Shown: piece by piece, positions 1 to 64,000 of the stretch
How positions within the stretch are numbered: position 1 is the first letter of the stretch
Layout of the letters: each line of letters opens with the position of its first letter
Notes under the pieces: generated by a model
The model's database searches: none
Told to the model about the DNA's origin: nothing
What the model saw: only the letters and a program-made list of their open reading frames with translations
Translations under genes and position numbers: made by a program
Source of the DNA: Branchiostoma lanceolatum
Taxonomy: Eukaryota; Chordata; Leptocardii; Amphioxiformes; Branchiostomatidae
Reading direction: 5' to 3'
NCBI RefSeq assembly: GCF_035083965.1
Contig: NC_089725.1
Coordinates: 27,041,925 to 27,105,924, forward strand
Length of the DNA stretch: 64,000 nucleotides

Positions 1-109
1 AGGACCAACTTTCACATTCGAATGATTATAAGCAATCGGGTCTATCTTGTCACTCTTGGTGTCAAGATTCATTCATCAACCCGACTTTGATATTTTCTCA
101 CGTGCACAG

Positions 110-1878
110 GGCACCGAGTACCGCCTTAACCTGAAGACGAAGGAGTGCGAGAAGAGGGAGATGTCGGAGCCCTGGCGTGAGTTCCAGGTCCCTCCCAACG
201 CCACCTTCCTGGGGGAGAGTTACATCGGAACCGGCGCGGTACCAGGGGCTGGCGTCCTGACGGAACTTTGGGCACATACCTTTGAGAGCGGAGGTTAGCG
301 GATGTGTTCTTTACACATTTATCATTATTATTATCACCAAGCGCAAACGCTTTGCAGAGTTTGCTGACAATAGCAAAATATTCACATTACGTACCAGACA
401 ATTAAATATCAAAAGTAAAAAAAAACTGTACAATACATTCTTGAGGCGAGGTTTGGTGACAGTCAATACTGTAAGCAAACAGTTCCCTATTATCACGGAC
501 AGTTCCTTGTTGTACAGGGTATGGCCCTGTGTAGAAATGACTGTTGCAGACGTTTCATCCTTGCCCTTGGAACACTCACGGCCTGGCTGTTCCTCAACTT
601 CCTGCCAGTTGCAGCTTACCCTGGAATCCATAGCATATGTACCGGCCCGCGCTACGAGTTACCCGGGCCTACCCTTCCGCTCCCACCGAAGATCTACCCC
701 GCCCCACTATCCGCTAGCCACCCTATTCGGCTAGCGGGAAGTGGGGCGGGATACGTTGTCGGGCCAGCGGGAGGGTAGGTCCGAGGAAGCTCCGGGCGCG
801 GGCCGGTGTAGGTCCGGGGAAGCTCGGTACAATTGCTCTGGATTCCAGGGTAGTTGCAGCTGATCTTTGTGCATGTGGGGGCACTTGGTCATGTAGTGGA
901 TGTTCAGGACTTGTCAACACGTTTCTAGCTACCGCTGTTTCTGTAATTTCTATCCCCTGCCAACATGGCAGCTGTATCATGAGAGTCGGAACAGGAACTG
1001 ATCCTCCGGGCAGTCTTGACAATGAAATGAAGGATTGGCCTGGAGACCAGCTTGCGTGTGATAAACCATGTAATGTTAAAACTTGCCTTTTCTTTTTTTT
1101 CAACATCTAGACAAGTATTTCGGTGTCTACACCGTTGAGGGCTGCATTCCCATCCAGGAGGAATTCTTCAGCAACCGCACTGGCCTTGTCTCTACATTGT
1201 AAGTAGTGGAATATATGAGGTTTAACTTTTGCGCAATGCTCATATGATGAATAGAAAGCCACCTGTTACCATCAAGTTCCATGTAGCTGTGTTGACGGCC
1301 TGGTTTTCAAACCTATTATGTTTGTTTTTTGTCCTATATATAATAGTAACATAGGTTTTGATACCAGGCTACTGTTCTACTAGTATCATGTTCTAAGTGC
1401 TGGACTAAGATGACACGTAGGGTCTCAAGCCCGGTTTATTAGCATTCAATTCGTCCGACAGGTTAAATAATTTGTACCGTATACAATCCAATATCATCAG
1501 AGGAGAAATGGGCGAGGGCGTTTGGGGGGCTTGATTGGTAAATATTTGGTCCAGTTAACGATTACGAAGGCGAGTTAATCCGTAGTGAATCGTGTGATTT
1601 ACCAGGTAGGACCTGTCAATGATTAACGCTAAGCAATCCATTGGGCAGGCTACTGGGGACGCTCAGTGTTACCCCAGAACACATAATCTTGTTACAGTGA
1701 TAACCCAAGTACTAGGACTGATTCATGTGACTACTGCGAGACTTGTTTGAAGGTAAATTATAAATGTAACTGCTAACATGAACTTATGAGCTCTTTTTTC
1801 TTCTTTTCCAGCTTCTTTGACGTGGTAGCCGGCGTCTCTGACCCGAATGTCTTCATCCCACCGAGGGAATGCATGTAG
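110..1878 (+). CDS. Ependymin-related secreted protein, gene 1 (3' part only)
   Basis: Three terminal coding exons are visible: 110-293, 1111-1198 and 1812-1878 (stop TAG 1876-1878). The first three exons lie upstream of the window. Exon lengths of 184, 88 and 67 bp and their phases match genes 2 and 3 exactly. The protein carries the ependymin/MERP signatures: GTEYRLNLKTKEC, the FLGESYIGTGAVPGAGV loop, YFGVYTVEGCIPIQ and DPNVFIPPREC near the C terminus. Potential N-glycosylation sites are NAT in the first visible exon and NRT in the second. Ependymin-family proteins are secreted or lysosomal glycoproteins with a hydrophobic ligand pocket (family knowledge); the ligand here is unknown. Intron 294-1110 carries a foldback transposon. 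Family is certain; exact orthology to EPDR1 is not. Confidence 0.9.
617..852. mobile_element. GC-rich foldback MITE with 9-bp target duplication (TAnCCTGG family)
   Basis: The 236-bp palindrome starts TACCCTGGAATCC and ends with the complement GGATTCCAGGGTA. It is flanked by perfect direct repeats GTTGCAGCT at 608-616 and 853-861. Its arms are unusually GC-rich against the AT-rich intron. The 9-bp duplication fits Mutator-like elements. It lies in an intron of ependymin gene 1 and has no coding capacity. Confidence 0.85.
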
Positions 1879-1943
1879 TGATAGTCCGCGGTGCCTTGCA
1901 TAGAAGCCATCGCAAATTCCAATAGAAAACAGAATAGATTTAC

Positions 1944-1949
1944 AATAAA
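1944..1949 (+). promoter_or_regulatory. Polyadenylation signal, ependymin gene 1
   Basis: AATAAA lies 66 bp after the stop codon, a short 3' UTR like that of gene 2. Another AATAAA near 2309 is a weaker alternative. Confidence 0.6.
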
Positions 1950-2690
1950 AGACTTCAGAGGAAAGTGGCCCAACATGCTGGCATTCCTGTAATTTGTACT
2001 TTCGTGGCAATACCTTTGCTATCATGACCGATATTGGCACTTTCTGATGTGATTATCATAGAGTTCACCCAAACTACATGTAATGTTACGTTTGATGTGG
2101 TTTTGTTATGTAAACGTCTATTCTGATGATTTCGTGTAACACAGTTGTATAAATGATTAGTCTTTCGCTCGTCACCGCGATAGTATATTGGCCAATATTG
2201 GCAAATATATTGTATTGTTACACTATCACCTTTGTCTTACTGCTGTAATATCAGCCGATAACCAAATCGTTGTGAATTAAAACTTTTATGACACAATGTT
2301 GCTCTGGTGTTTAATAAAGTGGTATCCCTACATTATGTCATTATACGTTATGGTTTAGGCCTGCCTTTAGTTAGTACAACTTTGGCATTACCTGGTTTTC
2401 ACAAACCTAACCCCGACACAAACCTATGCAGTAACTTCAAGCCATTGTGAATGGATGACTAGAGGTTCAGCTGAAGCAGCAGAAAGGTATCATACAGTGC
2501 ATGCCGAACTCCGGATTCTATATTTTGGGAATGCATGATAACCTTTATCGTAACTTCATATCGTAAATATAGTCATTACAGATCGTCCAAACCTACGACT
2601 CATTTCTGACACCTAAATACAATTGCACATTAAGTTAAAGATGACAACACGAATTGTGTGTTGTAAAACAGAGGCAGTCCCTTCTGCTAT
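1950..2690. other. Intergenic stretch between ependymin genes 1 and 2
   Basis: AT-rich sequence with no supported gene or obvious repeat. Short open frames here lack coding features. Confidence 0.5.
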
Positions 2691-2691
2691 T

Positions 2692-2722
2692 GGCTACTTC
2701 TAATGGCAACGCAAATATCGCA
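2692..2722 (+). promoter_or_regulatory. Conserved promoter block of ependymin gene 2
   Basis: TAATGGCAACGCAAATA (about 2701-2717), preceded by TTGGCTACTTC, recurs almost unchanged upstream of gene 3 (6501-6530). It lies about 130 bp before the ATG here and about 140 bp before it in gene 3. ACGCAAAT resembles an octamer-type element. A shared promoter element is inferred from conservation between duplicates and not tested. Confidence 0.5.
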
Positions 2723-2832
2723 GCTTGACCATCAGAGATAGCATCACAGCGTCCAGGTCAACCCTCGTGACCCTCTATCTTCATTCTAGACTGCACTCCC
2801 ACCTAGATACACCCTCCACAGGACCTCGCATC

Positions 2833-5682
2833 ATGAAGACTTTCGTACTTTTCGCCGCCGTCTGCGTAGCGGTGGTCTCCAGCCAAGTGCTGCAGCCATG
2901 CTGTAAGTTCTTCAATGCCTTGGTGCATAATGTTAGCTATATCACTGTCTTCTAAGGTGGCCAATATTCTTTACGTGAAGCGCCCAGGAGTTTCAGGTTT
3001 AAACAGATTTTTCAAGGTAGAAGAAGCTACTTTTAGAAATGCGTCAACGATTTCAATGCATTCTTAGTAACGTTATATGGGTGTTACTACGTTACATACA
3101 TGTAACTATTACAGGGTGGAACTCGATGCCACCATATACAGTAGGGGCATTCTAACTAGAGAGCTTTTGATAATGCATGCAGATATGCAAAGGCCAGGTG
3201 TAACATGCCGCGCCGCGGTACTGCGAAGCTGGTGTTTTACGCCGAAGGACGTTTAAATAAGCTTTACAGGTACAGATGGATATTAACGCACGATGTTTTA
3301 CCGTACACAGCGCCACCGCCCCTCTGGGAGGCCAGGATCTCCAGGGTAAGTCACCTGTTACATGAGCGTTCCTTATCTGTTGTACCAGTCAACACGCGTA
3401 AGGGAGGTGCTCTAATTTCAAACCACGCCGTTAGGTTACTAGTAAATCTTACCGCTACCAGGTATCGAAAGTTGGCTCAATGGCAGAGGCCATGCAGGTG
3501 ATTTGATCCATTAGAAGAGTCGCAGGAAAATATTCAGACTAAATACCGTTTGGTTCTTTCGTCGTCTTAGCTATTACAAATGTATCAGTAGTTTTATGGC
3601 CCCTAAAACTCGTGACCACTACTGCTTATGTAAAGCTATTAAAAGACTTCGACCTTTGGCGCGCGTGGCAAACAGAGCTCGTCGTAGTGTCTATTTGTCG
3701 AGACCTGATTGTTATATACAAGTGTCCGAGTCACATGTAGATAGCGCCTTCAAACCCAGTTCGGATGTCGTCCCCAGCATTAAAGAGACCAAACTGTTTG
3801 GTGTGGACATGCGTCAAGATAACGTAAAGGGTTCGACTATTACTGCTTTGCTTTTATCAGTTCACTGATTCAGATTGTGCCTTCGTTTCTACATGGCTAA
3901 CTATTAATAAGATAAGCTGAGTCAATGTGCTTTGCCTGATAGATCGACCCCGAAAAGCGCTTCTCCGAGCGTGCAAGGATCTCCTACGATGCCACCAACA
4001 GGCGTATCCGTGTCATCGAGGAAGTCAACATCCGTGATGACAAGGAGTACTTTGACGTGCTGAGGATCCACAACACCGAACCCGTGAGTATCACAACTAC
4101 ATCCCAAAACCTTCTTTCAGAAAATCAACAAAAACATAGAAAGTCGATCTTGCTATTCATGTTGCGAAAACTGAAGATGGTAATTAGGTCGCCATTCTTT
4201 TTTACGTGAACCGCTCAAGAGTTTCAAGGTACTCTCCAAGTAGAGTAGGTGTTCCGGCTGGTTTTTGACGTGTTTTTGTCGGGCTTTCTACTTTGTCATG
4301 TTTTTTATCTCTATAAAGCCCGACAAAAACGCCTAAAAACACGTCAAAAACCAACCGGAACCCCACCTCTGCTTGGAGAGTATTTCAAGGTAACGTTAGA
4401 AGATACTTTCAGAAACGCGCTAACCATTGTTAGGCATTTGCAGTAAAGTTATATGAGTGTTATTACGTAGAAAGTAGATCTTGTTGTGAAAAATTGATTC
4501 ATTTCTTGCCACAGGGTACTGAGTACCGCTTCAACCTGAAGACAAAGGAGTGCAACAAGAAGGAGATCGAAGACGCCTGGCGTCCCTTCGAAGTCCCCCC
4601 AAACTCCACCTTCCTGGGCGAGAGTTACATCGGAACCGGCGCGGTACCAGGGGCAGGCGTCCAGACACAACTTTGGGACAAGGCTTTTGAGAGCGGAGGT
4701 TAGATTTCGTCCTTTCAGAGTTCTCAACACGTTTCTATCTTCACAATTTTTTAAAATTTCTTTCCTGTAAATATGATGCTATCTGTCCATTGTTTTTCAT
4801 GATAGCTGCTATCATGAAAAACAATGGCCCTGGAATGAGAATTAATGAGTGAATTTTATTGCTCGACAGTCAATGTACAATGGTGGGAACAGAGGAATGA
4901 TGTTCTTGAAGACCAGCCAGTGTGTAATAAACCATACATTACTTATAACTTGGCCTTTCTTGTTTATCCAACATTCAGACAAGTATTTCGGTGTGTACAC
5001 CGTTGTGGGCTGCATTCCCATCCAAGAGGAATTCTACAGCAGGCGCACTGGCCTTGTCACTTCTACGTAAGTAGTGATCACTAACGATTAGGCCACAGCA
5101 AGTAAATTTAAGGATGACATCCTCTTCAGTCTACACATTTAATGCGAGAGCGCGAAAAAACCCAATACGGATTAAAAAAAACAAGACGCATACATTTCCA
5201 AAATAGACACCATGTAAACGTTGTGACAATTGAAGAGACAAAACATGATATCACAGCCAACAATTATCTTATTCCTGTATTCAAGAAGTGCAAAAATGAC
5301 ACACTCATGGCTACCTCACTTCTTCAAGAAGAATAAAGGCTATAACGCGGCATAGTTTCCCCTTTTTTGGTACTTTCTTGTCATGTTGACCATCTCCTGA
5401 GGTGAACAAAGTTCCTATGTTTTGAAAATCAGGCTAACCCCAACATGCACACGCCGACGTCATCTATACGAGTTATTTGCAGTGGCCTTATATAGACACA
5501 ACATTTTGAAAAGGACGGAATGTTGTGACCGAACCATTGGCCATTGCTAGCTGCAAATGAAGTCTTGATTTGAACGTCATGATTATGGAAGTGCTAAGAT
5601 ATTGTTATTTTCCAGGTTCTTTGACGTGACAGCCGGTATCTCCGACCCGAACGTCTTCATCCCACCGAGGGAATGCGAGTAA
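2833..5682 (+). CDS. Ependymin-related secreted protein, gene 2 (complete)
   Basis: Six coding exons: 2833-2902, 3311-3345, 3943-4083, 4515-4698, 4979-5066 and 5616-5682, all with GT/AG borders and compatible phases, giving 194 residues. The N terminus MKTFVLFAAVCVAVVSSQ is a signal peptide. Mature-chain cysteines lie in LQPC, KEC, GCIPIQ and RECE, the usual four of the ependymin fold. The body exons encode ISYDATNRRIRVIEEV, FLGESYIGTGAVPGAGV and DPNVFIPPREC. PPNST is a potential N-glycosylation site, but the second site (NRT in genes 1, 3 and 4) is RRT here and so lost. Expected product: a secreted or lysosomal lipid-pocket glycoprotein. Introns 2 and 3 align with gene 3 or carry duplicated segments and a MITE. 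Confidence 0.93.
2955..3105 (+). repeat. Segment duplicated at 4192-4476
   Basis: The stretch around TTTACGTGAAGCGC, GAGTTTCA, TTTTAGAAATGCG and GTTATATGGGTGTTACTACG recurs in intron 3 of the same gene as TTTACGTGAACCGC, GAGTTTCA, TTTCAGAAACGCG and GTTATATGAGTGTTATTACG. The second copy is interrupted by the MITE at 4230-4382; this copy lacks it, so it is a rough empty-site control. Confidence 0.6.
4230..4382. mobile_element. Foldback MITE with 8-bp target duplication (TACTCTCCAAG family)
   Basis: The 153-bp near-palindrome starts TACTCTCCAAG and ends CTTGGAGAGTA, with inner arms containing GACGTGTTTTTGTCGGGC and its complement. It is flanked by TTTCAAGG at 4222-4229 and 4383-4390. A closely related copy lies at 11170-11371. 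It is in intron 3 of ependymin gene 2. Confidence 0.87.
4787..4827. repeat. Perfect 19-bp stem hairpin
   Basis: CCATTGTTTTTCATGATAG and its exact complement are separated by three bases (CTG). It lies in intron 4 of ependymin gene 2 and has no visible target duplication. Confidence 0.75.
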
Positions 5683-5749
5683 CCCGCGCGGTCTTTAGTA
5701 GTAATAACGGCGTAAAGATATCCTTACTATAGCGGTGAAAGATTTCAGA

Positions 5750-5755
5750 AATAAA
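5750..5755 (+). promoter_or_regulatory. Polyadenylation signal, ependymin gene 2
   Basis: AATAAA lies 68 bp after the TAA stop, nearly the same spacing as in gene 1. Confidence 0.6.
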
Positions 5756-6500
5756 AGACCAAACACAGCAAGTCTCCAATTGTATTTTATTGGCGAAACC
5801 TCTACTTCTGAAGGGAATGTGGAGCGTATTTCTCATAAGCCCATTACTCACGTTTGTTTCTTGTAAGTTAGTGTCAGTTTTGTCTTGTAAGCATGGTGTT
5901 GTAAGCGCTAAAACTGATTTCAGGTACATGTAACACAAAAGTAATGTAGTCTGCAGCTTATTTGTTCTTCCTTTGTCACTTTGACAACATGTTCAATGAT
6001 GTTGTCAAGCACTACGGATAATCACCTTTGCTTTACTACAACCATATCTTCGAGTGAAAAATGTGTGGTAACACCTTCGTCTACCTAAGCATTTGCCTCC
6101 GCCACATTGTAAGGAAATTATTGTGACCGTGAATTCAAACTTTTTATGATATAAAAGACCTACCTACTCATGTCGAAGTGTCATCACTCCCCCTACCTAC
6201 ACTCTAAGGTACTGCATTAAGAGGCACTCGACCCTGTAATCAGTGACAAGAGTAGGAAAATAGCAAATCAATTTAAGGTGGAGTAACCCAATAAACTACT
6301 TTGAGAGTTCTACGCATGGGGGTGTATGCATGTGGTTAAGCTCTCAGGGTTAAGCTTACTTGAGGAAACTAGCTAGAAGAACCCAGCTTACCACTCTTTG
6401 TGGATCGCAAGAAACCCAGATATACACCTAAATCCACCAAAACGTCATCGGGCTTGCATGAATCAAAACTATGGGCGTTCCCTACTTTTGGTTCCACAAT
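5756..6500. other. Intergenic stretch between ependymin genes 2 and 3
   Basis: No gene or clear repeat is supported until the promoter block near 6501. Confidence 0.5.
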
Positions 6501-6530
6501 TGGCCACATCTAATGGCAACGCAAATACCG
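6501..6530 (+). promoter_or_regulatory. Conserved promoter block of ependymin gene 3
   Basis: TTGGCCACATC followed by TAATGGCAACGCAAATA (6511-6527) matches the block at 2692-2722. Both also continue into a CTTGG/CTTGA stretch before the first exon. Confidence 0.5.
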
Positions 6531-6653
6531 TATCTTGGTAATCCGAGACAGACGGTCCAAGGTCTACCTTTGTACAACGTGACTCGTGACGGCTCCACTC
6601 CCGACTGACCTTCCACCCACTCGGACAGACCTAGCAGTCTCCTCCACAGCACC

Positions 6654-9600
6654 ATGAAGACTCTCCTACTTTTCGCCGCCGTCTGCCTTGCTGTGGCGCA
6701 CAGCCAGATACTACAGCCATGCTGTGAGTTGTTCCCTGCTTTGGTATTAAAATAAGTCTCACCTTTGAAACGTTTTCATAGTGACTTTTAGCTTGCCATG
6801 TTTGTAATGCAGGTGTATAAGGGGTTACAGGGCATCAATGTCGTCATTGATTCTACCAGGGGATTCCAGGGGACATAGTTATTTGTCGAGAAACGCCTGA
6901 GACGATCATTTTTCGAGAGACGTCAGAAACGCGTCTATTGATCGTTAAATATTTGCAAAAGATCATCTCAACTACCCCTTAGTCTAACTATTTGACTGTT
7001 GAGGCACCACAGAATATATATTTTTACACCTTTCTCCGTTTTCTGTTTTTCCTTGGTTTTTCTTAGTTTTTCACTTAGTGCCATTCCTGTTGCCTGTCCA
7101 GTCAGTGTTATTAACGTAACAATGTTTTCCCATGCACAGCGCCACCGCCCCTCTGGGAGGCTAGGATCTCCAGGGTGAGTCAGCTATTTCAGAGATAAAT
7201 CTTTATCTACGGTACCAGTTAACACGTGGCTCAGATTCTATACCACGCTGATAGCACATATTCCATTGTTCCAAGGTATCAAAGGTTACATCAGATAATC
7301 ATTGGCTATCAGTTTAGCTCAACAGCCGAGGTTTAGCGAAAGGGTCCAATTGAGCAAATTAAGAGTGACTTTGCATGATGATATTCAAGATGATGTCTAA
7401 TGGTGATTTCGTCATTTGAACCTCACAGCAGCAGTAGTTTTATGACTCATTGAATAAAAAAAACTCGTGACTATTGATACAATGGTGCCATTTATTAAAG
7501 TCATCGACCTTTGGCACGTTGGGTAAACAAAGCTGGTCTGCCCTGTCACAAGGCTAGGGGGCGAGGCCCGTACAGTACAACCATTTAGCCGTTCATAAAA
7601 GCTATTTTCACAACAAAGATACAATGCAAACACAAGACTGTGTTTGAATATTTTTATGTTTAGCCATAAGTATGGCTCAACATATTGTTTTCTCTCATGT
7701 TTCTTCTCCTGTCAAATCTTCAAATCGATTCATCTCTGTCATTTTTTGACCAAATGACCTGAAATTTGGTACAGAGGTAATGTAGGCAAAAGCCAATGTA
7801 CGTTCTTTTCCTTTTTTTGATATTGACCTTGAAAGTGATTTTATTGAGGTTTTTAGGCTATTTTTAGCATATCTTGGCCTCCTGCGCCCTTGTATTTCAA
7901 CCGAATGACCTGAAATTTGCTGTATATGTGGCTTGAACAAATATTTAAAGGACTACATTCCCATTTTTGGCATACATATATTCAAAACGATTTATTTTGG
8001 GCTTTCTTGACAATATTTGCCACTTCTGTCACTTTCAATACTACATATGACCTACAGGTCATTGACCCCGAGTGCCTTGCACCTGGCCAAGCTTGAAGTT
8101 TGCTTACGAGGAGGAAAGACCGGACATAAACATTTAACGTGATTATCGGGAAAACACCATGTTCCCTTAAACTCAGTGGTTAAATTGCAGTTTAGGAAAT
8201 TTTATAACAGAAAACAAGTTAAATCAATGATTTTGTGAATGTTTATTCTAGCATTAGTTATTCCAGATATTTTCAAACTCCAAATTCTTCAACACAACAC
8301 GGGAGATCGTTTCTCCTCAGACTGGCGCGACACTCCTGTCAAAATTGATTGATGATCTCTCTCTGCCGCCGACTTCATACATGATCAAAGGCGGGTGGTA
8401 GGCGGTGCCTTCCTACATGTCCTACGTACGGGCGTATGGATCGTAGAATTCGGCAAAAAAGGAATGATTAGGCCAGTAGAGTCAGTCCCCGGTAAGGTCA
8501 ATGATTCGCCCCTTTGCGCTAGCTTGTAACGTTAAATGAATGTACCCTCTGGTGGCCAAACTTCACTGACAAACTTTCTCCCTATTATCATCATGAGCTT
8601 GCGTTAGTCTGGTACTAGTGACTATTATGTGCCGGGAATGTTTATCTATCGCACGCCTTGGAAGGAAGTTCAACCATGATAAATGGTCGGCCGTTGCGAA
8701 AATTTGGAATCCCATGCTGTTGATTTTTGTGATTGAATCTGTAAGAAAATATATTTTCATGTCGTTCATGTTTTTGGGACGGACGACGGGACGGGGTGAA
8801 TTTTTTCTATCATTTTCGTCCCGTTAGTAATGCAAATCGAATCGTGTTGCACAAGAGGCAAAACACTAAAAACGTGGGTCTTGTGGAGTGTTTTGGAGCG
8901 GGAAAATGCCGGATATTAGCGGTGCCGAACAGTGTACATCGTCGCGCGCGGGTGACGCTCCGTCAAAACAAATCCGCTGGTGGTCTAGCGCGGCCACCGA
9001 AAATAGGCAGAAACACACAGGAGGACTTAGCACCTTCGTTTATGAGGGCAATTGTGAAAATCTTTTGTTACAAATTGTTCGAACATTGAAACATTTGGAT
9101 AGATGGTTTGAAACTGTTCTAAATAAAGAGATTTTTGTGTAGTTACGTTCGAAATGTTTCCAACGTATGTGAAATGAGTTCAAACATGTTATAAGTTTCA
9201 ATTCTAATTGTTTGAACACTTTAGAACTGTTGTGACTTAGACATTCTTTTAATCAAAATAGTTCAAACATATTACAAATATTATATTAAAACCCTCTCGG
9301 TGACTTTGAATTGACCCAAATATGTTGTTTTTGGTCATTTCCTTCGTCTCCTGTCAAATCTTCATATGTATACTATGGAAAACTTCATTCTTCCCTGAGG
9401 CTGATCTTTTTTAATTCAATTTTGAACTGGGTTGATTATGCGCAAGAGTGTAATTTTCAGCGGATATTTTTCGACTGGTTTACATGGAAATGGCACGGAA
9501 TATCCCATTCTTGCAAGGGGAGGATTCTTTAATTATTTCTTTCAATTTTGAGCTGGAATGATTATGAAAAAGTCCATTCTTTAGCAGAAGTGTTAATCAA

Positions 9601-11709
9601 TTAGTGGATATGGTTGTGGACTGGTCCATATTGTGTTGAGGTGCTACTGGAAGACTCAGTTTTGGACTGGGGTGATTCATTTTTTTAGTGCAAGTATTTT
9701 AGAATGGTCCATTGTTATTTGGGGAGAGTCCATTTTTTGCATGGCGAGGAGTATGGCTAAACATGCTGTATTTGCTCGCAAATGTTGCCTTTCTAGTTTA
9801 CCAAGCATCTTATCACCTTCATTTCGAATAACGGCACTGTGTGGGGTGTTCTTGAATAAGTAAATGCGTTGACTGTGACCATAAACTTGCTCACCATTTA
9901 ACAGTTACTGTGCTTTGTAAATAAATCAATGTCACTTGTCCTGTAGATCGACCCAGTGAAGCAATTCTCTGAGCGTGCGAAGGTTTCCTACGATGGCGCC
10001 AACAAGCGCGTCCGCAGGATCGAGGAGGTCAATCTCCTCCAGGATAAGGAGTTCTTCGACGTGCTGTACCTGCACAACACCGAACCCGTGAGTATCAGGA
10101 TTATAGCACAAGTTGCTGGAAAAATTATTCGCAAAATTCAAGGCTATCAAGGATACTAGTAGTAGACGACCCGTATCCATACTGCAATGCGACCCTTTCC
10201 AGCTATACACACAGCCAAAAATCGCAGCACTGTGGCCGTATGGTAGAACGCCGCATTGTGTATGTCAGGAATCTCAGAAATATGCACACAGACACAGAAA
10301 CACACACATACCGACACACACACACACACAGACACAAACCCACGCACGCACGCACATCTAAAGTGTACATATGATTTACTGAAGAAAGCATGACTAGGGG
10401 TCACATTCAAATGGTGATCAGTATCTAAGAGTTTCGGGGTCAAGAATTGTCTTCTTCATCCTCTCATCGCCACTTTCTTCGCAGGGCACCGAGTACCGCC
10501 TTAACCTGAAGTCGAAGGAGTGCGAGAAGAAAGAGCTTACCGAGCCATGGCGTCCATTCGAAGTCCCTCCAAACTCGACCTTCCTGGGCGAGAGTTACAT
10601 CGGAACCGGCGCAGTACCAGGGGCAGGCGTCCTGACGGAACTTTGGGAAAGGACATTTGAGAGCGGAGGTTAGACTTTGCTTGTAATGTCTCTCGTCAAT
10701 AGCAGGCTGGGTGCCATCCTAGTGAGTTTGCCGGGACCCGTCCCCTCTACCCTCCTATCAAAAGCAGGCTTTACGGGCTTGGCTTTTTTCTGGGCTGTTT
10801 TCTGAGTATACATCCGTTCTTAATGCATCCTAGGCTCCTCAGCCCCCCTTGCCAACAGTCATGTAAGGGGGAGTATGGGGTGTGTGTGGCTAAGGGTAAA
10901 CTAGGGGACAGTGGTACATGAACCGGTCTTCTGGACAGTCATTGAAAAAAAAGGAAGACCTTGCTTTGAGGCTACTTTACAGCATACAGCATACATAACC
11001 TTCACTGTTTCTGCCATATAGACAAGTTTTTCGGTGCCTACACCGTGGAGGGCTGCATTCCCATCCAAGACGAATTCTACAGCAACCGTACCGGCCTTGT
11101 CACTACACTGTAAGTATGAAGGAAACGAAATATCACGTGAAGCTAAAATACGCACATGTGGTAAATGGATACTCTCCAAGCAGAGAAGGGGTTTCGGCTG
11201 GTTTTTGACGTGTTTCTAGGCGTTTTTGTCGGGCTTTCTACCGACAACAGTCATGTTTGACACTATGGGGTTGGCTATTAAAAAAAAAAACATGACAAAG
11301 TAGAAAGCCCGACAAAAACGTCTAGAAACACGTCAAAAACCAGCCGAAACCCCTCCTCTGCTTGGAGAGTAGTAAATGGATGTATCTGTATCTGCAATAC
11401 ATAGAATTTTCGTCATGTACCTGTAACGTTAGTACGTGTGTAAGTGTTTCGTCTATAAGAAGAATTGATTCTCTCCTTCCTGAGGGTTGTTTACATAAGA
11501 AATGATGGGCCTCTTGGTGTCCAATAACCTTTCGTGATGCAACACTTTTTGGACAACAAAGTATAGATGTTGAATATATGCCGTTTGTGGCTACGTTTGT
11601 TAATCTGGTGCTAAAATGATAATGCGAATGCCTTTTTCTCAGGTTCTTTGACGTCACAGGTGGTATCTCCGACCCCAATGTCTTCATTCCACCGAAAGAA
11701 TGCGTGTAA
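6654..11709 (+). CDS. Ependymin-related secreted protein, gene 3 (complete)
   Basis: Six coding exons: 6654-6723, 7140-7174, 9947-10087, 10485-10668, 11022-11109 and 11643-11709 (TAA). Exon sizes of 70, 35, 141, 184, 88 and 67 bp are identical to gene 2, giving 194 residues. MKTLLLFAAVCLAVAHSQ is the signal peptide; four cysteines follow in LQPC, KEC, GCIPIQ and KECV. Potential N-glycosylation sites are PPNST and SNRTG. Distinctive exon 3 motifs are VSYDGANKRVRRIEEVNLL and EFFDVLYLHNTEP. Intron 2 is 2.8 kb because about 2.3 kb of repeat-rich DNA sits where gene 2 has none; the outer parts of both introns still align, showing recent duplication. Intron 5 holds a MITE. Role as for gene 2: a secreted ligand-pocket glycoprotein, ligand unknown. 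Confidence 0.93.
7560..9860. repeat. Repeat-rich insertion in intron 2 of gene 3
   Basis: Relative to gene 2, this part of the intron is extra. It contains two copies of ATGACCTGAAATTTG (near 7755 and 7905), a stretch rich in GTTCAAACA-type words around 9060-9260, and a degenerate tandem array at 9417-9760. No transposase or reverse transcriptase frame is visible; short open frames here look accidental. Confidence 0.5.
9417..9760 (+). repeat. Degenerate tandem repeat, period about 115-125 bp
   Basis: The unit head CAATTTTGAACTGGGTTGAT (9417) returns as CAATTTTGAGCTGGAATGAT (about 9543) and CAGTTTTGGACTGGGGTGAT (about 9656). Units also share GGTCCAT or AGTCCATT motifs. It lies in intron 2 of ependymin gene 3. 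Confidence 0.5.
10280..10352 (+). repeat. CA-rich microsatellite
   Basis: ACACAC, ACAGACAC and ACGCACGC runs in intron 3 of ependymin gene 3. Open frames across it are low-complexity artefacts. Confidence 0.85.
11170..11371. mobile_element. Foldback MITE with 9-bp target duplication (TACTCTCCAAG family)
   Basis: The 202-bp element starts TACTCTCCAAGCAGAG and ends CTCTGCTTGGAGAGTA. Perfect direct repeats GTAAATGGA lie at 11161-11169 and 11372-11380. The arms share GGTTTTTGACGTGTTTCTAG and GTCGGGCTTTCTA with the 4230 copy. It is in intron 5 of ependymin gene 3. Confidence 0.9.
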
Positions 11710-12117
11710 CTGCTGACGGTGTTGCTCAGAAGTGTACACGTATCACTAGAGGACAGATTAGACGTGCAATGAAAGCTTGAAGAAAAAATGTTTCTACATG
11801 ACATTCTTATAACGTTGGTTAATTTCCTAGCAAAACTTTTACTACAACGATTCATGATATTAAAACAGCGTGATGTAACTGTACTAGATGTATTTTCACT
11901 AAACGTGTTTGTTTCGTCGGCGTCAGTTTTGTACTGTTTACACTTATGTTAACTTTACATATAGCTTACATACATATCTGTACGTATTTGGTCTTTCGTT
12001 TGTCGTAAGAAAGTATTTTGTCCGACTTTTCATACCCACTTTGTATTGATACCCCTATGCCACCGTCTACTTTATTGCTTTTCTTCTGATTTCCTTATAC
12101 GGAAATGGTTGTGAATG

Positions 12118-12123
12118 AATAAA
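12118..12123 (+). promoter_or_regulatory. Polyadenylation signal, ependymin gene 3
   Basis: AATAAA lies about 410 bp after the stop, a longer 3' UTR than genes 1 and 2. Transcript data would be needed to exclude an earlier site. Confidence 0.5.
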
Positions 12124-13249
12124 AACATTGTGTGATTGAACGACAATATGACATTGTTTTCTTAAATAATATGTCCATTAAGTGCGAAAATAGTGCCAAG
12201 CTACATCGATTATGATTCGCTTTCTGTTGTTGATAACAATTAAGAAAAGGGTCTGTGTAAAGACATTGTACCCCTTAATTATGTTTAAACAATCTGATGA
12301 CAGCCAGTATTGTAACCACCGACCTCTACTCGGAGAGTAAAGATGGTACTGATATCTTCTTGAAGGAGGAGTATTTGATACGAATACAGGTTTACATGCT
12401 TCAATATTAGGAGCAAAACATGTACCAAACACAAGTGCACGTAATTGAAATATAAAAGAAGACTCAGCTCAGAAGACTCAGTCCGTAGTACTGTCCAAGC
12501 AATGTTTGACTTTGCCTATTTTTGACGTCTTTTTTAATGATTTAATCGGGAATTCTTCAGGCTCGTGGCTTTATGACGTCTTTTTTTCTTTCTTATCAGG
12601 CTTTTTATTCTGACAAATTTAAAGGCCCGATAAGAACGCAAAAAAAGATGTCGAAAACCAGCCCGAGCCTATCAAACCTCTGCTTGAAGAGCACATCCGT
12701 GGTCGATGTCCTTGGTGCTGAAATGGGGTCCCTTACCCTGCCAATGGCGGTGAGGCCGTTTCAATGAAGAGTGCGTCCCCTGGGCGGCCACAACGCAGGG
12801 AAGAGAGCAGTAGACGTGTCCGGGGTGGTTTAGCATGCTCGTGTAGGTAAGAATAGGGACCCAGTGAACTTGACTGAAGCCGTGGCGAGGACGCATTGCT
12901 CCAACGTTACAAGCTGTCGAAAAAGCCGATTACGAAACGCCTTATTCGAACGGATGCTTCGCCCTTACCTTATTGTGTACGTACAAGTTATTTACCAAGT
13001 CTGTCTGAACTTGTCTCCAACATGCTAGGTGCACTTCATTGCTACTCCGCCTGCTGGCGTGGTGCCTCCATGATTACCGCGATGAGTAAGCGTTGATGGA
13101 CTTCGTCCTTAACCTCACTCAGACCTCGGAATAAACAACATAGCGTGATTGCATTAGTGGTCGTCTCACAATCATGATAGTCCCAAGTACATGTACAAAG
13201 TCCCCACACCTCGTGACTCGTCCCCTGACTCGGGCGAGCGTGTGCGCAG
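12124..13249. other. Intergenic stretch between ependymin genes 3 and 4
   Basis: It holds the old foldback copy at 12489-12692. The remaining sequence, including GC-richer 12700-12900, shows no recognisable gene. Confidence 0.5.
12489..12692. mobile_element. Diverged foldback related to the TACTCTCCAAG family
   Basis: The left end reads TACTGTCCAAGCAATG and the right end CCTCTGCTTGAAGAGCA. Internal arms contain GACGTCTTTTTT and its relatives, and CCCGATAAGAACG opposite TTCTTATCAGGC. Ends are diverged and no target duplication is clear, so this is an older copy. Confidence 0.55.
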
Positions 13250-13272
13250 CACCGCCCACTAATCTCACCTGA
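13250..13272 (+). promoter_or_regulatory. Conserved promoter block of ependymin gene 4
   Basis: ACCGCCCACTAATCTCACCT lies about 60 bp before the ATG. Gene 5 has TCCGCCCACCAGTCCCACCT at the same distance. The block is absent from genes 2 and 3. Confidence 0.5.
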
Positions 13273-13311
13273 ACGGCTGTTCGACAGGACGTGCGGAAGA
13301 CGAGCTCTGAA

Positions 13312-15525
13312 ATGAAGGCCTTGATTCTCCTCGTACTGGTCTCAGCTGCCTACGGGCAGGTACCGGAGCCATGCAGTGAGTCCGTATATGTTTTTTTTAT
13401 ATCGTTGTCGTATTTGTTGTAGTCCGTTTTTACAGAAACAGCTGCTTTAAGTATACATGTACAAGAAATCACTGCGAGGCATGGGTTTCAAAGCCATACT
13501 CACCATTTCTAATAATATTTAGTTGTGGCAATGTCGTATGATATGATATGATATGATATGATATAGTTTTGAGACAGTTTCAGCAATAATAATGCTACAA
13601 AAACGTCCCTCATTCTAAAAATGCACATCATACACTGTTGTCCCCTTTTCTTCACAAACCCCAGGGGCACCGAGTGTCTGGGAGTCTCGCGTTGGAATTG
13701 TAAGTAGTTGGAATCGAATTTACGCCGTAAAAGTAGTTTCTTTACAGGTCATGCGGTGCATCTTATCAAGTACTAGCATTGTAAAATGGTCAGCCTGCAT
13801 ACTCTAGAACAAGCTTATTACATTGTTCAGCAGTTAGCTGAACTGTAGGTCGCAAGGTCAGGGAGAGGTCAACAAATAAATCGCATAACGATTAAACTTA
13901 CTACTTCTTCAAGGCACGGGTTAAATCATATTCGATTCTGTTGTATTTGTATTTTACCATGAAATAAAGCTCTTCTGTTTTGCGTGTTATTCTGCGTGCT
14001 CAGATGAGACCTCAAACTACATATACTAGTATTACGATTTACAGTGTGTCATGTCAGGGCCGTGGTAACGTTTGATACGGCATCGTGTCCCGGACCTTAA
14101 AGTGTATCACAATGTGCCTGATGACATATTACGTTTCCATATCTTAGCGATATTATCTCCTTCTAACGTTACATCTCTCCTTATGTAGCAAGACAGCATG
14201 AGGGGATTCTACGTGCGCGCCAAGCTGTCGTACGACCGCTACAACATGCGCATCCGCAGGATCGAGGAGGTCGACGAAACTAGGGAGAAAGAATACTTTG
14301 ACGTATTGTACCTGCACAACACCATGCCGGTACGTAATTTGTTGAAATATTTTCTCTGACATTGTGATGACTGCCATTCTCGTAAAGGGCTGTTTACTCA
14401 TAGTCGATGCTGTAGGGCTGTTGTGAATTAGGATTTTACCATGGCCAATACTGACCGACGGAGGCCATAGGACAGTGATGACAACTGTAAATCTTATCTA
14501 TTACGATGTACCGGACTTACGTTTGACGCTGTCGGTCGCTACAGGGCAAAGAGTACCGCTTCAACCTGAGGACCAAGCAGTGCGAGACCCGGGAGCTGAA
14601 CTACCCCTTCCGGCCCATCGAAATCCCAATGAACGCCACACACATGGGCGACTTCACCATCGGTACCAAGGGCGCCCCGCACGAGGGGGTGGATGTTTCC
14701 CTGTGGGGGGAACGGAACCAACAAGAAGGTATATGAATAGTAGAAGCATTTCCCATTCCTTAGATGCGACGACGTATCGAATAATATGCGGAAAATACGT
14801 GACACACTGTATAACGTTATGGCCCACTTTACACGTGTTTCTTGAAATTGTCGCAATACTACATTGTAGTCTACTTCTCTATTAGTGTGAAGTGGGCCTT
14901 ACTTTGATACAACATACGTATGGGCAAGGAGGTTTCTATATAAAACCGCCTTGATATGGATGATAAGTGGACATTGTCATGACTGTGCAGGCGCGCATGC
15001 CCGGAAGGTTTAGTGAGGACGGTTGTAAGGCTACTTGTCGGTTTGACCTTTTACATGAGATGTCTGGAGGCTATATCGATACCCCACTCTATCAACATCT
15101 CTCTGTGTTGATCTGTTATTCTACAATAACTGAAGCCACACCTCTGTCCATCTAGGTGATGACTGGGTCGGTGCGTTCACCCATACTGGCTGTGTCCCCG
15201 TCAACGACATGTTCTACAGCAACAGGACTGGCAGGGTGACCACGGAGTAAGTATTTGACAAATTTTGTCTTCCCAATCCGTAGAAAAATCATGGAAATGG
15301 CTGAAAATGAATTCGACGGTTGCATTACATCTGTAGCAGCATGTCAAGTGGGCTTAAACTGGTGTCTAACGTTATATAATATATAGAGACGAATATTATT
15401 AGGGACGTCTTGCGACTGATATCTCACGGTTTGTTCCCTGCAGATTCTTTGACGTCACCCTGGGCATCGCCGATGCTAACGTCTTCATCCCCCCGAGGGA
15501 ATGCATGGGGCCTCCTCCGCCATGA
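13312..15525 (+). CDS. Ependymin-related secreted protein, gene 4 (complete)
   Basis: Six coding exons: 13312-13375, 13665-13699, 14189-14329, 14545-14728, 15156-15246 and 15444-15525 (TGA), giving 198 residues. MKALILLVLVSAAYGQ is a signal peptide. Four cysteines follow in PEPC, KQCETR, GCVPV and RECM. Potential N-glycosylation sites are MNATH and SNRTG. It differs from genes 1-3 in SVWESRVGI for exon 2, a DFTIGTKGAPHEGVDV loop in exon 4, WVGAFTHTGCVPV in exon 5, and a short proline-rich tail (ECMGPPPP). These traits group it with gene 5. Introns are short, and the 3' UTR carries a minisatellite. A secreted ependymin-fold glycoprotein is expected. Confidence 0.93.
13535..13565 (+). repeat. 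(TATGA)n microsatellite
   Basis: About six ATATG pentamers in intron 1 of ependymin gene 4. Confidence 0.85.
14925..14953. mobile_element. 29-bp CAAGGAGG miniature hairpin
   Basis: CAAGGAGGTTT and AAACCGCCTTG are separated by seven bases. The ends match the hairpins at 46981 and 56606. Flanks (GTATGGG and ATATGGA) are only similar, so the duplication is weak here. It lies in intron 4 of ependymin gene 4. Confidence 0.5.
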
Positions 15526-15564
15526 GCACTGCAAACTGCACACGTCATTGCCTACCTGCTGTTC

Positions 15565-15750
15565 AAATTCCTGTTCGATTTATCTCTAGGTTCGAACACC
15601 TGTTCGATTGATCGCATCTTCGGACACCTGTTCGGCTAATCTCTGCGTTCCAATACCTGTTCGATTAATAACTAAGTTCGAGTACCCGTTCGATTTATCT
15701 CTTGGTGTGTGGATACCTCTTCGCTTTATCTCTACGTCCAATATACTAGT
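15565..15750 (+). repeat. Minisatellite in 3' UTR of ependymin gene 4
   Basis: Six diverged units of about 28-31 bp, each built on CCTGTTCGATTTATCTCT followed by a GTTCGAA-like core. The block lies wholly between the stop codon and the polyadenylation signal, so it should be in the mRNA. Confidence 0.85.
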
Positions 15751-15954
15751 ACTTGTTGTTTCCATTGATATCTCATTCTACGGTTAAGACAGAAAATCAT
15801 TTAGATGTATGTAAAAACACGAGTGTAGAATTTCCTCTGCATTGCATTCTTGCTACTTTTCGAAACGCAAAAGCGTCCTCTGATCAGGTTTATCGTTCAT
15901 TTTCAGTAATAGCGTTATGACTAGTTTTAATGCAGGGTTCTGGCTGTACTGCAA

Positions 15955-15960
15955 AATAAA
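15955..15960 (+). promoter_or_regulatory. Polyadenylation signal, ependymin gene 4
   Basis: AATAAA about 430 bp after the stop, just beyond the minisatellite. Confidence 0.55.
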
Positions 15961-16868
15961 ATGCGATTGATCTGATACAATGTCTCCTTACCTTATTTTT
16001 GTTCGTAACATTTGTGACCTCCATGATAATTATAAGCGTCTGTTTGCAAATGATAAGGAGGGATCAAACTTCAAACTAACTCGAGACCAAGGTTCCTACC
16101 AGCTGGGTAAACCAGGGTTGCCCGGCTGCTAAAAGCCTTTCACCTTGGGGGAATGACCGAGAGTACATAACGTTTGAGTGTGCGCTCAGCGACGGAGATC
16201 AGACGAACTCTTCTAGGGGTGAATGAAAGGTTAGTTCAGCTAAAGGTAAACGCACGAACGGATAAGGGCAAAGATTTCACAAATGAAAAAGTTGAATATT
16301 TGATATCTTCGGAGACGGATATGAAAATAAACGTGGTGAAAGTAATTTGTGTCTGAAAAAGAGGCACAGCTGTATCGTGGTGGGCATTTTGCTTCATTTA
16401 CTTGGTTCAGAACGCACCAGCACAAGACAGACTATGGTAATTTTCTGCTACGTTTATATTAACTTTTTACACACGCACAACAAACTTCAAGAATGCTTCT
16501 ATAGCGAGCCACAGTGGAATAGTTTTTGATTAACACACGTCACGATAGACGATATTTTTGCCAATTTCTCATGCAGACTGACGTCAGCAGAACATTCACG
16601 TCCCTAGCTGAGGTAAGCTTTGATGGGTCTGTGGCGACATTAGAGCCCCATATAATAAAATCCTAAAGGGTGAAAATACTGTGACCTTAGAATTGACAGT
16701 TTACGTTGTATCATACGTTTACTTAAGACACAGTATCACCCATTGCCTGGTGACTGATAGCAGTGAACATGTGACATGACCATGTGATTGTACCCTGTGA
16801 TCAGACGGTCTAAGTCCGAAGGTTTCGCCTGTTTACCCGTCCTTGCTGGGGCCAGCGTGAGCACGGTT
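15961..16868. other. Intergenic stretch between ependymin genes 4 and 5
   Basis: No supported gene or repeat was seen. Two short open frames near 16174-16529 lack recognisable features. Confidence 0.5.
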
Positions 16869-16890
16869 CCGCCCACCAGTCCCACCTGAC
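16868..16890 (+). promoter_or_regulatory. Conserved promoter block of ependymin gene 5
   Basis: TCCGCCCACCAGTCCCACCT lies about 60 bp upstream of the ATG, matching gene 4 in sequence and spacing. Confidence 0.5.
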
Positions 16891-16928
16891 GTGCTTTAGA
16901 ACAAGACGTGTCTGACTCGAGCTCCACC

Positions 16929-19900
16929 ATGAAGACCCTCCTGCTATTCCTCTTTGTTGCGGTGGCTGCCGTCTACAGCCAAGTCCCAGAAAGATGCGGT
17001 AACTAACGTTACACTCACTGAGTCACTCCGTGTCCATCGGTGGCTTCTGGAATTATGCGCTTGTGTTGGCTTGATATGTTATGATTTTCTTTTAACAGTA
17101 TTCGGGCACAGGTAGCAACGATGCTACAGTTGTGATTTTCAACTTCGGCGTTACCGCACTTTTTGACATATTAGTCAACTATTGTATGATAAGACAAGGA
17201 ACGTCACCATACGATGACGAAGATAGTAATAACGTTCTTACAAAGCCATGCCCGAAAGCTATTATAAAGTCAGTTTGTTACTTCTGGGATAGATATTATA
17301 TTTTCTTACCAAACAATTCCTCTTTTAACCACAGAGGCACCGGCGGCATTTGAGTCCAGAATTGGAAGAGTAAGTTACACTAGCCCGGAGTCCAGTCTTG
17401 ATAGCTTTGGTACGCTTACAGCGGTCACTGCCGTGGGGGTAACAAGACTGGACTTCAGGCTAAAGTTGCTTTCGATTTTTTCCCTAAACGACTGATCATG
17501 AAGCAAAATATAGACCGCCATTTCAAGTGCTTCCAGTGCACCTGCATCACCTGGCACCGCACAACCCTAACAGATCAGGTGATCTCAGGTGGTCGCACAG
17601 AGCAAAGGCCAAGAGCAGTAATGTGGTCCGACTTCAAAACATAAAAGGGGCGTGGCCGAACAGCGTAAAGCTAGTCAATGCCACTTTTAGAAAGTACGCT
17701 ACATTATGAGTAGGCTCTGTCTTTTTTGTTCCATTCCATGTGTCTGTCTATGCTATGCATTGTTTGGCCAGTGGCCGAAAATGATTCTAGCCACGTCGCA
17801 CGAAAACATTTCCTCGGTTCCGTTTGATATACAGACATTCATGTCTTCACGCACTTATGTTGGCTCATTTGCTTCACATTTCATTCCTTTGTCTAGCTGG
17901 ACACAATAAGGGGATTCTTCGTCAATGCTAAGGTGTCCTACGATGCTCGCAACATGCGGACCCGTATCGTCGAGGAGGTAGAAACCAAGGAGGAGAAAGA
18001 CTACTATGACGTGCTGTATCTTCACAACACTCAGCCGGTAAGTAACGTTAGTAGGAGTGGTCTTCCAAATCAAAAAAACGTTTTCTTCATTCCTTTACTT
18101 TAACTTAAGACAATGAATTTTCCGTTTCTTTGGTCAACCGTGATTAATATCCAATTGTACCTGCTTTCTTTACCAGGAAACTTTTCCTTCCACCGTTTGC
18201 AACTCAAACCAATCTTGAAAACGTATGACTTAATCTCCAAGCAGATGTAGGATCCAGCTCAGTATCAGTACTAGTGTTTTACGAGACTCGGTATTTTTGC
18301 GCTGAATACTAAAGTAGTAACATCATGGGGTAGTGAGGAAAGCACGGGCCACTAAATAGGCCTTAATACACTGAGCCGAACCCTACATCTGCTTGGGGGC
18401 TATTGTGATCATGACTTAGGCCATATGCTATGGCTGAGTTGCTTTTCTATGGTATTCCATAAAGTTTCAAACCGTGACAAAACATATTGCTGTCATCGTC
18501 TTCCTTGGTACAGGGTAAGGAGTACCGTTACAACTTGAAGACCAAGCAGTGCGAGACCAGGATGCTGAACACCTCCTTCCGCCGGTTCGAAATCCCAGAG
18601 GACGCCCGGCCCTTCGGAGAGTTCACCATCGGGACCAAGGGTCAGCCGGGCGAGGGGGTTGACGTCACCATGTGGGGAGGACGCACCCCTGACGGAGGTA
18701 AGTTTGTTTCTTTGTCATTGGTCAAGTCCCAACAGAGAAGGCATGGGCTAGTAGTGTCCCAAAGAGTGTGACCAAGCTCACAAGGTCACCCCTATAGCCA
18801 GTACTCTTGATCATGATAAATGTGTTGGGTTCTTTGACGCGCAGAGCTCTGACGCATGAGGCTCCTCCCCCATACACGGGTCAACGCCCCCATCCCTACC
18901 CCCTGGTCAACCCTGCTGTCCCTTCCAGAAGTGTCGATGTTGGGGGTTCGAACCTATCACCTCTGGGTTTCCACCGTGTGCGTGTATCTGTCTGTATCTG
19001 TATCTGTATCTATATAGCCGGTATAACCGCCATCAGGCGTAACACACCAGCTTCGCAGGCACGCGGCGCGACAGCAGCTGGTCATATTACACCGAACGGT
19101 CTGTTACACCTAGTCTTTGCATATCTGACTGCAACTGTTCTTTAAAGCTACTTAGTGATGAAGCTCCTACAGTACTTGATGACAACGAGTTCCATTCTAC
19201 TATGGTTCTCGGGAAATACGAATTTTTGAACACGTCAATCCTTGGCTGATAACTCTGGTACTTAAAAGCATGACTATTTCTGGTCCTCTTCTGAGCTGGC
19301 ATTAGATACTTATCAGTCGGTACGTCCACAAGTTTATTAGTCATCTTGTACATCATGCAAAGTCTGGACATTGTTCTCCTGTCCTCAAGTGACATCCATT
19401 GCAGGTCTGCTTTCATTTTTGTTACACTGGCGCCCCTTTCATAGTTGTTCGTGCAGAATCTGGCAGCTTGGTTCTGCACCCTCTCGAGTTTATCTATATC
19501 CTTCTTTGTGTATGGATCCCAAACTGTTGCAGCATATTCAAGGTTTGGTCTTACTAGAGACGTGTATGCAAGTGATTTTACCTTTGCTGGGCATGCCCAC
19601 AAATTACGTTTGATCACTCCCAATGTCTGTTTAGCCTTAGTTGTTACTTTGTTGATATGGGTGTTCCACTTTAGCCCCGTTGTTAATGTAACGCCTAGGT
19701 ACGGGTGGCTCTTTGCTGTTGCTAGAGCCTGTCCACAGAACTGGTAGGTGGTTACAATTGGGTTTCGTTTGTTTGTTATATGCATGATGTAACATTTTTC
19801 CGGATTAAACTGCATTAGCCATCTGCTTTGCCATTCTTCGAGTGTGTTCAAATCTTCTTGCAAAAGCTGTGAATCACTCTGTGTGGACAACTCTATATAT

Positions 19901-20731
19901 AACAGGCAGTCATCGGCAAATAACCTAACATTTGAATCAAGCTGGTCTGGTAAGTCATTTATGTACAGGAGGAAGAGTAACGGTCCCAGAACAGTTCCCT
20001 GTGGTACGCCTGACGCAACTCTAACTGGAGCTGAGGCCTTGCCTTCTACCACTACCGTCTGTTCCCTATTGGTCAAGAAAGCCTTCAACCAATTTAGTGT
20101 GGTGCCTTGAATTCCGTGTAAAGCAAGACCAAAAACTGTCTTGTATCATTCTAGAGTGCAACTAACAACTGTACATCCTTGTGTAGTGTTTGGTAGTGAT
20201 GTGGGAACTTTGTTGTAGGTGAGTTTGTCGGCGTCTTCACACTGGCTGGCTGTGTTCCTGTCAGTGACCGCTACTTCCGCAACGAAACCAGCTTTGACAA
20301 CACAGAGTGAGTATTCAGCTTTTGGACACTGTCTGTAGATTTGCACACTGTCTGGACAATGTGAAAGTACATTATGTTTATACATATTGGGAAAGTGACC
20401 TGACATATCCTATTACATGTACTTACACTAAGCTTACAAGGGCTTCTATAAGACTTTTTCCAGTCATTCAAGCGTCACTGAGTAAAATGACTGATATAAT
20501 TGTCATTAATATCTTGAAATTCATCTTCACAACTTCCTACAAGCTATGTCTTTAACATATGATTTCCCCCCATACCTACATTGGAAAAACATCATAGCCT
20601 TGACTTCTAGACATGGATATTTCTGCCATGCCATGTTTGACTTGTCTTCTTTCCCGCACAGCTTCTATGACGTGACCCTTGGCATTTCCAATGCCAGTGT
20701 CTTCATCCCACCGCATGAGTGCATGCCCTGA
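16929..20731 (+). CDS. Ependymin-related secreted protein, gene 5 (complete)
   Basis: Six coding exons: 16929-16998, 17335-17369, 17897-18037, 18514-18697, 20219-20306 and 20662-20731 (TGA), giving 195 residues. MKTLLLFLFVAVAAVYSQ is a signal peptide. Cysteines lie in PERC, KQCETR, GCVPV and HECM. It resembles gene 4 (TIGTKGQPGEGVDV, GVFTLAGCVPV, ISNASVFIPPHECM). The NAT/NST site of exon 4 in genes 1-4 is lost; other potential sites are LNTSF, RNETS and SNASV. Introns carry a small foldback (17381-17462), a larger one (18231-18402) and an antisense LINE. It is tail-to-tail with COQ8, with about 0.9 kb between stop codons. A secreted ependymin-fold glycoprotein is expected. Confidence 0.92.
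17381..17462. mobile_element. 82-bp foldback, TAGCC family
   Basis: The ends are TAGCCCGGAGTCCAGTCTTG and CAAGACTGGACTTCAGGCTA. The flanks share only AAGTT, so the duplication is eroded or uncertain. It begins 11 bp after the donor of exon 2 in ependymin gene 5. Confidence 0.7.
18231..18402. mobile_element. Foldback, TAATCTCCAAG subfamily
   Basis: The left end is TAATCTCCAAGCAGATGTAG and the right end CTACATCTGCTTGGGGGCTA; the inner arms CAGCTCAGT and ACTGAGCCG also pair. No clear target duplication. It lies in intron 3 of ependymin gene 5. Confidence 0.7.
18820..18975 (+). repeat. Interspersed repeat with B-box-like core
   Basis: TGTTGGGTTCTTTGACGCGC at the left recurs as TGTTGGGTTCTTTTACACC near 49000. 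GGGGGTTCGAACC (about 18945) resembles a polymerase III B box. Probably a SINE fragment; the family is not named. Confidence 0.4.
18983..20145 (-). mobile_element. CR1-like LINE, 5'-truncated, antisense in intron 4 of ependymin gene 5
   Basis: A minus-strand frame (about 20145 to stop at 19087) encodes the C-terminal part of a non-LTR reverse transcriptase. Visible motifs are SGVPQGTVLGPLLFLLYIND, the catalytic FADD box in LFADDCLLY, WLMQFNPEKC, YLGVTL, a thumb region with LEYAATVWDPY, and LERVQNQAARF. The endonuclease and N-terminal RT blocks are missing, as expected for a 5'-truncated insertion. The 3' UTR (GACCAGCTGCTGTCGCG, then GGCGGTTATACCGGCTATA) ends in (ATACAG)n. The frame is open for over 330 codons, so the insertion is fairly young. 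Jockey-clade elements look similar; CR1 is the best guess. Confidence 0.87.
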
Positions 20732-20813
20732 GCGTCATCTGCAGCACCAAATTCAACCATACAATTTATCTACTGCAGCTGTAGAGGCCATGTGCTTTAA
20801 TCTCTAGTGGGTT

Positions 20814-20819
20814 ATTAAA
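20814..20819 (+). promoter_or_regulatory. Polyadenylation signal, ependymin gene 5
   Basis: ATTAAA about 83 bp after the stop. Confidence 0.45.
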
Positions 20820-21641
20820 TGTGATAATCACAATATCTTGTTTCCGTTTTCTTTGTTTATTGTCATCACTTGCACGGTTTTCTACTTCATCTCTAACCTT
20901 TGCGTCCTTATGAACATGCACTGATGATGCATCATTAAGTACCGGTATTTACAAGTATATACATTTGTCAATATTTGTGCGTCAAGCTTAATCTTTTGCT
21001 ACTTTGCAGAGAAACATAAAGATTTTTCCTGCTCTGTCGGCATTGTAGTCCTCATTGTTCATTTACCAACAATGTACATTTGGCCAATGGCTGCAACATT
21101 GAGGTATGAGTAGGTTCCTGTGTAGCCAAAAGCGAACACAGAGAGCTGACATAGTCTACTGTACAATAGCCTAACAGCAAGATGCCAATGACAAGGTGGT
21201 TCAAGTTTCCTTTTGCATGAAGCAGAGTTACTTTATAGCAGCTTGTTCCTCACCTTGCAAGCAGAATTCTCTCCTAACAGAACCTATGGCATACATCCAA
21301 GCCTGTCTTTTTCCATGTGAGGAAAAAGCAATAATGCTATCTCACAAACACATTCATTACGACCTTGACTATCAGCAAAGGAGTACAGCTAAAAGTTCAG
21401 CATTAATCTCCAAGCAGATGTAGGGTCCAGCTTTACGTTTTACGCATATTTTGAGGCTTTTAATGCCTCATTCCAGTGGACCGCAATTTTCTCTCCTCCC
21501 TTTTCCTTTATAGGAGATGGAGAAGAGGAATAGGAGGAACACTGCTAAAAGACGTCCTAACTGTCAAAAAAACATGCATAAAACACTGAGACAGAGCCAG
21601 ATCCTTACATCTTACATTACTGAGCAGGTACATTTGCCTAC
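20820..21641. other. Tail-to-tail spacer between ependymin gene 5 and COQ8
   Basis: It holds an old foldback at 21404-21615 and presumably the COQ8 3' UTR on the minus strand. A minus-strand AATAAA (TTTATT on +) occurs near 20853, but no signal is close to the COQ8 stop. Confidence 0.45.
21404..21615. mobile_element. Diverged foldback, TAATCTCCAAG subfamily
   Basis: The left end TAATCTCCAAGCAGATGTAG matches the 18231 element. The right arm (CCAGATCCTTACATCTTA) pairs only partly. No duplication was detected. Confidence 0.5.
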
Positions 21642-24600
21642 TCAGGTACTGAACTTATACCCCTCATAAATATCATCAAAGAGACTCTTGCAGGACAGTT
21701 TGGCCTTAAGCTTGCTGCAGAGCAGGAACCCACCAGCCATCTTCCTGTGCAGGGAGTAAGTCTGTTCAGGGGGAGGGGCGAGTCTGTCCCGCAACATCAC
21801 CGGCAGGAGCTGGTGGATACGCATGGTGGTGTCCTGGGTTCCGAAGTCGAAGGGTTCTGCACTCTGGAAAGGTTCCCCTAGGATCATGACAGCATCCACA
21901 TGGGCCTTCTCAAAGGCCTAGAAGAGAGAACAGAAGTATTTCGTGGTTGGTATAACAGGCCAGTGCTAAATAAGGCATACAGCTCTGCCGTAGGTATTCA
22001 GTGGTAGAGCGCCCTGGCTTGAGCATGGTTTTATGGTTGTGTAAGATAACGTATGACAAACATTAAGTTGATTGTGCAAGGTGCTTAGTTCTGGTAAAGA
22101 TAACATAAGAATGAGATTGTGCATTCAGTTTCAAGGCCATGGGTGGGAAAGGAGCAGATTCCTCTTGAAACTTGGGTATGAATGTTTTACATAGACAGAT
22201 AAAACTTGAAGAGACAACATTGGTCGTGGTATATTGAATACACATGTATAACACTTACCTTAGACTCATAGCCAGTCAGGAAACCCAGCTCCCTGGAGAA
22301 GTTGAGAACCTGCTCTCTGTCTCCCATTGCTGCACCTTGAATCACCTGGGGACACAAAAATACAGCTACAGTGCCCAAAATTGCCATGTTTCATCTGGAC
22401 CTCAATTACTACCAACATGCCGAAATTCCAACAAATCCATCAAAAGGATCTTGAGTTATAGCTGCGAACACAGACACAGGCAAAAACAGTACCCCTGTTG
22501 GATGTCACTGATCTCCTTCCAGGAGGTAATAAGGACATGCTGAAGTTGTGAGCCAAACACCATACTCAAACATGTCTATGGCACTGTAACCTTTGGGTTC
22601 AATGATTCTATAGTTTAGAGAGCACCTCTAGACACAGTTTCCAGCACTACTAATATTCATCCTGTTACTATTACATGCATCAATAAGTGTGGTGGGTTCC
22701 TTAATGCCTCAAGGTGTAGCCCAGACACAGATATCTCATACAGGTCCAAACCTGTAACTAAACCTCTGTACAATATCTATACATGTACCTAATCTGTAAT
22801 GCTACACATAGGAATACAACACCAACTAGTAGTGTACTTTCTTAGATACTGGCAGAGATGTTGAACCATGTAATTCTAAGAATAATCACCTTGATATACT
22901 TGTCAACAAATTGGTCCTCAAACTTCCTTGTAGCTCCAAAGTCAAGGAGATTGATCTGTAAGGCAATCATAACAAATATCAATTTCCTGATACAGCAAAA
23001 TATAACACAAAAAAGCACCACAGGAGCTCTGCAAATGTTTTGCTGGTTATGTCATTTTCAATTCAATGTCAATCAAATCTGAGTATGACTCTAGTCTACT
23101 AAAAAGTAGTTTTATATCCTTTACTACTATTTCATCACCTGTCAAGATTGATGAATTGACACCAGAACATTTCAAGATTCGGTGACAATTCTACAGTGAT
23201 CGACGAAATCTAATATTTGTAGCTTTTCTTGTCATACTTCGAAGGTGTAACCTAGCCTGACTAAATGACTTGTAGAAGTATTCCTCCTGGTCAGGTAACT
23301 GAAGGGGGAAGCTCCACAGAGGCCAGGACAGCGAGACTTTTGGCAACATATGACTCACCTTCCCTTGGACAGGGTTGTAGAAGAAGTTGGACCAGTTGGG
23401 GTCTGTCTGCATCAGCTTCCACTCAAACACCTCCATCATGCACAGTCTGATGATGGCCAGGCAGATCTGCAGGGCAGGGACACACACCACGTCAAAAATG
23501 TAATCTTGTTCCAGTTTTAGCTCACTGAAGAGCTTATCTTCCACTGCTTGCGACAGAGAAGACAGATGCTTTTTACAGTTACAGCATTTCAGACTTTCAT
23601 TGAAATGGGTAAATTTCCCTATCACTTTTTGGCAAGCACAGAGAACAGTGGACCGCAGATTAATCTGCCAACATTTCAATAGTCTTCCTGCTACCGGATA
23701 GCAGTGGGAAGTAGAAACAGTTACCATTGCCCTGAAGAAGGTAGCAGGGAACAAAAAAGAACTGTATTATCCACTCATTTCAATCATTCAGAAAATACTT
23801 TGTGTGGCAGTCTACAGATTCTGCTGCAAATTTTATGAGTTGGGTTTTAAACCCTACGCCAGGTTTTACAGAGCTTTCCTTCTCTGGATGATTGATTGAT
23901 TGTGTTGCAGTGAGGTGGAAGCAACCCCCAAGGTATTTGACGTGAGTTCCTTTACCTCATTCTTGGTGTCCTCATCTATCTCAGTGAGCTGGTCCAGTGT
24001 CATGCCGTCTATCAGCTCTGTGGTCAGTACTTGGGGGGTGGACAGTTCTGTGATCACTTCTGGTACATAGAAGATTGGGTCACCCTTCAGCAACTCCCTG
24101 AAATCAGTCAGACAATACTGTTATCCACACAGTTTTTTTCTTCATTCAGACCCTTAATACGTCCCTTCTGAAAGACAGGTGCAGCCTGAACCAAGTCTCC
24201 TAGTGACCAACTAATTGGAACCAGTAGCTGAACCATAAACCATTTTTTTAAGACTATGAGAGAGGGAAAACATCAAGTCCTCACAATCTCATATTTTCAA
24301 TTCCAGATCTGATATGCATATTATATCTATACAAATCTTTAACAACATTTTGGCAAATTGATGGCAAATGCCACAGATTAGGAACTAGTTCAGCCATACC
24401 CGAACGTTCTTGTCATCTCCGCCTCTCTGACATAGTCCACCTCCCAGGAAAGCTCCTTCCTTGCCACATCCACCAACTTGTCCACATACAGGCCTGGGGA
24501 GGGCAGGATAGTAAGTAATGTTACACCATTTTTAAGAAATAGAAAGCACAACAAGCAAACTAAAGGAGATAAGGAAGCTCATGATGAACAGGACACAGTG

Positions 24601-27600
24601 GAGATGATCGAAGAAAGACTGATTGCAGCTACAGTGTCCATACCGATGGCAGTGGACTACTACTACTAAAACACAACAGCTACTAAAAGACAACAACTGC
24701 TAAGCCTTTGCACGTTACATGACAAAGTTAGCAAAATAGAGGGCTGAAAATACTATTTGGAGCACATTGCTGTTGAACCATTGTATCTTACAGATAACTC
24801 TAAAAAAATACTTAATCGCAAATCAATCAAAAGCAATAAAAGTGCTACTGTCATAAGCTTGTGGATTCAAAACCAAGTTGGAAGAGTAGCTTAACAGAAA
24901 GTTACTTACATTTGGTTTTGCTCCAGATTTCCCCACAATCAGCCAACCAACGGAAATTTGCAACACAGCGACAGAGACATTTCAAGCTACATTCTCTCCA
25001 TAAGCTACTAAATGACAAAAGACAGACATCGCAGATACCTTCTGGTAAGACGTTAGCCACACTCAGGACTGACATCAGGTTGTCGATGTCACTGTTGATT
25101 CCCTTGGCAACACCGGGGTACTGTGGACAACAGAACAGCTTGTTAAAAGTTTGAGCAGGACTAACTTCAATAATCTGGCTCAATACCAACAAATTTCTAT
25201 ACAGAAGCCTGAGAGTTTTTAAAGAATCTACTCCTCAGGGAGTTTTCATGGAGTTTTTATAACACTTTTTTGATGTCTTGGATAATACAAAATAATTATA
25301 ATGAAATTCAAATTTTAAATATTTCCCCCTCCTCAAAAGAAACAGCCTCAAAATCATCTCCAGGGCTAAGAATATGCAAATTTGACTTTTGAGTACACGT
25401 TAGGAACATAAGATACATTGTAGGTGTGCTGATCACCACACCTGTATTTTCATGGCGACTTCCCTGCCATCATGTAGCTTGGCCCTGTGAACCTGCCCTA
25501 TCGATGCTGCTGCAAAAGGCTTCTCCTCAAACGACGACACTTTGTCTCTCCAGTCGGCTCCCAGCTCCTTAACCAGCACTTTCTGTGGTTGGGAAACAAA
25601 CATACGACGTCTGAAACTAAAGTGTACACAAACTGCCATTCACCAAAACCCAATGTCCTTATCTGAGAATCAAGTGTACACAGACTTCCATAATCAAAGA
25701 CAAATGGTCTTTATCAAAAGGTATGTAAAGGTATTCCCATAGTCTTTTTGATGCCGTAGGGGAAGTGAGTTGCTATCCACTGTGTCTAGAGCCATCCCCC
25801 TCCTTCCACTGCCTTTTACTTTCCCAACCAGGTAGTCAGGTACCCAATTTTACACCTGGTAGAGTGAAGAAAGTCCTGTAAAGGGCCTTTCCTGGCCAGG
25901 ACACAATGTCTAGCCAGGAATGGAACCTGTGACATCTCGATCTCTTGTCAACTACCCTAGCCACTCGGGCAATCAATATCACACACTGTTCTTTATCTAC
26001 ATGTATCATTCTCTAAAGATGCCCCACTCCACACATCCTTGGAGTTAAAGGACACCAAAAAATGAAGTGCAAACCAATAATCGTTATAATCAAGTAGAAG
26101 TTGCAGATGACATCCTACCTCCAACTGCCATAGAGGCATGAAGTCTGCACTTTGTCTGACCCGTTCAAAAATTCTCTGCAGTTGTGGGTTCATCATGGAG
26201 TTATCTGGAAGGTTGGATTGAATGGTTAACACATTACAATGAGGGACAATAAGCCACAATTGACTTGGTTCAACTCAGGTTTCAAGTAACAACTCTGCTA
26301 ATTGATTTTCAGGGGCATGATTTTCCAGCATTAGTCACATGAAAACTTTGTACTCAGCCCAACACAATCAAAAATCAATTGTTACTCACACACCATTCAA
26401 AAAAACTTTGCAGTGTGTCTGGCTTTGAAACATAACGTTATCTTTCTACAAGACTGACTCACACTAACTACCCATTTCGATGCCAGTTTTCCCCTGTTGT
26501 GTGAAGGTTAGATGTGCTTGCAGTTTGGATGTTCAGGTTTGATCTCAGGTCTCTGGTTGCTTTTCTCCAGAAGGTATACATTATGAAGGTTGAGATGAAT
26601 GTCTCAAGACAACAAACATGAAAGAAAATGTTCAAAGAAAAAATATCACCTTGAATACTAAGCATCTGTCCAAGTTTAAGTGCAGCTCCTCGAACTCTGC
26701 ACAGAGTGTCCACAATGCGCTCTGCATTCGCCTGTGTCAGGAAAGGGCTGGAATCTAACAGGGCAATGCCACCCTCTGTAAGAAAAGTGTGATTCAAGAA
26801 GTCAGGGCCAAGCACTCTTTTATTGTATCATGTTGAGTTTCATCACCAAAACTGTAGTTCATTCACACTTGGGGTGACTTTCTCTCTGAACAGGAGTATG
26901 TGCAATATCAAGGTCATGAAGCTTCACCAAATCAGACAGTCAAAGCCAGGTAATAAGAGCACAATTACTTACTGTTGTCAGACATACCCAATCCTCTTCT
27001 TGTAACTTCTGCAAGAGCGCCAGCACCCAAACCAGCTGCAAGACCTGGAATCGAAATACAAAAATCACATGATGTACATGTATAATTCAGCATAAAACAT
27101 GTATTCTTGAAATACAGCATTCTTGACAAAGCTATGAGACTGACAATGAGACTTATTAATAGTTTCTTCAGGATGGTAGTTTAATAATTTCTATAATAGA
27201 TGTATTCATATTTCACAACCAAAATTTGAACTAGTGCCAACATTTCAACAGTCTGTCTGCTGTCTTCTTCAGGGCATAATGAGGTGCAATAATCAAGCTA
27301 CAGAACAGTACAAGTACATTTGGATAGGTCACTAGCAGAAGACTGCTTGAGCGAGAGACTTTTCATTTGACTATGAGACTGTGATGAACTCTGACCTCCA
27401 TAGCTGACCAGTCTGCTGATCCTACTGGCAGGTACGGCCCTGGCCTTGGCCTGATCACTCAGCTGGTGGGGAAACACATTTCTTATGTCACTTCCAATAC
27501 ATTTGCATACAGAAAAAGTACAACTTTTCTATCAACTTAATCATAAAACTCACACACAGTTTTGAAATACAAGATATAAGACTCATGTATGTCTAGTAAA

Positions 27601-29153
27601 GCAGATGGCAAAATGCATCAATAAAACACACACAAAATATATACAATAAACAACTTCTTCTACCGACTCTGAACTGTACTTCCTGCCACTCTGGCAAGTC
27701 TGACCTTTGCAGTCATCTTCCAACTCACTTCATGCCAATACAGTATATACTGACTGTATTCAAATACCTATGGACACACACCAACAAAAACAGACACACC
27801 AAAAACATAGACTTCGTACATGGAATCAACAACAGAACTTACAGTTTGCCTTGCAACAGACTTGAAGAATTTTGGTGCCACTTTGGGCCTGATGGCAGAC
27901 AGCTTGGGTTTCTTCTCCTCCTTCTTCTGTTCACTTTTCTTTAGGACATCTGCTGTTACCGGAGGTGTAGTAGCATCATAGTGGAAGCCTCTTGTCTGCT
28001 GGGTGAAGTTGGCTGAGCCATTTTTCTGGCAAGGATGAAATTGATCAAACACTCATAATACTACAACATCTATGTCTTTGCTCCCTGGAATAATCAAATT
28101 TTTTGACACAATTCAGTAATACATGTAAAGGGTTTGGCAATCTGTGTGGGTCACAAAGAGTATACCAGATACAAAAGGCTGACTACTTTCTTTCCAGCAA
28201 AACATGGATTGTTCAACGGTTACAAGGTTATGACCTTGGTCAGGGGGGGCCTAAAGACGTGCGTATCATTTGCCATCATGTGATGCTAATACCACAAAAT
28301 AACATACTAGTAGAAAGATGAACTAAATAAAATAAAAAATACCTTAAGACTACAAAATATATCAACAATAGACAACTTAAATAGATTCTGAGGAAGGTTA
28401 TTGCAAAGAAAGCTTATCCCTATATAAGGTACTGTACCATCATTTTTGAAATAAAGACTCACATTGATGGTGGTACTATGAAAGTTGCCTGTTCCATTGG
28501 CAGTTCCAGCGTCTGTGGCTTGTTCTGTAGTTGGGGGTGCTGATGCTGTGTCAAACTCTGCTGCAGCTGCATTAATGTTGACATGTTCTCCCAGCCCTGA
28601 CGTCTCAGAGATGTTGTCCATTGTTCTCCTGATTGTAGACTGAAGAAAACATTGTTAGTTTATCATCATGTTTCTATTTAGTTAAAACTTAAAGTCTTCC
28701 AACACCTTCTGTTGTATAGGGATTAGGGATGGTTCACAGAAGTGTGAGAGTCCCATACTTTTTCTCATTTCATTTGATAAGACCGGGCCTTCCGAAATGC
28801 AAGGCGAACACTCTACTAGTACCCCTACTAGTAGTTCATTGCACTGTTTCCATACATATCATAATCTTCCAAAATTTTTCCACCCCTCCAAATGCAGTGA
28901 ACACAACTAATATGGCAGCATGGGCATCCCTTAAGTGTAAAGCTGGTTTACATGTTAAAACCCTTACCTTCACTCCCTCCTGCGTTGATCTCGCCATGCC
29001 CATCGCACCGTCCACCTGTCCTCGTGCCTCATGCAGCAGCTGCTGCAGACTGCAGGTGCTCCACACCTGGCGCACGTACACGCGCTGTGAGGAACCCAGC
29101 GCCTGCCCCACCTTTCCCAGGCCTTCCAGCACCATCATGATGTCCTTAGACAT
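21642..29153 (-). CDS. COQ8A: COQ8 (ADCK3/ADCK4 type) atypical kinase of coenzyme Q biosynthesis
   Basis: Fifteen coding exons in reading order: 29153-28968, 28639-28463, 28025-27843, 27462-27396, 27044-26988, 26775-26650, 26204-26119, 25582-25442, 25120-25039, 24493-24400, 24097-23956, 23466-23359, 22955-22890, 22345-22259 and 21917-21642. All phases join, giving 625 residues (human COQ8A about 647). UbiB-family hallmarks: KLGQ at 257-260, the alanine-rich AAAS loop at 318-321 replacing the glycine loop, VAMKIQ lysine near 339, QTDPNWSN (Asp 469, Asn 474) and DFG at 488-490. COQ8 acts in mitochondria on the inner-membrane CoQ synthesis complex, probably as an ATPase or unorthodox kinase. The N-terminal 200 residues are poorly conserved, as in the family. 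The gene probably predates the vertebrate COQ8A/COQ8B split. Confidence 0.95.
25828..25975 (-). mobile_element. tRNA-derived SINE-like repeat
   Basis: Read on the minus strand, an A-box-like TGGCTAGGGTAGTTG is followed by a B-box-like GGTTCCATTCC, then a body ending GGGTACCTGAC. The same body (CCTTTAC, AGGTGTAAA, GGGTACCTG) occurs at 31870-32012. It is in a COQ8 intron. Confidence 0.55.
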
Positions 29154-30235
29154 GGCGGGGCTTTCCTGATAGACAGAAGGGGGAGAAACAATGTGAGGTT
29201 TATCATGCTGTTCAGTACATAAATGATGCAACCTGCTTACAATACTATGCCAAACCCACACATATAAGACTCCAGGAATGCCTAACATTTACATAAAACC
29301 AAAGATTTTAAACCTCCTTGATAAAACAAAAGATATTTGGATTTGGACTTAAATGATTTAATCTGTATATCTGTTAATGGGTGCTATTTTTTGTCTGACC
29401 CTTACCACCTCCCTCATGAATGCAATGAAAAGCTTCTCATTAATAAATAAAATTTCAAACAAAATTAAATATATCATGACCAGCTCTGCTTGATCTATTT
29501 CTTAACTTCATCTATCCAATTGTACCCTCTTTTTTAACAACTCTGTGAACCTTTCTTTCTTGATTCCAAGATTCAACACTGATATAATGGCATTAATACA
29601 TATCTAGCTCTAGCTGGTTATGCAAGTTACAAAATCTTGTGTAACGTTAGTCCCTTTGCAGGCATGTCCTATATCAGATATGGTTGACCTTGTTTATATC
29701 AATATATGGGTAAGGTCATGAAAATTATATTAGGATGAAACGAAAAGTAGGTCAGCCAAGTTGTGTAAGCGACGAAATCTGTCTTGTATAACGAACCCAT
29801 GATAGACGGTGTTACGCTGTAAATACTGTAACAGTTACCTTATTTCGTTTCAAACGACGAAATTGGTTCTTGCGTAACACAGCCATTTGTTATTGTGTAA
29901 CACAGATATAAATTGGGTCATGCATGTAGTTAGTGCTTAGTAGGACGCCCTGGCACGAAGGATAGATGATCACAGTTCAACGCAAAAACACGAATCCTTA
30001 ACGATAATCTACTTCTGTGAAACATTACATTATTGCTGGAAGGACAGTTGATAGTTTCACACACCGCGAAAACATGTTTACGCAAGGGGGTTCAAGGAAA
30101 GGTTCAGACATAGGTAAACAACGAATCTAGCCTGCACCAAACAATTCACCAACGAACACATGTGCGCACCTTTCTGACTCAGCCTGTAGATCGGTGTCTT
30201 TATCAGCTTGTAGAGCGACTGTGTCCGAAGAAGAA
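28968..30235 (-). promoter_or_regulatory. 5' leader of COQ8: coding exon 1 leader and probable non-coding first exon
   Basis: A TTCTGTCTATCAG acceptor sets the coding exon start at 29165, 12 bp before the ATG. The only intact upstream donor candidate near a promoter is AAAG|GTGCGC around 30172, which would define a non-coding exon of about 30235-30173. The 29166-30170 stretch otherwise shows nothing recognisable. The 5' exon is inference. Confidence 0.4.
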
Positions 30236-30255
30236 TGCCAAACTGTTCCTTCTAC

Positions 30256-30276
30256 TTTTTATATAGCCAATGGTCC
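30256..30276 (-). promoter_or_regulatory. TATA box and CCAAT-type element for COQ8
   Basis: On the minus strand CCATTGGC is followed directly by TATATAAAAA (about 30265-30256). A start 25-30 bp downstream, near 30230, would lead into the candidate non-coding exon. Confidence 0.45.
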
Positions 30277-30872
30277 CGTGGAAATCAACGTGCTCCTTCC
30301 CAAATGGACACATGCAAATAACAGGACGATACCACTGACTAACTAAAATTAATAAAAACGAAATAAAGTACGAAATTCAACAAAAAGTATCAATTGTCAT
30401 CATAAAAAACATATTTTTATTACAATTTACAAAGTTAATTATCTGAAATATGTTGTAAGAAAAGGATAGTGAGTGAACAACTGAATAGGTAGCATGGATC
30501 AAGCCCCCCTGTGAAGAAAATGGTGTATTCTTGATATCCCAGCATTCTTCTATTTTGATTTTGCATACTGTAGTAATTCCAAGAACCGATAGAGGACGTC
30601 GTTATGACGGACTGAACAAAGTGTGCAAGGGGATTGCTCTCCCGATGCCAGACGTGGAAGTCAGACGGGAGTTGTGGGCGAAACAACTGGGAGTCCGAAT
30701 CAGTAATCAAACCGAACCTACTTATACTTTACCTGTATAAAAATTTCATTTTTCGTACATATGAATTTTGTTACTACAGTATATGGTTTATCGCACATTA
30801 CTATGCTATTCTTGTACTTTGCTTGTCCCGTATTTGTTTCAATGTACTTTTGTAATGCACTTTGTGTTGATG

Positions 30873-30956
30873 TAGCCTGGGTGCCATCCTATTTCTACCG
30901 GGGCTCCTACACTCGAGTGTAGGAGCCCCGGTTGAAATAGGATGGCACCCAGGCTA
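30873..30956. mobile_element. Near-perfect 84-bp foldback with 9-bp duplication (TAGCCTGG family)
   Basis: The left arm TAGCCTGGGTGCCATCCTAT and its complement enclose CGGGGCTCCTACACTCGAGT and its complement, so almost the whole element is stem. Perfect duplications GTGTTGATG lie at 30864-30872 and 30957-30965. The high arm identity implies a young insertion. Confidence 0.92.
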
Positions 30957-31869
30957 GTGTTGATGACGACTCGAACATAAGCTATGCGGCCTGCGTGTGT
31001 CTTGTCAGTAATGTTACGATAAAAGAATGATACTAAAACGAACAGGGGAATGTTGCTTTCGGACGATTTGATGTCAATGATGACAAAGAAGAGAACATTC
31101 GGTGTGATAGCAAATTGAAAGATTACCTTACGTGACTTCCCAGTTTGCTTAAGACTAAGTGTTTACAACTTCAATTCAAATCAGTCAGTTTCCTATTTGT
31201 TCCCGAAATTAAGTCTGTTGGGAAACTAGTCACCCAACCCTTTAAACCAACAGTGGGTATCCGACCGCATTATCATTTTGGTAAGCCTGGGAATAAATAC
31301 CCTGACAAAACGCACGCCCCTTTTTTATGGAGAAGACTATGATAAGGCGTGGCACCTTGGGTGGAGGGCCCTTCAATACATACTCGTGGTGCGTCAAACA
31401 GGTGGAGAAAGGCGAACATTCGTTACTTTTGAAAATAAGAACTACTAGTAATATTTTTCCATGGCCTTCTAAACATTTACTTACCTCTGCCCACCCCCGT
31501 AAACCGCTTCATGGCGTAACACGCCTTGTACTAAGGCCGAGTAGCCTCTACCAGTCCCTCTCTCCGACTCCCTTACTAGCATACTATTCGCTCTGTTTGG
31601 CCAGTTTCTACTATTTTTCCAGCGATCCGCGGAAGCCTGGTAGTGGCTAACTGAAGAGTACAAGCTGCATATCTGGATAGATTTATTTGATCCACTCAAC
31701 ACCTGGATGGTCCCCTGCTCTTTTCGATGAGTTTCACGGTGTGAGTGTAGTGGGTTCATGAACGTGCTCGAGGTGTGGCTCTCCTCAAACACGGGACCTC
31801 CATAACCTCCTTCGGGCATGAACTTGCAATAAAGTTATTATTAACGGCCGAGGGACGTCTCTAGCCGAA

Positions 31870-32012
31870 GCCAGGTACCCATTTACACCTCAGTCGAATG
31901 AGGAAATTGGCGGTAAAGTGCCTTTCCCAATGGGAACTGTCAGGGATTCAAACTCAGTACCTTGAGGTTCTGAGTTAGCAACCTTAAGACCACCGTGCCA
32001 CCTGCTATATTT
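31870..32012 (-). mobile_element. tRNA-derived SINE-like repeat
   Basis: Minus strand: GGTGGCACGGTGGTCTTAAG (A-box-like), then GAGTTTGAATCCC (B-box-like), then a body with GGGAAAGGCACTTTACCGCC and GAGGTGTAAATGGGTACCTG shared with 25828-25975. No internal coding. Confidence 0.65.
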
Positions 32013-33440
32013 GAGTAGATGGTTCTTAGATGACAGGTGAATGTGCGCGTAGGCACATTCTACAACAGCCTCATTACTCCGTATATGGGTACCTACTGGC
32101 TGTAATAATACAACCTGGTGAATTGTTATTCACACTACCGCACGTCTTGTAAGTACGTCTTGTGCACATGTGACATGTGACGTAAACTGTCTGAAATATG
32201 ATAATCTGATCCACAAGCTTTCCATGGTAACTGTCACGTCTGTGCCTTTCCGGACAGGGAAGCTTTGTTGACGTCACACCTCCTGTAGTGGCAAGGCCAG
32301 TATAAACTAATGACTTTCGCAACTCCTCCAGGTACGCGGCCTCGCCTGTACCGAACCGGATACGTTTTGCGCAACAAACGGGTGTAGCACTGCTGTTGTT
32401 TCCGTCCGAACCGCATCATTGCAACTGGTGGGGGCAGATTTATGCAGACGTCACTCGAGGTCTCACTTTCAACTTGAGACTAATTCCGCGTCACGCCAGT
32501 TTGGCTGGTAAAGATTGGGGAAAGTCGATTAAGTTTTTTAATAACGATCTTGCTTACTATTGAATGAATGGTTAAATCAACGAACGAATTACACACATTG
32601 TACGCTATTCACCGCTGAGTTATAACTTATGGGGGATCTAAGGTCTGTCCGAAAATAAAACTGATAGAATAGGTGATCTGAAGTTTTCAGTCCATGTTTT
32701 CACTTGGAAATTAATTTTGTTGGCAGAGCACAGTTTTCCCTGCCAATAGACTAGTGACTGAGCGCTTTTTCGTTCTCCTCCCAGATCACGATTTCCGAGT
32801 ACTGCCGGTATCAGTTATACGTAACGCTTTGTGTACCTTCTCGTCGTGAGTTTATATCGCTTACAACTTCAAGACGCATTTCCGGCAGTTTGGGAACTGG
32901 GGCAATGAGCCAGTCAGGCCTTGCCCAAACCGATCTTCCTGCGTTTCCCAGAAAACGTGACAGACCGTAAACATGTCCGCCGTTTTTGGGCGTCTTCTAG
33001 AATTGAGTAGCTCTTTTATCCTATTTGTGTATGGGAGCTTTGGCCTGTAAAAAAGAAGCCCAGATACACATGTAGGCCAAAATATTTTTAGTATGTTTAC
33101 GATGACAATAACAAGTTTCTTGCATAAGTCCATATCCATGGCCAACTCGGGCTAAATGCGTTAGTGAAAAGAATAAAAGAAAAGCCATGCTATGCTTCAT
33201 ATGCTTAAACTGCCTCATGTGTGATGTGTCGGACCCGTGTCTAAGTCGTGCTATGCTTTATCTAACATTATACCTATAACGTTACTTAGTATATAGTTTC
33301 CATTATATTGTAGTTGGATGCTGAGTTGCTGACATTACATATGCGAACATTTACTCCTTTGTTGAATGCGCATATCTTTGGTCTAGAAGTATGGCACTAA
33401 CGAACAAGAGCATTAAGTTTTATATTGATTTTACATGGAG

Positions 33441-33649
33441 TGACGTCATTTTCATGACTTCCGTCTGTTTATTTATCTATTCCGCCTGTAACTTATAAAA
33501 CCGTGATAAACATAAAGATGCACCGTGTCAGCATCTATCCACTAGTCCACATGTGAGTCACACATGCTTCCCTCCAGCCCTGGCAAATTTGCAGTGCCCG
33601 GAGGAGCTTGGACCAACAACATGAAGACGGCGAAGGAAAAGTGACGTCA
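33441..33649 (+). promoter_or_regulatory. CRE-TATA-CRE promoter candidate
   Basis: Two perfect cAMP-response elements TGACGTCA (33441-33448 and 33642-33649) bracket a TATAAAA (33494-33500). A seven-codon ATG frame (33621-33644) follows, its TGA stop overlapping the second CRE. It could be the start of a 5' UTR of the IP3 kinase about 1 kb downstream, or an unannotated transcript. Confidence 0.4.
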
Positions 33650-34593
33650 TTCATCACATGTGCACAACGCGTTCCTGTTTCCAACAGTTCGTTCAACTTC
33701 GTAGTGCGGATTCTTCTGATCTTTCCTCTCCCTTCGTTGATTTATTTTGCATAAACATGGTTGATACTCTGATAAACTGGACAGAAAAACACAGGCTTGC
33801 CATTGGTATTACTATTAATTACCTAATGACGAAATTGCAACTATGGCAACGAATTAGCGGAATGTGACCTGACGGCATACGAGGCGAAACCGCATCTCAA
33901 CGCCAATGATATTACAAAATAAAATGAAACATTTCAATTTATCGTGTACATATTACAATATAGAGAAAAGAGAAGCCTTACCTATTGCATTTCTGTCTTG
34001 GCAAATTTTATTTTTTTACCAATATCCATCTAACGTAATGTAATTTGATATTTGTATGTTTTGTTGGTGTTGTTTGCCGGCGGTGCAGCTGAGGTTGAGA
34101 ATCAGGAAAAGCGTGGGACGATAGCCTTGGGCAGACCCTGGTATTACTCAGACTACTCGGGCCGATTTCCCGTATGGATTGGGGTCCTTTATCGTCATGG
34201 TCCTCTATGACGTGTCCTCAAGGTTGTGTCACTACCGGTTAGAGGTCTATGTTCATTAATTCAGGAAGGAATTGGAGAATTCGCGTCGGCGCCGGCGGTG
34301 CACACTGGTCCCAAGTCTTCGCTGCAGCCAGTTCAACTGATCTCGGAGACTCGCCTAACACGTCCGTGCCTTGTTTACACTCGCACTGCTCGATTTCTGC
34401 GGCTTCTCACGACCAGATTCGTCTCTGTAAGTAGTCATATAGGTCAGATATTTCATCTGCTCGTCCCAGACTCCCAGATCTAGTCGGAGAAAAGTACCTG
34501 TGTCCCCGTGTTGTGTCCAGTGGACGGTGAATGTTAGAGTGCCCCCCTGCCGAGGGAGCCATTCATTCATGTCGCCTGCCATTGTTTTTCACG

Positions 34594-37500
34594 ATGGCCA
34601 GCGGCAGGAGTGGCAGAGGTGTTACCGATCGTAACTCGGAACCCGACCTGTGCAGCGTAAGAAGAGATCATAAACTACACAGGACTTGCTCGAACGGGGA
34701 CATGTTAGATTCGGACTTGTCCAAAGGAAAAGTCAAATTGGGGAACGCCAGCAAGGCGTGGAAAAGCGTGGATGACTGCAGTAGCGAGGTACAGTATCTG
34801 GCAGTACCAGTGAGCAGGAGAAGAAGGAGCAGAACATTATCAGAAATGGCAGAACCTAGGCAGACGACTCCATCGGCAAACTGTGATGCAGGGGTGCCCC
34901 GGGGTCTGGCTATACCTGCTGAACATGAAAGGCTTGTGCGAAAACTTTCTAATGAATCGGATAAAGATGCTGGGTATGGCACGGATCCGGGAAGTCCAAG
35001 TCCATGCAACTTTCTCAACAACGGCAACAAGAATGCCCAAGTGAATTCTAACACTGTGAATACTGACCAAAGCTGTGGTGATGCGAATGCGGACGTACAA
35101 AATCACACGTTAACAGACTTGAATGAATCAGTTTCAGAATCACCGTTGAACATGTCCCCCAACGAAATCGTTAGAAAATATGTTGGCACGGACTACCTTG
35201 ATCCAACGACGCCACCAGCTACTGTCAGCTTGGAAACGAACTTGACTCTTCATGTAGATGGAATCATCGTCAACAATGATCAGACTCATGTCACTCCTGA
35301 AGTTATCATAAGCGACCACTGCAGTCCAGATAAAAACACCTGTCAGGTCATCACGAATGGTCCCTTTCATGTAGATTTAAATGATGACATCCCGCCAGAC
35401 TATGTATACAGGAGGAAATCTTCGAACACCAGCACCACATCATCCCAGTTCGACGACACGGAAGACGACCTGAGTGACATAGAACTCACGTTTCCACAAC
35501 ACGACGAAGTTCCTCAGAAAAACAAGGTGAGTACAAGCAGCCGAGACCGCTACGGAAAATTGTCAAGTCCAAACACATACTGTGTAACCTTGCTGTACAC
35601 CAGACTTGTATCCGGCCATGGGAAAAGGTTCTCCCTATAACGTGGTGCCTTTCCTGTGACAGGAGTCAAGCCTGGTTTAGCAAGGTTACAGAATATGTAG
35701 TAAGTGTAGACCAGCTAAACCACTTTTACTTGACAACGTATGATATAGGCCAGAGGGCATATACAACAACTAGCAGCGAACAGACAACAATGATAACCCA
35801 CCTCAGGTGTAGACCATGATAATGATTATACATTGTATTCCACAATGAAAGATCAAAATGTTTTTAAAAAATCAACAGAATGACCTTTAATCAAGGACGT
35901 TCTATAAAATGTCCTTGCTTTTCAACTTCTTGACGGAAAGGGCATACCAGCTGGGGTATGCTATGAGCATCTGCGGTGGCGATGAGGAGTGTTATAATAC
36001 TGTTATTTATGATTTTTTTCCCCAAAAGTGACACCAGGAGAAATTTTGCACGTCAAATTTCATGCTTATTCATGTAGATCTACAGTAGTGCAGAATACAT
36101 GTATTTAAAAAAAACACGATATTCTTGGAGTCTTACTTGCCCTCACTCTGAATCAGTTCATATTGGAGAAAATTTGTGCAGAAAAATTGGAGAAAATAAT
36201 GTTACAAACTTACATCTAACATAATGATCTATGGATAAAGGTTGGGTATATGTTGTTAGTGCGTGATGACCAAGGGACGTGTACTGTAGACTAGAATAGG
36301 ACTGTGCATTATGAAGTTGGCGCTGCAGTGATAAGATTATGCTGTCTGATGCCAAATCTATTCTGGGACAATCAATAATGCCGTTGGGTTGGATATTACC
36401 GGGGCACCACTGTTGTCCTGACGTAAGTACAGACAGTGCGTGTAATGTCAGCATTTTAGCCGGCTAGTGGACTGGAAATCTTCAATGAAGTGACTTATTT
36501 AGATCCAAATTATCAACTAAAGATAAATTGGCACTACAGATTCCAAGAGATAACCCTTCTGATGCAGTGCCACATGCTACACATGGAACAGTGAAAAGTT
36601 CCAGTGGGACATACCGGTGTAGTTCCTTTTGAAAGAAAAATTGGATATGATTCCATTGTTTTTTCTTTTGGAAAAATTGTTATTAGTGCAAACAGTCTGA
36701 TTTTATGATGGAATCAGGGAGATGCAGGATGTTTTTTATAGTCTCCTATTGCTTTGCACAAAGTTGTGTGTCCCTATCATATAGTACGCTAAAAATAGTT
36801 ACTCAAGCAACCTATCATATAGTAGTTGTCATCCACTTCAAGAATGAGGTGGCTTACTCTAGTGCATCTACCCCATTAACGATGATCCAGAAATCATTAG
36901 TAGGCATCAAAGAACCTGCCTTTAATTAAAGCAAAGGCTTGTTTTTGTTTTCTGTACTAGGTACACATTTTTCAGTGATAGGTTGTCAGCTTTGGGAGGC
37001 TATCACAAACATGGCACAGGTCAAGTCACAAACTAATGCACAGCTGAAGGTACTAACCCGTAATGCAGACAAGAAGCAATGATGTTGACTGCAAAATTCA
37101 GTTGGATGTTTGATAATTCAGGCAATATACGATTCTACATAAAGACATTGTGTCCACAATACTTTAAACTTAATGAAATGTACATGTAAGTATTTGGATG
37201 TGTTGCCTTCTGTGTTGTGTCTTCTCAAGCATTCATACATGACACAAACAAGCAAAAGGGTAGGTTACCAAAGATACTATTTGTAGAATTTCCCTATTTG
37301 TAGATTTGAAATAATGCTGTTAATCTTTTGTTGTGAACCATTGCATTTCTTCCTACATATCACTGAATAACTACAAATAAATGGCTGAAAAAAAATACAG
37401 CTCTGAGTTTCAAGTCTGTGGGTATAATTTCTGTCAGATGCTGCGACCCAACAGATGAAAACGATATGTTCCTGACTTCAGAGCAAATGATAAATGTTAT

Positions 37501-40500
37501 AATCTAACAGGAATTTGAAATACATGTACAGAATGATATAATATTAAATGATATAAATAAAGCCCATGGGACCAGTGTCAGAGGTTTCTCAGTAATAAAT
37601 ATGTTTATCTTCAGCTTTAATAACAATAAAAGCACACATAATATCAATCATACATTAGTCCCAGCCTTTCAGGTTCTATATGCACAGTTAATTCACCCTT
37701 CATTCCATTTCCATATTCCATAGTTACAACAAATACCTCTTACGCCACTAACAGATGTGCATGTGAAGTTTTATTGTGCAATCCTTGCTTTATGTTCTTC
37801 CTCTTTCTCTCTGTTGCATATTTTCTGTGGTAGAATAGTATTTATCCCAGAGCTGGTGTCAAATCCAGAGTGCGAGCAACCCTAAGGATTTCCTACACCA
37901 TTCTTGGAAAGGTCTGAATCAAGTCTGTAAGATGTTTTCAAACAGAATTTGCCCGCTCTCATTACTCTACTCTTGTGTTAGGCTACACAAATGTTTTGTG
38001 TCATTACGTTTGAGTGATGGAGTCCCTTTAATCTTGTTGCTCTCCTAGTCTGTGAAAATAAACAGCTGTGCTTTCTAAACCAGAATGCCCCATTGCTCAT
38101 GAAAGCTAAATCTGTTATTTTGCCTGTGTAAGCCATGTTTGTATATGATTTGATTTACATCATTTTTTGTGTTACTTGACTGAACCTAAGAAGGGAATGT
38201 CTTGAAAGGTTTGCTGGTGATAACCTTCCACTCACGATACTAAGAGTCTACAGCAGTACTGTAATTGAAAACAAGTCTTTTACATTTGGATATACTAAAA
38301 GTAAAAGAACATACAGCCGTAACTCTTATAGATAACAACAAGCAACACTTTCTAAATCTGTGATTATTGAAGTAGGGACTAGGGTATGCCTTTCTTTGTA
38401 TAGACAAGATTGTTATGCTAGAATATACATGAGTTGACAGGATAGGTTATACATTAGAATGATAGTGCTTAGGTGAGATATTTTTGGTGAAATGTGGATC
38501 CAATAAGATTTCAACTGTTGTGAGTTTATACTGAAATGTTGCATTGTCTTGTGAATCAGGTGCATTGTTGTGGCCACACCGTGATTACAACTGTGTTTTT
38601 TACCTGCCTTCAATAGGTTTTGCACAAGAGTAAACATGCCGCCCGTCGAAAGGTGAGGTTGTGTTGACTTACCTGTGGAAAGGCCCTCCCCACCACATAT
38701 TGTTTTACCAGCATGCCCCCCCCCCCCCGTTTTACACTTACAGAAGCTTGCAATGTCATGTGTGTTGCATGACCATGATCCCTGACCCCTCCCCTCACCG
38801 TAGCATGGGCATGTATTTCTGTTGGTTCTGTACATCAGGAAGAAGCATGCTGGAATGGTTCACCTGATGTACCTGTGTAGGTAGAGCCTTGTACAACACA
38901 CAAAGTCTGTACAACTTGTGTTTGTGAAGCTTTAGTCCGTTCAAATGGAAGAACATTTTGAAGAGACATACAGTATTGATTTATGGTTGCTTTGTACAGT
39001 CTCCATGTATGTTTTTAGGAAAGATTGCAATTTCCAACTTGTGGTGTGCCCACAATGTTATGAATATCTAAAATTTCTGAATTCCTAACAAGAGAAATTT
39101 CCATGGTTATCACAGACAATTGTCTACATGAAATAACCAAAGAAAGGTAGTAGACGGCCCTTTTTGCTTGTACAAAGAAATACAAAACAGTTTGTTTGAT
39201 TTATAGCCAACACCTAAAGGAAAATGTATAACCACTGTTAATAGTAATACTTTCGTCTCGATATTTTACAAGAGTTACTGGTACTCACTGTCATGAATAT
39301 TGCAATATCATTCGCTATATTTAGCTTCTGTTGCATGTTGTTGTACATATCTAAATTTTGATGAGATGTACATGATAGATCTACACAGAACACATTCTAA
39401 GCCTAGAGGCCTTTTCTCCCAGACAAGGCTGTAATAGAAAAATTGATTTTTGTTCCTTGAAAACTTATATTCCAGTGAAATGGATATGGTCTCTCAGCTA
39501 GCAAAAGGGATTACCAATTGACAAACTGGCTGCTGGCTACCAATTTTAATGAAGAAAGGAGATTGGGATCATTTTTCTACTGATTGGCATTATCACCCCA
39601 AGGGGCATTGGATATCACAAATGTAAAAACACTTATCTAGTACTCCAAGCAACAATAACATAACAAGCCTCCCAGCAGAGTCTACCTTGTTGTGGTTCTC
39701 AAATTAACACCTGGTACTACCATATCTTGTACTTGAAATTGCTTTTCGGCACTTCCACTTTTTCAGGAGTGCAAGCAGCACTGACACTTGCAGTTACCAA
39801 GCCATTGCAAGAAAGCTGTTGAATATATTTAGATTTTCTTGATGTTGAGCTCGTGGTTGATTTGTTATTTACGAGACGGGAGGCAGAAAGAGGTAATTGG
39901 GGGTAATCGTTGCCTGGTGATACGGCACCCATTGACGTCAATTCTCTCACCTGCAGGGCTTTAAGAACAGAATTAGAATATTTGTATACTCAAGCCTGTT
40001 TGTTCTCCGATGGATGAACTTAATGTTACTAAGGAAACCTGCAGACTGCTCTGGGCTCATGATCCAGCGCAGGTCCGGTTACCCTGAACAGGAGGCATGT
40101 TTCAACTGTGTCAACATACAGTTCCCTTTAGGTTTTTAGTTTGGTAAGCTTAGGTTCCTTGGCGCTTTTGCAAAACTGGAAATCATAAACTACCTCTAAT
40201 ACCTGCATTCCTCTGTGATGGCACACAGATGTGCCAAAGACAGGTGAGGATGTATGGTTGGCTGATCTGGCAATAGACCTGTGTGTATTGGATGATTTAT
40301 TGTTAAAGATAATGATTGTGAGGAAGTGACCTTTCGTTTCAGTTACACCTAACCAAGACCATAAAACATGTTATACACAGCACGTCACATCAATGCACAC
40401 ATATAACCACAAGGCTGTGATCACACATATGAACAAATGATGTCCTGTGTATAGTTTCCGTATACTAGTAGTTGTGTCGAAAAATATGTATGCGACGCAC

Positions 40501-43500
40501 GTTATTCTGATGCAACGTTGACTGAAGACCTGTCAAATATCTTGATGGATTTTTTCAAAACTACAAGACAACAACTCCGTGTGCCCAATGATGTTTCGAA
40601 AGTTAGGTACCATGCTGGTCAAAGTGATGATGGATAAAAACAGTTCACCAGCCTGGAGTATCACACATGTGCATGTTGCAGGGAATATGAAGACACAAGA
40701 AACTCAATGCCACCTGTTCTGTTTAAGATTTTGGCATTTAATCCCCAGGGGTAATCCTGTGGCATTCCGGCTCAGAAATTCTTCAGGAGTCATCATTCCC
40801 TGGGAGAGCGGAGAAGGTGGAGGTATTCCTGCAAATGTTTAATGTTCGTCCCACACGGCTGACCCTTAACATCTACAGGCTGACACAGGTCAGCTGGCCT
40901 GGGAACTCTCTGGGATAGAGACATCATGACTACTGCTCTGCTAGGGATGCTGGAAATCGTGAAATGTTGGCGATGGTTTTATGTTCACACTTTTTGGCAG
41001 TGAGGTCTCTGCCAGAAACTCATCACCCCTCGAACATGTCTTGCATTGTGGCACAACAGTTTTTTCCTATGCGAATTCTTGATTATCCCCTTTCCATCAA
41101 GCTTATACATGCACAGTTCCCAGACCAATAGGTATGTAGACCTCAAATAGGGTTGCCATTGGTCTTTTGGGTTGCCAACTTTTGCCTTCTGGGGGAAGGG
41201 AGAAGGGCGTTGCTGGTTACTAGTGTATGTAGATGTGTAGATGTACTGTGTACTTCTGGGAAGGGGTAGTAATTCTTGTCTGACAACTTGTGACACTTCT
41301 AGTCTTAGGTTGACCTGAAAACAGGATTGTCAGTTTTCAGAAGTTCTGGAGCAGACACTGTATTAAGGACAGTTTATGTAGTACAGTATAAGCATATATG
41401 TTCCATAGTAGATGATGATTATGATATACTTATAGATCCTAGTATTAGTGGGAAGAAAAACATTTTGTTCGGGGTAAACATTGATGACCCGTTTTTTTAT
41501 TTGTTCAATCAATTTTCTGTCCTATATTCGGAAACCGGTTCTTCAGCCCTCCCAGAAGTAGTGCTTCCTATATGTATTGTTACATACATACAAACTGTGC
41601 CTGGTTATTGAAGCAAATGTCAAGCAGCTCTTGACGCTCTTTTCACTGCACTACAGAAGAGATTGCTTTTCAACCTGACAACAGAAATGCTCGGTTGACT
41701 TTGTGACAGCTGGGTACCTCAAATGTAGGAGAGGCTAATTGACCCTTTGATCTGACAGCCATTGATGGTATAGAAATTGGTGCAGGTAGCAAGAAGCATC
41801 TATTATAATTACTTGTGGTTTTCTTCAGTAACCCTCAAGTAGCATGTCTCATTTGAAGTGGCTGTGTTTCAGTGATGTCTTTTATTTCAATAGATTGCAT
41901 TGTGGTCCCTCCGTCATACATGAAGCAAGATGGTACCCAAATGTTGGACAGGTATCTTTGTATTTTAAGTTATGAGGTACTTTTTATTCAGAAGTATTGA
42001 ACCTTTTCTCCACAAAAACTTCTGCTTTCCCCTTTCTTCAAGTTAACAAAGTAGTACTGACCTTAGCTAGAAAGGTAGGGCCAATTATCTTGCCAAAAAT
42101 AGCAGCTTTTAAGTAGTAAGATACTTTTTAAGGAAACTTTTGAACCTTTTCTCTGCAAAATATCTTTCCCTTCTCTACAAGTGAAAAGTGTTACCCTTAG
42201 ATAGAAAGGTAGGGCCAAAAATAACAACAACAAAAAGTTGTCAGATAATTTTTATTTAGAAGTTTTGAACATTTTCTCTACAAAAATGCCTCCCCTTTAT
42301 TCAAGTGAACAAAGTGTTGCCCTTAGCAAGGTACGGCCAATTATCCTGCCAAAAATAGCAGTCACTTTCCAACCTTAAGCTCCAGTGTGTACTTGTAATG
42401 ATACTTTATACAAAAGGAGCTGAAAACCTCCAACTTCAGGCTTAGACGACTTTACCTAGCCTTAGCAAAACCCACGTCTGAGTCCCAGAATCTATTTGCC
42501 CAGCTACCTTTCTATGATACTGGAACCCACAGGGGTAGATTACATTCTTGTCCTTCCAAAGTATACCCTTGACATTTAGACAGCAGACAGGAGGGCCTCT
42601 TACATACTCAGACTTTATGCTTGGTGCATTGCCAATATTAGGAGCACATGCCTCAGGTGTTGTGGGTGTCGCTAGTTATTTACTACCCTGTTCGACCAAT
42701 CCTCCAGAATATTTTGTCATAAAGCCTCGCTGCTACAGTTGATTATGGTGCAAAAAGCCAAGTCAACTTAAGTCGGCTTCAATTTTGCGCTCATGATGCA
42801 GACATTTTGTTGTAATGCCTAGCTGCTGCTGTTGATTATGGACCAGTTTATGATGCTAAAAGCCAAGTCCACTAAGTTGGCTTCAATTTTGCATTCATGA
42901 TGCAAACTTGCAGCCACACTCAGATCAGGTTGTTGGATGACCGCGCTGTGCAAAGTCGCTTGAAGCTTGGATGATTGGTGAAGATCACATCCGGCTCACT
43001 GAAAAAGAAAATGCATGGTAATACGATTTCTCCTGCTGCAGTTGTAGTGATCTTGCACATTCATAGCCTGGATGCCAGACCCCCAATCTCTAAAAGATCT
43101 ATCGTTGTGGTAGATAGATATTTTAGAAATTGGGGGTTTTGGCATTCATTCGCCTTCAGATTCTTGACCTTCGATCAGCAATGAGCTCCTGTCCTGACTT
43201 GGCTTACCAAGTCTAATCTTCAAGCAGATATATTAGTGGCAAGGCAGTATGAAAAGGGCCAACAGGTTGGCCCGTTTGATACTGCCTTGCCACCGATATA
43301 TCTGCATGGAGATTAACCAAGTCGACTTGAGTTAGTCTGATTTTTGCATCATGAACAGGGCCATACATATCGTGTACACCATGTGAATGATTGATGGTGT
43401 GATTGGTATACCCTTGTTTTGTTAGTGTCAGTGGAGGTGTGTGTGCGCTACCCTGTGGTGGTCTGTCGTTTTCTACTGTATCAAACAAACAGCCGAAGTA

Positions 43501-46500
43501 GTGATGTTGATGTCAGCTGATGTTTATTCTGGGACGGCAGGCTGTTTGTTATGGGACGACCCTCGAGCCGGTGACGTCAGAGAGGCTCTGACTGCTTTGT
43601 TCCCCACTCCGCGTTCTTATCAAGGTCATTACTGTGCCACCAAAATTGGCCAACATGAGCCTGAAGAAAGCTTTAGAAGCTAGAATGGACTTTCAGATTA
43701 CAACTGTACTTAGAAAGCATGTGAACATGCCTAAACCTTAGTTTAGACTGGTAGAATATATTTATATCTGAACTTTGTCACAAGTAACATGTACTGTAAA
43801 TCACTTTAATATAGCGGCAGGAAAATATAGCAGTTGGGGGAAAATGGAGTAGGTCATGGCACTTAATTTTAACAGCGGGAACAAACGTTACTGGCTTAAA
43901 TATTAGTGATCCAATACTAGCGATGATGAAATTTTAGCTGTTGACTAGTGACAGTTAAATCAGCTAAAATTAAGTTACAGTTAACAAATCAAGAATTACA
44001 GTACTTAGCAGTTACCCTGTCCCATAAGGGATACTTCATAGCGCAATTTGCCTGGTGGAAGGTATAAATGTCTCATTTACTGCTTGAAAAGCTACCTGTA
44101 AGTCAATGTCAATTTTCAATAGGTTTGAAAAGTTGTTGTAATGTAAGCTGAAGTCTTCCCTTGCCTAACAAAGGTTTCAACGCTACTCCTGATCTTTTGT
44201 TTTATGGGTGTGTTTATTGCTGCCACCTGGGCCAGGTGTTGCCCCAACAGAACCATGGTACCACTACATGTACATGTACACCCCGTATCACTAAACAATT
44301 AGTTTCCAAGCCCTCAAAAGATAGAATTACTGAAAAGTGGTCTTTTTCTTGTTTGACAGATAAATAGTAATTTAATATAAGAACAACAAAAAGCCATCTA
44401 TAACCTACCTACAACCATCGCTTTGTTATATTTGAGCTGTTGTGCATCATGTGTGATAGCATGATACAGATAGCATTCCTAACCAGAGGAATATATGCAG
44501 CCATCATGCTGGTCTAGTATTGTAATATCCACTGGTAATTTGAAGAAAAATTGTGGATGAAGTAGCAGTTACTTCATACAGTATGAAAGTTTCTCTTCCA
44601 ATATATAAGGTTTGTGGACAAATGGCTCACTAATAAACCTACTCGTGTTTGTTCATGGGTTTAGTTGTTTATTTGCTAAGTCCTTATCTACAACTTTCTT
44701 CATACACATCCTTTACAAACCATTAGAGAAACATGATCATTTAGCTACCATTATCGCATGCATTTAGGTTCAAGCCCACACCTATTTTCAACATAGATTG
44801 TCAGTTTGAAGTTTGGTAGCAAAGTTTATGTTGCTTTAACCACTTCAGGTCTCAGCACAGTGTTTGACGTGCAGCAATATAGACCACATTTAGTCAGGGA
44901 AGTTTGGACAGTTTGGAGTTTTTTTAAAGGGCATCGAGAGGTATCTAAACAGTCTAGAAATTGAAATGCTGCAGGAGGCAAGAAGGTCCCTTGACCGACC
45001 TACTCTGAATAGAACTCATTTTCAAGCAGTACTACTTACTACTAGTAGTACTACCGGTAGTACTATTCAACAGCTATGAAATAGCAGAGTAAAGCTTAGT
45101 GAAATGTGTGCAGTATGGTATATGCAGTGTTTGTGTTACGGAGTTTACATGTTTTGATGCAACTTTTTTGATAATCGGATACCTGAAGATGTAAAAATTC
45201 TACTAGATTTTGGACAAACACATAAAATATTTTGCAAAAAATAGCATATATATGTTTGGCCTTTTACTGATTATCAGGATATTTGGTTTATGCACAAACA
45301 TTGTGTTTCTTGTATATAAAGTTTCGTAACAACTAGTTTTCACATATTTATTAGCAGCATCATAACATATTGTTTATAATGCTGGTAGTTTGTAGACTCA
45401 AAATCCGTTTAGGGTGGAGGGTTGTAGTTGTTTGGTACACAAAACTTTCCAGGCTGAGATTTAACAGGCTTTGGTATTTTGTAGAACATGTCTTTCCTTG
45501 ACACAGGCAAGCTGCCATCTTCTAGGACGATGACGAGCGTGTTATAACATTAGTTGGCTCAATGTGGAAGGATACCATCTTGAGTTCTTCAAAAACCTTA
45601 TTGGTACTATTCAAGTGTGACAAATATCGTTGTGTCTGCAACTAAAAGCCTATAGATATTAAGAAAGAGCTTACATACACTTAGAAGTAAAAATTAGAAG
45701 GTATAGATATCATAGATTGGAAGTAGAGCTGATTCTGCTAGAACCTGGTAGAATTTGAAGTAGAGTTTCAGAAAAGGTGGAAAATGTCCTTGTTCGTCCT
45801 TGACTTGTGCCAATATACCGTTTGACAGGTAAGGCAGCCGCTATTTCTGTAACAGGGTTGTTATGGCGATGGAACACTGACGTTTATGCCGTCACACAAA
45901 CGTCAGTGTTCGCTGTATCTGTTGTTTAGAACACAGTGTCAATAGATAACGTACTAAACATAGGCTAATGCCAAGTTTAGTGTTGATAAAAGCCCCCCCT
46001 AGACTCACGCTTCCAGGATGTTTTGACATCTGTCTTTGACAGTTATCTATACTGCAATGACGTAAATGCCCCCCAAAAATAAGCCATAATCCCTGGCCTT
46101 CGACGACCCTGATTGATAAATAAGTCAGAAATAGTGTGTATTAGGTCTGTATGTGATGATAAAAACTACAAGGAGGTGTAAAAGGACCTTGCAACAGTGA
46201 AATGTGTGTAAATCAATGCTCGATGACTATCTCAACAAGACCAGTGTGTTCGCCAAGGTGGCAAGTCACATTCTGTCACTAGATCCTACATGTGAAATAG
46301 TAGCACTGACTGTTGAGATTACAGCTTCAACATTGAACTTGAAGCATGCATGTTAGTTAGGAGGTAAAGTCAATATACAGCACATGACAACACAGTCGGC
46401 GCAGTCAGTGTAATATAAGTTACCAGCTGCTGCCATGCGGTGTGCCTACTAAGCTGGTATGTTATGCTGAATGGCAGTTATACTGGCTATACAGAATATA

Positions 46501-49500
46501 GATACAAATGATATAGATGTAGTGCAACAAGATTGAGTGTTGAAGGATTTAAAGCATCTTGCCTATTCACCTCCAGATAAAAATGCAGAAAATTCAGTAT
46601 TCTTCAATTTACTAAGTATTGCAATCGTAGGTAATTCTTCAGTTTGATGCCCTGGTCTTTGGCGTAAAATTAGAAATGCGTTTTTGCAGTTAAATAATTT
46701 TTTGTTGGCACGATGTACCTGACCTGATGAAAATTGATTCATTGAAAATTTTCTGGATGCAGTTGGCATCAGACCTAGAGGTGCAAAATCGTACTTACGT
46801 GTGTACATCTCTGGACTATTACATTATTTAATTTATCATCATTACCTATTGGTCTGTTGTCTTCTTTTCCTGGTAAATTGAGGTATTTTCCCACCAGATC
46901 CCATCTGCATGTTTCTTGAATAACATTAGAATTATGCATAATTATCATGTGTTTGCTTCTTTCAAATTGCTTGCTTCTTCCAAGGAGGTTTAATCAGGAT
47001 AAACCTCCTTGCTTCTTCTAGTGTCCAAACTGTAGATTGAGAACTCACAGTTGAATGTGTCAGCTATACCCAGGGTTGTCTGCTAGGAAATACATGATCC
47101 TCTTCTACCTGTACCAGGATGTTGTGTGATTAGTATTGTGCTGTTCACAAGTCACTGTGATTGTGAATGTGTGATAATGTGGGATAAGATATATGTAGGG
47201 TGTATGATTCACCCCATCCAGGGGAGCTTGCTATATATAGAACCGAGGAAATACACAGGGTCAGCCGACGTGTAGGAATGTCACTTGGAAGTGAACACTT
47301 CACATATTGGAGAGGGATGTCAGACCACTTAAATCTATTCTTGTTTTATATGAGTCAAGTTACCAATAATGTGCCCACTCACTTTTCGATTTCCCTTCAA
47401 TTGTAACTGTCTCATGTTCAGTGATGAGTAATGGGGTAGGTTAGCTGGCAGGTCATGTTCATAAGTCACCCCAGTACCTCCCCTTGGTCACGTTCTCCAC
47501 CCTCCAAGGATTTCCTGCCTGGTTTCTATGGGTCTGGTTACGTACTTCCTTGGCTGCTGTGACATCAGTGGTACAGGCAGTTCCTCTGAAGTCTGAACAC
47601 ATGCCCCTGTGATGGTGACCGTTGGTTCAGATCCTGTCGGTGTAGCCAGAAGATTTCCAGTAAAGCCGTGGAAGCAAAGAATGCTCCCAATGGTTCAAAA
47701 GATGTTCACTGCCTTGCAGTGTAGATATCAGGACAAGCAGGTAGAGATTCTTGCCGTTTCTGCTGTTACTTGTGTACGCTAGATTTTCCAGTATTGTGTT
47801 TGACTTTGCTTAGCAACTGGGTTTACTCTTGGCTTTGTGTGGAGATGTTTGGAGATGGATGGTGAAAGTAGGGGTGCCGCACGACTCAATGTTTTTCTCT
47901 CCCCGGAACCGCTTTAATTTAGCCAAATTTCAGTCTTTTAATCAGAGATTCATCAGACAAAGAACACTCTTATATTGGTACCAATAGTTGAAGATGGTTC
48001 TTATCGGAATATCTGCAAAATCTTCAAAATGCCTATGTACAGGTACTATGCGAGCAACAGCCCATTGAAAGTCGGTCACTTTCAACTTGGTTTCACGAAA
48101 CCAGGGTGTATCATTGTGAAATGTGTGAAACATTTGTGCTTAATCTGCTTGTAATTCTAATTTTTACCACTTTTATTTGTTCCCCCACAGTCGCTACAAC
48201 AATGGAGAAAGATTCGCAACATGGTCCACTGGTCGCCGTTCCTCCAGTGCTTCAAGAAGAAGTACCCCTGGGTGCAGCTGGCAGGACATGCAGGTGAGAA
48301 GGAGTGAACTTTATTGCTCCACAATCGTACATGGCACAATGTAAGGCCACACTATCCAACAATTAGAACTAGAAAATATTATCAACAACAGTGTATGATA
48401 CGTTGATGAAGGTTAGACGTCCAGGTAATAAGATGCGCCCAAAATAGTAAGTTACTCAAGCAGCTGGATAAAATTTTGAAACAGTGTATGAGTTACAATA
48501 TAGTCATGTATGTATGATTTGGTCTCACTTAAATTTGGATAGCCTGGATGCCAGATCCCCAATTTCTTTAACATCTTACGTGTGGTTTTTTCGAGATTGG
48601 GGGTCTGGCGTCCAGGCTAACTTTTGGAATGAAGTACAAAGAAATTGACCTATGTAGGCGGATAAAGTTGAGATATGGTCACCTCAGCTGTAAATTCTCT
48701 CAGATAAGAATGACTGAGCAAGACCTTGTGCCAGTCTTGTGGTAGAAAACATGCCACTCAACTGCTGATAGTCACTACCATTTCGAGCATCTTAAAGACT
48801 TTTGAACATGTGGAGATAAAAATGTTGTGTGGAGGCATTAGAACCTCATGATTTTGTGCGTGTTTGTAAAAAAAGGAGGTAGGCATTCAGACTGAGGCAA
48901 AGTGTAACTCTTTTCGATAGCTAGTAGTGCAATGAAGCCTTACCCTGTCTTGCATTTTCAGCCAAGCACACCAGGTAACCCTTATCTTCTCGATAAGCAT
49001 GTTGGGTTCTTTTACACCTAGAGGTTTAGATAAGGGGGTCTGAAAATGTATTCAGCGCAAGATGCAATGTTTTTAAGTAACAGGTTGTTGAGACAAAATG
49101 GTACTGATAATCATGATGTTTCTTACAGGCAACTTCAAGGCTGGAGAGGGAGGAACCATCTTGAAGAAACACTGCAATCGAGAGGCCAAGTGTCTGAAGA
49201 AGCTGATGGGAGACCTCCTGCGATCTTACGTCCCAGAATACAAGGGAGATGTGGAGAGGGAGGGGGAAAGTATCCTTTCCAGATGCAACTGGGTTGCTCC
49301 ATTCAGTGTTCTGTATTATGTTATACTGCTGGGATTGCTGTAATCAAATTTTTGTTATATGAAAAGTATGAAGTCTTGATGTTTTGATAACTAAGATATT
49401 TGTTTTGATAACTGAGAAAGTGATAGAAAATAGCTCTTTGATGGTAGATACATATGACGAATGTTGAATTGACCTTGCTGCCTAGCCACATTTGTTGTTC

Positions 49501-52500
49501 TATGACATGTGTGACCAAGGACATACAAGCTAAACATATCAGAACAAGGAAGACATTCTTGCCTTCAATGTGCATTCCAACTGCAACAGAAGGTAATCTG
49601 GATAGTGCTTTTGGAACATTGGAACTGCCCTGTCTCTCATTTAAATGTACAAATTGCTGTGGCTAGTCTTGACGATTTGATATTCATGGGTGTTTTTATG
49701 ACGAAGTCGTCTTAAAAAGATAGTTTGGCACCTTATATGCGGATTTGTCGATACTTGATTTGTCGGAAGGCCTTGGTAGCTGGATTCACCAGTGAACCGG
49801 TCATTCTCTGAACTGAATTGTTACGATCTCGGCTGCCTTTTACATTTTGCATGTCTCCTCAGGCAACAGCTGTTTTTTAGGGCTTTTTAGGCCAAAACCC
49901 ATAAGTAATGTTGTGGTGCATTTTTCGTGAAACATAATACTAGTAGGCGTTGTGGGAAAATGAAGAAAGTATCGATGGTGCCCGTAATTTGGCTCATATC
50001 AAATCGTAAAGGCTGGCCACAGCAATTTGTACATTTTAATGAGAACAACTCTAAAATGAGTGAAGGAGCAAGACTTAGATCTATCTGCAAAAAGTTTAGA
50101 TTGCACTTCTTTCACTGTTGCTAGTGTTAGCTTCTTGCAAAATGTGCTGTTTTTGAATGTTTGAAAATGTCCTTTAATTGAAAAAGAAAATTTTTATTTC
50201 TGCATCTTACACCAGATAAACTTGGTAGGATTGGACACAAGTGTTGTACTCAAGTTGTAGGATGACTGGATATGGAGTTAATGATCACCCAAGTCTTGAA
50301 ATTTTTCTTGCAATTTCTTTTTATGAGCCTTTATGATACACAATTCATCACATGGAATGTTATGAAATGAGCTTTTATCATTATGAGGGTTCCGAATAAC
50401 ACCATCAGTCTTATCTTATCGCATTGATCTTGTCGTGAGTTCCTTGATTCACATGCTCAGAATTCATGGAGATGGAAGACCTTCTGGGAGACTTTGACAC
50501 ACCTGCTGTCATGGACTGTAAGATGGGAGTCAGGTATGCCTACTAGTTTACTGTGCTGTCTCTACGATGTGTTACCCTGAATGGCGGTTATACCGGCTAT
50601 ATAGATACAGATACTGTACTGTCTGTACTGTTCCCTTTGTAGCCAAAATATGAACAAATCGATACATAATCTACCTGTGTGACCTCAACCATGGCCCTGC
50701 TAATAATTGTAAACATACATCTACTGCATATTCTCCAATGAATGGATCCTTGCTGTGTAGATCTTCTTTATATATCTACTGTACAACTATTGTTCACACC
50801 CAGATATGATATGAATCGCAAGATGACAGGACAGGATGAATTAGAAGATGAAAGGATTGCGCTCACTCAATATACTGTTGATTAATTTCAGCAGTATGGC
50901 TTCATGATTATGACAAGGCCTTATTTAATTTGTTATTTCAGACCCTTGTAGTGCCTAGTGGTACATAGGGTAGCAAGTTTCCTTTCTGTTTTAGTAGCAG
51001 GGTATATGAGGGGTTGCTAGCCTTCCCGTTTGACATGCTTGGGGCACCTCCGCTAACATTGTACTCAAATTTTATTTTACACCCCTTTCGCAAGACGCAT
51101 GCAGCCCCAAGATGTCCTGACGCAGGGGTCTCCCAGTTACCAACTAATTGGAACCAGTAGATCAACTGTAAGGCTGCTACCAGTTTAGCTATAGGAACAT
51201 CCCCCCTTATTTTATTAACCATACTTAATATTTTCCCTTTGCCGTCAGGACGTACCTAGAAGATGAACTAGTCAAGGCCAGAAGCAACCCCAAGCTGAGA
51301 AAGGACATGTACCAGAAGATGATCGAGATCGACCCCACGGAACCGACGAAGGAGGAGAACGCAGCCAAGGCCGTCACCAAACCTCGCTACATGGTGTGGA
51401 GGGAGAGCATCAGCTCCACGTCTACACAGGGCTTCAGGATAGAAGGCATCAAGGTTAGCAACAATGCCTCATAATAGTAGAGCCTTGACTACGAAAGCGA
51501 GTTGTAGCAAACTGCATTACCCTATCAGCTATTGAAAAAGCATTATGCTTTACCTCAAGCATTACGCTTTGAGTTTGATTGAAGATAACCTGGGATCCAG
51601 TCTGAATCGTCGTTAGGCCGGTGTCACCGGGTGGTAAAGATAGCTCGGCGGGGAAAGCGCCTGATTCCCTGTAGAGTGCCCGGCCTAATGACGATTTAGA
51701 CTGGATTCCAGGTTAGACTGAAGAGAAAAGGAAGATGAACTGTTAATGTGGTCATTCAGGAATCTGGATTTTTGTACAGAATTATTTTAAAAGTCACAAC
51801 TGGTTAAGAACACATTGGGTCACCTATGGCTAAGATTTAGATTTGAGAATGACTTTACTCCCCGGGCAATCTGAGATGCAAGTACATGTATTTGCTTACC
51901 ATGACTGGACAATATTATCTAGATGCCTTGTCCAATAAAAAAAGGAAGATCAAGAGCACTGCCCGATGTAGCACTTAAGATTTTACGCGTCTCATGATTG
52001 TTGTTGTCATCATTCACAGAAGTCAGATGGTCAGTCGAGCAGAGATTACAAGATGACCAAAACAAAAGACCAAGTGGCAGAGGCCTTCAAGTTTTTCACC
52101 GATGGTAACCAGTCATTACAGGTAACATGACTTGACTTTGTCTTGATTCAAAAATAGCTATGATCCACCTTTCCACTAGAGCGCTGAGCAATTGAACATT
52201 TGACAGGTCCCTCAATGAATTAGATACATAAAGACATAAAGAAGGAATCTTTTTACGTTTTGTTGTCTTTTGAAATCATACTTTTACATCGTGCAAGCAG
52301 ATGATTTCAGACATGATATTCATCTCACCTGTGTAAGATTAAGCTGGGCATTCTGACATGTTAGAGTAGTTCTAGATGTTTTTAGATGTAAGGCAGTTGG
52401 CTCATCAGGGCTCGAAATACGTAGTGGGTGCATGTGCACCTGTGTGCACCCAAAATTGGAACTGTGCGCCTAATTTTTGACTGTGGGTGCACAGTAGGCT

Positions 52501-55068
52501 ATTGGGTAAAGGTACAATTGTACACAAGTTTTCAAAAAATACTCTTAAAATGTAAGTATCAGAAAAAGCATTAAAACCTTTTGTTGTATTCTATTTGATG
52601 TATTACTATTACTCGTTTGAAATATTGAAGTTTAAGCTATAGAATTACAGATTGAGGCAGTAGTGTTAAACTTTTAAATTATGATATTATGTTAAGCTGA
52701 CATTCAATTCATTTTATGTGGTGCACCCAAAATTCTTTCTGTGCACCTAATTCTTTTTAGTTGGGTGCACCAGTGCACCTATTTCTAAAAATGAATTTCG
52801 AGCCCTGCTCATGCTGGGAGAATTTTAATGTCCAAGCAGATGTTTGGCCAAACAATGAGTGGGTGGACAAAAATTTAAAGCCGGAGACAGCCCTGGATCA
52901 GACTGTTATGATTTTGCCCCCAAAGATCTGATTGGAGATCAGGAGAATTTCCTTCCATTTAAGTATTTTACGATCATGGAAAGTAACTTATTTTCATAGG
53001 TTAGATGTGACAGGTCATTCAGTGTGATATAACCAGCTGCTGTCGCAATGTGTGCCTGCAAAGCTGGCCTGTTACGCCAAATGGCAGTTATGCTGACTAT
53101 ATAGATACAGATACAGATTACTTGGACAAACAAACACTTCCCCATTAAGCTAATATCTGCACAGGTCCTTGAAAACAAAATAGAAACAAACACATAAACA
53201 TATTGACCAGGAATTAAAGGATATTGCCACAATTTGCCCACAAAGGAGGATAAAGTCTCTTTGTATCATAAACAGGGCAATCTATTGTTGGGTGGATCAT
53301 TTGTGCATACAACAAATCCTTTTCCGTCATCTGATAGTTTGTCTTATGACAAAAATGATAAATTCAAAAATGGATAAGATCTGCATGTCTTCTGCATTTG
53401 AGTTGCAAAGCTCATGTTTAGCCCATTGTTTATAGGGAGAAAAACATTTTATGGAGAAACTATAGTCTTCCGTCTTTTTGTGTGTGGTATATTTACTGAT
53501 TATTGTATTGAGAATATTGCACCAACTTGGAAGATATGTGTAGTCTAATGTGGTCACCCCCATATTTGTACCTCACAGAAAAAGTATGTCCAGAAGTTGA
53601 TGGCACTGAGAGCAACGCTGGAGAATTCTACATTCTTCCAAACACATGAGGTAAGAGTTTGCTGCACCTTCCCCTTTTAGTTGGGATTCTAAACATACAA
53701 ACAGAACATACGAGGTGATCGTTTTTGCAGTTGCAATGCAAATTGTACTTTGATACCACAGTTTTGTCAAGAGATGATTTGTAGCTGACAAGCTGCTATT
53801 GACACAACTTTATGCACAACCTTTTATTGCTGTTATGGGCTGACATGGGTCATAGCTTTGTGCGATGCCTGGGGCTGTAACACTAACATGTTACATTTAA
53901 ATATGTGAGAGTTGTGGCAGGTAGTGTTGTATAAGATCCTTCCTATCAAAATTGAGGACAACGACAAGATTGTAACAAGAAAGAAAGAAAGTGAACTGTT
54001 GAGCCGTCCATTCAGGTGGTAAATAATAAGATGATTATCAAGAGGAGTGACAAAAAGTGAACAAACAAAGAATGTCGTAAAACTGGGCAGAGCCTCAAAG
54101 TCCACCACTACCTGGTGATAAAATATTAAATCAATACTGCAGTTTTGTAGGGCTTTGAAATAACAGGCATAAAAACAAACCTTTTGGACCCAGGTGGAAG
54201 GTATTGAAACTGGGGAATATTTTACTTCGGTGAAGGTCGGGGCTAGTTGAGATATACCACTACCTTTGCGGCACTTACATCTCACCTACTGGTCGGACCA
54301 AACTTTGAACATCAAAATGTTTATTTGGATTGGGAAATTTGAAGAAAAAATTGTATGCAGTTTGATAAACCAAACAATGATTTGCTGTTAGATAACAAGG
54401 TTGTTTATTCACAACCAAGACATTTCAGTGACCGTCTGTCACCTTCCTCAGGGCAGTTGTTATCTAGTCGTTATCCAACCTGACAAAAGAATTTTAAAAT
54501 ACTGCATGTCAAACACGGTGGAAGAAGAAATACATTTTATTTCAAATTGCCCCTTATACGATCACGAAAGAAAGGAGCCGTTTAATTCCATCCTAATTTC
54601 TCCATGTTTACAGACAAAAATGGACAAACCCACACATTACAGATCATTCGTCTTCCACTGTCTTGGAAAAAGAAGTAGAACCCAATTAAGTTAGAATTTA
54701 GTGTCAGTATTTAGACACATGCTATGTTGTTACCCATTGTCTGTCTGTCCTTCCGTGTTACATGTACTTGCAATTAGCCTACGGGCAAGAACTTAAAACT
54801 TTCATTATTCACGAATGATTTGCTGTTGTTTCAGATAATCGGCAGCTCGCTGTTGTTTGTCCACGACAAGGAAGGGAGCCACGTGGGGGTGTCTCTGATA
54901 GATTTTGGGAAGACGATGTCGTTACCCGAGGGACAGATGCTGGACCACCGGCTCCCGTGGAAGGAGGGGAACAGGGAGGACGGGTACCTGTACGGACTGG
55001 ACAACATGATAGCTGTGTTCAACACTCTGGCAGAATGTGACGATCAAGATCTCACAGAAGAGTTCTAG
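34594..55068 (+). CDS. ITPKB: Inositol-1,4,5-trisphosphate 3-kinase (ITPKA/B/C family)
   Basis: Eight coding exons: 34594-35526, 48191-48293, 49129-49269, 50461-50533, 51249-51453, 52020-52121, 53579-53650 and 54835-55068 (TAG), 620 residues, all phases consistent. Exon 1 (residues 1-311) is a Ser/Asp/Asn-rich, probably disordered region. Residues from 312 ([20 protein letters not shown]) match the calmodulin-binding segment preceding the vertebrate catalytic domain. Catalytic marks: PAVMDCKMG (PxxxDxKxG, 407-415), [22 protein letters not shown] (546-551) and IDFGKT (Asp 566). It phosphorylates IP3 to IP4, shaping calcium signals. Start choice: ATG 34594 has A at -3 and G at +4; an in-frame ATG at 34531 would add 21 residues. 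The symbol is by family only; this gene should precede the A/B/C split. Intron 1 could hide alternative first exons. Confidence 0.95.
38717..38730 (+). repeat. Poly-C tract
   Basis: About 14 consecutive C residues within intron 1 of the IP3 kinase gene. Its length may be unreliable in assembly. Confidence 0.8.
40965..41030 (+). repeat. Repeat shared with 57958-58015
   Basis: CGATGGTTTTATGTTCACAC, TTTTTGGCAGTGAGGTCTC and AACTCATCA match TGATGGTTTTATGGTCACAT, TTTTTGGCAGTTAGCTCTC and AACTCATCA. A dispersed repeat of unknown family. Confidence 0.5.
41975..42362 (+). repeat. Three degenerate tandem copies of a 125-143 bp unit
   Basis: Each copy holds GAACCTTTTCTC (41999, 42142) or GAACATTTTCTC (42267), a CCCCTTT-type stretch, AGTGAACAAAGTGTT-like text and AAGGTAGGGCCAATTAT or a close relative. 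In intron 1 of the IP3 kinase gene. Confidence 0.7.
42720..42905 (+). repeat. Two tandem copies of a roughly 95-bp unit
   Basis: Both copies contain GCTGCTACAGTTGATTATGG or its close variant, AAAGCCAAGTC, TCGGCTTCAATTTTGC and CATGATGCA. A third, broken copy flanks the MITE at 43214 (CAAGTCGACTTGAGTTAGTC, TTTTTGCATCATGAA). Confidence 0.65.
43064..43147. mobile_element. TAGCCTGG-family foldback, right end eroded
   Basis: TAGCCTGGATGCCAGACCCC pairs with GGGGTTTTGGCATTCA across a loop containing ATCTATCGTTG. It is closely related to the element at 48540. The terminal CCAGGCTA is missing at the right. Confidence 0.65.
43214..43315. mobile_element. 102-bp foldback with 8-bp duplication (TAATCTCCAAG subfamily)
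   Basis: TAATCTTCAAGCAGATATAT and its complement ATATATCTGCATGGAGATTA enclose a stem of GGCAAGGCAGTAT and GGGCCAAC arms. Perfect ACCAAGTC duplications lie at 43206-43213 and 43316-43323. It is inserted in a copy of the local tandem repeat. Confidence 0.87.
43792..44003. mobile_element. MITE-like element with short terminal repeats
   Basis: TACTGTAAATCACTTTAAT at the left faces AAGAATTACAGTA at the right, giving a terminal repeat of about 10 bp. Internal TTAGCTG/CAGCTAAAATT arms also pair. No secure target duplication. Confidence 0.45.
46408..46515 (+). mobile_element. 3'-end fragment of the LINE family at 18983
   Basis: CCAGCTGCTGCCATGCGGTG, AAGCTGGTATGTTATGC and GGCAGTTATACTGGCTATA match the 3' UTR of the antisense LINE, ending near an AGATACA tail. 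Extreme 5' truncation leaves only about 100 bp. Confidence 0.75.
46981..47010. mobile_element. 30-bp CAAGGAGG miniature hairpin with 8-bp duplication
   Basis: CAAGGAGGTTTA pairs with TAAACCTCCTT. Exact direct repeats GCTTCTTC flank it at 46973-46980 and 47011-47018. In intron 1 of the IP3 kinase gene. Confidence 0.65.
48540..48619. mobile_element. 80-bp TAGCCTGG-family foldback with 9-bp duplication
   Basis: TAGCCTGGATGCCAGATCCC faces GGGGGTCTGGCGTCCAGGCTA. The duplications AAATTTGGA (48531-48539) and ACTTTTGGA (48620-48628) agree at 7 of 9 positions. It lies in intron 2 of the IP3 kinase gene. Confidence 0.85.
50570..50626 (+). mobile_element. Short 3'-end fragment of the same LINE family
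   Basis: TGTTACCCTGAATGGCGGTT followed by ATACCGGCTATATAGATACAG is the extreme 3' end of the LINE at 18983. Confidence 0.7.
51586..51715. mobile_element. 130-bp TAnCCTGG-family foldback with 9-bp duplication
   Basis: TAACCTGGGATCCAGTCTGA faces TAGACTGGATTCCAGGTTA, with further pairing of TCGTTAGGCCGG and CCGGCCTAATGA. The duplications GATTGAAGA (51577-51585) and GACTGAAGA (51716-51724) differ at one base. In intron 5 of the IP3 kinase gene. Confidence 0.87.
52406..52807. mobile_element. hAT-like MITE with CAGGGCTCGAAAT ends
   Basis: The 13-bp terminal repeat is perfect at both ends and has the CAGGG start typical of hAT elements. Flanking CTCAT repeats (52401-52405, 52808-52812) suggest a 5-bp duplication, shorter than the usual 8. 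GTGCACC-rich sub-terminal blocks pair near both ends. 402 bp, non-coding, in intron 6 of the IP3 kinase gene. Confidence 0.8.
52999..53118 (+). mobile_element. 3'-end fragment of the same LINE family
   Basis: CAGTGTGATATAACCAGCTG, TGTGTGCCTGCAAAGCTGG and GGCAGTTATGCTGACTATA, then (ATACAG)2, match the LINE 3' UTR at 18983-19090. Confidence 0.8.
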
Positions 55069-56485
55069 CAAGCAGAGGACGGTTACTTTCACAGGGATTC
55101 TACCATAGCCAGAGACAGCCTCATGTGCACAATGGAAAGGACATGTTTGTGACAGAGGGCTACATGTACAGTGAATTGCTACAACTTGCTGATGGACAGT
55201 TTTCAGCAGGAGTTTTGCATCCATTGGGTATTTTTACAGCTTTTTCTACAGGTTGCTATTATACAGACAAAATGGTGTGACCACATTCGTATAAATGGAA
55301 GAATCTTGAACTGCCAATACTTAACTATTTCCTTGGGTATCTGCCGTTGCAGAAGGGGGTAATTGTCAGGAAGTGGGGATGATATTGAAATATTTCAGTT
55401 ACCTGGACTACTGCTATGACTCTAAATGATAACCCACCTGATGCATTGTACTTTCATGTTCCTGGCTGCGGCTATCCTAGTGTGTGTATAGTTGAAGCAT
55501 AGGGAGCTGGCTCCTTTGCTGGCTAACTTTCCCCCTTTCATTCGAGGTTCTCTGCCAGATGTGTGGAAATAATTTACTGGGATTTGATAGCCCTGTATTA
55601 CCTGGACGTTAGATTAACTGTCAGCTTTACAAAGGTAATGATAAGTAAATATGAGTTTCATTCTGTATCTGTACATAAATGTATCTTTCGCTGATTACTG
55701 ATAGCCTTTAATATGTTAATATATATATCTTGATTATCGCTCTGGAAAATGCAAGGGGCAATTATTATACATTATAAATGCATTATGATATTCTAGGCTC
55801 GAAAATTTACCCAAGGAAAATTGTAGACTACTGCCGGTATTGAATCCAGAAAGGAAGAAATGACATGGCATCTACTTAAACCACCACCATATGTTTTTTT
55901 GATGATAGTGATGTCGATGGTTTTTGTAGGGTTAACTTGTAACTTGGTTGTGCTTTTGTTAATATAAAACTGTCTAGAATCATCTTACCCGGTACTGTAA
56001 AAAGTGTAAAAACATGACAATAGTGTTGTATTCAGTAGCATTTTCGTAAGTCAGTTCGAGTTACATTTCTCATATAAAGGAGTACAACATGGTGATAGTA
56101 GGCCATGTTATCGAAGCCATAAGCTCTGTAAGTTGAAAAACTGAGACTAGAAATGCTTTGCAATAACTCCACGCCTGTGCACTTGTAATGAGTGTCTTCA
56201 GTTTCTGCCAGCTGTCTTTAGATCTGATTTTTTTTAAAGCTGTGTACCTTTTCTCCCTCTCTCAGTCATGAAAGCCTTTGTTGTCTTGCTATTAAGAGCA
56301 AGCATCTTGTAATCTGCAGAGTGACAGGATACTATGAGTTGATTCATCTCCCATTAGCTTTTAATGGAAGCACCTGCTCTAAATGCCAGCAAGGCTGGAA
56401 GGAAATTGGCAAATGTAACATCTAAGGCTGGGTGGATTAGTGGGGATTGGTACCTTAGGCACATTTATACCACAAGTTAAGTTCC

Positions 56486-56723
56486 AAAGAAAGTTCACCT
56501 GTGACAGTAATTGACATTGGATTTTATATGCTCTTTCCGAACACAAAGTAAAGTACTTAGAAACAAGCTTCTGATCATTCCTCTGAATTGATTGAAAGGT
56601 TGTTGCAAGGAGGTTTAATCAAACCTCCTTGGTTGTTGTGAAGCGCTTTACTTTATTTGTGTTCGGAAAGAGTGTATAAAATCTTTATAATGTCTATTAC
56701 TGTCACAGATGACCTTTCTTTCA
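56486..56723. mobile_element. Long-armed foldback with a nested hairpin
   Basis: The left arm runs AAAGAAAGTTCACCTGTGAC, TAATTGACATTGG, GATTTTATATGC and CTCTTTCCGAACACAAAGTA. The right arm carries the complements of all four blocks. Arms are about 90-100 bp. The loop holds the CAAGGAGG hairpin at 56606. A partial copy of the right-arm text (TATAAAATCTTTATAA) follows near 56778. Confidence 0.8.
56606..56630. mobile_element. 25-bp CAAGGAGG miniature hairpin with 8-bp duplication
   Basis: CAAGGAGGTTT and AAACCTCCTT are joined by AATC. Exact direct repeats GGTTGTTG lie at 56598-56605 and 56631-56638. It sits inside the loop of the 56486-56723 foldback. Confidence 0.7.
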
Positions 56724-57545
56724 AACTTTTAGTTGTCAAGAGCTTAAGTTAACAATCTCCATTGTACAGAAAAAGGGTATAAAATCTTTATAACGTCATT
56801 ACTAAAGGTTGTTAAACATTAGGCCATTTCTCCATTAGTCTACAATTATCAGGTACCTAATACAGTCCCCTTCGTACAAAGTTCCTAAAACATTTTCCAC
56901 AAGTAAAGACAGATGTGCAATTAAAGGCTTATGAATCATAATTATACACCTGCGTTCCATATACTGCTGCTGTTATCCTTATGATTTCTTCTTCAGTAGA
57001 TACATGTCATGTACTGTTTATTTTGCACATTCCTCTTTATTATTTTGTGCGTTTTGTTCCTAGTTGTATTTCCTGTGGGCAGTGCCTCAATCTAGCATTC
57101 CATTTCATTTCCCATATGTACATATTAAGCATCATGTATGGCACTATCCATATTACAAGGAGTATTAAAACTTCAGGTGTAAAACGGCTGTTTGTCTCCA
57201 TTATTTATGACAAATCTATTATTTTAATTCCAGTGAGCTGCGTAGTTAAATGTGGACTTGAGAATTTCAATATACCGTGCATATTTATGTTATACATAAA
57301 CATGATTATGAGTCTTTTTTTATGACCCTGTCAAGTTTGATCATATATTTACCATCTTTTGAACAAAAGCAGTCCAGGGAGAACCATAGCAACACATTTA
57401 CATCAAATCTACATTGAGGTAGATAGAGGTTATCAATCCATCATGGCACATATGATATTTGTCTATATCAAAATGACAAATAATAATTACGCTGTACACA
57501 TACTAGTAATACATACAGCAACTTGAAATAAATGAACTTCAGTCC

Positions 57546-58178
57546 ACTTTCTTGTTTGAATCTGTGCTTCTGCAACACTCGTATCAAAGGCCAAGCATAA
57601 CAAGTGGTCTAACCTCAGGTCACAAGGCATACCAAGAAGGTGGTGGTGGCAGGAGCTCATCTTAAGTCAGACACTTTACCCATTTGTCAGCCAGCTGCCA
57701 CCAGACCTTCTTGATAGCATACCAAATCTTTCTCTCTTAAGATCGATATCTAAGATATGTCTTCATTAGGAAAATGGTGCCAAGTCCTCTGCAGTTAGCT
57801 TGAGAAGTGAAACATCTAGGTGACGTAGACATGTTCTTGACAACAACAGTGGCGTACGTGACTGAAGCCTCGTGAAGCCTAACAGCCTAGCTATGGTTAC
57901 AGTAAGTCAGGCAAGACTTCAGATTCTAGACCTGCTGTCATTCATGCATGAAATAGTTGTGATGGTTTTATGGTCACATTTTTTTGGCAGTTAGCTCTCA
58001 GCGTGAACTCATCAGTCTGCTAACAGTCTGCCCTGTATGGCATTGTATTACTATGGTTATTTCAACCACAGACTTAAAACACCACTTACGCCTTCTTTCC
58101 CCTCCTGCTTTAAAATGAAGTCTGCAACTTTAAGTAGCTTGGAGAAAAAGTTTTATGTGAGCAAAAGTCTACTTTTCT
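57546..58178. other. Tail-to-tail spacer between the IP3 kinase and propeller genes
   Basis: It contains the dispersed repeat at 57958-58015 (also at 40965) and, presumably, the minus-strand 3' UTR. No clear polyadenylation signal was identified. Confidence 0.45.
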
Positions 58179-61100
58179 TCAAGCTTTCCAAACTGCTATG
58201 ATTGAAGGTGATGTGCTGACTCCTGCTCCTGTCTGTGGAGTTTGACTCTCACTCGTTGATCCCTTCTTCTTCCCTGCACCCACCACCAAGATGGATTTGG
58301 GATGTGGAGTCAGGTGGTTGTAAGATGCTGGAGAAATAATAAACATGGCAAGATGTGAGTAAGAGTGAAATGACGAATGAACTCTAAATAAGATTGTGTC
58401 TTCAATGTTTTGGCTGAGGAATGTTTGAAACAAAGTGCCTACACTGAGTAGTTTTTTTTTTTTAAAGATGCATAAGAACAGATGCATCTAGAAGTTGTTG
58501 ATACAAAATCTGTAGATCATAAACATGCTAATGCAGAAAAATCAGGTCCTATCGTCACCTGGGACTTCCACTGCTGCACGCTGACATACATTTGCTAAAA
58601 GTTGGCATTTGCTTTATGTATCACCAAATACCTTACTGATGACGCAAAGCTTGAACAATGCAAGACCAATTAATCTGGGCTTGTATGCATCAGCGGAACA
58701 TGCTTCCCACCTGAATTCTGTACGCTGTTGAATGACAAGAGGCAGCGAACGTAGTTCTCAAACGGACTGAAGAACCCACACAACTGGTGAGAGGCGGTGT
58801 TCCACACTAAGACAACACCGATGCCTGTGCAGAACAGAAATATGCACAATATTTCAGCATTCCTTGTTGACTGTCAGGCTGGTATATCAGTAATATTTAT
58901 ATATATTTGTTGAGCTTCCACCTCTGCCTCTGGCATCCTTGCCTCCAGACAATTAAGTCTCCACTACATGTATGTAGGTTGTGCTGGTTTGGGGTCCTGT
59001 TTTTTTTATAGTGTGTGTGTCTAATCACAGTTACAGAGAGGCTCCATGTAGAGAAGCCTCTTTAAAACATAGAAAAGTCTAAACTACTGATTTGAATTCA
59101 TACCAGCTTCACACAACTGAAACTCCTGTCAGAAGTAGTAGTACTGAAACTCCACAGCCTGTCTGCCACTGTTACAACTTGTTGTTAAGGGATAAGTAAT
59201 TTCTATGTTTGTTAGTTCACCATGGTTATTAAAAGAAACTTAGGCTCTCTTTACATTATACTTTTGCCGTCAGCGCCACTGGCGTCAGCGCCACTGGCGA
59301 CAGCGGGAACTCCGTGTAAAGACAATTCCCGTCGACGTAGTCCCGCTGTCAACAAATTTTCTCCCGTCAGCTTCGAAGCCGTCGCCCGTCAGCACAGCGG
59401 GAGTCCCCGTCAACTTCAAACTCCGTCTAAAGAGAATACGTCGGGCTCGCGTCAGCGGGAGTCAGGGTTTCGGCGATTAGCATAAAGCACGCGTTGATTA
59501 GCATACTGTAAGTCTACTTAGATCCCCGGTATATATATCGTATATAGAGAGAGATTCGCGGGATCCGCGGCGACTTTTGTGCCGTGCATTCATTTCCCTG
59601 CGGATATATTTATCGTACTTGTGCCCCCCTCCCCACATTTACGAGTGATGAGCATGGAATATCTACACAAAAACAAGGCTTTGCATTGTAGTTTAATACG
59701 GGCGGGGAGACGCCGTCTACCGTTGTACAATCATACAATTTTGTTTCTTGCTTTTGTTATGCTTACGCCCGATACTTTCTACAAGATGGCGAAATGCAAG
59801 CACTGCAGGTGTCTGTCAGATTTCCGGGCGGTGTGTCTAGAGACGTCGCGACAGCGGCCTCCCGACAGCGGGAAATTTCGCCGCTGACGCGAAAAACGTA
59901 ATGTAAACTGCGCCTTACAGTGTGCAGCTGACAAAAATCAAGGTGAATCACAGTAGCAAAGTTAATTTTGCTATCGTGATCTTTACCATTGAAATAGATT
60001 GTCAATACTTGTCTGATCTGCTAGATGGCACTGCTGATCATACATTATATTCCATCCAACTGACAAGAAGCCAAAAGATACCCTAACAGGGGTGGCTAAG
60101 TATTTCATACAAATTTTTCGAAATTCATCCACTAAAAAGAAACAAAGATTTTATGGAATGTATACAATCAACTAATACTAAGAATGGTAATACTAATAGT
60201 AAGGATCGTATGTATTCCGTAAAATTTGTATGTTACTTGGTAGTGGATTGTTAGTTAAAAAGTTAGTTAAAATCCTCCCACACCATAATTGATGTATAGG
60301 GCGGTGCCCATCTCCGTTTCATAGCCCTGGGGCCACACTGTGGTGCAATCACTGCAGCAGGGGGCTAGTCCACTGGCAGTGTAGTGTGTTTAACTTCCAT
60401 ACTGTTTCATAAGTATGTACCATTTTCAAAAAGTCTTTGGTATGACTTAATGCGCCTCTTGTCCAGGGGTGCCCTACGTGGGGCTTGAACCCCAGACCTT
60501 CTGGTCCAAGTAATTTGAACCAGATGTGGCAGAGTAGCAAAGGCGTAGACCACTACACCACAGGGACACCCCCAAAACTCTTATAAATTCCATAAAATTT
60601 CTGTGAATACTTAAGCACCCCTGACTACGAGTTCCACTGAAGTGGCTTTCATACCTGTGCCGACCCAGACCTGGCCACACGAAGATGTCAAACAGGTGAT
60701 GGTCTCATCCTGCATCTTGTCGAAGGGTGAAGAGGAGCACCTGTCCGACAGTCTTCTCACCTGTGCACCACAGTCGTATTTAGTCTCTTTGTCCACAGTC
60801 ATGGACACACCTTTCCATCCTGCAAAAATAGTGTGAAGCAGAGATTTGTAGTTTCAAATTTAGGTCTTGTACCAATTGAAAGTAAAATGAGTTTAAGTAT
60901 GTTTGAACATGGCCTCCATCAGTCAATATTAACCATGGTAAACCCTAATTCACATCAGCCCCACAGTATCGGCAATGGCCAAACAGTCCTATTTGAAATT
61001 GACAGTCTCTACCACGTCTCATTCTGTTATCTGACTGAGTTCTGTTTTTCCTGTTTTTTTCTGGCTGCCAGATGTGCTTTTCTTCCACACTGCCCATCGG

Positions 61101-62372
61101 TCTAGCTTCTCCTGATTGATTCTCCTGAACATGAGACTTTATTGCTTCTCCTTTTAATGCATCAATTCAGGTCCTTTGATTTCTGAGACTTTCTAATCTA
61201 GGAAAACAAAGTGGAGCTAAAAATTATATCCAAATTTCATAAAAATTTTATGATCTTGTCTCAGATGTGTTACCTGTGACAATGCCGCCACTCATGGTGC
61301 AAACAGTCCAGACCTTGTCCTCATCATCACAGCTGTCCATCAGGAACACCTCATTTAGCTCATTCTGCAGTTTGAAGAGGTTTACAAAGTCAATAAACAA
61401 TCCCCAACTTACAGTAGTATTGCATTAAAAAAGGCACATTTAGAAATCTAACAGCAAATGTTGCAAAGCATCAAAAGTGACATGAAAGGCACATTGGGAA
61501 CTCCTACCATCTGACATTTAATGCTAAGAACATTTATTCACATAGATAGCCTGGTGAAATACACACAAGGTCAGGTAATGTTAACACTATAGAAATATTC
61601 TCTCAAAGTCCACTAGGGCAAAAATACTACCACTAGTAGTATTGGCAGCTCTAACATTTGCCATTGGACTTTGGTCTACATTTACTACTTCTGTCTCAAT
61701 CTACAAAAATGAAGAAAAAAAAGTCAGAGCAGTATTTCAGAAGATACAACATTTCCCAACCAGGCTTAAGAGTTAGTGAAAGCCAACCTCTGTATCTGCC
61801 AGGATCTCCTTTTTACACGTCCACTCAGCAGTCGTGTACACCAGTATCTTAGAACCTGCTGCCACCCATAGGTTGTCTTTTACACACACCATAGCCTTGA
61901 CAGGCAAGGGGCCATTTTTACAAGAGGTCCAGTGGATGGCAGGTCTGTGTAGCAGTTCTGTGTGTAGACAGCACTTGATGGTCCCACTGGCGAGACCGAA
62001 ATACAGGTGGGATGAAGAGCAGGCAATGTTCTGTACCAGACTGGGCATTGTGTATTCCTCCAGCTGTCGGTGTGTTGCAGCATCAAACACATTCAGCATG
62101 TCACATGTCTGTCCTCTAAAACTGATCACCACGCAGCCGTTACAGTACACCATGGTCTGGACGTATGCATCTTGTTTCACAATCATATTCTCTTCGTCCC
62201 AGTCCTGTTTGGTAAAGTTATAGATGGCAATGGTGGTTCCCTGAACATCGTAGCAGCCCAACCACACCTCACTCCAGTCAGTAACGATACAGCCACAGCG
62301 GGGACTCTGTTGGCAGGGCAGGAGCTTTCCGTCCTCCACCACTTTCAGGCTCCCATCTAGAGGCACCTCCAT
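58179..62372 (-). CDS. WD40-like beta-propeller protein, 367 residues
   Basis: Five coding exons in reading order: 62372-61788, 61364-61274, 60819-60655, 58824-58711 and 58327-58179 (TGA); phases all join. An in-frame TAG lies seven codons before the ATG, so the N terminus is complete unless splicing joins further in. The chain is made of repeated beta-blade phrases: EVWLGCYDVQGTTIAIYNF, LYFGLASGTIKC, NLWVAAGSKILVYTTAEW, KVWTVCTMSGGIVT, QVWVGTGIGVVLVWNTAS and SIIAVWKA at the C terminus. The last third resembles the end of LRRK-type (ROCO) propellers (WxGTG, then an ILVVGxG-like strand), but there is no kinase, GTPase or leucine-rich part. DENND3-type propellers are an alternative. Function unknown; a protein-interaction scaffold is plausible. 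Confidence 0.8.
59243..59914. mobile_element. PIF/Harbinger-like MITE
   Basis: GGCTCTCTTTACATTA at the left faces TAATGTAAACTGCGCC at the right, each next to TTA, which would be a 3-bp target duplication. Sub-terminal GTCAGCG and CGCTGAC blocks pair. 672 bp, GC-rich, in intron 3 of the propeller gene; open frames inside are not genes. Confidence 0.55.
60467..60572 (-). repeat. tRNA-like sequence (SINE head or tRNA pseudogene)
   Basis: Minus strand: the 5' GGGTGTCC can pair with GGGCACCC at the 3' end. TGGTGTAGTGGTCTACGCC is a good A box/D arm and GGTCTGGGGTTCAAGCCCC a good T arm/B box. The space between is about 60 nt, too long for a normal anticodon arm without an intron. In intron 3 of the propeller gene. 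Confidence 0.5.
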
Positions 62373-63916
62373 TTTAGTTTCACTGAGGGTCTACTTCCTC
62401 TTCTGATCTGCCACACTACATCTTAGACATAGGCGGGCCTCCGAGCTATGATTGAATAGATCAATGTTACTATCTTGGCAGGGATTAATGTCTCAAATAC
62501 AAAGAAATACAAACAAAGAAACAAAGGAAGAAACAAACACAATGTACAGGTGATTCAACCATAAAACATGAAGTGAAAGTGAAACATGTACAAATGTAAC
62601 ATTGCTAGTCAGTAAGGTTTAATGTAAAGCCAGATCACATATTCAGGGTTAATTTATCTTTGTGCATTAGTAGTTCAGTGAGTCTCATCTACGTAAATTA
62701 CCTCTGTACAGTCACTATGCAATTAGTGCTTTATCTTTCTATAAAAAGTAGTAAAACACCTTACCTGTACTGTGTAGAAATCAAGTGGATCTCTTGCAAG
62801 TTGACATACAAAAGCAAGGGATTCAAGGGAATAAAGCAGTAGGTCGAAATGTAGCATTCTCAAAGATGGTTGCCGTTTTATAGTCACTGAAACCGCAACG
62901 CTACAGTTAATATTTAAGTAAGTAAGGATAGAACACTTGGTGTGTTCAAGGACATTGCCATGATTTGGTATGTTGGATGTGTTACACATTGTGTAAATTA
63001 TTCTGTCACCGCCAAGTATATTCAACCGAGTATTTAATCTATCCCTGTCAGCATTTATGGTGTACTTACATCAAGACGCTTCCTTTGCTGTGTTTCGCTT
63101 CCTTTGCTGTCCTTGCTATGTACTTGTCCCGTTTTGGGGGGCGTATAGCCACTCACGTCCACTCGACCAACAACTTTCGTGTTTTATTACGCGCCAAACA
63201 GATGGTACTACGTCATCCTAAAACGCGTGCTGATTGGTTGACTCAAGTTGGGGATGGTCCGGCTGATTCATTTGCTATTATTAGTCTCCGTGTGCTGTTT
63301 ACTTCTGCTAGCTTGTTGCGAAACCTAATGCATTTTCTTACAATTATAGAACATTTCAACAATTTCTTTAATGTTTCAAAACCTTTTAATTTAATGGTAC
63401 TTCCGTGGCATCGATTAGAGTACCATATATGTGCATGTAAAATATATTTACGATGGGTACAACTACTAAGTAGAACAGCCAGAGTAATGTCAGAGGTCAG
63501 CAGCTTTCCGGCCGGCCATCTTGGTAGGGGACAGCCGATAGTAGCGAGCAAACAACGCTCGGCTGTTACATTTCAAAGTCTTTTCCTGTTTATATTGCGT
63601 GGTATTGATCATTTCCACGCCCGCACATGTAACCAAGCGTGTGAGGACGCTGTTGATGATATACAAGTGAACGTGAGGAAGAGGAAAGAGACGTAACAAG
63701 GCCGGAATCGCGCCGCTGGTTGTGTCTAGATCGCACCTGGGACAGATCGCGATCGGCTGCTGAAAGTCGGAATTTTGCTGTAGACCCCTTACTCACATTT
63801 CCGGTCTACAAGACGTCCAGAAGACAAACGTATCCAAACACTTGTCGTCTGGTGTTGATTAGGGTTGGAACTGATATCAAGGTTTGTGCCTGACAAGAAA
63901 TCCGGGAAAGCTAGCT
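62373..63916. promoter_or_regulatory. Divergent promoter region between propeller gene and 63.9-kb gene
   Basis: A donor CAG|GTAAGG on the minus strand (exon edge 62765) marks a probable non-coding first exon of the propeller gene. Further on are CCAAT-type GATTGGTTGA (about 63231) and a TACGTCAT half-CRE (63209). GC content rises towards 63.9 kb. The 243-codon plus-strand frame 62965-63696 lacks recognisable features and is not called. Confidence 0.4.
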
Positions 63917-64000
63917 ATGGCGTCGGGCAGGAACAGCGTGATCGTCCGGCCGACAAACGAGATGACCGACGACGAGCTGCGAAGGGCCGGGCCGGAGGAC
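63917..64000 (+). CDS. Start of an unidentified gene, cut by the window end
   Basis: ATG at 63917 (context GCTATGG) opens a GC-rich frame that runs to the window edge: 28 residues beginning MASGRNSVIVRPTNEMTDDE and continuing with LRRAGPED. No in-frame stop. GC content and codon choice differ sharply from the AT-rich surroundings, as at many first coding exons. Too short to assign to a family. It is head-to-head with the propeller gene. Confidence 0.5.
   Translation, partial: MASGRNSVIVRPTNEMTDDELRRAGPED

Follow-up and report, generated by a model that had tools for sequence, protein, structure and literature searches.

A divergent COQ8 and IP3 3-kinase gene pair in Branchiostoma lanceolatum, a probable unduplicated counterpart of two human gene pairs

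The window analyzed here is a stretch of 64,000 nucleotides from the lancelet Branchiostoma lanceolatum. It contains two intact genes in a head-to-head arrangement, COQ8 on the minus strand and an IP3 3-kinase on the plus strand, with their ATGs pointing away from each other. COQ8 is an atypical kinase/ATPase of the UbiB type, which supports mitochondrial coenzyme Q synthesis; IP3 3-kinase converts IP3 to IP4 and acts in calcium signalling. The two proteins need no common pathway. The vertebrate copies COQ8A, COQ8B and ITPKC matter in human disease. An earlier note on this DNA had described a divergent pair with starts 4.4-5.4 kb apart. The spliced gene models bear this out and place the spacing at the upper end of that range, with 5,440 bp from ATG to ATG. 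The features are listed in Table 1; positions 21642 and 55068 are the two coding ends, i.e. the COQ8 stop and the coding end of the IP3 3-kinase.

Table 1. Features of the COQ8/IP3 3-kinase locus, in window coordinates.
Feature	Position	Strand	Description
COQ8 (COQ8A/COQ8B orthologue) coding span	21642-29153	-	15 coding exons, 630 aa; ATG at 29153, stop ends at 21642
COQ8 first coding exon	28968-29153	-	ATG at 29153
Divergent intergenic region	29154-34593		5,440 bp; richer in CpG than either gene body from about 29.65 kb
Near-perfect palindrome in the gap	30873-30956		42-nt arms, 98% complementary, no spacer
IP3 3-kinase coding span	34594-55068	+	8 coding exons, 620 aa
IP3 3-kinase first coding exon	34594-35526	+	311 codons, ahead of the catalytic domain
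IP3 3-kinase intron 1, as modelled	35527-48190	+	12.7 kb; CpG observed/expected 0.36 (depleted); may hold a further small exon
IP3 3-kinase exons 2-8	48191-55068	+	segment aligning with ITPKA/B before the kinase domain, then catalytic domain (PF03770)

All 14 introns of the COQ8 model are bounded by GT-AG and the coding sequence is free of internal stops. The best match among solved structures was COQ8B (9tvk; 655 bits, residues 178-626). The score was 632 bits with a reconstructed tetrapod COQ8A (9tvn) and 554 bits with COQ8A 4ped, which is a shorter construct. All three minus frames of the COQ8 span matched Pfam ABC1 (PF03109), and two of these matches passed the curated cut-off; the last exon scanned alone gave no Pfam match. 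K80-x-G82-Q83, A141-A142-A143-S144 and D311-F312-G313, which correspond to the KxGQ motif, the alanine-rich loop and the DFG motif, do not vary between the predicted protein and the three COQ8A/B rows aligned with it. The identity is 63-65% to the COQ8A/B rows as compared with 28-35% to four bacterial UbiB/ABC1 rows. Judged from its predicted protein, the gene belongs to the COQ8/UbiB family of atypical kinases and resembles animal COQ8 more closely than bacterial UbiB/ABC1. A sequence like a splice acceptor, pyrimidine-rich and with CAG at its end, lies 12 bases upstream of the COQ8 ATG. An untranslated 5' exon is therefore probably located further upstream, so that the value of 5,440 bp is a spacing of ATGs and not of transcription starts.

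The IP3 3-kinase model has seven introns, all of them GT-AG. Its best structure match was ITPKB (2aqx, 435 bits); the scores were 387 bits with ITPKA (9qgk) and 325 bits with ITPKC (2a98, a shorter construct). The match to IPMK reached 29.1 bits and that to IP6K was lower. Residues D97-C98-K99-M100-G101, S233-S234-L235-L236-F237 and I251-D252-F253 are invariant in four rows; presumably these are the DxKxG, SSLLF and IDF motifs of the IPK domain. The segment that aligns with ITPKA/B before the kinase domain is, we assume, the putative calmodulin-binding part. By its sequence the protein is a member of the ITPK family and not an IPMK or IP6K. At the E-values obtained, chance is no serious alternative for the identity of either predicted gene. 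A study on animal IP3 3-kinases (PMC11000326) describes a six-intron structure shared by 23 of the 31 genes analyzed there, whereas the window gene has seven coding introns.

A six-frame Pfam scan of the gap between the two genes found no domain at the curated cut-off. The sole match in the gap, below that cut-off, was to PKAT_KLD with an E-value of 0.041. As a positive control, both flanking genes were recovered by a like scan, through ABC1 for COQ8 and IPK (PF03770) for the kinase. No tRNA and no Rfam family was detected. On the human map PSEN2 would be the candidate for an intervening gene, and the six-frame scan shows no sign of one; a gene made of small exons with weak conservation could be missed, like the last COQ8 exon when scanned alone.

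The CpG content differs markedly between the gap and the two genes. The observed/expected ratio is 0.25 in the COQ8 part (21642-29400), 0.89 in the gap (29401-34593) and 0.39 in the kinase from 35901 onward. In Fisher tests the contrast is significant for the gap versus COQ8 (p = 5e-32) and for the gap versus the kinase body (p = 1e-20). The rise starts near 29.65 kb, about 500 bp past the COQ8 ATG, and the drop comes after kinase exon 1. The resulting CpG-rich run, 29401-35900, takes in kinase exon 1 as well as the gap and has CpG-depleted gene bodies on either side. Runs were defined as 500-bp windows with a ratio of at least 0.65, a threshold chosen by us, over at least 1.5 kb. Three such runs occur in the window, and the other two lie in a block of ependymin-related genes near its left end. 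CpG depletion is mosaic across the window as a whole. According to a study on amphioxus, 5mC occurs nearly exclusively in gene bodies (PMC6292497). The simplest reading is therefore an unmethylated stretch that contains both 5' ends and is flanked by methylated gene bodies. The pattern suggests an unmethylated 5' domain of a kind that is ordinary for invertebrates.

The earlier note had also stated that human COQ8B is located beside ITPKC on 19q13 and that COQ8A is near ITPKB on 1q42. Published gene lists agree with this. Two papers give a 19q13 series with LTBP4, NUMBL, ADCK4 (COQ8B), ITPKC, C19orf54 (in one of the two lists) and SNRPA (PMC2359992, PMC3728203). The series appears to run in map order. 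For one signal on 1q42, at chr1:226.8 Mb, PMC13248444 names ADCK3 (COQ8A), ITPKB, C1orf95, PARP1 and PSEN2. Another paper places ADCK3 at chr1:227127938-227175246 and ITPKB at 1q42.12 (PMC11182099). The human regions and the window carry the same two gene families, adjoining on 19q13 or at one locus on 1q42. The flanks of the window, i.e. an ependymin cluster, a reverse-transcriptase frame and a WD40_2 gene, are without evident counterpart in these human lists. On the human map COQ8B and ITPKC are oriented head to head, PSEN2 separates COQ8A from ITPKB so that these two are not immediate neighbours, and ITPKA is not known to have a COQ8 partner. The window differs from 1q42 in this respect; it contains a single pair in 64 kb, with a spacing of 5.4 kb and no recognizable domain between the genes, while human 1q42 has PSEN2 in between.

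The gap could have a regulatory function that explains the retention of the arrangement. A single 5' domain in the gap would then control both genes, and COQ8 and IP3 kinase would be co-regulated in a manner inherited by the vertebrate pairs. The continuous CpG-rich stretch over the gap and kinase exon 1 favors such a domain. In amphioxus, besides the near confinement of 5mC to gene bodies, 25% of neighbouring genes are in bidirectional promoters, which are tied to housekeeping functions (PMC6292497). A slight hint comes from the human SNP rs2607420 in enhancer-marked intronic DNA, which is associated with the expression of ITPKC, ADCK4 and C19orf54 together; the same paper reports linkage disequilibrium, through which the SNP may act (PMC6265621). 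However, genomes of this type leave DNA between genes unmethylated by default. Shared control is therefore not needed to explain the CpG content, and two further long CpG-rich runs are present in the ependymin block. The separation of COQ8A and ITPKB on the human map also argues that the arrangement is not essential.

The spacing is a further point against this regulatory reading. Classic bidirectional promoters have starts within about 1 kb, and a distance of 5,440 bp between the ATGs is long by this measure; COQ8 probably has a further 5' exon upstream of its ATG. The amphioxus paper used 1 kb for its class of 'bidirectional' lncRNAs and counts 372 putatively ancestral bidirectional promoters (PMC6292497). 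The window pair resembles these ancestral pairs in having divergent neighbours and CpG-depleted gene bodies, but its spacing, measured between ATGs, is wider. Neither 'Itpk' nor 'Adck' occurs in the main text of that paper; the pair may be among the 372. In sum the CpG pattern fits shared regulation of COQ8 and IP3 kinase without demonstrating it, and we regard control of both genes by one inherited domain as unlikely. Slightly less likely still is a stronger version, in which a shared 5' regulatory domain from the chordate ancestor ties the synthesis of coenzyme Q to calcium signalling by IP3/IP4 and is the constraint that keeps COQ8B and ITPKC adjacent in vertebrates.

The phylogenetic position of both genes was analyzed with trees of eight rows each, in which all animal comparison rows (three COQ8, four ITPK) are from vertebrates. 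The PDB records name molecules; the species labels given to these rows are human, mouse, rat and plant. The COQ8 tree contains the window protein, the three COQ8 proteins, one of them a reconstructed ancestor, and four bacterial outgroups. Chains 5i35 (a near-copy of 4ped) and 5yjz (distant, ABC1-like) were kept out. The bacterial UbiB rows L003 and 7cy2 form long branches, and the tree was rebuilt with the two nearest outgroups.

With four outgroups the window COQ8 is placed outside COQ8A+COQ8B with a support of 88/84. A tree constrained to group it with COQ8A is worse by 5.35 log units (p-AU 0.054), and one that groups it with COQ8B by 5.31 (p-AU 0.062). With two outgroups the same position has a support of 85/78 under the mixture model (p-AU 0.063 with A, 0.098 with B) and of 99/98 under LG (p-AU 0.009 with A, 0.021 with B). 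Under the mixture model the alternatives thus survive the 0.05 level, with p-AU between 0.054 and 0.098. COQ8A and COQ8B are 72-75% identical to each other, compared with the 63-65% of the window protein to either. This analysis gives moderate support to a COQ8 branch outside COQ8A+COQ8B.

The IP3 kinase tree contains the window gene, the four vertebrate ITPK rows and three distant outgroups, namely IPMK, plant IPK2 and Entamoeba IP6K, which are too distant for firm rooting. Chains 8pp8, 1w2f and 1w2c (ITPKA, as is 9qgk) were kept out. In a reduced tree IPMK served as sole outgroup, and rat ITPKA, plant IPK2 and Entamoeba IP6K were left out.

The free tree with three outgroups joins the window gene and ITPKB with a support of 80/90. 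A tree in which ITPKA, ITPKB and ITPKC are held together is 0.74 log units better than this free tree (p-AU 0.62). Grouping of the window kinase with ITPKC is rejected (p-AU 0.031); the p-AU for grouping with ITPKA is 0.143. In the reduced tree the support for window gene plus ITPKB falls to 45/0. With IPMK as outgroup the two arrangements tie under the mixture model, and under LG the A+B+C tree is weakly preferred (43/34). A position of the kinase outside A+B+C and one beside ITPKB therefore appear to fit about equally well. The earlier note would take an outgroup position of both lancelet genes to the vertebrate paralogues as support for its claim; COQ8 behaves in this way (88/84), while for the kinase the free tree and the slightly better A+B+C tree point in different directions.

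These data bear on whether the kinase is orthologous to ITPKB only, or is a second copy confined to its lineage, in which case the pair would not be ancestral to both human pairs. Besides the grouping in the free tree, the highest identity of the window kinase is with ITPKB (65% over 286 columns), within a range of 58-65% to ITPKA/B/C; A, B and C are 63-70% identical among themselves. But ITPKB is also the nearest row to ITPKA (68-70%, apart from the two rows of A itself) and to ITPKC (66%), and its branch, at 0.14, is the shortest of the paralogues; the stem of A measures 0.37 and the branch of ITPKC 0.44. A slowly changing ITPKB predicts its nearness to the window gene, and this nearness is thus weak evidence for orthology. 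Furthermore, uniting A+B+C gives a tree that at least equals the free one, and the neighbouring COQ8 does not side with COQ8A.

Copy numbers in the literature add to this picture. PMC11000326 reports one or two IP3K copies in five invertebrates and usually three in eight vertebrates; the split into IP3K-A/B/C is dated after the separation from invertebrates and credited to whole-genome duplication. The same paper lists two IP3Ks for Branchiostoma floridae. This speaks for a second copy and weakens the earlier notion of 'one unduplicated pair', since the kinase of the pair may not be the sole copy. Taking both sides together, we consider it improbable that the kinase is specific to ITPKB or a secondary copy.

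Among these readings the best explanation is that the window pair is the pre-duplication version of the divergent COQ8/IP3 3-kinase pair, carried by an invertebrate, to which we assign a probability of about 0.8. This explanation is only half shown, with moderate support for COQ8 as an outgroup to COQ8A and COQ8B; we infer that the IP3 kinase is an outgroup to A/B/C and that whole-genome duplication produced the human pairs. The pair is most likely the unduplicated counterpart of both human pairs, and the neighbourhood is probably older than the vertebrate genome duplications. These duplications would have copied the COQ8/IP3 kinase neighbourhood. COQ8B and ITPKC would have been kept side by side, COQ8A and ITPKB would have stayed linked but become separated, and the COQ8 copy next to ITPKA would have been lost. 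Simple microsynteny in a genome that rearranges slowly probably preserved the order, perhaps with the help of regulatory DNA in the 5' domain. An independent origin of the adjacency in the lancelet lineage and in vertebrates is very improbable indeed. In the published lists both families occur as direct or near neighbours in two human regions, and convergence on the same divergent neighbour is hardly to be expected.

The pair is a small, expected example of conserved gene order and no new kind of thing. As a clean candidate ancestral pair it can serve as a modest test case for the way in which genome duplication breaks up neighbourhoods. Should the linkage and the trees prove consistent in further invertebrates, the known conserved microsyntenies would gain one pair, with no new mechanism by itself. 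Among the open-licence papers searched we found no account of COQ8 and ITPK as a gene pair or of its evolution, and no paper that treats COQ8A and COQ8B together with gene duplication in vertebrates; the pair may have been listed earlier in microsynteny surveys or supplements. Two peptide patterns per family found no relative of COQ8 or IP3 kinase in viral contigs.

The remaining parts of the window contain several other elements. A tandem cluster of ependymin-related genes (PF00811) occupies positions 1-18700 on the plus strand with five similar exons. Those near 107-298, 4510-4703 and 10482-10673 are 84-88% alike and those near 14540-14711 and 18509-18681 are 78% alike. Ependymin-related clusters are described for Branchiostoma belcheri, but a sea star and a sponge have them too (PMC6280359). 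The cluster, the mosaic CpG depletion and the roughly equal distance of both proteins from their vertebrate paralogues are in keeping with a lancelet source, though none of them is specific proof of one. Beyond the 3' end of COQ8, at 19087-20145 on the minus strand, an open frame of 352 codons carries a reverse transcriptase domain (PF00078) and is a retroelement remnant. At the right edge an open frame on the minus strand (61773-62390) has a match to WD40_2 (PF19056) and no PDB relative at an E-value of 1 or better; it probably represents one large exon belonging to another gene. Between the kinase and this frame an isolated CpG-rich patch at 59001-60250 reaches an observed/expected ratio of up to 1.4 and includes a 15-bp tandem repeat at 59268-59305.

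The palindrome in the gap is probably a small transposable-element remnant. Its end sequence recurs at 10703 and 43064 with 2-3 mismatches, and a second near-perfect palindrome is located at 43214-43315. Both palindromes are probably small foldback transposable elements. A dispersed repeat of about 100 bp occurs at 18996-19112, 46402-46509 and 53002-53118, with copies that are 78-82% alike.
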